Positions 1 to 33,544 of a DNA stretch of 33,544 bases are shown in pieces (position 1 is the first letter of the stretch; each line of letters begins with the position of its first letter). Position numbers and translations under genes: made by a program. The stretch comes from an uncultured Ruminococcus sp. (GTDB lineage: Bacteria; Bacillota; Clostridia; Oscillospirales; Acutalibacteraceae). The notes below the pieces were generated by a model. That model was not told the origin of the DNA. It searched no databases and was given only the letters and a program-made list of their open reading frames with translations. Where the stretch lies: assembly GCA_902796225.1 (NCBI GenBank), contig CADBOO010000137.1, positions 1 through 33,544 on the forward strand. Reading direction: 5' to 3'.

Positions 1-95
1 TAACTCCATTATACTCGGGTTTGCTTAATGAGTCTATTTATTTTCTACTGTTGCACTTGTATTGTAAATCCATCACTCCTAATTCCTAACTATTC
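1..95. other. Gap downstream of hisH at the window edge
   Basis: No credible gene lies here. The only reading frame (28-255, plus) has no ribosome binding site and runs into hisH antisense. The stretch is AT-rich, and its last third (about 71-98) holds degenerate heptads of the TAATTCC/TAACTAT type also found near 17.3 and 29.8 kb. The rest of that repeat element probably lies left of the window. No hisA, hisF or hisIE reading frame begins here, so the his operon may end at hisH or continue beyond the edge. Confidence 0.5.
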
Positions 96-98
96 TTA
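71..98. repeat. Degenerate heptad repeat arm at the hisH 3' end
   Basis: Consecutive 7-bp units related to TAATTCC run up to and include the hisH stop codon (TAA, 96-98 on the minus strand). The units match the right-hand arms at 17354-17386 and 29861-29901. Like the arm at the copA end, this one is followed by the bases TATCTCAC. It looks like the right half of an element whose left half is outside the window. Confidence 0.55.
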
Positions 99-704
99 TA
101 TCTCACAGAAAGCTCTGAGGATATTCAAGCCCACGTCGCCGGATTTCTCGGGGTGGAACTGGCAACCGTATACGCTGCCGTTCTCGACCGACGCGGTCAG
201 CTCGGCGCTGTACTCGGCGGTCGCCGTCGTATCGGACGCGCAATCGGCGGCGTAGAAGGAATGGACAAAATACACACAGTCGCCCTCGCGGATATATTTG
301 AACAGCTTTGAGGGCTTTTTGAAGATCAGGGCGTTCCATCCGATGTGCGGGATCTTTAATCCGTCATCGATGACCTCGCTGATCGGGCGGATCTCTCCGC
401 GGATCAGTCCCAGTCCCTCGTGCTCGCCGTACTCATAGCTTTTGTCAAAGAGCAGCTGCATGCCCAGACAGATGCCCATGAGGGGTTTGCCTGCGGCGGT
501 TTCTGTTTTGATGACCTGAGCCATACCGGACTCGCGCAGCTTTTGTGCGGCGTCGCCGAATGCGCCGACTCCCGGCAGGATCAGCCTGTCGGCGGCATGG
601 ATGACCTCGGGGTCGCTTGTTACGACCGCCTCCTGTCCGATGGCGGCAAACGAGCTTTTCAGCGAGAACAGATTGCCCACGCCGTAGTCGATGATCGCGA
701 TCAT
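96..704 (-). CDS. hisH: Imidazole glycerol phosphate synthase glutaminase subunit HisH
   Basis: Class I glutamine amidotransferase of 202 residues. It hydrolyses glutamine and channels ammonia to HisF for the closure of the imidazole ring. Visible hallmarks are the N-terminal IDYGVGNL, the nucleophile elbow GICLGMQ with Cys79, and the catalytic pair His184 and Glu186 in QFHPEKSG. Length is normal for HisH. I chose the ATG at 704-702, which overlaps the hisB stop as TGATG and has a GGGGGTG ribosome binding site about 5 bases upstream. A GTG three bases earlier (707) would add one Met. It is the last gene of the operon visible here. Its partner HisF is not in the window. Confidence 0.95.
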   Translation of the reverse strand: MIAIIDYGVGNLFSLKSSFAAIGQEAVVTSDPEVIHAADRLILPGVGAFGDAAQKLRESGMAQVIKTETAAGKPLMGICLGMQLLFDKSYEYGEHEGLGLIRGEIRPISEVIDDGLKIPHIGWNALIFKKPSKLFKYIREGDCVYFVHSFYAADCASDTTATAEYSAELTASVENGSVYGCQFHPEKSGDVGLNILRAFCEI

Positions 705-1291
705 CACAGCACCCCCTTGGTCGAGGGGATCTCGTCCCTGAACGCCTCATCTACCGCGACCGCCTGCTTCATCGAGCGCCCGAAGGACTTGAACGCACCC
801 TCGATGATGTGGTGGCTGTTCTTACCCTCCAGCTGTTTGATGTGCAGGGTAAGGTTCGCGTTGCGGATGAAGCCGAGGAAGAATTCTTCGGTCAGCTCGG
901 TGTCAAATGAACCGACCTTCTGTGTCGGGATATGCAGGTCGTAGTTGAGGTACGGTCTGCCCGAGATGTCCACCGCGGTCAGGATCAGGCTTTCGTCCAT
1001 CGGCAGGATAAAGCTGCCGTATCGGATGATGCCGCGCTTGTCGCCCAGCGCCTGACTGAACGCCTGTCCCAGCGCGATGCCGATATCCTCTACACTGTGG
1101 TGATCGTCGACGTAGGTGTCACCGTTACAGACAAGCTCCAGATCGAACCTGCCGTGGCGGGCAAACAGGGTGAGCATATGGTCGAGAAAGCCGACGCCGC
1201 TTTGGATGCTGCTTTTGCCCGTACCGTCAAGGCTGAGGCGCAGGCGGATGTCGGTCTCGTTGGTTTTTCGGTTGATTTCAGCGGTCCTCAT
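704..1291 (-). CDS. hisB: Imidazoleglycerol-phosphate dehydratase HisB
   Basis: Monofunctional dehydratase of 195 residues, the usual bacterial length; it lacks the phosphatase half found in enterobacterial HisB. It converts imidazole glycerol phosphate to imidazole acetol phosphate. The two metal-binding signatures are present: DDHHSVEDIG (His64-His65) and NSHHIIEGAFKSFGRS (His160-His161), which ligate Mn ions. The start ATG overlaps the hisC stop (ATGA) and has GGAGG 7 bases upstream, which indicates translational coupling. A separate histidinol phosphatase is needed and is not seen in the window. Confidence 0.96.
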   Translation of the reverse strand: MRTAEINRKTNETDIRLRLSLDGTGKSSIQSGVGFLDHMLTLFARHGRFDLELVCNGDTYVDDHHSVEDIGIALGQAFSQALGDKRGIIRYGSFILPMDESLILTAVDISGRPYLNYDLHIPTQKVGSFDTELTEEFFLGFIRNANLTLHIKQLEGKNSHHIIEGAFKSFGRSMKQAVAVDEAFRDEIPSTKGVL

Positions 1292-2352
1292 GATGATACC
1301 TCCAAAATTTCCTTGATGTTGTTCAGCAGGATCTCCAGCTGTTCACGCGTGCCGACGGTGATGCGGTTGAAATCGCGGATGCGGTCGAGCGTGAAGTGGC
1401 GGATCAGCACGCCGCGTTCTTTGAGCTGTACATACAGCTGTTCGCCGTCGAATCCGGGGTGCTTTGCGAATACGAAGTTTGCGGATGAATCGGTGGTGAT
1501 GAAGCCGAGCTTGTTCAGCTCTGCGGTCAGATAGGCGCGGTTTGCGATGATTTCGGCGCAGTTATGTCTGAAATACCCGTCGTCCTCCAATGCGCCCAGT
1601 CCCGCCGCCTGTGTCAGGGTGTTGACGTTGTAGGGATTCGTAGAGAACTTGACGGTGTTCAGATCCCGGATCAGCGACGCGTCGCCGATCGCCATGCCGA
1701 GCCGTCCGCCCGCCAGAGAGCGCGACTTGGAAAAGGTCTGGGTGACGATCAGGTTGTCGTATTTGCCGATCAGCGATACCGCACTCTCAGCGCCGAAATC
1801 GACATAGGCTTCGTCCGCCACGACGATGCTGTCGGGATTGCTTTTGACGATCCGCTCGACGTCACTCAGCGGCAGGGCGATGCCCGTCGGGGCGTTGGGA
1901 TTCGCAAGAAAGACGGTTTTATGTACGCCGCAGTAATCGCCGATGTTGACGGAGAAGTCGGCGTTCAGCGGGATCTCCTCGAACGGTATGCCGTTCAGCG
2001 CGGCAAACACGGGATAGAACCCGTAGGTGATATCGGGAAACACAGCGGGATGATCGCTGTCGCAGAATGCCATGAAGCAGAAATTCAGCGCCTCGTCCGA
2101 GCCGTTGGTGAACAGGATGTTCTCTCTGCCGACGCCGTACAGACCGGCGAGCTTTGCCGTCAGGGCGGTGCAGCCGATATCGCAGTAGAGCTGCAGATCC
2201 TCAGCCGCCTTTGCCGCGTATTCCCGCGCGAGCGGCGAGGGCTTGTAGGGGCTTTCGTTGGTATTCAGCTTGACGAACTGTCTGTCCTTCGGCTGTTCGC
2301 CCGGGGTATAGGGCGTCAGCGCCCTGTATTTATCGGAGAAAAAGCGGCTCAT
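1288..2352 (-). CDS. hisC: Histidinol-phosphate aminotransferase HisC
   Basis: Fold-type-I PLP aminotransferase of 354 residues. It converts imidazole acetol phosphate to histidinol phosphate with glutamate as donor. The Schiff-base lysine is Lys209 in TFSKSRSLAGGRLG. NPNAPTG (about 151-157) and VADEAYVDF (about 178-186) are the usual substrate and PLP-binding segments, and the N-terminal KLNTNESPY is typical of HisC. I chose the ATG at 2352-2350, which overlaps the hisD stop as TGATG and has GGAGGAAG upstream. A GTG at 2355 is the alternative start. Confidence 0.96.
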   Translation of the reverse strand: MSRFFSDKYRALTPYTPGEQPKDRQFVKLNTNESPYKPSPLAREYAAKAAEDLQLYCDIGCTALTAKLAGLYGVGRENILFTNGSDEALNFCFMAFCDSDHPAVFPDITYGFYPVFAALNGIPFEEIPLNADFSVNIGDYCGVHKTVFLANPNAPTGIALPLSDVERIVKSNPDSIVVADEAYVDFGAESAVSLIGKYDNLIVTQTFSKSRSLAGGRLGMAIGDASLIRDLNTVKFSTNPYNVNTLTQAAGLGALEDDGYFRHNCAEIIANRAYLTAELNKLGFITTDSSANFVFAKHPGFDGEQLYVQLKERGVLIRHFTLDRIRDFNRITVGTREQLEILLNNIKEILEVSS

Positions 2353-3629
2353 CACTCTTCCTCCAGACGGATCACCGCAGACTTTGCGTGACCGGTCAGT
2401 CCTTCTTTTTCGGCGAACTTCGCCACGTCACGGGCGACCGACTTGAGCGCGTCGGCGGTAAAATAGGTATACTGGGTCTTTTTGATGAAATCGTCGACAG
2501 AGAGAGGACTGGAAAACTTCGCCGTACCGGAGGTCGGCAGGGTGTGATTGGGACCTGCCAGGTAATCTCCGAGGGCTTCGGGGCAGTTGCGGCCCATGAA
2601 GATCGAGCCGGCGTGACGGATCTTGTCGAGGTAATCAAAGGGATTGTCGACGCACAGCTCCAGATGCTCGGGCGCGATCTCGTTCGCGATATCGATGACG
2701 ATATCCAGTGTATCGGCGATGATGATCTTGCCGTTGTTGTCGATGGATGCGCGGGCGATCTCTGCACGGTCCAGCAGGGGGATCTGACGCTCGAGTTCTT
2801 CGCTGACGGCATTTGCCAGCGCTTCGCTGTCGGTGACCAGCACCGCGGACGCGTTTTTATCATGCTCCGCCTGCGATAACAGATCGGCTGCGGCGTGCTT
2901 TGGATTCGTTTTGCCGTCCGCGACGATCAGGATCTCGGAAGGTCCGGCGATCATGTCGATGGACACCTGTCCGAACACCTGCTTCTTTGCCTCTGCGACA
3001 AAGGCGTTGCCGGGTCCGACGATCTTGTCGACCTTCGGGATCGATTCCGTTCCGTAGGCAAGTGCGGCGATCGCCTGAGCGCCGCCGACCTTATAGATCT
3101 TGTCCACCCCTGCGACCGAAGCCGCAGCAAGAATGGCGGGATTGACCTTTCCGTCGGATGACGGAGGCGTCACCATGACGACCTCGGGAACGCCGGCGAT
3201 CTTTGCCGGGATCGCGTCCATCAGGACGGTCGAGGGATAAGCCGCCGTGCCGCCCGGCACATACAGACCCGCACGGTCGACGGGGATGATCTTCTGCCCC
3301 ATCAGAACGCCGTCCATATCGTTGATGATGAAGCTCTGGCGCTTTTGGGCAGTATGGAATCTGCGGATGTTTTCCGCCGCTCTGTTGAGGATCCTGATAA
3401 AATCCGCATCGACGGCATTGACCGCCTCGTCGATCTCTTCACGGCTGACCCGCAGATCGCTGAGCGCGGCTTTGTCAAAACGCTCGGTGTATTCCAGTAG
3501 CGCCTGATCGCCGTTCTCTCGCACGTTCGCGATAATGTCCGCGACGACGTCTTCTACCGACGACGTCGGCTCGAAGCGCGCGAATATTTCGGCGTTATCT
3601 ACTTCGTTGTATTTCAGAATCTTGATCAT
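2352..3629 (-). CDS. hisD: Histidinol dehydrogenase HisD
   Basis: Zinc and NAD-dependent enzyme of 425 residues that performs the last two oxidations, L-histidinol to L-histidine. Recognised segments are GPGNAFVAEAK, IDMIAGPSEI, the zinc-ligand region LLSQAEHDKNA, and IAPEHLEL with the catalytic Glu-His pair. The frame is open upstream to 3656, but the ATG at 3629 is preferred. It lies one base after the hisZG stop, has CAGGAG 7 bases upstream, and starts with a normal HisD N-terminus (MIKILKYNEVD). The longer version would add nine residues that overlap hisZG. Confidence 0.96.
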   Translation of the reverse strand: MIKILKYNEVDNAEIFARFEPTSSVEDVVADIIANVRENGDQALLEYTERFDKAALSDLRVSREEIDEAVNAVDADFIRILNRAAENIRRFHTAQKRQSFIINDMDGVLMGQKIIPVDRAGLYVPGGTAAYPSTVLMDAIPAKIAGVPEVVMVTPPSSDGKVNPAILAAASVAGVDKIYKVGGAQAIAALAYGTESIPKVDKIVGPGNAFVAEAKKQVFGQVSIDMIAGPSEILIVADGKTNPKHAAADLLSQAEHDKNASAVLVTDSEALANAVSEELERQIPLLDRAEIARASIDNNGKIIIADTLDIVIDIANEIAPEHLELCVDNPFDYLDKIRHAGSIFMGRNCPEALGDYLAGPNHTLPTSGTAKFSSPLSVDDFIKKTQYTYFTADALKSVARDVAKFAEKEGLTGHAKSAVIRLEEE

Positions 3630-3630
3630 A

Positions 3631-5181
3631 TCATAACTCCTGTACCAGTCTGTCAATCAGCGCGCGCTTGAACTTGTAGCTGCTTTTGTTCGCGATCAGG
3701 CGCGCAGAGATCGGAACGATGGTTTCCTTGACCTCAAGGTCGTTTTCCTTGAGGGTGGTGCCGGTCTCGACGATATCGACGATCACATCCGTCAGGCCCA
3801 GGATCGGCGCGATCTCGATCGAACCGTTGAGGTGGACGATGTCGATATCCCTGCCCTTGGAGGCATAGTGGTTCGCTGCGATCCTCGAGAACTTGGTCGC
3901 GACCCTGAGGGTGCGGCTGCTGTCGTCGACAAAGCCCTTGGGCGCGGCGACTGCCATCCGGCATTTGCCGATGTCGAGGTCGAGCAGCTCGTAGATCTCC
4001 GGCTCGTACTCAAGCAGGATATCCTTGCCCGCAACGCCGATATCAGCCGCGCCGCGCTCGACATAGATCGCCACGTCGGACGGCTTGACCCAGAAATACC
4101 GCACGCCTGCCGCGGGGTTCTCAAAGATCAGCTTGCGGCTTTCTTCGCGGATGGACGGACAGTCAAAGCCCGCCTTCTCGAACATGCTGTAGACCTTTTC
4201 GCCCAGTCTGCCCTTGGGCAGCGCGATGTTCAGCATCCCGTCCTGCGGGACGTCGTCGATGACGTCGACGCGTTCCAGCGCGTCCAGATAGACGGCAAAT
4301 CCGACGGCGTTCGATCTGCGCTTCATGCGGCACATCAGCTTGTCATAGCGTCCGCCGGAAAGCACGCTGTCCGGCACGCCGCTTAAGAAGCCCTTGAAGA
4401 TCACGCCGTTATAGTAGCTGCGGTCGCTGACGACCGAAAAGTCGATACAAATGTTGTGCTTCAGTTCGCTGTCTGCGAAAAGCGATACCGCCTCGAAAAG
4501 CTCCTCGTATGCGTCCTCACAGCCAAGCGCTGCGCAGAGGTCTTTGATCTGCGGACGTACCTTTTCGGGGCTGCCTGTCATCGAGATCAAAGCGATCAGC
4601 GGCTCACAGAGGCTTTCGTCGACGCCGTTGTCGCGGCAGAGTGAAAGGACGCCGTGCGTATTCTTCTCGCTGACGCATTTGACCAGCTCGTCCTGCAGAG
4701 AACGGCTGTCGGTGATATGCGTCAAGGCGGCGTTCAGGATATCGAGGCTCGATACGTCCAGCACAAAGCTGCCGCCGATGAGGCTCAGACTCTGTGCGGC
4801 AAGGTACAGACACTCGGCGACCTCGCGGCTGCCGACTGCGCCGATACACTCGACGCCCGCCTGCATGATCTCTTTGAAATTATCGGTTCCCTTCGAAACA
4901 CGGTAGACATTTTCATTATAATAGAGCTTCATCGTCTGACCGTCGGTATGGTTCTTGATGATCGAGAGGGTGACGTCCGGCTTCAGCGCCTTCAGCTTGC
5001 CGCCGTTGTCGGTAAAGGTGATGACACGGTCGGAGATCAGAAAGTCCTTGTTGCGGCTGTACAGGTCGTAGTCCTCAAATTTGCTCATGCGGTAGGGCTG
5101 ATACCCGCTGCGGCTGTACAGATCGCGCAGGGTGAATGTCAGGCGTTCGGTGACGCTCAGGACACTGTCGGAGATGTTCAT
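3631..5181 (-). CDS. hisZG: Fused ATP phosphoribosyltransferase, HisZ-HisG (regulatory plus catalytic)
   Basis: A single 516-residue frame carries two proteins that are normally separate. Residues 1 to about 312 are HisZ, a catalytically inactive class II aminoacyl-tRNA-synthetase-like subunit (LKPDVTLSI, LYYNENVYR, QAGVECIG, SGGRYDKL, GFAVY). Residues about 316-516 are short-form HisG, which joins ATP and PRPP in the first committed step (LNIALPKGRLGE, the PRPP loop DVIVDIVETGTTLKEN). Short HisG needs HisZ for activity and for histidine feedback, so the fusion fixes the ratio at 1:1. No stop, frameshift or good ribosome binding site is seen at the joint near Met316. The HisZ half is shorter than the roughly 390 residues of Bacillus HisZ. 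The start overlaps the hisR stop (ATGA) after GGAGGG. Confidence 0.93.
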   Translation of the reverse strand: MNISDSVLSVTERLTFTLRDLYSRSGYQPYRMSKFEDYDLYSRNKDFLISDRVITFTDNGGKLKALKPDVTLSIIKNHTDGQTMKLYYNENVYRVSKGTDNFKEIMQAGVECIGAVGSREVAECLYLAAQSLSLIGGSFVLDVSSLDILNAALTHITDSRSLQDELVKCVSEKNTHGVLSLCRDNGVDESLCEPLIALISMTGSPEKVRPQIKDLCAALGCEDAYEELFEAVSLFADSELKHNICIDFSVVSDRSYYNGVIFKGFLSGVPDSVLSGGRYDKLMCRMKRRSNAVGFAVYLDALERVDVIDDVPQDGMLNIALPKGRLGEKVYSMFEKAGFDCPSIREESRKLIFENPAAGVRYFWVKPSDVAIYVERGAADIGVAGKDILLEYEPEIYELLDLDIGKCRMAVAAPKGFVDDSSRTLRVATKFSRIAANHYASKGRDIDIVHLNGSIEIAPILGLTDVIVDIVETGTTLKENDLEVKETIVPISARLIANKSSYKFKRALIDRLVQEL

Positions 5182-5471
5182 TCCTTACCCTCCTTTGAAC
5201 GGTCGATCATCGTGCGGTAGCCGCCTGCACCGTAGTTCAGACAGCGGCTGACGCGGCTGATGGTGGCGGTGGATACGCCGATGCGCTCGGAGATCTTCTG
5301 GTAGCTGATTCCCTCGTCGATCAGATAGGCGGTGTCCAGCCGCTGCGCCATGTCGGTAATCTCTTTGATGGTGCAGATATCGTCAAAAAAGGCGCTGCAC
5401 TCGTCCCTGTCCCTCAAGGCAAGGATCGTGTCAAACAGCCTGTCAACGGATTCGGATCTGAGGTTTTTCAT
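5178..5471 (-). CDS. yerC: YerC/HisR, TrpR-family repressor candidate for histidine biosynthesis
   Basis: A 97-residue all-helical protein of the YerC/YecD TrpR-related family. The helix-turn-helix is at about residues 55-78 (GISYQKISERIGVSTATISR). Proteins of this type in Firmicutes have been proposed by comparative genomics as histidine repressors (HisR), which fits its position as first gene of the his operon behind a palindrome. I chose the ATG at 5471, which has GGAGG 5 bases upstream. The frame opens at a TTG (5483), but that codon lies next to the ribosome binding site. The effector (probably histidine) and the DNA target are inferences. Confidence 0.88.
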   Translation of the reverse strand: MKNLRSESVDRLFDTILALRDRDECSAFFDDICTIKEITDMAQRLDTAYLIDEGISYQKISERIGVSTATISRVSRCLNYGAGGYRTMIDRSKEGKE

Positions 5472-5509
5472 GGTTTCCTCCAAATAGTCTGCTTTGTGAT
5501 TGCTCTGTT

Positions 5510-5538
5510 ATGTTATCACTTTATCACGATAAAGTCAA
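5510..5538 (-). promoter_or_regulatory. his operon promoter with embedded palindromic operator
   Basis: On the minus strand there is a -35 TTGACT (5533-5538), a 17-base spacer, and a -10 TAACAT (5510-5515). A perfect inverted repeat, ACTTTATC / GATAAAGT with a 2-base centre (5518-5535), covers the spacer and part of the -35. A bound regulator would block RNA polymerase. The first gene downstream encodes a TrpR-type regulator, so autoregulation is likely. No T-box or leader peptide was seen. Confidence 0.75.
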
Positions 5539-5610
5539 GCGCTCGTGTGCGATTTCGCCATCTTGACGGACGAAACGGCGATTGCGGAAATGATTTTAGG
5601 CATAATATCA

Positions 5611-5638
5611 GGCGGGACAGCAAACCTTGCCTCCCGCC
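5611..5638. terminator. GC-rich hairpin downstream of dapF
   Basis: GGCGGGA (5611-5617) pairs with TCCCGCC (5632-5638), and an inner GCAA/TTGC stem sits close to it. It follows the dapF stop by about 20 bases. No long T-run follows, so it may be a weak terminator or an RNA 3'-end protector. It resembles other GC-rich intergenic hairpins in the window. Confidence 0.5.
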
Positions 5639-5662
5639 GGTATCCGTTATTGTCCGTTATCA
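5639..5662. repeat. Short repeats at the dapF stop codon
   Basis: CCGTTAT occurs twice, 10 bases apart, running from just downstream of dapF into its stop codon. On the coding strand these read as ATAACGG units. A similar series follows the ygeW stop (18355-18382). Confidence 0.4.
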
Positions 5663-6505
5663 GATTTCGACTTCTCCCTCAAACACGGTCTGAGCAGGTC
5701 CGGTCATGACCACGGTCTCGTCAGTATAGCGGATGACCAGGTCGCCGCCGCGCAGATGGACGGTGATATCCTCGCCCTTCTTGCAGAAGCCGTTCAGACA
5801 CGCCGCCACAACGGTCGCGCACGCGCCTGTACCGCACGCCCATGTCTCGCCCGAGCCGCGCTCCCAAACACGCATCCTGAGGGTATGATCGTCGATGACC
5901 TTGACAAATTCCGTATTCACACGGTCGGGGAATGCGGGATGGTTCTCGAATCCCGGCCCGATCTTCGCGAGATCGAGGCTGTCGACGTCGTCGACAAAGG
6001 TCACACAGTGCGGGTTGCCCATGCTGACGGCGGTCACCATATAGACGCTGCCGTCGACGGTGAGCGGCTGATTCACAACGATGTCCCCCGCAGCATCCAT
6101 CGGGATATCGGCGGGCTTGAGGATCGCAGCGCCCATGTCCACCTTTGCCGATACCGCCCTGCCGTTCTCAACGGTCAGGTCGATGGTCTTGACGCCGCTG
6201 AGGGTGTCGATCGCAACGGTGGTTTTGTCAGCGGGGACGACGCCTTTATCATAGACGAATTTCGCCACACAGCGGATACCGTTGCCGCACATCTTCGCCT
6301 CGCTGCCGTCTTCGTTGAAGATCCGCATCTTTGCGTCGGCAATCTCGCTCGGACAGACGAGGATGATTCCGTCGCCGCCGATACCGAACCGTCTGTCGGA
6401 CAGCTTTTTCGAGAGCGCCTCCGGGTCTTCGATCGTCTGGTCAAATGTGCTGAAATAGATATAATCGTTGCCGATGCCGTGCATTTTTGTAAATCTCAGT
6501 TTCAT
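5660..6505 (-). CDS. dapF: Diaminopimelate epimerase DapF
   Basis: A 281-residue cofactor-independent epimerase that converts LL- to meso-diaminopimelate for lysine and peptidoglycan synthesis in the cytoplasm. The two catalytic cysteines are Cys73 in MCGNGIRC and Cys224 in WACGTGAC, and the N-terminal MHGIGNDY segment is standard. Length is normal. The ATG is preceded by AGGTGATACG. The gene stands alone, divergent from glutamine synthetase, with its own consensus promoter. No other lysine gene is nearby. Confidence 0.97.
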   Translation of the reverse strand: MKLRFTKMHGIGNDYIYFSTFDQTIEDPEALSKKLSDRRFGIGGDGIILVCPSEIADAKMRIFNEDGSEAKMCGNGIRCVAKFVYDKGVVPADKTTVAIDTLSGVKTIDLTVENGRAVSAKVDMGAAILKPADIPMDAAGDIVVNQPLTVDGSVYMVTAVSMGNPHCVTFVDDVDSLDLAKIGPGFENHPAFPDRVNTEFVKVIDDHTLRMRVWERGSGETWACGTGACATVVAACLNGFCKKGEDITVHLRGGDLVIRYTDETVVMTGPAQTVFEGEVEI

Positions 6506-6567
6506 CGTATCACCTAGCCTGCCGGGATGATCACCGATCGCCCGGCGTCTGTTTTCTTTCGCCCTCC

Positions 6568-6596
6568 ATTATACCGTCAATGAAAAACCTTGTCAA
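6568..6596 (-). promoter_or_regulatory. dapF promoter
   Basis: On the minus strand TTGACA (6591-6596) and TATAAT (6568-6573) are separated by exactly 17 bases, a perfect sigma-A consensus. The leader is about 55-60 bases long. No obvious operator palindrome overlaps it. Confidence 0.85.
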
Positions 6597-6626
6597 TAAA
6601 CACGCCTCTGTCATACGAACAATTTC

Positions 6627-6655
6627 TTGACAATAAACTGTTATCGTAATATACT
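6627..6655 (+). promoter_or_regulatory. glnN promoter
   Basis: TTGACA (6627-6632), a 17-base spacer, and TATACT (6650-6655) lie about 40 bases before the glutamine synthetase start. It is back to back with the dapF promoter, with 30 bases between the two -35 boxes. No nitrogen-regulator site was recognised. Confidence 0.85.
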
Positions 6656-6693
6656 TTTAGAATGAATGATTAGTTTTTTCAGGGGGATCACTT

Positions 6694-8790
6694 ATGTCAA
6701 AAGTACCCGAGTTATTTGCAAAAAACGTCTTTAACGACGAAAAAATGCGTCAGCGTCTGCCCGAGGACGCGTATCTTGCGTTCCGCGCCAGCATCGAGAA
6801 CGGTACGCCGCTGGACGTTACCGTCGCGAATATCGTTGCCGACGCGATGAAGGACTGGGCGATCGAGCAGGGCTGTACCCACTATACCCACTGGTTCCAG
6901 CCGATGACCGGTATCACCGCAGAAAAGCACGACAGCTTTCTCACCCCTGCGGGCGACGGCCGCGTGATCATGGAATTCTCCGGCAAAGAGCTGATCAAGG
7001 GCGAGCCGGACGCGTCTTCGTTCCCGAACGGCGGCATCCGCGCAACGTTTGAAGCGCGCGGCTATACGACCTGGGATCCGACCTCCTACGCCTTTGTCAA
7101 GGATAACACCCTGTGTATTCCGACCGCGTTCATGTCCTATACCGGCGATGTGCTGGACAAAAAAACGCCCCTGCTGCGCTCGATGGATCGTATCAACCAC
7201 GAGGCGCTGCGCATCCTGCATCTTTTCGGCAAGACCGACGTCACCCGCGTCGACGTCACCGTCGGTCCCGAGCAGGAATACTTTTTGATCGACAAGGATC
7301 TGTACGACCGCAGAAAAGACCTGAAATATACCGGACGCACCCTGTTCGGCGCACGCTCGCCGAAGGGTCAGCAGCTGGACGATCACTATTTCGGCGCGAT
7401 CAAGAAGCGCGTCAAGGACTTTATGTCCGAGCTGGACGAAGAGCTGTGGAAGCTGGGCGTCTATGCCAAGACCGAGCATAACGAGGTCGCCCCCGCCCAG
7501 CATGAGCTGGCGCCGATCTTCACCAATGTCAATATCGCCGCCGACCACAACCAGATCACCATGGAGCTGATGAAGCGCATCGCAATGAAGCACGGCATGG
7601 TCTGTCTTCTGCACGAAAAGCCCTTCAAGGGCGTCAACGGCTCCGGCAAGCATAATAACTGGTCGCTGTCGACCAACACCGGCGAAAACCTGTTCAAGCC
7701 CGGCAAGCGCCCCGAGGATAACCTGCAATTCCTGCTCTTCCTCACCGCGGTCATCAAGGCGGTCGACGAGCATCAGGATCTGCTGCGCCTTTCGGTCGCG
7801 ACAGCCGGAAACGATCACCGCATGGGCGGCGACGAAGCGCCTCCCTTCATCATCTCGATGTTCCTCGGCGACGATCTGGAAGCGGTCGTCGAAGCGATCA
7901 TCAACCTTGAGGACTACGAGAGTCAGGGCAAGGTGATGATGGAAACCGGCGCGGAAAGCCTGCCGGTCATCAAAAAGGATACCACCGACCGCAACCGCAC
8001 CTCGCCGTTTGCTTTCACCGGCAACAAATTCGAGTTCCGCTCGCTCGGCTCGGCGCTGAACATCTCCTGCCCGAATATCATGGTCAACACCATCGTTGCG
8101 GACGCCCTCGCACAGTTCGCCGACGAGCTGGAAGGCGCCGCTGACTTTGACACCGCCTGCCGCAAGCTGATCCGCAGAACGCTCAAGGAACACCGCCGCA
8201 TCATCTTCAACGGCGACGGCTACACCGACGGCTGGATCAAGGAGGCTGAAAGCCGCGGGCTGCTGAACCTGAAATCCACGCCCGAGGCGCTCTCGCACTA
8301 TGACGACGAAAAGAACATCAAACTGTTTGAGCGCAACCGCATCTTCTCGCGCCGCGAGGTCAAAGCCCGTCAGGAGATCCTGCAGGAAAACTATATCAAG
8401 ATCATCAACCTCGAAGCGCTGACCATGCTCGACATGGCGAAGAAGGATATCCTGCCCTCGGTCTCCGCCTTCACCGGAAAGACCTGCGCCACCATCGAAC
8501 GCAAGCGCGCGGTATCGCCCGATATCAGGGTCGACGCGGAACTAAAGCTTGTCACAAAGCTCAGCGATCTGCTGACCGAATTCTCCGAGCGCATCGAAGC
8601 GCTGGAGGAGGAAGTCGACGCCGCCGTCGAGCACGCCGACAGCATCCGCGAGCTGGCACAGTATTCCTACGATCACATCTTTGCCGCGATGAAGTCTCTG
8701 CGCGAGACCGCCGACGAGATGGAGATGTGTACCGCCTCCAAATACTGGCCCTACCCGAGCTACGGCGAGCTGCTGTTCAGCGTACAGTAA
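6694..8790 (+). CDS. glnN: Type III glutamine synthetase
   Basis: A 698-residue enzyme that makes glutamine from glutamate, ammonia and ATP. The size and sequence match GSIII (GlnN), common in Bacteroides and Clostridia, rather than the roughly 450-residue GSI. Supporting segments are [13 protein letters not shown] near the N-terminus, [13 protein letters not shown] (a metal-ligand Glu region), [21 protein letters not shown] (ATP and glutamate site) and [16 protein letters not shown]. The C-terminal 150 residues are helical and rich in Glu, as in the family. The ATG follows AGGGGG by 8 bases. Capture of ammonia would fit with the purine-degrading genes downstream, but it has its own promoter and terminator. 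Confidence 0.96.
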
Positions 8791-8810
8791 AACCGATATA
8801 TGATAAAGAA

Positions 8811-8836
8811 AACGACCTCGTTGATACGGGGTCGTT
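8811..8836. terminator. Bidirectional terminator between glnN and the purine operon
   Basis: AACGACC (8811-8817) pairs with GGTCGTT (8830-8836), with an inner CGT/ACG pair closing a 4-base loop. On the minus strand the stem is followed by TTCTTT, so it can end the transporter and deaminase transcript. On the plus strand the T-run is weaker. It lies between the convergent stops at 8790 and 8907. Confidence 0.75.
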
Positions 8837-8906
8837 ACTGTTTGTCAAAAAATGATTCCGGTTCGGTTCATCGATCACATCCGCAATCCGGATGCGTATA
8901 GAATCA

Positions 8907-10265
8907 TCACTGAACGCCGAGATACTCTTTGATCTTTTGATGACTTTTCTCAAAAAGCGCCGGCTCGTCTTCGTTTTTCAGGCGACCTTCCTCGACGGTC
9001 ACCTTTCCGTTTACGATGGTATAATCCACGCTGTCGGAGAGTCCGACCGAGGCGAGCATCGTCTTTGGGCTGTACGCCGCGCCGACGATATCCAGCCGAC
9101 GTTTGTCGATCAGGAACATATCTGCGCATTTACCGACCTCGATCGAGCCGATATCGTTCCTGCCGAGGGTTTTCGCCCCGCCGAGGGTCGCGATCTTCAG
9201 CCAGTCGTAACCGTCGGGCGCATGATTGCCGTAGGTGATGCGGGACAGCAGGTATGCCTGACGCATCTCGTCGATCATATTCGATCCGTCGTTGGACGCC
9301 GAACCGTCCACGCCGAGAGAGATCGGGATTCCCAGCTGCATCATATCGGGGATCCGCGCCGCGCCGGAGGCGAGCTTCATGTTCGAGGTGGGACAGTGTG
9401 CGATCGCCGTGCCGGTATCGCGCAGGACGCGCAGCTCGTCGTCGTTGAACCAGATGCCGTGAGCGAACCAGACGTCCTCGCCGACAAAGTCCATCGACTG
9501 CATATATTCGAGCGGGCGCATCTTGAACGCCGTCGTTGTATAGTATTGCTCCTCTTTTGTCTCGCAGAGGTGGGTATGCAGGCGCACTCCGAGCGATCGA
9601 GCGAGCTTTGCCGATTCGCGGTACAGATCGCGCGACGCCGAAAACGGTGAACACGGCGCGAGCGCTACCTGACGCATCGAACCCTCGGACGGATCGTGGA
9701 ATCGTTCCACCGCCGCCATACTGTCTCTGAGGATCTTTTCGGTCGTCTGCACCACGCTGTCCGGCGGCAGACCGCCGTCCTTTTTGCTGAGATTCATCGA
9801 ACCACGCGACGCACAGAACCGTGCGCCCAGCTCCTCCGCGGCTCTGAACTGGGCTTCCAGCATCCCGACAGAGCTTTCGCCGGGGAACACATAGTGGTGA
9901 TCGAAGGCGGTGGTACAGCCGCTTTTCATCAGCAGTGCAAGCGCGCACTTGGTGCTGAGGTAGATCGCCTCCGGATCGAGGTGCTTCCAGATATCATAGA
10001 GCACCGTCAGCCAGTCAAACAGCCTGAGTCCCTGTGTTTCGGGCAGGTTGCGCGAAAAAAGCTGGTAAAAATGGTGGTGGGTGTTGACAAGTCCCGGAAA
10101 GCATAACAGCTCGGTACAGTTGATGACCTGCTCCGCGCCGACGTCCAGATCCTTTCCGATCGCGCGGATCATGCCGTCCTCGCAGAAGATATCCACTTTT
10201 TCATAGATGTTGTCATGCTTGTCGCACGACACGATACAGCGCACGTTGCGCAGCAAAAGAGCCAT
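8907..10265 (-). CDS. 8-oxoguanine deaminase-like amidohydrolase
   Basis: A 452-residue COG0402 amidohydrolase. Metal and active-site motifs: PGLVNTHHHFYQ (about 56-67), HTHLCETKEEQ, FAHGIWFNDDEL, AHCPTSNMKLASG and LGVDGSASND. The stretch RGSMNLSKKDGGLPPDSV followed by ILRDS and LAPCSPFSASRDL is, from recollection, characteristic of Pseudomonas-type 8-oxoguanine deaminase, which turns 8-oxoguanine into urate. Hydroxyatrazine-type enzymes are close relatives, so the exact substrate is not certain. It is the last gene of the transporter operon, which supports a purine substrate. It has GGAGAG upstream. It does not look like SsnA, which occurs in Escherichia coli urate clusters. Confidence 0.82.
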   Translation of the reverse strand: MALLLRNVRCIVSCDKHDNIYEKVDIFCEDGMIRAIGKDLDVGAEQVINCTELLCFPGLVNTHHHFYQLFSRNLPETQGLRLFDWLTVLYDIWKHLDPEAIYLSTKCALALLMKSGCTTAFDHHYVFPGESSVGMLEAQFRAAEELGARFCASRGSMNLSKKDGGLPPDSVVQTTEKILRDSMAAVERFHDPSEGSMRQVALAPCSPFSASRDLYRESAKLARSLGVRLHTHLCETKEEQYYTTTAFKMRPLEYMQSMDFVGEDVWFAHGIWFNDDELRVLRDTGTAIAHCPTSNMKLASGAARIPDMMQLGIPISLGVDGSASNDGSNMIDEMRQAYLLSRITYGNHAPDGYDWLKIATLGGAKTLGRNDIGSIEVGKCADMFLIDKRRLDIVGAAYSPKTMLASVGLSDSVDYTIVNGKVTVEEGRLKNEDEPALFEKSHQKIKEYLGVQ

Positions 10266-10289
10266 GGCGCTCTCCTTTTTTCATTGTCG

Positions 10290-10310
10290 GGGAGGCGTCT
10301 GCGTCCTCCC
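10290..10310. repeat. GC-rich hairpin (REP-like)
   Basis: GGGAGG (10290-10295) pairs with CCTCCC (10305-10310) around CGTCTGCGT. The core resembles the palindrome at 27226-27245 (GRCGTCT then CGTCCCGC-like). It lies shortly before the deaminase ribosome binding site. Confidence 0.5.
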
Positions 10311-10335
10311 GCGGATCTGTATCAGTACGAACTCA

Positions 10336-10357
10336 GGGAGGGGACTATGCCCCTCCC
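10336..10357. repeat. GC-rich hairpin after the permease gene
   Basis: GGGAGGGG (10336-10343) pairs with CCCCTCCC (10350-10357) around a 6-base loop, about 30 bases after the permease stop. No T-run follows on the minus strand, so readthrough to the deaminase is plausible. Confidence 0.6.
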
Positions 10358-10388
10358 CAACATCAGGATTTATGATTGCAAAGCGAAG

Positions 10389-11396
10389 TTATCGATCCTC
10401 TCTGAAGTACGACAGTCCCAGCGCCTCGGGCGGCTGTGTTTCGCGCTTTTTGCGCAGGCTGTTGAAGATCAGGACGATGACCGTAACGGCATAGGGAAGC
10501 ATCTTGATCAGCGGCTTTGCGTCCATCGGGATCGTGACGAACTTCGGCAGATGCTCCGGAAGGACACTCAGTCCGCCGAAGATGATCGCACCGGGAATTG
10601 CAAAATGCGGCTTCCAAACGGTGAAGATGACCAGCGCGATCGCAAGCCATCCAAGAGGCTCGACGACGTCGTTTGCCCATACGCCGGAGGAGTTGTTCAT
10701 GACATAGAACAGACCGCCCAGACCGGAGATCATACAGCCGACACAGGTCGCAATATACTTATACTTGGTGACATTGACGCCTGCCGCATCTGCGGTCGCA
10801 GGGTTCTCACCTACCGCGCGAAGGTTCAGACCGGGTCGGGTACGGCGGATGAACAGCGCTGTAAGCACCGCGATCAGGATCGCGACGTAAGCGAGAAAGC
10901 CGTAGCTGAGGAACATATCCCCGAACCATCCCAGGCTGTCGGAGAACGGGAGCTTTGCCATATAATACTTTGTCGACACCTTGACGGAGATATTTGCCGT
11001 CTCGGCGCCGGGGCTGACCTGCTTGACAAGGAAGCCGCCCAAAAAGTTTGATACGCCGGAGCCGAAGATGGTCAGCGACAGACCGGTAACGTTTTGATTT
11101 GCGCGAAGCGTGATGGTCAGGAAGCTGTAGATCAGACCCATCAGCAGCGAGCCTAACAGGCAGAACAGCAGCGGGATCACGATCGCGAGGAAGGCGTTGG
11201 GATTATCGGCGCCGCCCCAGAAGTATTCATACATCAGAGCGCCCGAAAAGCCGGAGATGCCGCCGACACACATGACGCCGGGCACACCGAGATTCAGGTT
11301 GCCGCTTTTTTCGGTGATGATCTCACCGGTGCATCCGAAGAGCAGCGAGATAGCGGTCAGTACCGCCCTCTGAAAGATCTCAATAAAAATCGTCAT
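10389..11396 (-). CDS. Nucleoside/purine ABC transporter permease (second, NupQ/YufQ-like)
   Basis: A 335-residue hydrophobic protein of the BPD_transp_2 permease family (the second permease of BmpA-NupOPQ systems). Early segments read LLFGCTGEIITEKSGNLNLG, typical of these nucleoside permeases, and TRPGLNLRAVGENPATADAAG is the ATPase-contact loop. I count about eight to ten membrane segments by eye. The frame opens at 11468, but the ATG at 11396 is chosen. It overlaps the upstream permease stop (ATGA) and has AAGGAGG about 10 bases before it; the extra 24 residues of the longer version are polar and overlap the other gene. It partners with the permease just upstream. Confidence 0.9.
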   Translation of the reverse strand: MTIFIEIFQRAVLTAISLLFGCTGEIITEKSGNLNLGVPGVMCVGGISGFSGALMYEYFWGGADNPNAFLAIVIPLLFCLLGSLLMGLIYSFLTITLRANQNVTGLSLTIFGSGVSNFLGGFLVKQVSPGAETANISVKVSTKYYMAKLPFSDSLGWFGDMFLSYGFLAYVAILIAVLTALFIRRTRPGLNLRAVGENPATADAAGVNVTKYKYIATCVGCMISGLGGLFYVMNNSSGVWANDVVEPLGWLAIALVIFTVWKPHFAIPGAIIFGGLSVLPEHLPKFVTIPMDAKPLIKMLPYAVTVIVLIFNSLRKKRETQPPEALGLSYFREDR

Positions 11397-12673
11397 GATT
11401 CTGCCGCCTCCTTGCTCTTTTGCTGACGGGCGCGAACCTTGATCTGATAGTTGATGAAGAATTCGCATCCGATGATGAACAGGATGATGATGGCGATCAG
11501 AATATTCGAGAAGTCATCCGTGATAACGCCGGAGGTACGGGTCGACAGTTCGCTTGCGCCCTGCTTCAGGAAAATGACCAGGAAGGTGGTCAGCACCATA
11601 TAGAAGGGGTTGAACTTCGCCAGCCACGAAACGATGATCGCCGTGTAACCGTAGCCCTTGGCGGATCCGTCGTTGATGATATGGTCGGTACCCGCTACGA
11701 TCAGCAGTCCGGCGATTCCGCACAGCACGCCGGAAATCAGCATGGTACGGATGATGACCTTCTTGACGCTGATGCCGCCGTAACGCGCGGTGTTCTCGCT
11801 CTCGCCTACAACAGAAAGCTCATATCCCTGCTTTGTGTATCTCATATAGAGGAAAACCATCACCGTCAGCGCCGCGACGATCAGGATGTTCAGCAGATAG
11901 CCGCTGGATGACGGTACGACCACACTGCCCGTAAAGGACGGATCGATCTGAGCAGGAAGCCTCAGCCATCCTGCGTAGCTCGGATCGGATCCGGTGCCGT
12001 TGATCGGTCTCAGGGCGGTGCTGCCGCCGGACCAGACGATCTGGATATACCGCACGATCTGGATCGCGATATAGTTCATCATCAAGGTGAACAGCGTCTC
12101 GTTGGTATTCCACTGCGCCTTGAAGATCGCGGGCACAACTGCCCACAGCGCGCCGAACAGGATCGCGGTAATGATCGTCATCGGGAGTACGACAGCATTG
12201 GGAAGCCGCAGGCCGTCGTCGCCCAGAAGCTTCATCGCCATCAGCGCGCCCAAACCGCCCATCAGCACCTGTCCTTCGGCGCCGATGTTCCAGAAGCGCA
12301 TCTTGAAGGCGGGTGTGACCGCCAGCGAAATACACAGCAGGATCGCCATCTCCTGGAGCATGCCCCAGAATTTCTTCGGCGTCTTGAACGAGCCGTTGAA
12401 CATATGTTTATACATCTCGAAGGGGTCTTCGCCGGTGATCACCACAATGATCACCGCACAGACGACAAGCGCCGCGATCAGCGCGCCCGCGCGAATCAGC
12501 AGCGATTTCCACATCGGGATATCGGTACGCTTTACAATATGAAACAGAGGGTCTTTCTGATTCCGGCGGCCGGACTTTTTCTGTCCGCTTCCGGGACGCT
12601 GACCATTGCCCATTTCAGCCTCCGAGCTGATTCTCTGAAGCTGTTCAGACGTATGAACGGACATACTGATCAT
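11393..12673 (-). CDS. Nucleoside/purine ABC transporter permease (first, NupP/YufP-like)
   Basis: A 426-residue permease of the same family as its downstream neighbour. It has an unusually long charged N-terminal tail (about 50 residues, rich in Gln, Arg and Lys) before the first membrane helix (SLLIRAGALIAALVVCAVI). FKMRFWNIGAEGQVLMGGLG is the hallmark of NupP-type permeases, and YELSVVGESENTARYGGIS is the ATPase-contact loop. The start ATG overlaps the ATPase stop (ATGA) after AGGAGGG; an in-frame ATG at 12664 is an alternative. It forms a heterodimeric channel with the next gene product. Confidence 0.9.
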   Translation of the reverse strand: MISMSVHTSEQLQRISSEAEMGNGQRPGSGQKKSGRRNQKDPLFHIVKRTDIPMWKSLLIRAGALIAALVVCAVIIVVITGEDPFEMYKHMFNGSFKTPKKFWGMLQEMAILLCISLAVTPAFKMRFWNIGAEGQVLMGGLGALMAMKLLGDDGLRLPNAVVLPMTIITAILFGALWAVVPAIFKAQWNTNETLFTLMMNYIAIQIVRYIQIVWSGGSTALRPINGTGSDPSYAGWLRLPAQIDPSFTGSVVVPSSSGYLLNILIVAALTVMVFLYMRYTKQGYELSVVGESENTARYGGISVKKVIIRTMLISGVLCGIAGLLIVAGTDHIINDGSAKGYGYTAIIVSWLAKFNPFYMVLTTFLVIFLKQGASELSTRTSGVITDDFSNILIAIIILFIIGCEFFINYQIKVRARQQKSKEAAES

Positions 12674-14304
12674 TTCTCTCCCTCCTCTTTGGTTTCCTGT
12701 ATCGTTTCCGCCTGCGCATCCTGAACGGACGCGTCAGACTGTTCCTGTGCCGACTCGTGCGGGACAGCGGACGCATCGTCGGCGAGGTGCGTCATCATCA
12801 GACCGACTTCCTCCTTGGTGGCGGTGCGTCCGTCAACGATACCGTTGACCTTGCCGTCGCACAGGACGAGGATACGGTCGCACAGCGCCAGCAGAACGTC
12901 CAGGTCCTCGCCGACATAGATGACGGCGGTACCCTTCTTCTTTTGGTCATTGAGCAGCCGGTAGATGGTATAGGATGTATTGATATCCAGACCGCGGACA
13001 GCGTATGCCGCCATCATCACGCTCGGTTCCAGCGCGATCTCGCGGCCGACCAGCACCTTCTGGACATTACCGCCCGACAGCTTGCGAACCGGGGTCGCGA
13101 TGCCGGGGGTGACGACCTCCAGCTCATCCTTGACCTTTACCGCAAGGTCGCGGGGCGTATTGCGGTCGGTAAAAGGACTGTGGCCCATTTTATAGGAACG
13201 GAGCATCATATTGCCGGTCATTCCCATGCTGCCGACCAAGCCCATGCCGAGTCGGTCCTCGGGAACAAAAGCAAGGGTCACGCCCATCTTCTTGATCTCG
13301 CTGACCGAAAGCCCGGTCAGCTCGGTCTCGACGTGGTTGGAATTATCGTAATAAATGATCGAACTGCCTTTTTCGGTTTTTTGCAGACCCGCGATCGCTT
13401 CTAAGAGCTGCTTCTGACCGGAGCCGGAAATGCCCGCGATACCGAGGATCTCGCCGCCGTAGGCGTCAAAGCTGACGTCGTCCAGCACGGTAACGCCATA
13501 CTTATCACGGCATGACAGGTGGCTGACGGACAATTTCTTCTCTTTATACTCCAGATCGGGTCGCTCGATGTCCAGTTCGACCTTTTCGCCGACCATCATA
13601 TCGGTCAGCGACTGAACGCTCGCCTCGGCAGTCAGAACCGTGCCGATATACTCGCCCTTGCGGAGGATCGCCACGCGGTCGGAGATCGCCAGCACCTCGT
13701 TGAGTTTATGGGTGATGATGATGATGGATTTGCCGTCCGCCTTCATGTTGCGCATAACGGCAAAGAGCTTGTCTGTTTCCTGCGGCGTCAAAACCGCGGT
13801 CGGCTCGTCAAGGATCAGCATATTCGCGCCGCGGAACAGCGTCTTGACGATCTCAAGCGTCTGCTTTTCGCTGACGGTCATATTGTAGACCTTTTTCTTG
13901 GGATCGACGTCGAAGCCGTATTTATCGCAGATCGCCTTCACCTTCTCGGTGATTTCCTTCGTTCCGCCGGACTCTTTTTTGTCCATGCCCAGCGCAATAT
14001 TTTCGATCGCAGTGAATACGTCCACAAGCTTGAAGTGCTGGTGGATCATGCCGACGCCCAGATCATAGGCGTCCCTCGGCGAATTGATATGCGCTTCTTC
14101 GCCGTTGATATAGATGACGCCCTCATCCTGACGATAAATGCCCGAAAGCATATTCATCAGGGTCGTCTTGCCGGAACCGTTCTCACCCAGCAGCGCCATG
14201 ATCTCGCCCTTCTGGATATCCATCGTGACGTGTTTGTTTGCGACAACCTTGTTACCGAACCTCTTGGTGATATTCTCAAACCGTATGGCAGGAATGTTTT
14301 GCAC
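12670..14304 (-). CDS. Nucleoside/purine ABC transporter ATP-binding protein (NupO/YufO-like, two ABC domains)
   Basis: A 544-residue protein with two fused ABC domains. Domain 1 has Walker A LLGENGSGKTT, a degenerate signature (MTVSEKQ) and Walker B LILDEPTAVLTP. Domain 2 has a degenerate P-loop (GISGSGQKQ), an intact signature LSGGNVQK and a weak Walker B (MMAAYAVRGLDI). This split of consensus sites is usual in sugar and nucleoside importers of this class. The C-terminal 40 residues are an acidic, Gln-rich tail outside the ABC fold. The start is GTG, preceded by GGAGGG, giving MQNIPAIRFENITKRFG. It follows the lipoprotein gene across a strong hairpin, which suggests lower expression than the binding protein. 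Confidence 0.92.
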   Translation of the reverse strand: MQNIPAIRFENITKRFGNKVVANKHVTMDIQKGEIMALLGENGSGKTTLMNMLSGIYRQDEGVIYINGEEAHINSPRDAYDLGVGMIHQHFKLVDVFTAIENIALGMDKKESGGTKEITEKVKAICDKYGFDVDPKKKVYNMTVSEKQTLEIVKTLFRGANMLILDEPTAVLTPQETDKLFAVMRNMKADGKSIIIITHKLNEVLAISDRVAILRKGEYIGTVLTAEASVQSLTDMMVGEKVELDIERPDLEYKEKKLSVSHLSCRDKYGVTVLDDVSFDAYGGEILGIAGISGSGQKQLLEAIAGLQKTEKGSSIIYYDNSNHVETELTGLSVSEIKKMGVTLAFVPEDRLGMGLVGSMGMTGNMMLRSYKMGHSPFTDRNTPRDLAVKVKDELEVVTPGIATPVRKLSGGNVQKVLVGREIALEPSVMMAAYAVRGLDINTSYTIYRLLNDQKKKGTAVIYVGEDLDVLLALCDRILVLCDGKVNGIVDGRTATKEEVGLMMTHLADDASAVPHESAQEQSDASVQDAQAETIQETKEEGEK

Positions 14305-14410
14305 GTGTTACCCTCCTGTTAATAGTTGATTTGCTTGATACTCAAAAATATGCTTTTTCGCAAATCAGCGACAAAAACCCGCAAGCATATTTCTCAATAT
14401 AAGCAACGAT

Positions 14411-14437
14411 AGCCGGGCGGCGCAATGCCGCCCGGCT
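14411..14437 (-). terminator. Strong hairpin between lipoprotein and ATPase genes
   Basis: An 11-bp perfect stem (AGCCGGGCGGC, 14411-14421, with GCCGCCCGGCT, 14427-14437) and a 5-base loop lie about 20 bases after the lipoprotein stop. No T-run follows. It is best read as a partial terminator or mRNA 3'-stabiliser that lets the binding protein outnumber the membrane components. Confidence 0.7.
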
Positions 14438-14455
14438 CTTAAGTTGTCAGGTAAA

Positions 14456-15661
14456 TTAACCGAAGTTTGTGTTCAACAGAGTGATACCGTCGATGGTAAC
14501 ATCGAAGTACGGAGCCGAACGATACTCGGACTCATGGAAGTAACCGTCGTAAACGATCTTTGTGTTCTTATCGAAATTAGCGTCGGTGCCTTCGCCGGGT
14601 GCAAACTTCTCATCAAGCGCCTTGCCTTCTACTGTGAATGTAGCGGTATCGTAAACATGGAGCTCACCGGACTCGAGCTTCGCCTTGACCTCTTCGATCT
14701 TTTCGGCGGTGCCCTTTGCAGCAGCGGTATCGTTGATCTCGGAGAGAACAACAGAACCGGTCTTCAGGGTGCCTGTCCAGTCGGTGTCGATCTTCTCGCC
14801 GTCCATCGCAGCCTTGATGGCATACTCGAAGTACGGAGTCCAGTCGATCTTGGAGGATACGATAAAGGTGTTGGGACCGGCGTCCTTGGTGGAGCCGTTG
14901 TAAGAGATATTGGGAACACCTGCGTCCTCACAAGCTGTGGGAGCGCCCATGGAGTCAGCGTGCTGAGAAATCAGAACGCAGCCCTTCTGGATCAGAGAAG
15001 TAGCGGCTTCCTTCTCGGCGTCCTGATCATACCAGGAACCGGTGAAGGTAACTTCCATCGTAGCAGACTCGCAGATAGAGCGAGCGCCGAGGAAGAAAGA
15101 AGTGTAACCGGAGATAACCTCTGCATAGGTGAAAGCGCCAACATAACCGATCTTAGCCTCTTCAGCCTTGATCTTGCCGGACTCGATCATCTCGTTGAGC
15201 TTCATACCTGCAGCAACGCCTGCGAGGTAACGGCCTTCGTAGATAGAAGCAAACGCATTGTGGAAGTTGTCAAGGCCTGCGGTATGAGCCTGGGTACCGG
15301 TTGCGTGAGCAAACTGAACCTCGGGATACTCCTTAGCAGCCTGGATCATAAAGTTTTCATGACCGAAGGAATCGGCAAATACAAAGCCGCAGCCTTCGTC
15401 GACCATGTTAACAGCTTCCTTGTAGCAAGCATCAGACTCGTCGATACCGGTCTTGATAATGCACTCGACGCCAAGATTCTCGCACGCCTTCTTAGCAGCA
15501 TCGATGAAGTTCTTGTCATAGGTTGAGTTTTCATCATGCAGCATGATGAAGCCTGCTTTGAACTTTTTGTCGTCGTCCTTCTTGTCGCTGCTGCCGCCGC
15601 AAGCTGCAAGAGCGCCGCATACGAGCATTACAACAAGAAGCATTGCAATAATTCTCTTCAT
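14456..15661 (-). CDS. BMP-family lipoprotein, nucleoside/purine-binding component
   Basis: A 401-residue extracellular solute-binding lipoprotein of the Bmp family (PnrA/BmpA type). The signal peptide ends in the lipobox LAAC with Cys21, followed by a short Gly-Ser-Lys-Asp linker. The mature domain starts KAGFIMLHDENSTYDKNF, the ligand-pocket region typical of BMP purine-nucleoside receptors. It is longer than the usual 340-350 residues. The downstream genes encode a matching NupOPQ-type ABC importer. The ATG has AGGAGG upstream. Codon use looks more selective than in the neighbours, consistent with high expression. Ligand identity (nucleosides, free purines or another BMP ligand) is inferred from context. 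Confidence 0.9.
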   Translation of the reverse strand: MKRIIAMLLVVMLVCGALAACGGSSDKKDDDKKFKAGFIMLHDENSTYDKNFIDAAKKACENLGVECIIKTGIDESDACYKEAVNMVDEGCGFVFADSFGHENFMIQAAKEYPEVQFAHATGTQAHTAGLDNFHNAFASIYEGRYLAGVAAGMKLNEMIESGKIKAEEAKIGYVGAFTYAEVISGYTSFFLGARSICESATMEVTFTGSWYDQDAEKEAATSLIQKGCVLISQHADSMGAPTACEDAGVPNISYNGSTKDAGPNTFIVSSKIDWTPYFEYAIKAAMDGEKIDTDWTGTLKTGSVVLSEINDTAAAKGTAEKIEEVKAKLESGELHVYDTATFTVEGKALDEKFAPGEGTDANFDKNTKIVYDGYFHESEYRSAPYFDVTIDGITLLNTNFG

Positions 15662-15721
15662 AATTTCCTCCTAAAAATTCTTTCATGGATAAAACGGAAT
15701 CAGCTGAAAACTGACATTTTC

Positions 15722-15750
15722 ATTATACCTAATCCGTGAACCATGCGCAA
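15722..15750 (-). promoter_or_regulatory. Promoter of the purine importer operon
   Basis: On the minus strand there is a -10 TATAAT (15722-15727) and, 17 bases upstream, a weak -35 TTGCGC (15745-15750). A better -35 (TTGACA) occurs further upstream, but at 33 bases it is too far. A weak -35 suggests dependence on an activator or moderate basal activity. The untranslated leader is about 55 bases. Confidence 0.6.
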
Positions 15751-15885
15751 TTGAAAATAATGTCAAAATTGTTATCGAATGTTACGGCTATTTTATCGTT
15801 TTTTAACAACGCGCCGAAAATCAGGGGAATATTTGTACGAATTGCTCAAAAGTCTTAATTCTTTTTCGGCAAAATGTAGATAATC

Positions 15886-15914
15886 TTGCATTCATAGGAC
15901 GAGTATTGTATAAT
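15886..15914 (+). promoter_or_regulatory. guaD promoter
   Basis: TTGCAT (15886-15891), a 17-base spacer, and TATAAT (15909-15914) lie 46 bases before the guanine deaminase start. The leader contains CGCCGGAGCGGCG, a small hairpin just before GAGGTGA. Confidence 0.78.
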
Positions 15915-15960
15915 GAAAGCAGCGAAAAAACAGACGCCGGAGCGGCGGTGAGGTGAGCGT

Positions 15961-17232
15961 ATGAACAGCTTTGTGATCAAAGGAGATATCGTTTTCTGTC
16001 CCTATCAAAGACAGATGGTCGCCATCGATGACGGCTATATCGTCGTGCGCGACGGCGTGATCGAGCTGCCGTATGTCGAGCTGCCGGACAGCGCAAAGGA
16101 TCTTCCCGTGCATGATTTCACGGGAAAGCTGGTCATGCCCGGGATGGTGGATCTGCATATCCACGCTCCGCAATATGCCTTTCGGGGGCTGGGCGCGGAC
16201 ATGGAGCTGCTCGACTGGCTGACGCACTACGCGTTCAAAGAAGAAGCAAAGTACAGCGACCGCGAATACGCCGAAAAAGCCTATACGATGTTTGCCGACG
16301 CGCTCAGATACAGCGCTACCACCCGCGCGGCGGTATTCGGCACGATCCACAGAGAATCGACCGTCCTGCTGATGGATAAGCTCGAAAAAAACGGGATCGT
16401 ATCGTATGTCGGCAAGGTCAACATGGACCGCAACTCTCCCGAAAGTCTGACAGAGACGACAGAAGACTCTTACCGCGAGACGGTCGAGTTCCTCGCCGAA
16501 GTCGACGGCAGATACCGCAACACCTACCCTATCGTCACTCCGCGGTTCGTGCCGTCCTGCACCGACAAGCTGCTCCAAAAGCTCGGCTGGCTGAGCGAAC
16601 AGCACGATATCCCCGTCCAGTCGCACCTGAGCGAGAATCCGAACGAGATAAAGTGGGTCAAAGAGCTTTGCCCCGAAAGCCGCTTTTACGGTGAGGTCTA
16701 CGACAGCGCCGGGCTGTTCGGCAGCAATACGAACACCGTCATGGCGCACTGTGTCTGGTCGACAGACGACGAGATCGCCCTAATGAAGGAGCGCGGGGTC
16801 TTTATTGCCCACTGTCCCGCGTCCAATATGAACGTCGCATCCGGGATCGCGCCGATCCGCCGATACCTGACTGAAGGGCTGAAGGTCGGGCTGGGATCGG
16901 ATATCGCGGGCGGTCAGAGCGTCAGCATCTTCACCGCGATGGTCGAAGCGATGCAGCTAAGCCGGCTGTATTGGCGGCATATCGACAGCACAAAAAAGCC
17001 CCTGAGCTTTCCCGAGGCGCTGTATATGGCGACCAAGGGCGGCGGACGATTCTTCGGCAAGGCGGGCTCCTTTGAGAGAGGATTCGAATTCGATGCGATC
17101 GTCATCGACGACAGCGCCCTCCCCCATCCGCAGGAGCTGAACCTCCGCCAGCGCGCCGAACGCGCGGTCTGGCTGGGCGGCGATCAGAAAGGCCTGGTTG
17201 CGAAGTATGTGAGAGGGGAAAGGCTGTTTTAA
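15961..17232 (+). CDS. guaD: Guanine deaminase
   Basis: A 423-residue zinc amidohydrolase that turns guanine into xanthine and ammonia. Motifs: PGMVDLHIHAPQYAFRG (His-X-His metal site and substrate loop), GKVNMDRNSPESL, TPRFVPSC, QSHLSENPNEI, MAHCVWSTDDE, AHCPASNMNVASG and LGSDIAGGQS. The HIHAPQY and MDRN segments are characteristic of bacterial GuaD. The ATG follows GAGGTGAGCGT. It is transcribed away from the purine importer and toward the ygeY-ygeW-arcC operon, linking import, deamination and breakdown of purines. Its last codon abuts a heptad repeat array. Confidence 0.92.
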   Translation: MNSFVIKGDIVFCPYQRQMVAIDDGYIVVRDGVIELPYVELPDSAKDLPVHDFTGKLVMPGMVDLHIHAPQYAFRGLGADMELLDWLTHYAFKEEAKYSDREYAEKAYTMFADALRYSATTRAAVFGTIHRESTVLLMDKLEKNGIVSYVGKVNMDRNSPESLTETTEDSYRETVEFLAEVDGRYRNTYPIVTPRFVPSCTDKLLQKLGWLSEQHDIPVQSHLSENPNEIKWVKELCPESRFYGEVYDSAGLFGSNTNTVMAHCVWSTDDEIALMKERGVFIAHCPASNMNVASGIAPIRRYLTEGLKVGLGSDIAGGQSVSIFTAMVEAMQLSRLYWRHIDSTKKPLSFPEALYMATKGGGRFFGKAGSFERGFEFDAIVIDDSALPHPQELNLRQRAERAVWLGGDQKGLVAKYVRGERLF

Positions 17233-17263
17233 TGAGGAATTAGGAATGAGGAATGAGGAATTA
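17233..17263. repeat. Heptad repeat array, left arm
   Basis: Four consecutive 7-bp units (TGAGGAA, TTAGGAA, TGAGGAA, TGAGGAA) begin immediately after the guaD stop codon. They are complementary to the units at 17354-17386, so in RNA the two arrays could pair around the terminator hairpin between them. Confidence 0.8.
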
Positions 17264-17308
17264 TTGTTTTTCATACGTAGATGAATACACATAAAATGGT
17301 TCAGTAAA

Positions 17309-17346
17309 AAACGCTCACGGTGGAACTGAGTACTCCGTGAGCGTTT
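17309..17346. terminator. Bidirectional terminator between guaD and arcC
   Basis: A 12-bp perfect stem (AAACGCTCACGG, 17309-17320, with CCGTGAGCGTTT, 17335-17346) and a 14-base loop. On the minus strand it ends in a T-run of six, making a good arcC terminator; on the plus strand it is followed by T-rich sequence. It sits between inverted heptad arrays. Confidence 0.85.
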
Positions 17347-17353
17347 CTATTAT

Positions 17354-17386
17354 TATTCCTAATTTCTAATTTCTAATTCCTAATTA
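17354..17386. repeat. Heptad repeat array, right arm
   Basis: Units TAATTTC, TAATTTC, TAATTCC, TAATTAC form the inverse complement of the left arm. The array crosses the arcC stop codon (17373-17375) and encodes the last residues of ArcC (IRN). Confidence 0.8.
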
Positions 17387-18308
17387 CAGTGCCGGTCTTG
17401 CCGGAAAGGGCGTCTTTTGCCTTGTTCAAATCGGTGATGATCGCCCGTCTGCCCCTGCCGCCTTTGACAAACCGTACAGCCGCGCTGACCTTCGGGAGCA
17501 TGCTGCCGGCGGCAAACTGCCCATCGGCGATGTAACGCTCGGCTTCTTTGACGGTCATGCGGTCGATCGCACGGGCGTCGGGGGTGTTAAAATTGACCAT
17601 GACCTTTTCGACGGCGGTGAGAATCAGCAGGGTATCGGCGTTCAGGTTCTCCGCCAGCAGCGCAGAACAGTAATCCTTGTCGATCACTGCGGCACAGCCT
17701 TTGAGGAATTCACCCTTGCGGCGCACGGGGATGCCCCCGCCTCCGCAGCAGATGACGACCGATCCGTCCTCTGAGGAAGCGCGGATCGCGTCGATCTCGA
17801 TGATATACTGCGGCATCGGCGATGCAACCACGCGCCGCCACCCTCTGCCCGCGTCCTCGGCGATACTGTAGCCGTAGCGCTCTTTGAGATTTTCCGCCTG
17901 CTCGCGGGTCATGAACTTGCCGATCGGCTTTGACGGGTGCTTCATCGCGGGATCGTCGTTGCTGACTTCGACCTGTGTGATGATCGTGACGACAGGCTTG
18001 TACATCCCGCGGCGGGTCAGTTCCTTGCGCAGGGCGTTCTGGATATCATACCCGATATACGCCTGGCTCATTGCGACGCACATCGAGAGCGTCGTCTTTT
18101 CCTCGGTGGGATCTTCTAAGATCAGCGCATTCATCGCGGCGTCGATCTTGCCCACCTGAGGGCCGTTGCCATGGGTGATGATGACGGTATTGCCCGCTTC
18201 GATCAGGTCGGCGATCGCCTTTGCGGTCACCTTGACCGCCTCAAATTGTTCTGTGAGATTCTTGCCTAAGGCGTTACCGCCCAAGGCGACGACAATTTTT
18301 TGTTTCAT
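17373..18308 (-). CDS. arcC: Carbamate kinase
   Basis: A 311-residue amino-acid-kinase-fold enzyme. It makes ATP from carbamoyl phosphate and ADP, releasing carbamate (ammonia plus CO2). Motifs: ALGGNALG near the N-terminus, THGNGPQVG, CCGGGGIPV and VIDKDYCSALLAENL (nucleotide site). It is third in the ygeY-ygeW-arcC operon. In that setting it would take carbamoyl phosphate from the YgeW reaction rather than from arginine; no arginine deiminase is present. The 73-base gap upstream shows no Shine-Dalgarno sequence near the ATG, which is unusual here. The C-terminal IRN and stop come from a heptad repeat array. Confidence 0.95.
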   Translation of the reverse strand: MKQKIVVALGGNALGKNLTEQFEAVKVTAKAIADLIEAGNTVIITHGNGPQVGKIDAAMNALILEDPTEEKTTLSMCVAMSQAYIGYDIQNALRKELTRRGMYKPVVTIITQVEVSNDDPAMKHPSKPIGKFMTREQAENLKERYGYSIAEDAGRGWRRVVASPMPQYIIEIDAIRASSEDGSVVICCGGGGIPVRRKGEFLKGCAAVIDKDYCSALLAENLNADTLLILTAVEKVMVNFNTPDARAIDRMTVKEAERYIADGQFAAGSMLPKVSAAVRFVKGGRGRRAIITDLNKAKDALSGKTGTVIRN

Positions 18309-18354
18309 ATTGAAATACAGGTATCGAGTGCAGGCAGCGCCCGCCCTTCACTAT

Positions 18355-18382
18355 GATCTGTTATCCGTTATCTGTGATCGTT
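18355..18382. repeat. Short heptads after the ygeW stop
   Basis: TGTTATC, CGTTATC and TGTGATC follow in 7-base steps directly downstream of the ygeW stop codon. They resemble the CCGTTAT units after dapF. They lie in the gap before arcC. Confidence 0.5.
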
Positions 18383-19578
18383 CAAAACGCTTTCCGATCC
18401 TGTCCGCGCTTTTCGAGTTCTTCGAGGGCGGATGCGGGATCCTTCACCTTTGCAAGGAAGATCATCGCGGCGATGATATAAGGCTTGAACGACGCCTGTT
18501 TGTACAGCGGGACGCGATAGCGATCGAATACGCTTGCGGCGACCTCGCCCTCTTTGCAGCTGACGTCGGTGATATCGGCGGGCAGACAATGCAGATACAG
18601 CGCCTTGCCGTCCTTCGTCAGCGACATCATTTCCTCGGTGCATTCCCAATCCTTATGGGTGGCGTTCTCTTTTAACAGCTCCTGCTCGAGCGCGTCGATG
18701 CCGGCAAAATCACCGTCGCCGTAGAGCTTTGTGCGCTTTTCCATCGCGTGGAAGGACGCCCAGCTCTTGGGATAGACGATATCCGCGTCTTTGAACGCCT
18801 CTTTCATATCGTTGGTTTTCTTGAAACTGCCGCCGGTCTTTGCGGCGTTGGCTTTGGCGACTTCTTCGACCTCGGGCATAACGTCGTAGCCGTCGGGATG
18901 CGCAAGCACAACGTCCATGCCGAAGCGGGTGAACAGTCCGATCACGCCTTGCGGAACAGAGAGAGGCTTGCCGTAGCTCGGCGAATACGCCCATGTCATG
19001 GCGACCTTTTTACCCTTGAGGTTCTCAACGCCGCCGAATTCGTGGATCACGTGCAGGATATCCGCCATGCACTGGGTCGGATGGTCGATATCGCACTGGA
19101 GGTTGACCAGTGTCGGCTTCTGCTCAAGCACGCCGTCCTCGTAACCTTCCTTGACCGCGTCGGCGACCGCTTTCTGATAAGCGTGGCCCTTACCGATATA
19201 CATATCGTCGCGGATGCCGATCACGTCCGCCATGAACGAGATCATGTTCGCGGTCTCGCGGACGGTCTCGCCGTGGGCAATCTGGCTTTTTCCTTCATCC
19301 AGATCCTGCACCTCCAGCCCCAGCAGATTGCAGGCGGAGGCAAAGGAAAAGCGGGTGCGGGTGGAATTGTCGCGGAAGTTGGAGATTCCGAGACCCGAAT
19401 CGAAGATCCTGGTCGAGATGTTGCGTTCCCTGAGATCGCGGAGCGCGTCCGCGACGGTAAAGACGGCGGCGATCTCGTCGTCGGTCTTGTCCCATGTCAG
19501 GAAAAAGTCGTTTTCAAACATATTCTCAATGCCGAGCGATCTCAGCTTCTCGGCGAATTCTTTAGTTTTTGACATCAT
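18382..19578 (-). CDS. ygeW: Knotted carbamoyltransferase YgeW
   Basis: A 398-residue member of the aspartate/ornithine carbamoyltransferase superfamily, YgeW subgroup. The carbamoyl-phosphate motif is [13 protein letters not shown] and the second motif is [22 protein letters not shown] and [19 protein letters not shown] mark the knotted YgeW type. YgeW is a hallmark of anaerobic purine/urate clusters and is thought to work in the phosphorolytic direction, giving carbamoyl phosphate for ArcC. The start overlaps the ygeY stop (ATGA). A second ATG at 19575 is better spaced from GGAGGG and may be the one used. The natural substrate has not been firmly known to me. Confidence 0.93.
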
Positions 19579-20774
19579 TTACCCTCCGCATAATTCATCG
19601 GTACGGCGGCGTAGACTGCCGCGCAGCGTACCAGATCTTCTTTCCATGTCTTTTCGTTGGGAGCGTGCGCCTGTGCCTCGGCGCCCGGTCCGAAGCCGAT
19701 GCACGGGATGCCGTAGCGACCCATGATCGAAACGCCGTTGGTCGAGAACGTCCACTTATCGACGCGCGGCTCGCCGTACATGCCCTTGTGGGCGGCGACC
19801 ATTGCCTTTGTCGCGGGATGATCCTCGGGGATGACCCATGTCGGGAAGTAACATTCGGTCGGATAGACCAATCCTGTCCACGACGGACGCTCGTAGGTAT
19901 ACATGCTGACCTCTGCGCCGTACTTTTTGACGGCAGGCAGACTGCGGACTTCTTCCAACGCGCTCTGCCATGTTTCGCCGAAGGTCAGGCGGCGGTCAAG
20001 CGAAATCGCCGCAAAGTCGGCAACGGCGCATCTGGACGGCGAGGTGTAGAACTGCTGGGTCACGGTGACGGTGCCCTTGCCGAGGAAGGGATCGTAATGC
20101 AGGCGGTCGTTGAGCTCTTTAATCTGGAGCACGATCTCTGCCATCTTATAAATCGCGTTATCGCCGCGTTCGGGAGCAGAGCCGTGGCAGGAAACGCCCT
20201 TGACCTCGACGCGGATCTCCATGCGTCCGCGCTGACCGCGATAGATCCCCTTATCGGTCGGCTCGGTGATGACGACGAACTCGGGGGTGATATTCATCTC
20301 GTTGTGGATGTACTGCCAGCACAAACCGTCGCAGTCCTCCTCCTGAACGGTGCCGGTGACCAGCACCTTGTAGCCGTCGGGGATCAGACCGAGATCCTTC
20401 ATGATCTTTGCGCCGTAAACAGCGGATACCACGCCGCCTGTCTGGTCGGAGGCGCCGCGGCCTCCGATCTCGGTATCGGTCTCGTAGCCCTCGTAAGGGT
20501 CGAACGTCCAGTTTGACATCTCGCCTAAGCCGACGGTATCGATGTGACCGTCAAAGGCGATGATCTTTTCGCCCCTGCCCATCACGCCGTGGACGTTGCC
20601 CTGAGGATCGGTGAAGGCTTCGTCAAAACCCAGTTTCTGCATCTCGGCGACGATACGCCCGGCAACGCCCTCCTCTTCGGCGCTCTCGCTCGGGATCGCG
20701 ATCAACTCGCGGAGAAACGCGGTCATATCCTTCTCATAGTTTTCTGCTGCTTTTTTAATCGCTGAATAATCCAT
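19575..20774 (-). CDS. ygeY: YgeY-family metallohydrolase (M20 peptidase type)
   Basis: A 399-residue M20/M28-type zinc hydrolase of the YgeY group, often labelled selenium-metabolism-linked hydrolase. Metal-site motifs: [10 protein letters not shown] (about residue 75), [21 protein letters not shown] and VVITEPTD; the dimerisation domain carries [14 protein letters not shown]. In purine-degradation clusters YgeY is thought to hydrolyse a carbamoyl- or amide-containing intermediate. It is the first gene of the operon with ygeW and arcC, and divergent from the regulator and PLP enzymes. The ATG follows GAGGGGGATATT. No selenocysteine context is seen. Confidence 0.9.
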
Positions 20775-20812
20775 AATATCCCCCTCAAACAGTACGACTT
20801 TTACAATTGGAC

Positions 20813-20827
20813 GCGGGTAAAACCCGC
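20813..20827. repeat. Small hairpin in the ygeY leader
   Basis: GCGGGT pairs with ACCCGC around AAA, about 40 bases before the ygeY start on the minus strand. It lies within the untranslated leader, leaves the ribosome binding site free, and is of the same GC-rich type as other intergenic hairpins. Confidence 0.5.
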
Positions 20828-20858
20828 CCTCTGATTTTTTCTCTTCGTTCTAGCTTTT

Positions 20859-20886
20859 ATTATACAAGATTAAGCAGGCGTGTCAA
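20859..20886 (-). promoter_or_regulatory. ygeY-ygeW-arcC promoter
   Basis: On the minus strand TTGACA (20881-20886) and TATAAT (20859-20864) are separated by 16 bases. The leader is about 80 bases with a GC-rich hairpin. The promoter is divergent from that of the PAS/HTH regulator, about 50 bases away, so one bound regulator could act on both. Confidence 0.8.
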
Positions 20887-20936
20887 TTTGATTTTGCAAT
20901 TTTTCTGAAATTATTTTTGGTTTTCATAAAAAATGA

Positions 20937-20965
20937 TTGATTATCTGAAAATGATGTATTACAAT
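20937..20965 (+). promoter_or_regulatory. Promoter of the regulator-PLP operon
   Basis: TTGATT (20937-20942), a 17-base spacer, and TACAAT (20960-20965) lie 43 bases before the regulator start. The region between the two divergent promoters is AT-rich, with only short, weak dyads such as TCAT/ATGA; no clear operator is visible. Confidence 0.65.
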
Positions 20966-21008
20966 GGTTTTATCAGGCGTAACCGCCAACCAACAGTGAG
21001 GTGACCTT

Positions 21009-21662
21009 ATGCTGAATGAACAACTGAAAAACACCCTTTTTTCACTGGCGCATACCATCGCGGCACACTACGGCAAAAGCTGTGAGGTCGCGGTACATGA
21101 TCTGACCGACGACAACGCCGCGGAGCACTCGATCATCTACATCGAAAACGGCGAGGTGACAGGCAGAACTGTCGGCGACGGTGCATCCGGCGTCGTGCTT
21201 GAACAGCTCAGGGGCGATACTCCCGCCGAGGACCGGATCGGCTACTTTTCCAAAACGTCCGACGGCAAGGTCCTTAAATCCTCGACGACCTACATCCGCG
21301 ACGACAGCGGCAAAGTGATCGCGATCTTTTCTGTCAACCATGACATCACCGCATTATCGGTCGCGTCAACGGCGCTGTCGGAGCTGGTCAATCCCTTTGA
21401 ACCCGGCGGCACGGTCGAGCGGATCACGCCGAATGTCGGCGAGCTGCTGGACGAACTGCTGTGGAAATCCACCGAGCTGATCGGAAAGCCGGTATCGCTG
21501 ATGAACAAGGATGACAAAATGCGCGCGATCCGCTTTCTGAACGCCAAGGGTGCGCTGCTGATCACCAAATCCGGCGACAAGATCGCCAAATACTTCGGTA
21601 TCTCAAAATTCACACTATATTCCTATATCGATTCCAAGCAGGAGGAAACTGACAATGATTGA
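21009..21662 (+). CDS. YheO/DauR-like transcriptional regulator (PAS-type sensor plus HTH)
   Basis: A 217-residue regulator. Residues about 8-120 form the YheO-like PAS domain (HYGKSCEVAVHDL, HSIIYIENGEVTGRTVG, FSVNHDITAL), expected to bind a small molecule. Residues about 160-212 hold a C-terminal helix-turn-helix (MRAIRFLNAKGALLITKSGD, IAKYFGISKFTLYSYID). DauR, a relative, controls D-amino-acid catabolism. It is divergent from ygeY and overlaps the PLP enzyme gene by 8 bases, so it most likely controls both transcripts in response to a pathway intermediate. The ATG follows GAGGTGA. Activator or repressor role cannot be told from sequence. Confidence 0.85.
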   Translation: MLNEQLKNTLFSLAHTIAAHYGKSCEVAVHDLTDDNAAEHSIIYIENGEVTGRTVGDGASGVVLEQLRGDTPAEDRIGYFSKTSDGKVLKSSTTYIRDDSGKVIAIFSVNHDITALSVASTALSELVNPFEPGGTVERITPNVGELLDELLWKSTELIGKPVSLMNKDDKMRAIRFLNAKGALLITKSGDKIAKYFGISKFTLYSYIDSKQEETDND

Positions 21663-23124
21663 TTTTACCATCAACAAGGAAGGCTTACAGCACAATATCG
21701 AAAAGGCGCGGGAGAATAATATCGTCATTCCGACCATCAGACAGATGCAGCATCCCGAGCTGATCCCCGACGAGATCAAAGACAAGCTCTGTCACACGGG
21801 GCTTTGGGACGTCGATCCGGTCAACCTGTTCCGCATCACATGGAAGAACGAGGCGAAGGAATCGGGCGGATTGTTCCGCGAAGTGCCGAATTACATCGAG
21901 CTGCCTCCGGCGCTGACAGGCGTCAAGGCGCGGATCTTCGCGATGGTCGGCAAGTGGTTCCCCACAGGCTGCCACAAGGTCGGCGCGTCTTTCGGATGCC
22001 TTGCTCCCCGACTGGTGACAGGTCAGTTTGACGCGACCTATCACAAGGCTGTCTGGCCGTCCACCGGCAACTACTGCCGCGGCGGCGCGTTCAACAGTAA
22101 ACTCCTGTCCTGCGACAGCATCGCCATCCTGCCTGCCGAGATGAGCCGCGAACGCTTTGAGTGGCTCTCAAAGATCGCGGGCGAGGTCATCGCGACCCCC
22201 GGATGCGAAAGCAACGTCAAGGAGATTTTTGACAAGACATGGGAGCTCAGAGAGCGTCCCGAGGTCATGATCTTCAACCAGTTCGAAGAAATGGGCAATC
22301 CGCTGTGGCATTACAACGTCACGGGATACGCGATGGCGGATACCTTCGAAGCGCTCAAGGGCGAGGGCGACCGTTTTGCGGGCGCATGCTTCACCTCCGG
22401 CTCTGCCGGCACGATGAGCGCGGGCGACTATCTCAAAGAGCAGTACCCGAACCTCAAGCTCGCTGTCGGCGAGGCGCTCCAGTGCCCCACCATCCTCGAC
22501 AACGGTTTCGGCGGTCACCGCATCGAGGGCATCGGCGACAAACACATCCCGTGGATCCACAACGTCAAGAACACCGATATGGCGATCGCGATCGACGACG
22601 AGGACAGCCAGAGATTGCTCCGCCTGTTCAACACGGAAGCGGGCAAGGCGTATCTCGTCAACACCCTCGGTCTGGACAGCGAATTTGTAGAAACACTGAG
22701 CTGGCTGGGCATCAGCGGCATCGCCAACATCCTGTGCTGCATCAAGATGGCAAAGTATTACGAGCTTGGCGAGCATGACGTCGTCGGCACCGTTCTGACC
22801 GACAGCGCCGTGATGTATCAGAGCCGCGTCAACGAGCTGAACGACATGTACGGCGCGTACACCGAACAGGCGGCGGAGCTTGACCACAACCTGCATATGC
22901 TCGGACTCAAGACCGACAACCTGCTTGAGCTGCGCTACACCGATCGCAAGCGCATCCATAACCTGAAATACTACACATGGGTCGAACAGCAGGGCCGCAA
23001 CGTCGACGAGCTGAACGCCCTTTGGTATGACGCCGAGAACACCTGGGACGCCGTTCACAAAGAAGCGGCGAAGCTCGACGAGCTGATCGAAGCCTTCAAT
23101 GAGGAAGTCGGTATTCTCAAATGA
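21655..23124 (+). CDS. Fold-type-II PLP-dependent enzyme, cysteine-synthase superfamily (function unknown)
   Basis: A 489-residue enzyme. The likely PLP lysine is Lys108 in TGCHKVGASFG, the substrate loop is STGNYCRGGAFNSK (136-149), and the phosphate-binding loop is GSAGTMSAGD (249-258). It has about 90 residues before the core and a long helical C-terminal extension (after residue 360), so it is larger than cysteine synthase (about 310) or diaminopropionate ammonia-lyase YgeX (about 400). The start lies inside the regulator gene, with GGAGG 9 bases upstream, and its stop overlaps the next PLP gene. Context suggests a lyase or ammonia-releasing step after YgeY/YgeW. A YgeX-like activity is a guess. 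Confidence 0.75.
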   Translation: MIDFTINKEGLQHNIEKARENNIVIPTIRQMQHPELIPDEIKDKLCHTGLWDVDPVNLFRITWKNEAKESGGLFREVPNYIELPPALTGVKARIFAMVGKWFPTGCHKVGASFGCLAPRLVTGQFDATYHKAVWPSTGNYCRGGAFNSKLLSCDSIAILPAEMSRERFEWLSKIAGEVIATPGCESNVKEIFDKTWELRERPEVMIFNQFEEMGNPLWHYNVTGYAMADTFEALKGEGDRFAGACFTSGSAGTMSAGDYLKEQYPNLKLAVGEALQCPTILDNGFGGHRIEGIGDKHIPWIHNVKNTDMAIAIDDEDSQRLLRLFNTEAGKAYLVNTLGLDSEFVETLSWLGISGIANILCCIKMAKYYELGEHDVVGTVLTDSAVMYQSRVNELNDMYGAYTEQAAELDHNLHMLGLKTDNLLELRYTDRKRIHNLKYYTWVEQQGRNVDELNALWYDAENTWDAVHKEAAKLDELIEAFNEEVGILK

Positions 23125-24344
23125 AAAATGTAAAGTATTGCAAATGCGTCCGCTGCGGGCGCGAATATCCCGCAACGCCCGATATCACCACCTGCGAGTG
23201 CGGCGGGATTCTGGACGTCGTGTATGACTACGACTTCATCAAAACCAGCTTTCATCGGGAAAGCCTTGCGGACTGTCCCGATCCGACGATGTGGCGCTAC
23301 CGCGCGCTGCTGCCGATAGAAGAAGACACCGTGCCGCAGGGACTGCGCGTCGGCGGATCGCCGCTTTACAAGGCGGACAACCTTGCCGCCGATCTCGGGA
23401 TCCGGTCGCTGTACATCAAGGACGACGGCGTGAATCCGACGGCGTCGCTCAAGGATCGCGCGTCGGCGATGGCAGTGACCAAGGCGGTCGAGGCGGGCTA
23501 CGGCACGATCGCCTGTTCCTCAACGGGCAACGCCGCTTCGTCCCTTGCGGGCAACGCGGCGAAAGCGGGGCTGAAAACCTACATCTTCGTCCCCGACCGT
23601 GCGCCGAAGGGCAAGATCGCCCAGCTGATGATGTTCGGCGCGAACCTGACCGCCGTGCGCGGGAGTTACGAGGAAACCTTTGAACTGAGCAAAAAAGCGA
23701 TCGACAAATACGGCTGGTATAACCGCAACGCCGCGATCAACCCCTATCTCAGCGAGGGCAAAAAAACCGTCGCGCACGAGATCGTCGAACAGCTCGGCTT
23801 CAAAGCGCCTGACTATGTGGCGGTGTCTGTCGGCGACGGCTGTACCATCGCGGGCGTGTACAAGGGCTTATATGATATGTATATGGTCGGTCTGACCGAC
23901 AAGATCCCGCGGCTCATCAGCGTACAGGCGGCGGGCTGCTGTCCGATCAACACAGCGGTGACGACCGGCAAGCCGTGGCAGCCGCAGGAGGAAAACACCT
24001 ACGCCGACAGTATCGCCGTGGGCGTGCCGCGCAACGCGGACAAAGCGATCAAAGCCATCATTGACAGCGACGGCATATGCGTCAATGTCACCGACGACGA
24101 GATCCGCGCCGCACAGCGGTATCTGGCAAAAAACGCGGGCGTGTTCGGCGAACCGGCGGGGGTCACCGCGACAGCGGGCCTCATCAAGCTCAGCCGCGAG
24201 GGTAAGCTCGACCCTACCGCGACGATCGTATCGATCGTCACCGGCAACGGGCTGAAGGACATCGAAAGCGCGATCAACAACTGCGGCGCTCCCGTGAGCT
24301 GTGCGAATGATCTGGGTGAATTCGAAGAGAAATTCGGGCTGTAA
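23121..24344 (+). CDS. Threonine-synthase-like PLP enzyme with Cys-rich N-terminus
   Basis: A 407-residue fold-type-II PLP enzyme. It opens with a small Cys cluster (CVRCG at 9-13, CECGG at 25-29), as in zinc-ribbon threonine synthases. The PLP lysine is Lys111 in NPTASLKDRA; SSTGNAASSLAGNA (133-146) is the substrate loop and SVGDGCTIAG (236-245) the phosphate loop. True threonine synthase would be expected with hom and thrB, which are absent. Here it overlaps the 489-residue PLP enzyme by ATGA and lies in a purine-type cluster, so a role in breakdown of a small amino acid such as diaminopropionate is possible. Plain threonine synthase cannot be excluded. Confidence 0.75.
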   Translation: MKNVKYCKCVRCGREYPATPDITTCECGGILDVVYDYDFIKTSFHRESLADCPDPTMWRYRALLPIEEDTVPQGLRVGGSPLYKADNLAADLGIRSLYIKDDGVNPTASLKDRASAMAVTKAVEAGYGTIACSSTGNAASSLAGNAAKAGLKTYIFVPDRAPKGKIAQLMMFGANLTAVRGSYEETFELSKKAIDKYGWYNRNAAINPYLSEGKKTVAHEIVEQLGFKAPDYVAVSVGDGCTIAGVYKGLYDMYMVGLTDKIPRLISVQAAGCCPINTAVTTGKPWQPQEENTYADSIAVGVPRNADKAIKAIIDSDGICVNVTDDEIRAAQRYLAKNAGVFGEPAGVTATAGLIKLSREGKLDPTATIVSIVTGNGLKDIESAINNCGAPVSCANDLGEFEEKFGL

Positions 24345-24461
24345 ATCACCTGCGGTACGTCGGGACATGCGTGTCGGCGCCGACCTGCCTGCATCATCCG
24401 CCTTGCTCTGAGGCATTCTCTACTGATACATATGCTAAAGCTATTCATTGACTATTAGATA

Positions 24462-24494
24462 AAAACGCTTCCGGCTTGACGTCGGAAGCGTTTT
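24462..24494. terminator. Bidirectional terminator
   Basis: A 12-bp perfect stem (AAAACGCTTCCG, 24462-24473, with CGGAAGCGTTTT, 24483-24494), flanked by A and T on either side, lies between the convergent threonine-synthase-like and dockerin-protein genes. The rest of the 171-base gap (24345-24515) shows no gene. Confidence 0.88.
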
Positions 24495-24515
24495 GTGTTA
24501 TGTGCCGTTATTCGA

Positions 24516-27200
24516 TTATTCGCTCGGATAGCCGAAGCGATCCATCGGGTTATCCTTGTGGATGCCCGCCAGCCAGCGCTGGATATAGGTACCGTCGATG
24601 ATGGTAACTTTTCCGTCGCCGTCTATATCGCCGTATTTCAGCTGGGTCGCGTCAAAGTGGATAATGCCCGCTAAATGGCGCTGGATAAAGGATACGTCGA
24701 CGATGGTGATCCTGCCGTCGCCGTCTACGTCGCCGTACTTCCGCTCGGGAGCGGGGGTATCGGGATCGTAGGGCTCTTTATCGGGCAGGGTGCTGTCCGA
24801 TTTCGGAATGGGATTGAGAACCTCATCGTTGAAAATAAACTTCTTTTCGTTCTGACCCGCAACAACGTGCAGGATGTTATTGATCTCAAAAATGCCTTCG
24901 TCGGCGGTGACCGTAAACTCTGCCTTGATCAGGCGGGAGGTATCCCGTTTAAATGCCTTGCCCGTAGAGTTTGAGTAATTGTACTTGATCGCACCCTCTG
25001 AATCCTTGATGACCATCGCGTCCTTGATGATCGGGAAGATCAGGTAAACCGCGTCGGTTTCCTCTTCCTCATCATAGGGGATCGTCAGCTTAAGACCGCT
25101 TGCGTCATAGAACAGCTCTCCGTCGAGAGAACAGAGGTTTTCGCCGAGGTTGAGGTAATAGACATAGTTGAATTTTTCGCCCTTATTGACCTTGTACAGC
25201 ACGCCGTCCGCCTTGACATATGCGCCGGTGAGAGGCTTTTCTGTCGGCGACTCTGTGGGAGGATCGGTTGGCTTTTCGGTAGGCTTCGTCGTAGGTGTCT
25301 GAGTCGGTTTCTCGGTGGGTTTCTCTGTGGGCGCTTCGGTCGGCTTATCGGTGGGTTTCACCGTGGGCTTCTCGGTCGGCTTTTCGGTGGGTTTCACCGT
25401 GGGCGCTTCGGTCGGCTTCTCGGTAGGTTTCTCCGTAGGCGCTTCGGTCGGCGGATCGGTAGGAGGATCGGTCGGATCAGGCTCGGGGGCGTCGGGATCG
25501 TACGGATTCTTTCCGGTCAGACCGCCGCTCTCGTTCCTTGCCGGCGCCTCGATGATCACGTCGTTATAGATATACTTCTTCTCATCCAGACCGGCAACAG
25601 TCTGGACAAGGTTTTTGATCTCATAAGTGCCCGCGTCGGCGATGACCTTGAACTGCGCCTTGATCAACAGATAGGTCGCCTTGTCATACTTGGTGCCTGC
25701 CACCTTGGAGTGATTGTACCTGATGTAACCCGGCTCGAGCTCGTTGGTCACAATGGTACTTTTCAGGCGCGGGAAGATCATCTGGATCGTGTAATCGTCT
25801 TCGTTTTCGGGAATGATCATCTCCAGTCCGGATTTGCCGTAGAAGAATTCGCCGGATAGCGAGCAGAGCTTTTCGCCGGAGTCGGGGGTGAAGCTGAAAT
25901 AGTAAACATACTCGATGATCTCGCCCTTATGCACCTTGTAGGTCACGCCGTCGGCGACGACAAAGATACCGTCAGAGGTCTGTGCGCCGTCGGTCGCCGA
26001 CGCAGTCGGCTTTTCCGTAGGCGCTTCGGTCGGAGCTGCGGTAGCCGGCGTCGTCGGGGAAGACGTCGGATCGCCGCCGATCGGGGTCAGTCCGGGCAGA
26101 GTGCTGCCGGAAAAGAGCAACGGCTTATGCTGAACGCCGTTTTTGAGGAAAATATCCTCGTTTGGACCGGCGACCGAGAGCAGCGTATTGCTGATACTGA
26201 CCGCGCCGGAGGAGGCGGTCACGGTAAAGCGCGCGCGGATCAGCTCGGATGTGTCGGAATCGAATTTTTTGCCCGTCGCATTGGAGTAGTTATATTTGAC
26301 CCGGCCGGGGGTATCGGCGTTCACTACGGCGGCGCCCTTTAGCTTCGGGAAGATGCCGGTGATATCCTCTTCGCCGTCATCGTCGAGAGGAACGATCAGT
26401 CGAAGGCCGTCCTCGGAATAATAAAGATCGCCGTCGACAGCACAGAGCTTTTCGCCGATATTGAGGCAGTAGACGTATTCAAACACGTCGCCCTGATGCA
26501 CGGTATAGCTCACGCCGTCGGCAGTCAGTGTGACCTCCCCGCCGGGAGTCGCAGAGGTCGGCTGTTCGGTGGGCTGATCGGTCGGCGTTACAACCGGCTT
26601 CTCGGTCGGCTGTTCTGTCGGCAGATCGGTGGCGGGTTCTGTCGCGTCGGGATCATATGGGGACAGTCCCAAAAGCAGGCTTTCCATCCGCTGCGGTTCG
26701 ACGTTGACCGCGCCGCCTTCGATATACTTTGTGCCTCCGATACCCGACAGCGTAACGAGCGAATTGTCGATGCTGTATGTGCCGGATGAAGCGGTGACCG
26801 TAAACTGCGCTTTGATCAGCATGGAGGTTGCTTTATTGAAGGGTTTGCCCATCGGATTTGAGAAGTTGTAGTGGATATTTGCGGGGTCGCTGTTATTGAC
26901 GACCGCCGCGCCGTCCAGAATCGGGAAGATGCCGTAGATATTCGGCTCGCCGTCTTCATCCTCGGGAACGGTCATCGAAAGCGCATCGGCGTTATAGGAC
27001 AGCGTGCCGTCGACAGCGGTCATCTTCTCGCCGATGTTCAGATAGTAGACATAGGTTACGGTATCGCCCTGCTGCACCTGATAGGTCTTCCCGCCGGTCG
27101 TGATAAAAACACCGCTGCCGCCGTCGGCAAAGGCGATCGTCATCGGAACCGCGGTGATGATCAGCGCGAGCGCCAGGATCACGGATAAGATCTTTTTCAT
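24516..27200 (-). CDS. Secreted protein with four cohesin-like modules and a C-terminal dockerin
   Basis: An 894-residue exported protein. The signal peptide ends near AFA (residue 25). Four homologous modules of about 140 residues follow at roughly 30-168, 222-358, 411-553 and 659-797, each with the pattern YVYYLNIGEKLC.VDG, an acidic stretch, IFP.LK, YNYSN..GK and LIKAQFTVTAS.GTY. Their length and beta-rich pattern recall cohesins, though similarity is only general. Thr/Pro/Glu linkers separate them, the longest at 571-656. The C-terminal 821-890 is a type I dockerin with two calcium loops (DVDGDGRITIVD, DIDGDGKVTIID). A dockerin plus cohesin-like modules suggests an adaptor scaffold of a cellulosome- or amylosome-like complex. 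AGAGGTGA precedes the ATG. Confidence 0.85.
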   Translation of the reverse strand: MKKILSVILALALIITAVPMTIAFADGGSGVFITTGGKTYQVQQGDTVTYVYYLNIGEKMTAVDGTLSYNADALSMTVPEDEDGEPNIYGIFPILDGAAVVNNSDPANIHYNFSNPMGKPFNKATSMLIKAQFTVTASSGTYSIDNSLVTLSGIGGTKYIEGGAVNVEPQRMESLLLGLSPYDPDATEPATDLPTEQPTEKPVVTPTDQPTEQPTSATPGGEVTLTADGVSYTVHQGDVFEYVYCLNIGEKLCAVDGDLYYSEDGLRLIVPLDDDGEEDITGIFPKLKGAAVVNADTPGRVKYNYSNATGKKFDSDTSELIRARFTVTASSGAVSISNTLLSVAGPNEDIFLKNGVQHKPLLFSGSTLPGLTPIGGDPTSSPTTPATAAPTEAPTEKPTASATDGAQTSDGIFVVADGVTYKVHKGEIIEYVYYFSFTPDSGEKLCSLSGEFFYGKSGLEMIIPENEDDYTIQMIFPRLKSTIVTNELEPGYIRYNHSKVAGTKYDKATYLLIKAQFKVIADAGTYEIKNLVQTVAGLDEKKYIYNDVIIEAPARNESGGLTGKNPYDPDAPEPDPTDPPTDPPTEAPTEKPTEKPTEAPTVKPTEKPTEKPTVKPTDKPTEAPTEKPTEKPTQTPTTKPTEKPTDPPTESPTEKPLTGAYVKADGVLYKVNKGEKFNYVYYLNLGENLCSLDGELFYDASGLKLTIPYDEEEETDAVYLIFPIIKDAMVIKDSEGAIKYNYSNSTGKAFKRDTSRLIKAEFTVTADEGIFEINNILHVVAGQNEKKFIFNDEVLNPIPKSDSTLPDKEPYDPDTPAPERKYGDVDGDGRITIVDVSFIQRHLAGIIHFDATQLKYGDIDGDGKVTIIDGTYIQRWLAGIHKDNPMDRFGYPSE
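25233..25490. repeat. 12-bp coding repeats, Thr-Pro linker 3
   Basis: The DNA encoding residues 571-656 of the dockerin protein is a run of degenerate 12-bp units that translate as TEKP, TEAP, TVKP and TDPP. This is a typical flexible, possibly glycosylated linker. Shorter linkers of the same type are at about 26535-26663 and 25971-26093. Such arrays change length easily by slippage. Confidence 0.8.
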
Positions 27201-27225
27201 ATAGTCACCTCTTATGCGTTGTAAG

Positions 27226-27245
27226 GGACGACGTCTAGACGTCCC
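27226..27245. repeat. Palindrome in the GH3-dockerin gene gap
   Basis: The 14-base perfect palindrome GACGTCTAGACGTC (27230-27243) lies inside a larger GGGACG/CGTCCC dyad, in the 61-base gap between the two genes. No -10 box was found nearby, so the dockerin gene is probably co-transcribed with the GH3-like gene. Confidence 0.6.
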
Positions 27246-27261
27246 GCAGTCAATCTTGGGA

Positions 27262-28518
27262 TTATTTGATCAGACCCGCAGTGTATTTATACGCGATGAT
27301 GCGGGTGCAGATCTGCCGGAGCAGATCCTTGCTGATGGTGCCGTCCTGAACAGCGGAAAGGATGGAGTTGTAGGTGGTGCTGTAATTGCGCGAAAGAATC
27401 AGGTCGTTGCCCGCCAATACTGCGGCGACAGCGACGTCCTTTCCGTCGGCATAGGCGGAATAATCCATATCGTCGATAACGTCGGTGATGATCAGTCCGG
27501 TGAAACCGACAATATCCCGCAGCTCTTTGTGGATCGCGGATGACAGCGCGGCGGTATGGACAGAGTCGATGTTCTTGACGACGACGTTCGACACCATGAT
27601 GAAGTGCGCGCCTTCCGATGCGCCGAGCTTGAACGGCGAGTAGTCCTTGTTGCGGATATCGTCAGCCTTACGGTCGTCGACAATGGCAGTACCGTTCGCC
27701 TGCGCTTCATCGTCAGCGGTATCGGGGATCGTGCCGTAGCCGGGGAAATGCTTGAGCGCGACGGAAAGTCCCTTTGCCTGCACCTGCTTTGAGCAGTATT
27801 TTGCAAAGTCGCCGACGACCTTTTCATCGTCGGTCAGCGAGCGGGAGTACATGATTTGGTCGGAGGAATCGGGCATATCCACAACCGGAGCGAGGTTGAG
27901 GTTGAAGCCGATCTCATGCAGGAAGGTCGCCTTGTCCAGCTCGGTCTTCTCTACCTCCTGCAGCCCGCCGGACGCAAGAATATTGCGGGGCGAATCGTAG
28001 GAATGATCGGGATAGGTATCGGAGCCGGAGACGGTGGTCTTTTCGCCGCCTTCCTCCTGTGCGGCGATGATCGGCGCGACCTTTGCCTCCTTCTTGACGC
28101 CGACGATGCTCTGTTTGATCTCTTCGTCGGTCTTGTAGGCGAATGCGTCGCTCTCAAAGAGGAATCCGGCGAGCGAATAGGTCTTGACGTCCTCTTTTGC
28201 GGTATCGGCGTCGGAGCTGATACCCACGATCAGCTGACCGACCAGCTCTTCGTCGGTCATCTCTTCAACGTCCTTCTTCGCCTTATCATAGTTCGCGGAA
28301 AAAATGCCGTTGTCCGAAAGACTGCCGCCGGAAGTACCCGCGTCAGCCTCGGTCGCTGCCTCGGGCGAGTCGGTCGTGTCCTCGGTCGTATCGGCGTCCG
28401 CCTCGTCGGAAGTGTCTTCCTGAGGGTGTTTGACGTCGATGTAGTGCTTCAGCGAATAGGCGAATGCCCCGCCGCCGATAAGCAGCAGAATAATGGAAAT
28501 AATCACAAACTTTTTCAT
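27262..28518 (-). CDS. GH3-family (NagZ-like) exported protein with altered catalytic motifs
   Basis: A 418-residue protein. An N-terminal hydrophobic segment (residues 3-20) acts as signal or membrane anchor, followed by an acidic Thr/Asp/Glu linker to about residue 70 and then a glycoside hydrolase family 3 barrel. Recognised segments: IAAQEEGG (153-158 region), NLNLAPVVDMPDSS, ALKHFPGYG (254-262) and GLIITDVIDDMDYSA (Asp346 as candidate nucleophile). Compared with NagZ, the DQEGGRV binding segment is AQEEGGEKT, and the DSH loop that supplies the acid/base His reads DTADD. Activity may therefore be changed or lost. The ATG at 28518 with AGGAGG is chosen; the frame opens 11 codons earlier. 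It precedes the dockerin gene. Confidence 0.82.
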   Translation of the reverse strand: MKKFVIISIILLLIGGGAFAYSLKHYIDVKHPQEDTSDEADADTTEDTTDSPEAATEADAGTSGGSLSDNGIFSANYDKAKKDVEEMTDEELVGQLIVGISSDADTAKEDVKTYSLAGFLFESDAFAYKTDEEIKQSIVGVKKEAKVAPIIAAQEEGGEKTTVSGSDTYPDHSYDSPRNILASGGLQEVEKTELDKATFLHEIGFNLNLAPVVDMPDSSDQIMYSRSLTDDEKVVGDFAKYCSKQVQAKGLSVALKHFPGYGTIPDTADDEAQANGTAIVDDRKADDIRNKDYSPFKLGASEGAHFIMVSNVVVKNIDSVHTAALSSAIHKELRDIVGFTGLIITDVIDDMDYSAYADGKDVAVAAVLAGNDLILSRNYSTTYNSILSAVQDGTISKDLLRQICTRIIAYKYTAGLIK

Positions 28519-28559
28519 CGTGAACCTCCTATGCGCGTAGTACGCAATCATTCATAGTA

Positions 28560-28588
28560 ATTATAGCATGAAGAATGGACATTTTTAA
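28560..28588 (-). promoter_or_regulatory. Probable promoter of the GH3-dockerin operon
   Basis: On the minus strand a good -10 TATAAT (28560-28565) has only a weak -35 TTAAAA (28583-28588) at 17 bases. The leader is about 35-40 bases. It is the only promoter-like sequence found for either of the two genes. Confidence 0.5.
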
Positions 28589-28762
28589 CGCTAATATAGA
28601 ATAATAATGCGAATATTTTGTGAATTGTGTTGGAAGCAGAAAGCTCGAATGAAGATCGAGATAATTCAAATAAGAGATCTGAACGAAGAACTGCGGTTGG
28701 ATTCCGTCATCACCCGATCGATGGGGACTGAATCCGCCCGCCGACCACCGGATACATTTGAG
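28589..28762. other. Non-coding stretch between divergent genes
   Basis: Between the GH3-side promoter and the transporter promoter I see no gene with a ribosome binding site. A reading frame starting at 28607 on the plus strand runs on out of frame through the transporter gene and is not credible. Confidence 0.4.
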
Positions 28763-28791
28763 TTGACAGACGGCGGTTTTTTCATTAATAT
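28763..28791 (+). promoter_or_regulatory. Promoter of the EamA transporter gene
   Basis: TTGACA (28763-28768), a 17-base spacer, and TAATAT (28786-28791), 29 bases before the chosen start. Confidence 0.72.
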
Positions 28792-28820
28792 GATAGATAA
28801 GTTTGGAAATGAGGAAGGCT

Positions 28821-29759
28821 ATGAAGAAGAACAATCTGCTGTCGTCGGCGCTGCTGCTGCTGGCGGCGATCATCTGGGGCTTTGCCTTTGTCGCGCAGAA
28901 CACACTGAGCGATACGGTGCCGCCGTTCACCGTCAACGCGGTGCGGTCGCTGATCGCATCGGCGGCGCTGATACCGGTGGCGTATGTCACCCGCCGCATC
29001 AACGGAAAACGATTTGCCGAAAAAACGCCCGCCGACCGCAAAAAGCTGATCAAGGCGGGGATATTCTGCGGGATCCTGCTGTGTATCTCCGTAAACCTCC
29101 AACAGTTCGGGATCGCGCTGTATCCCGACGGAGCGCCTGTCGAGGCACACAGCGGCTTTCTGACCGCGCTGTACATCCTGTTCGTGCCGATCTTCGGGCT
29201 GTTCATGCACAAAAAGCCCGGTCTCTTTGTGCTGATCGGGGTGGCGATCGCGATCGTCGGGCTGTACCTCTTGTGTCTGTCTGACGGCTTTGAGGGGCTG
29301 TATACGGGCGATATCGTGGTGCTGATCTGCGGCATGAGCTTTGCCCTGCAGATTCTGTGCATCGACCGGTACATCGGCGAGGTGGACGGCGTCAAGCTCA
29401 GCGCCATACAGTTTTTTGTCACCGGCGTGCTGTCGGCAATCCTGATGCTGATCTTCGAGCGTCCCGAACCCGCGGCAGTGCTGAACGCGTGGCAGCCGCT
29501 GCTGTATCTGGCGCTGTTGTCCAGCGCGGGCGGCTACACCCTGCAGATCATCGGGCAAAAATATGCCGAAAGCCCGACCCTCGCCTCGATCCTCATGAGC
29601 ATGGAAAGCGTGTTCGCAACCGTCGGCGGCGTGATCTTTATGGGGGTCGTCCCGAAAACGGCGGAGCTGATCGGATGCGGCGTGATGCTTGTCGCGATCA
29701 TCATCGCACAATTGCCGGAAGAATGGATAAAAAAGTTAGGAGTTAGGAGTGAGGAGTGA
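28821..29759 (+). CDS. EamA/DMT-family transporter
   Basis: A 312-residue membrane protein of the drug/metabolite transporter superfamily, made of two EamA repeats of about five helices each. The first helix has LLLLAAIIWGFAFVAQ, the usual EamA opening, and the second half ends SPTLASILMSMESVFATVGG, a typical EamA motif in helix 9. The substrate is not predictable from sequence; amino acids or small metabolites are usual. The ATG at 28821 with GAGG upstream is preferred to the TTG at 28803. The last eight or so residues (LGVRSEE) and the stop are written by a heptad repeat array, so the native C-terminus may have been replaced. Confidence 0.88.
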   Translation: MKKNNLLSSALLLLAAIIWGFAFVAQNTLSDTVPPFTVNAVRSLIASAALIPVAYVTRRINGKRFAEKTPADRKKLIKAGIFCGILLCISVNLQQFGIALYPDGAPVEAHSGFLTALYILFVPIFGLFMHKKPGLFVLIGVAIAIVGLYLLCLSDGFEGLYTGDIVVLICGMSFALQILCIDRYIGEVDGVKLSAIQFFVTGVLSAILMLIFERPEPAAVLNAWQPLLYLALLSSAGGYTLQIIGQKYAESPTLASILMSMESVFATVGGVIFMGVVPKTAELIGCGVMLVAIIIAQLPEEWIKKLGVRSEE

Positions 29760-29770
29760 GGAGTTAACTC
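29735..29770. repeat. Heptad repeat array, left arm, overlapping the transporter 3' end
   Basis: GTTAGGA, GTTAGGA, GTGAGGA and GTGAGGA in exact 7-base steps, then GTTAACTCC. The array encodes the last residues and stop of the EamA gene. It is complementary in type to the array at 29861-29901. Confidence 0.8.
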
Positions 29771-29797
29771 CGACTCACCTTTGCATAGTATAACAAA

Positions 29798-29831
29798 AGA
29801 GGTACTGACCTAAACGTGGATCAGTACCTCT
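29798..29831. terminator. Bidirectional terminator between transporter and copA
   Basis: An 11-bp perfect stem (AGAGGTACTGA, 29798-29808, with TCAGTACCTCT, 29821-29831). On the minus strand it is followed by TTTTGTT, making a good copA terminator. It is framed by inverted heptad arrays, as is the 17.3-kb terminator. Confidence 0.85.
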
Positions 29832-29860
29832 GATTCTTTATTTGCTTTGCAAAGGGAATT

Positions 29861-29901
29861 AATTCCTAATTTCTAATTCCTAATTCCTAATATCTAATAT
29901 C
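29861..29901. repeat. Heptad repeat array, right arm, next to the copA stop
   Basis: Units AATTCC, TAATTTC, TAATTCC, TAATTCC, TAATATC and TAATATC step in sevens up to the copA stop codon. They are inversely complementary in type to the left arm at 29735-29770. Confidence 0.8.
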
Positions 29902-30123
29902 TCACTTTTCTACGCCCATAGGAGTATACCCTGCTTCTGCGATCACTGCGGCGACTTTTTCGTAATCGATCGGCTCGGCGGACTGGATCACGACGTTCTT
30001 TGCCTCGTGGGAGGCGACGGCGGAGTCGATCGTATCTCCGAACGCTTTGGTTAAGGCTTCAACGGTATGCTTCTCGCACATCGGGCACATCATGCCCTCG
30101 ACTTTGACAACGGTTTTGATCAT
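29902..30123 (-). other. Possible internal start giving a free CopZ-like copper chaperone
   Basis: In frame within copA, the codons before Met763 read AAAGGAGAAGAGAAAATG: a strong Shine-Dalgarno (AAGGAG) 8 bases before an ATG. Translation from here would give a 73-residue protein with one CPMC metal site, the size and fold of CopZ. Either an independent product is made, or this is the trace of a former copZ gene fused to copA by loss of a stop codon. Not demonstrable from sequence alone. Confidence 0.45.
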
Positions 30124-32409
30124 TTTCTCTTCTCCTTTTTCTTCGGCTTCGGCGGGTAACTCCACCGGAGTGTTTTTATATTTTCTGCGCTTGTGCGGGT
30201 CGAACAGGTTCAACCGCAGCGCGTTTGTCACGACGCAAAATGAACTGAGGCTCATCGCGGCGGCGCCGAACATCGGGTTCAGCGTCCAGCCGAATATCGG
30301 GATCCATACGCCCGCTGCGAGCGGGATACCGATGACGTTATAGATAAATGCCCAGAACAGGTTTTCGTGGATATTGCGGAGGGTGGCTTTCGAAAGCCTG
30401 ATCGCGGCGACCGCTTCGCTCAGGCGGCTTCCGACCAGCACGACGTCCGCGCTCTCGACCGCGATATCCGCGCCCGAGCCGATCGCGATGCCGGTATCGG
30501 CGGCGGTCAGCGCAGGGGCGTCGTTGATGCCGTCGCCCGTCATGGCGGTCTTTCCGAAGGATTTCAAATCGGCGATAATCTCGCCCTTTTCGGTCGGCAG
30601 AACGCCTGCGTATACCCGGTCAACGCCTACTTCGCTGCCGATGGCTTCTGCGGTACGGCGGTTGTCACCGGTAAGCATAACGACCCTGACTCCCATTTCG
30701 TGCAGCTCTGCGATCGCCTGTTTACTGTCGTCCTTGACAGCGTCGGCGACAGCGATCATGCCGAGGAGCTTGCCGTCACAAGCGAACAGCATCGGGGTCT
30801 TGCCCTGATCGGACAGAGCGGTGATCCGCGCCTGTATCTCTGCAGAGATATCCGCAATCGTGCGGATATATTTGACTGAGCCTGCATGGACGGACTTGCC
30901 GCCGATAACGCCCTCGATACCGCTGCCGGAGCGGTTTTGGAAGCTCTCGCAGTCTGCGGGGGTGATACTCTGAGCGCCGCAATAGGCGGTGATCGCCTTA
31001 GCCAGCGGGTGACTGCTTTTTGACTCTAGTCCATAGGCGACGGACAATAGCGTCGGAACGTCGTCTGCGATCACGTCGGTGACGGACGGCTCACCCCGTG
31101 TGATGGTGCCGGTCTTATCCAGCGCGACGATCTGTGTTTTGCCGGCGTTCTCAAGACTTTCGGCGTTTCTGAACAGGATGCCCGCCTTTGCGCCCACGCC
31201 GTTGCCGACCATGATACTGACAGGCGTCGCCAATCCTAATGCGCACGGACAACTGATGACCAGCACCGAGATGGCGCGTTCCAACGCGTAGCTGAACTCT
31301 TTGCCGACCAGCAGCCATACCGCCAGCGTGACGAGTGCGATCCCGATGACGACGGGCACAAAAACGCCGGACACCTTATCGGCGACGCGTGCGATGGGCG
31401 CTTTGGTTGCGGAGGCGTCATAGACGGTGCGGATGATCTGACTGAGGGTGGTATCTTCGCCCACGCGGGTGGCGCGGCAGCGGAGAAAGCCGCTCGTGTT
31501 CATCGTGGCGGAATACACGTGCGCATCGGGTGACTTTTCGACAGGGATGCTTTCTCCGGTCAGCATGCTTTCGTCTACCGCGCTTTCACCGTCCAGCACC
31601 ACGCCGTCGACCGGAATGCTCATGCCGGGGCGCACGATGAAGATATCGCCCTTCTGCACCTCGTCGACCGGCACCTCGCGCTCCTCTCCCCCGCGCTCGA
31701 TCACGGCGGTCTTGGGCGATAAGTCCATCAAGGACTTCAGCGCGTCGGTGGTTTTGCCCTTTGAATGCGCCTCGAGAATCTTGCCGACCGTGATCAGCAC
31801 GAGGATCATGGCGGCGGATTCGAAATAGAGCCCGTGCAGCAGCTCGTGCGCATGCGGCGGCTCGGCGATCATGCGATACAGCACGACGACGCTCCAGATA
31901 AAGGACGCCGCCGAACCGAGCGACACCAGCGTATCCATGTTCGGAGCGCGACGGATCACTCCCCGAAAGCCGCTGATAAAGAACTTTTGGTTGACGACCA
32001 TGACGGCGGCGGATAATAATAACTGGGTCAAGCCGACGGCGACGGGGCTTTCGCCGAGAAATCCGGGTAACGGAAAGCCCCACATATTGTGCCCCATCGA
32101 CACATACATCAGCGCAATCAATAATACCAGCGAAGAGATGAATCGGCGTACCAGCGGACGTACCTCGTCGGGCTGTTTGATCTCCGTTTTCGGCTTGTTT
32201 TCATGCGCGGCAGTTTCGGGGGAAGCGGTATAGCCGGCTTTTTCGACCGCATGAATGATCTTATCGGCGCTCGCAGCTCCCTCAACAGTCATCGAATTGG
32301 TCAACAGGCTGACGCTGCATCCCGTTACGCCGTCGACTGACAACACCGCTTTTTCGACATGCGCAGAGCAGGCGGCGCAGCTCATTCCTCCTACAGTATA
32401 TCTGTCCAT
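29902..32409 (-). CDS. copA: Copper-exporting P1B-type ATPase CopA with a C-terminal CopZ-like domain
   Basis: An 835-residue membrane pump that exports Cu(I). The N-terminal heavy-metal domain has MSCAACSAH (Cys11, Cys14). TGES (284-287), the transmembrane copper site [10 protein letters not shown] (387-396), the phosphorylation site DKTGTIT (431-437), SSHPLA and [10 protein letters not shown] follow in order, and FIYNVIGIP and [15 protein letters not shown] supply the remaining Cu(I) ligands. Unusually, a second heavy-metal domain with MMCPMC lies at the C-terminus (763-835). It starts 3 bases after csoR, with GAGGT upstream, so the pair is one copper-induced operon. Confidence 0.95.
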
Positions 32410-32412
32410 CTT

Positions 32413-32709
32413 TTACCTCATCAGCTTGCCGACGATATCCATCAGCTCGTCGACAACAGCGTCGTCGCCCGCCTTGATATCGCGTACGACACAGCCCTCG
32501 ACATGGCGGCGCAGCAGCTCGCGATTAAACGCGGAAAACGCCGATTTTGCCGCAGCGCTCTGGGTCAGGATATCCACGCAATAGGCGTCGTTTTCGACCA
32601 TCTGACGGATCCCGCGGATCTGTCCTTCGATACGGGACAGGCGGTTGATCAGCTTTTTCTTTTCTTCATCCGACCGTTCGGTTTTTTTGATACAATGCTC
32701 GCAGGGCAT
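32413..32709 (-). CDS. csoR: Copper-sensing repressor CsoR
   Basis: A 98-residue all-helical DUF156/CsoR protein. The copper ligands Cys44, His69 and Cys73 are spaced exactly as in Mycobacterium CsoR (Cys36, His61, Cys65). RLSRIEGQIRGIRQMVE is the DNA-binding helix. It carries an extra N-terminal CEHC motif at residues 3-6, which could also bind metal. Cu(I) binding releases the protein from DNA and turns on csoR-copA. The ATG follows GAGGTGA. Two operator boxes lie directly upstream, so it is autoregulated. Confidence 0.95.
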   Translation of the reverse strand: MPCEHCIKKTERSDEEKKKLINRLSRIEGQIRGIRQMVENDAYCVDILTQSAAAKSAFSAFNRELLRRHVEGCVVRDIKAGDDAVVDELMDIVGKLMR

Positions 32710-32725
32710 AGCGTCACCTCATTAT

Positions 32726-32742
32726 ATACCCCTTGGGGGTAT
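32726..32742. promoter_or_regulatory. CsoR box 1
   Basis: The near-palindrome ATACCCCTTGGGGGTAT, with the GC-tract and flanking TA of CsoR operators. It lies between the promoter and the csoR start, so a bound repressor would block transcription. Confidence 0.8.
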
Positions 32743-32756
32743 GTTGTTTTGATGCT

Positions 32757-32785
32757 ATTATATACCCCTTAGGGGTATTTGTCAA
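32757..32785 (-). promoter_or_regulatory. csoR-copA promoter with CsoR box 2 in the spacer
   Basis: On the minus strand TTGACA (32780-32785) and TATAAT (32757-32762) are separated by 17 bases, a perfect consensus. The spacer is filled by a palindromic CsoR box (ATACCCCTTAGGGGTAT, 32762-32778). Box and -10 are almost exactly duplicated 36 bases downstream (32721-32742). Confidence 0.88.
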
Positions 32786-32817
32786 GCCTGATTTTGCAAT
32801 TATTATGCCCGCAGGTC

Positions 32818-32846
32818 TTTACTTTTTTACTTTAATGTACTATAAT
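32818..32846 (+). promoter_or_regulatory. pckA promoter
   Basis: TTTACT (32818-32823), a 17-base spacer, and TATAAT (32841-32846), with a leader of about 55 bases. A second TATAAT-like box at about 32859-32864 has no good -35. Confidence 0.65.
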
Positions 32847-32906
32847 AACAGGGTAATTTATAATGGGGACAGATGGTTTTCTGTTTCCTGCATCAGGAGG
32901 TATATT

Positions 32907-33544
32907 ATGTCTATTGATTTAACCAAACACGGCATCTGTGATGTCAAAGAGATCGTTTACAATCCGTCTTACGAGCAGCTCTTCAAGGACGAGATGGATC
33001 CTGCCCTCGAAGGTTTCGACAAGGGTCAGCTCACCGAGCTTGACACCGTCAACGTCATGACCGGCATCTACACCGGCCGCTCGCCTAAAGACAAGTTCAT
33101 CGTTATGGACGACGTCAGCCGCGACACCGTCTGGTGGACAACGCCCGAGTATCCCAACGACAACCATCCCGCAACCGAGGCTGCATGGGACGAATGCAAA
33201 AAGCTCGCGCTGGATGAGCTTTCCGGCAAGAAGCTTTATGTCGTAGACTGCTACTGCGGCGCCAACAAGGACACCCGCATGGCGATCCGCTTCATCATGG
33301 AAGTCGCCTGGCAGGCGCACTTCGTCAAGAATATGTTCATCATGCCCACCGAGGAGGAGCTTGCGACCTTTGAGCCTGATTTCATCAGCTACAACGCCTC
33401 CAAGGCGAAGGTCGAAAACTACAAGGAGCTGGGACTCAACTCCGAGACCGCGGCGATCTTCAACGTCAAATCCCGCGAGCAGGTCATTCTGAACACCTGG
33501 TACGGCGGCGAGATGAAGAAGGGTATGTTCTCCATGATGAACTA
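32907..33544 (+). CDS. pckA: ATP-dependent phosphoenolpyruvate carboxykinase PckA, N-terminal part
   Basis: An open frame of 212 codons that runs off the window end. It encodes the N-terminal 40 percent of PckA, which interconverts oxaloacetate and phosphoenolpyruvate with ATP/ADP; in rumen-type anaerobes it often fixes CO2 toward succinate. Visible motifs: [17 protein letters not shown] (phosphate and substrate loop with the conserved Arg), RIxF-type [21 protein letters not shown], and [16 protein letters not shown] just before the break. The kinase P-loop lies beyond the window. The ATG follows AGGAGG by 6 bases. An independent promoter lies upstream. Confidence 0.95.

Follow-up and report, generated by a model that had tools for sequence, protein, structure and literature searches.

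The gene cluster at positions 8907-24344 of the window (the whole 33,544-nt stretch of DNA analysed here, from an uncultured Ruminococcus sp.) raises the question of whether the purine pathway that it encodes is a reduced one, or one of alternative composition. The initial annotation had offered both possibilities for what it called a purine-to-ammonia gene neighbourhood, in which YgeX, hydantoinase (HyuA), YgfK and xanthine dehydrogenase (XDH) were absent. Family profile scans confirm the gene content and its location, and none of these four genes occurs among the scanned open reading frames (ORFs) of the window.

Gene content of the locus

The left part of the cluster concerns purine intake and deamination, and most of it lies on the reverse strand. 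The 8-oxoguanine deaminase (8907..10265; NF006055, 540.7 bits, above the cut-off of 532), whose product would be urate, has homologues at the cluster end in genus-mates. It is followed on the same strand by a BMP-type importer with two permeases (A, 10389..11468, and B, 11393..12673, both PF02653), an ABC ATPase (12670..14304; PF00005, with the best NCBIfam match, NF047930, at 399.9 bits, below its cut-off of 670) and a BMP/PnrA-like substrate-binding protein (14456..15661; PF02608, 96 bits). The longest ORF was taken for permease B, and the end of one permease is uncertain because this ORF overlaps permease A. The cargo of the importer is possibly a nucleoside or purine. A guanine-deaminase-like amidohydrolase (15961..17232, forward strand) scores slightly under its cut-off (TIGR02967, 362.2 bits against 375.4). 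To the left, the cluster is flanked by a type III glutamine synthetase (6694..8790, forward strand; Pfam GSIII_N, 267 bits), which is likely to be the ammonia sink. In two genus-mates (L081 and L085), ORFs close to the deaminase gene have the same length (698 aa) as this glutamine synthetase, a match by length alone.

The remaining reverse-strand genes are those of carbamate kinase ArcC/YqeA (17373..18308; TIGR00746, 364.7 bits, above 358.25), the YgeW carbamoyltransferase (18382..19578; TIGR03316, 785.2 bits, above 500) and the YgeY ureido-hydrolase (19575..20774; TIGR03526, 653.3 bits, above 321.5), the last two overlapping by 4 bases. A divergent control region (20775..21008) with promoter-like sequence (TTGATT ... 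TATTACAAT) is shared with three forward-strand genes. When 26 loci are aligned, among them a minimum of two pairs that represent the same contig, its elements GTCAA, TTGAT and TA..AT are kept at 80%. The three genes encode a YheO-like PAS_6/HTH_22 regulator (REG, 21009..21662; PF08348, PF13309) and two fold-type II enzymes dependent on pyridoxal phosphate (PLP), namely P1 (21655..23124; 489 aa, CysK/CBS-like) and P2 (23121..24344; 407 aa, ThrC-like, with a four-Cys N-terminus). There are no tRNAs in the window, and no Rfam matches at gathering scores.

The PLP enzymes and the regulator had been described as uncommon and private, which does not hold for either: in a sample of 398 genomes, 33 besides this one have close P1 homologues (57-72% identical), and a REG homologue of 50% identity adjoins YgeX in the canonical cluster of a genome from another family (G105). 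P1 and P2 adjoin each other, and diverge from YgeY-YgeW, in all 11 of the other carriers for which the locus was retrieved (of 16), and the arrangement is therefore not due to chance.

The rest of the pathway in the same genome

Most of the genes missing from the window are found elsewhere in the same draft genome, the pathway genes being spread over three contigs. One contig (C32) codes for an XdhD/XdhA-type molybdenum reductase (L079; TIGR03311, 1226.5 bits, above 830.45), and its xanthine dehydrogenase is of the selenium type. Another (C124) codes for YgfK (1291.8 bits, above 835.3), SsnA (NF005540, 652.4 bits, above 444; TIGR03314, 583.5 bits, above 455.5) and HyuA (TIGR02033, 566.7 bits, above 393.25). 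The genome has two Mo-hydroxylases, either of which is a candidate urate reductase. In several genus-mates YgfK, HyuA and SsnA are contiguous with a window-type cluster in one run, and in 7 of the 17 carriers of the genus the distance between YgfK and the PLP genes is no more than about 5 kb.

These 17 carriers (this genome included) are the genomes with P1 orthologues among 118, and all fall within the genus (72 genomes). YgeW exceeds its cut-off in the same 17 and in G105. All 17 carriers, versus none of 16 selected non-carrier genus-mates, have a YgfK that exceeds its cut-off as well as a molybdenum hydroxylase (PF02738); HyuA is over cut-off also in two of the non-carriers (G002 and G032). 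YgeX (TIGR03528) does not reach its cut-off in genome searches of any of the 17 carriers (completeness is 97% or more in six of them, and 89.7% in the present draft), and does so in one of 34 genomes, again G105. The best TIGR03528 match in the present genome is P2 itself, which scores 25.3 bits where the cut-off is 532.25.

These genes identify the pathway as the reductive urate pathway described in 2025, and a route from purine/urate to ammonia, as read in the initial annotation, is correct. A reduced pathway is ruled out by YgfK, HyuA, SsnA and xanthine dehydrogenase elsewhere in the same genome, and "alternative" is right for a single step, that of YgeX, because YgeX has no match over cut-off in the 17 carriers and because the PLP genes largely complement it across the phylum sample described below. 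A complete standard ygeX/hyuA/xdh cluster elsewhere in the genome, which the initial annotation held would speak against its proposal, is half present, in that hyuA and xdh are found and ygeX is not.

The P1 and P2 enzymes and their distribution

The AlphaFold model of P2 (pLDDT 91.2) has ThrC as its nearest structure. P2 is alike in fold and is 34-38% identical to solved bacterial ThrC, but differs at two sites in all 29 aligned P2 sequences: the Arg of NPxRxEGQKT is replaced by Leu, Met or Cys, and the VGNAGNIT loop becomes VGDGC. This Arg, which we take to bind phosphate in ThrC, is present in both short ThrC controls, and three long controls fail to align at the site. The four N-terminal Cys residues of P2 are invariant (32 of 32). 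P1 (pLDDT 89.1), with Lys108 invariant in 33 of 33 sequences, has CBS and CysK as nearest structures, and has the fold core and PLP motifs of cysteine synthase and cystathionine beta-synthase. It differs from these in its N- and C-terminal extensions and in its low identity (17-27% among the 50 matches listed), and it scores far below the cysK family cut-off (73.7 bits against 350.95). Homologues of P1 at E <= 1e-30 fall into three identity levels (at least 57%, 34 genomes; 40-46%, 15 genomes; 34-43%, 38 genomes), which need not have one common function. Structure searches with both models returned the expected fold-II neighbours, and indicated no substrate.

Like P1 and P2, YgeX is a fold-type II PLP enzyme linked with this pathway. 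Its profile aligns more closely with P2 (hhalign, 97.4% over 285 columns) than with P1 (55.2% over 198), although membership of either in the YgeX family is ruled out by the family cut-off.

Across the phylum sample of 398 genomes, 73 have both P1 and P2, 14 have P1 alone and two have P2 alone. The threshold was E <= 1e-30 for P1 and E <= 1e-80 for P2, leaving out three weak P2 matches of 38-44% identity in G136, G206 and G425. P1 and P2 also adjoin each other in the culturable Flavonifractor sp. An306 and Halanaerobium kushneri. Both P1 and P2 follow SsnA, which was counted over cut-off only, with 16 genomes having weaker matches scored as absent: P2 is found in 70 of 86 SsnA genomes versus 5 of 312 others, and P1 in 70 of 86 versus 17 of 312, these 17 being among the 87 P1 genomes. 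Kinship was handled by collapsing to genera and families only; by genus, P2 is present in 44 of 55 with SsnA versus 2 of 212 others. YgeX, counted generously at E <= 1e-60 (61 genomes, 39 of them over cut-off), is found in 23 of the 86 SsnA genomes. P2 and YgeX are partly complementary: 36 SsnA genera have P2 without YgeX, 10 have YgeX without P2, eight have both and one has neither (Fisher p 1.4e-5). YgeX is present in 11 of 14 SsnA genomes with neither P1 nor P2, and is kept too in 12 of 68 with both.

Six loci (L124, L156, L188, L194, L221 and L230) combine P1, P2 and YgeX. A strictly clean swap of the pair for YgeX is ruled out by these and by the coexistence of P1 and YgeX in 12 of 86 SsnA genomes; among SsnA genomes with close P1 homologues, 10 of 28 also have YgeX. 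P1 and P2 lie more than 60 kb from each other or on separate contigs in 19 of the 73 genomes that carry the two. In this gut bacterium YgeX seems to be replaced by two uncharacterised vitamin-B6 enzymes, a conserved pair that many other bacteria also have.

The last step, alternatives and known systems

Our main reading, to which we give a probability of roughly 0.6, is that this is the reductive urate pathway with YgeX replaced by the P1/P2 pair, which would dispose of 2,3-diaminopropionate (DAP). The window codes for purine intake, the feeder deaminases and the lower half of the pathway (YgeW, YgeY and carbamate kinase, which would make ATP from carbamoyl phosphate). The genes that make up the upper half, for the xanthine-dehydrogenase-type reductase, YgfK, SsnA and HyuA, lie elsewhere in the genome. 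Replacement of YgeX, as seen in gene content, is well supported, and we infer DAP to be the substrate. Less certain is the chemistry, in which beta-replacement would take the place of the direct beta-elimination by the DAP ammonia-lyase YgeX: ammonia would be lost from DAP and water added on the ThrC-like P2 to give L-serine, which would pass to pyruvate via serine dehydratase or enter serine metabolism.

Two loci support this reading. In L217, which has no P2 match, P1 is followed 16 bases on by YgeX and then by REG-YgeY-YgeW, so that YgeX occupies the position of P2 in the window. In L118, P1 is followed after 18 bases by a YgeY-family gene (381.8 bits, above 321), although SsnA, P2 and YgeX all lack a match in that genome at the thresholds used; this points to the YgeY product as the substrate of P1. 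Serine-metabolism genes lie near P1 in nine of 126 loci, from a few lineages (126 of 140 searched, with some contigs in twice): P1-SdaAB-SdaAA (L120 and L136), P1-P2-SdaAA-SdaAB (L143), P1-SerC-P2 (L177), P1-SerC-SerA-DUF1015 followed by YgeX (L179) or SdaA (L184), P1-P2-SerC-SsnA-YgfK (L188), and P1-P2..SerC-SerA (L197, and L210 with a weak SerA match). By our rough estimate, about two of 126 would be expected by chance, given 2-3 serine loci per genome. It is a tentative generalisation that most urate degraders of the phylum end the pathway with this undescribed two-enzyme route from DAP to serine, and not with YgeX. A bolder form, in which P1 would swap the beta-amino group of DAP for phosphate and the O-phosphoserine would pass via SerC and SerA to 3-phosphoglycerate, is much less likely still; if true, it would mean extra ATP from purine carbon.

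The pair might instead divide the work of YgeX by stereochemistry, with the pathway making D-DAP, one PLP enzyme racemising DAP or taking one isomer, and the other acting as a lyase, so that together they equal one YgeX and yield pyruvate and ammonia. We think this rather unlikely. It is consistent with the use of both D and L isomers by E. coli YgeX (PMC12507026), the R configuration proposed for the ureido intermediates (PMC12990295), the dehydratases and serine/aspartate racemases among the fold neighbours of P2, and the closer match of the YgeX profile to P2, but leaves unexplained both the serine genes in P1/P2 gene runs and the retention of P1 beside YgeX in L217 and L179.

It is improbable that P1 and P2 serve the selenium/molybdenum hydroxylases, with a cysteine-lyase-like P1 delivering S or Se, and not the DAP step. 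The CysK/CBS likeness of P1, whose fold neighbours include the H2S-producing enzymes Fn1055 and Fn1220, would suit such a role, as would L120 and L136, where the gene run of P1 also includes a MocA/YgfJ-like gene and, as read from its first residues, a putative YqeC. A maturation role, however, would not predict YgeX in most SsnA genomes without P1 and P2, and, according to one study (PMC2276186), E. coli, E. faecalis and C. difficile carry selenium-hydroxylase accessory genes together with YgeX. Very improbable indeed is the chance presence of ordinary cysteine and threonine synthesis enzymes. P2 does exceed the NCBIfam threonine-synthase cut-off (TIGR00260, 216.5 bits, above 167.1), and no second ThrC was found in the present draft or in G237 (80% complete), but a separate ThrC exists in 7 of 7 P2-bearing genus-mates tested and, in other families, in 5 of 6 genomes with P2, the Arg of ThrC is lost, and P2 is strongly tied to SsnA over the 398 genomes. 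A housekeeping ThrC is thus thought unlikely for P2.

Efforts against gout have taken the urate pathway of the gut as a target (PMC12507026). Should P1/P2 be the commoner ending, purine carbon and nitrogen may have been assigned the wrong fate in many gut bacteria, and there would be a substrate to test for two PLP families. YgeX was assigned by Li et al. via the broad Pfam family PF00291 (PMC12507026); at its cut-off of 35, P2 passes (250.4 bits) and the P1 of the window narrowly misses (32.6 bits), with some P1 homologues above it. The present genome shares an XDH-type enzyme, YgfK, SsnA, HyuA, YgeW, YgeY and carbamate kinase with the reductive uric-acid (yanthine) pathway that Li et al. (2025, PMC12507026) describe for E. 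coli and C. difficile. It differs from that pathway in having P1 and P2 in the place of a YgeX over cut-off, and in the attachment of a BMP importer and of deaminases for 8-oxoguanine and guanine.

Gene order and the upper half of the pathway

Family scans bear out the gene names of the initial annotation, and its observation of the cluster stands overall. In the window, the gene of the PAS_6/HTH_22 regulator overlaps that of P1 (489 aa, CysK/CBS-like) by 8 bases, and P1 overlaps P2 (407 aa, ThrC-like) by 4 bases, so that the three look co-transcribed. YgeY and YgeW, which overlap by 4 bases, lie on the opposite strand, and the 234 bases separating the two groups contain promoter-like elements that stay conserved when 26 loci are aligned (among these, at least two pairs represent one and the same contig). 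Glutamine synthetase III adjoins the other end of the cluster. An 894-aa protein with disordered PT repeats and a C-terminal dockerin domain is encoded beside the cluster at 24516-27200. Judged by P1, the genome is closest, among named relatives, to uncultured Ruminococcus MAGs (L157, P1 91% identical; L158, 88%).

It had been suggested that the cluster, which holds no ygeX, hydantoinase, ygfK or xdh, may represent a reduced or alternative pathway. The reduced-pathway reading is rejected, since YgfK, HyuA and SsnA are adjacent to each other on contig C124 of the draft genome (2.18 Mb, 166 contigs, 89.7% complete) in which the window is contig C137, and contig C32 carries two molybdenum-hydroxylase large subunits and a FAD subunit; YgfK, HyuA, SsnA and the selenium-type xanthine dehydrogenase (XDH) all exceed family cut-offs. 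The reductive urate pathway is thus predicted to be complete in this genome, except for YgeX, the 2,3-diaminopropionate (DAP) ammonia-lyase that usually ends it.

The test set of 34 genomes comprised 17 carriers of P1 and YgeW from the genus (this genome included), 16 hand-chosen, fairly complete genus-mates without YgeW, and G105, from another family. All 17 carriers, and none of the 16 non-carriers, have both a YgfK above its cut-off and a molybdenum hydroxylase matching PF02738, while HyuA exceeds its cut-off in all 17 carriers, in G105, and also in two of the 16 non-carriers (G002, G032). In seven carriers (G014, G016, G025, G039, G041, G055, G056) no more than about 5 kb separates YgfK from P1, and P1 and P2 are adjacent, with YgeY-YgeW divergent from them, in all 11 of the 16 other carriers whose locus was fetched. 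SsnA of G016 is adjoined by an NADP glutamate dehydrogenase and an NfnAB-like pair, and the same neighbors, judged by their first residues, lie beside SsnA in G039; together with glutamine synthetase III, these suit an ammonia-releasing pathway. From gene content, co-occurrence among carriers and the ammonia-handling neighbors, we therefore assign the neighborhood to the reductive urate pathway, as described by Li et al. 2025 (PMC12507026; commentary in PMC12990295).

P1 and P2 as proteins

Each of the two proteins is a PLP enzyme of fold type II whose lysine motif is conserved (Lys108 of P1 invariant in 33/33 sequences, Lys111 of P2 in 32/32), and the AlphaFold models have high confidence (pLDDT 89.1 for P1, 91.2 for P2). 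The 50 listed fold neighbors of P1 belong to the cystathionine beta-synthases, the cysteine synthases and related enzymes, at 17-27% identity. For P2 the first 13 are bacterial threonine synthases (34-38% identity), with plant ThrC, dehydratases and racemases ranking behind them. P2 exceeds the thrC model cut-off, but the Arg of NPxRxEGQKT, which presumably binds the phosphate of the ThrC substrate, is replaced by Leu, Met or Cys in 29/29 aligned P2 sequences; it is present in both short ThrC controls, and three long controls are unaligned at this site. A second, long ThrC occurs in 7/7 P2-bearing genus-mates tested, and a second ThrC or equivalent in 5/6 P2-bearing genomes from other families; searches of the present draft (89.7% complete) and of G237 yielded no such gene. 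By profile comparison, P2 is more similar to YgeX than P1 is.

Distribution of P1, P2 and YgeX

YgeX (TIGR03528) exceeds its cut-off in none of the 17 carriers and in one of the 34 genomes, G105. There the canonical cluster forms one run (XDH, HyuA, short YgfK, SsnA, ArcC, YgeW, YgeY, YgeX), with a homologue of the regulator adjoining YgeX; neither a P1 orthologue (best match 29% identical) nor P2 was found in G105, its single ThrC match being the long form. Of 118 genomes, 17 (this one included) carry a P1 orthologue, at 82-93% identity, and 18 have YgeW over cut-off, namely the same 17 plus G105. The YgfK of G105 (543 aa, L082:10325-11956) matches the model well at positions 1-425 only, with weak 4Fe-4S matches downstream. 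It is without the central NAD(P)H/FAD region of the full-length protein (987 aa in the present genome), which suggests a different electron donor.

A sample of 398 genomes of the phylum was searched with P1 (homologues at E <= 1e-30), P2, SsnA and YgeX. SsnA exceeds its cut-off in 86, and P1 homologues occur in 70 of these versus 17 of the remaining 312. P1 is found at >=57% identity in 34 genomes (28 with SsnA, of which 10 have YgeX), at 40-46% in 15 (10 with SsnA, none with YgeX), and at 34-43% in 38 (32 with SsnA, two with YgeX). Seventy-three genomes have both P1 and P2, 14 P1 alone and two P2 alone (75 with P2, three weak matches excluded). In the 73, the two genes are <1 kb apart in 29, 1-10 kb in 17, 10-60 kb in eight, further apart on one contig in four, and on different contigs in 15. 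One genome has a canonical YgeX cluster and separate P1 and P2 genes on other contigs (L243 (G481:C9), L242, L117).

Both P1 and P2 are present in 68/86 SsnA genomes, 12 of which have YgeX too; two have P1 only and two P2 only, all without YgeX. Fourteen have neither, and 11 of these carry YgeX, leaving three with none of P1, P2 and YgeX (G365, G388, G479). When genomes are collapsed by genus, scoring a gene as present if any sampled member carries it, P2 occurs in 44/55 SsnA genera versus 2/212 others. Thirty-six SsnA genera have P2 without YgeX, 10 YgeX without P2, eight both and one neither (Fisher p 1.4e-5, kinship being handled only by genus/family collapse). Among 39 SsnA families, P1 is found in 30, YgeX in 15, both in six, and neither in none.

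Other variants were also seen. In some clusters, of which the named ones are from Halanaerobiales and Desulfosporosinus, an OTCase-like protein only ~33% identical to YgeW (~327 aa; L122:6668-7651, with similar proteins in L124, L127, L130, L131, L155 and L236) is the carbamoyltransferase. An HTH-cupin regulator of ~180 aa (L122:4822-5373; homologues in L120, L136, L233 and L241) lies by P1 or P2, and no PAS_6 regulator match was seen in these five loci. Free-standing B3/4-domain proteins of two unlike lineages lie near P1 (L176:8533-9237, L250:10630-11331).

Possible reaction and relation to known systems

Replacement of YgeX at the level of the module is likely. In an Oscillospiraceae MAG (Lab288P1bin74, L217), P1 is followed after 16 bases by YgeX, and then by the regulator, YgeY and YgeW, so that YgeX takes the position held by P2 in the window. 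P1 plausibly acts on the product of YgeY, because locus L118 pairs it with a YgeY-family gene in a genome (G262) in which scans found no SsnA, P2 or YgeX. Serine-metabolism genes lie near P1 in 9/126 loci, mostly within the same gene run: SdaAB-SdaAA (L120, L136, L143; SdaAA of L143 over cut-off), SerC (L177, L188; both over cut-off) and SerC-SerA (L179, L184, L197, L210; SerC of L197 over cut-off, SerA match of L210 weak). Beta-replacement is a natural chemistry for the CBS/CysK and ThrC folds, and L217, L118 and the serine-gene loci together point to a route in which DAP would be converted to serine by beta-replacement, and the serine to pyruvate. Counting against this, YgeX adjoins P1 and P2 in several loci, and P1/P2 may for this reason add a branch as well as replace a step. 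We regard the serine route as tentative, and put at roughly 60% the reading that P1/P2 dispose of DAP in place of YgeX, perhaps via L-serine.

The remaining point of interest is the widespread alternative ending. It is unnamed in the titles and abstract openings returned by a literature search, and other papers on the urate pathway may mention it. Li et al. (PMC12507026) score YgeX by PF00291. A survey on this basis would count P2 as YgeX, because P2 scores 250.4 bits against a cut-off of 35; the window's P1 scores 32.6.
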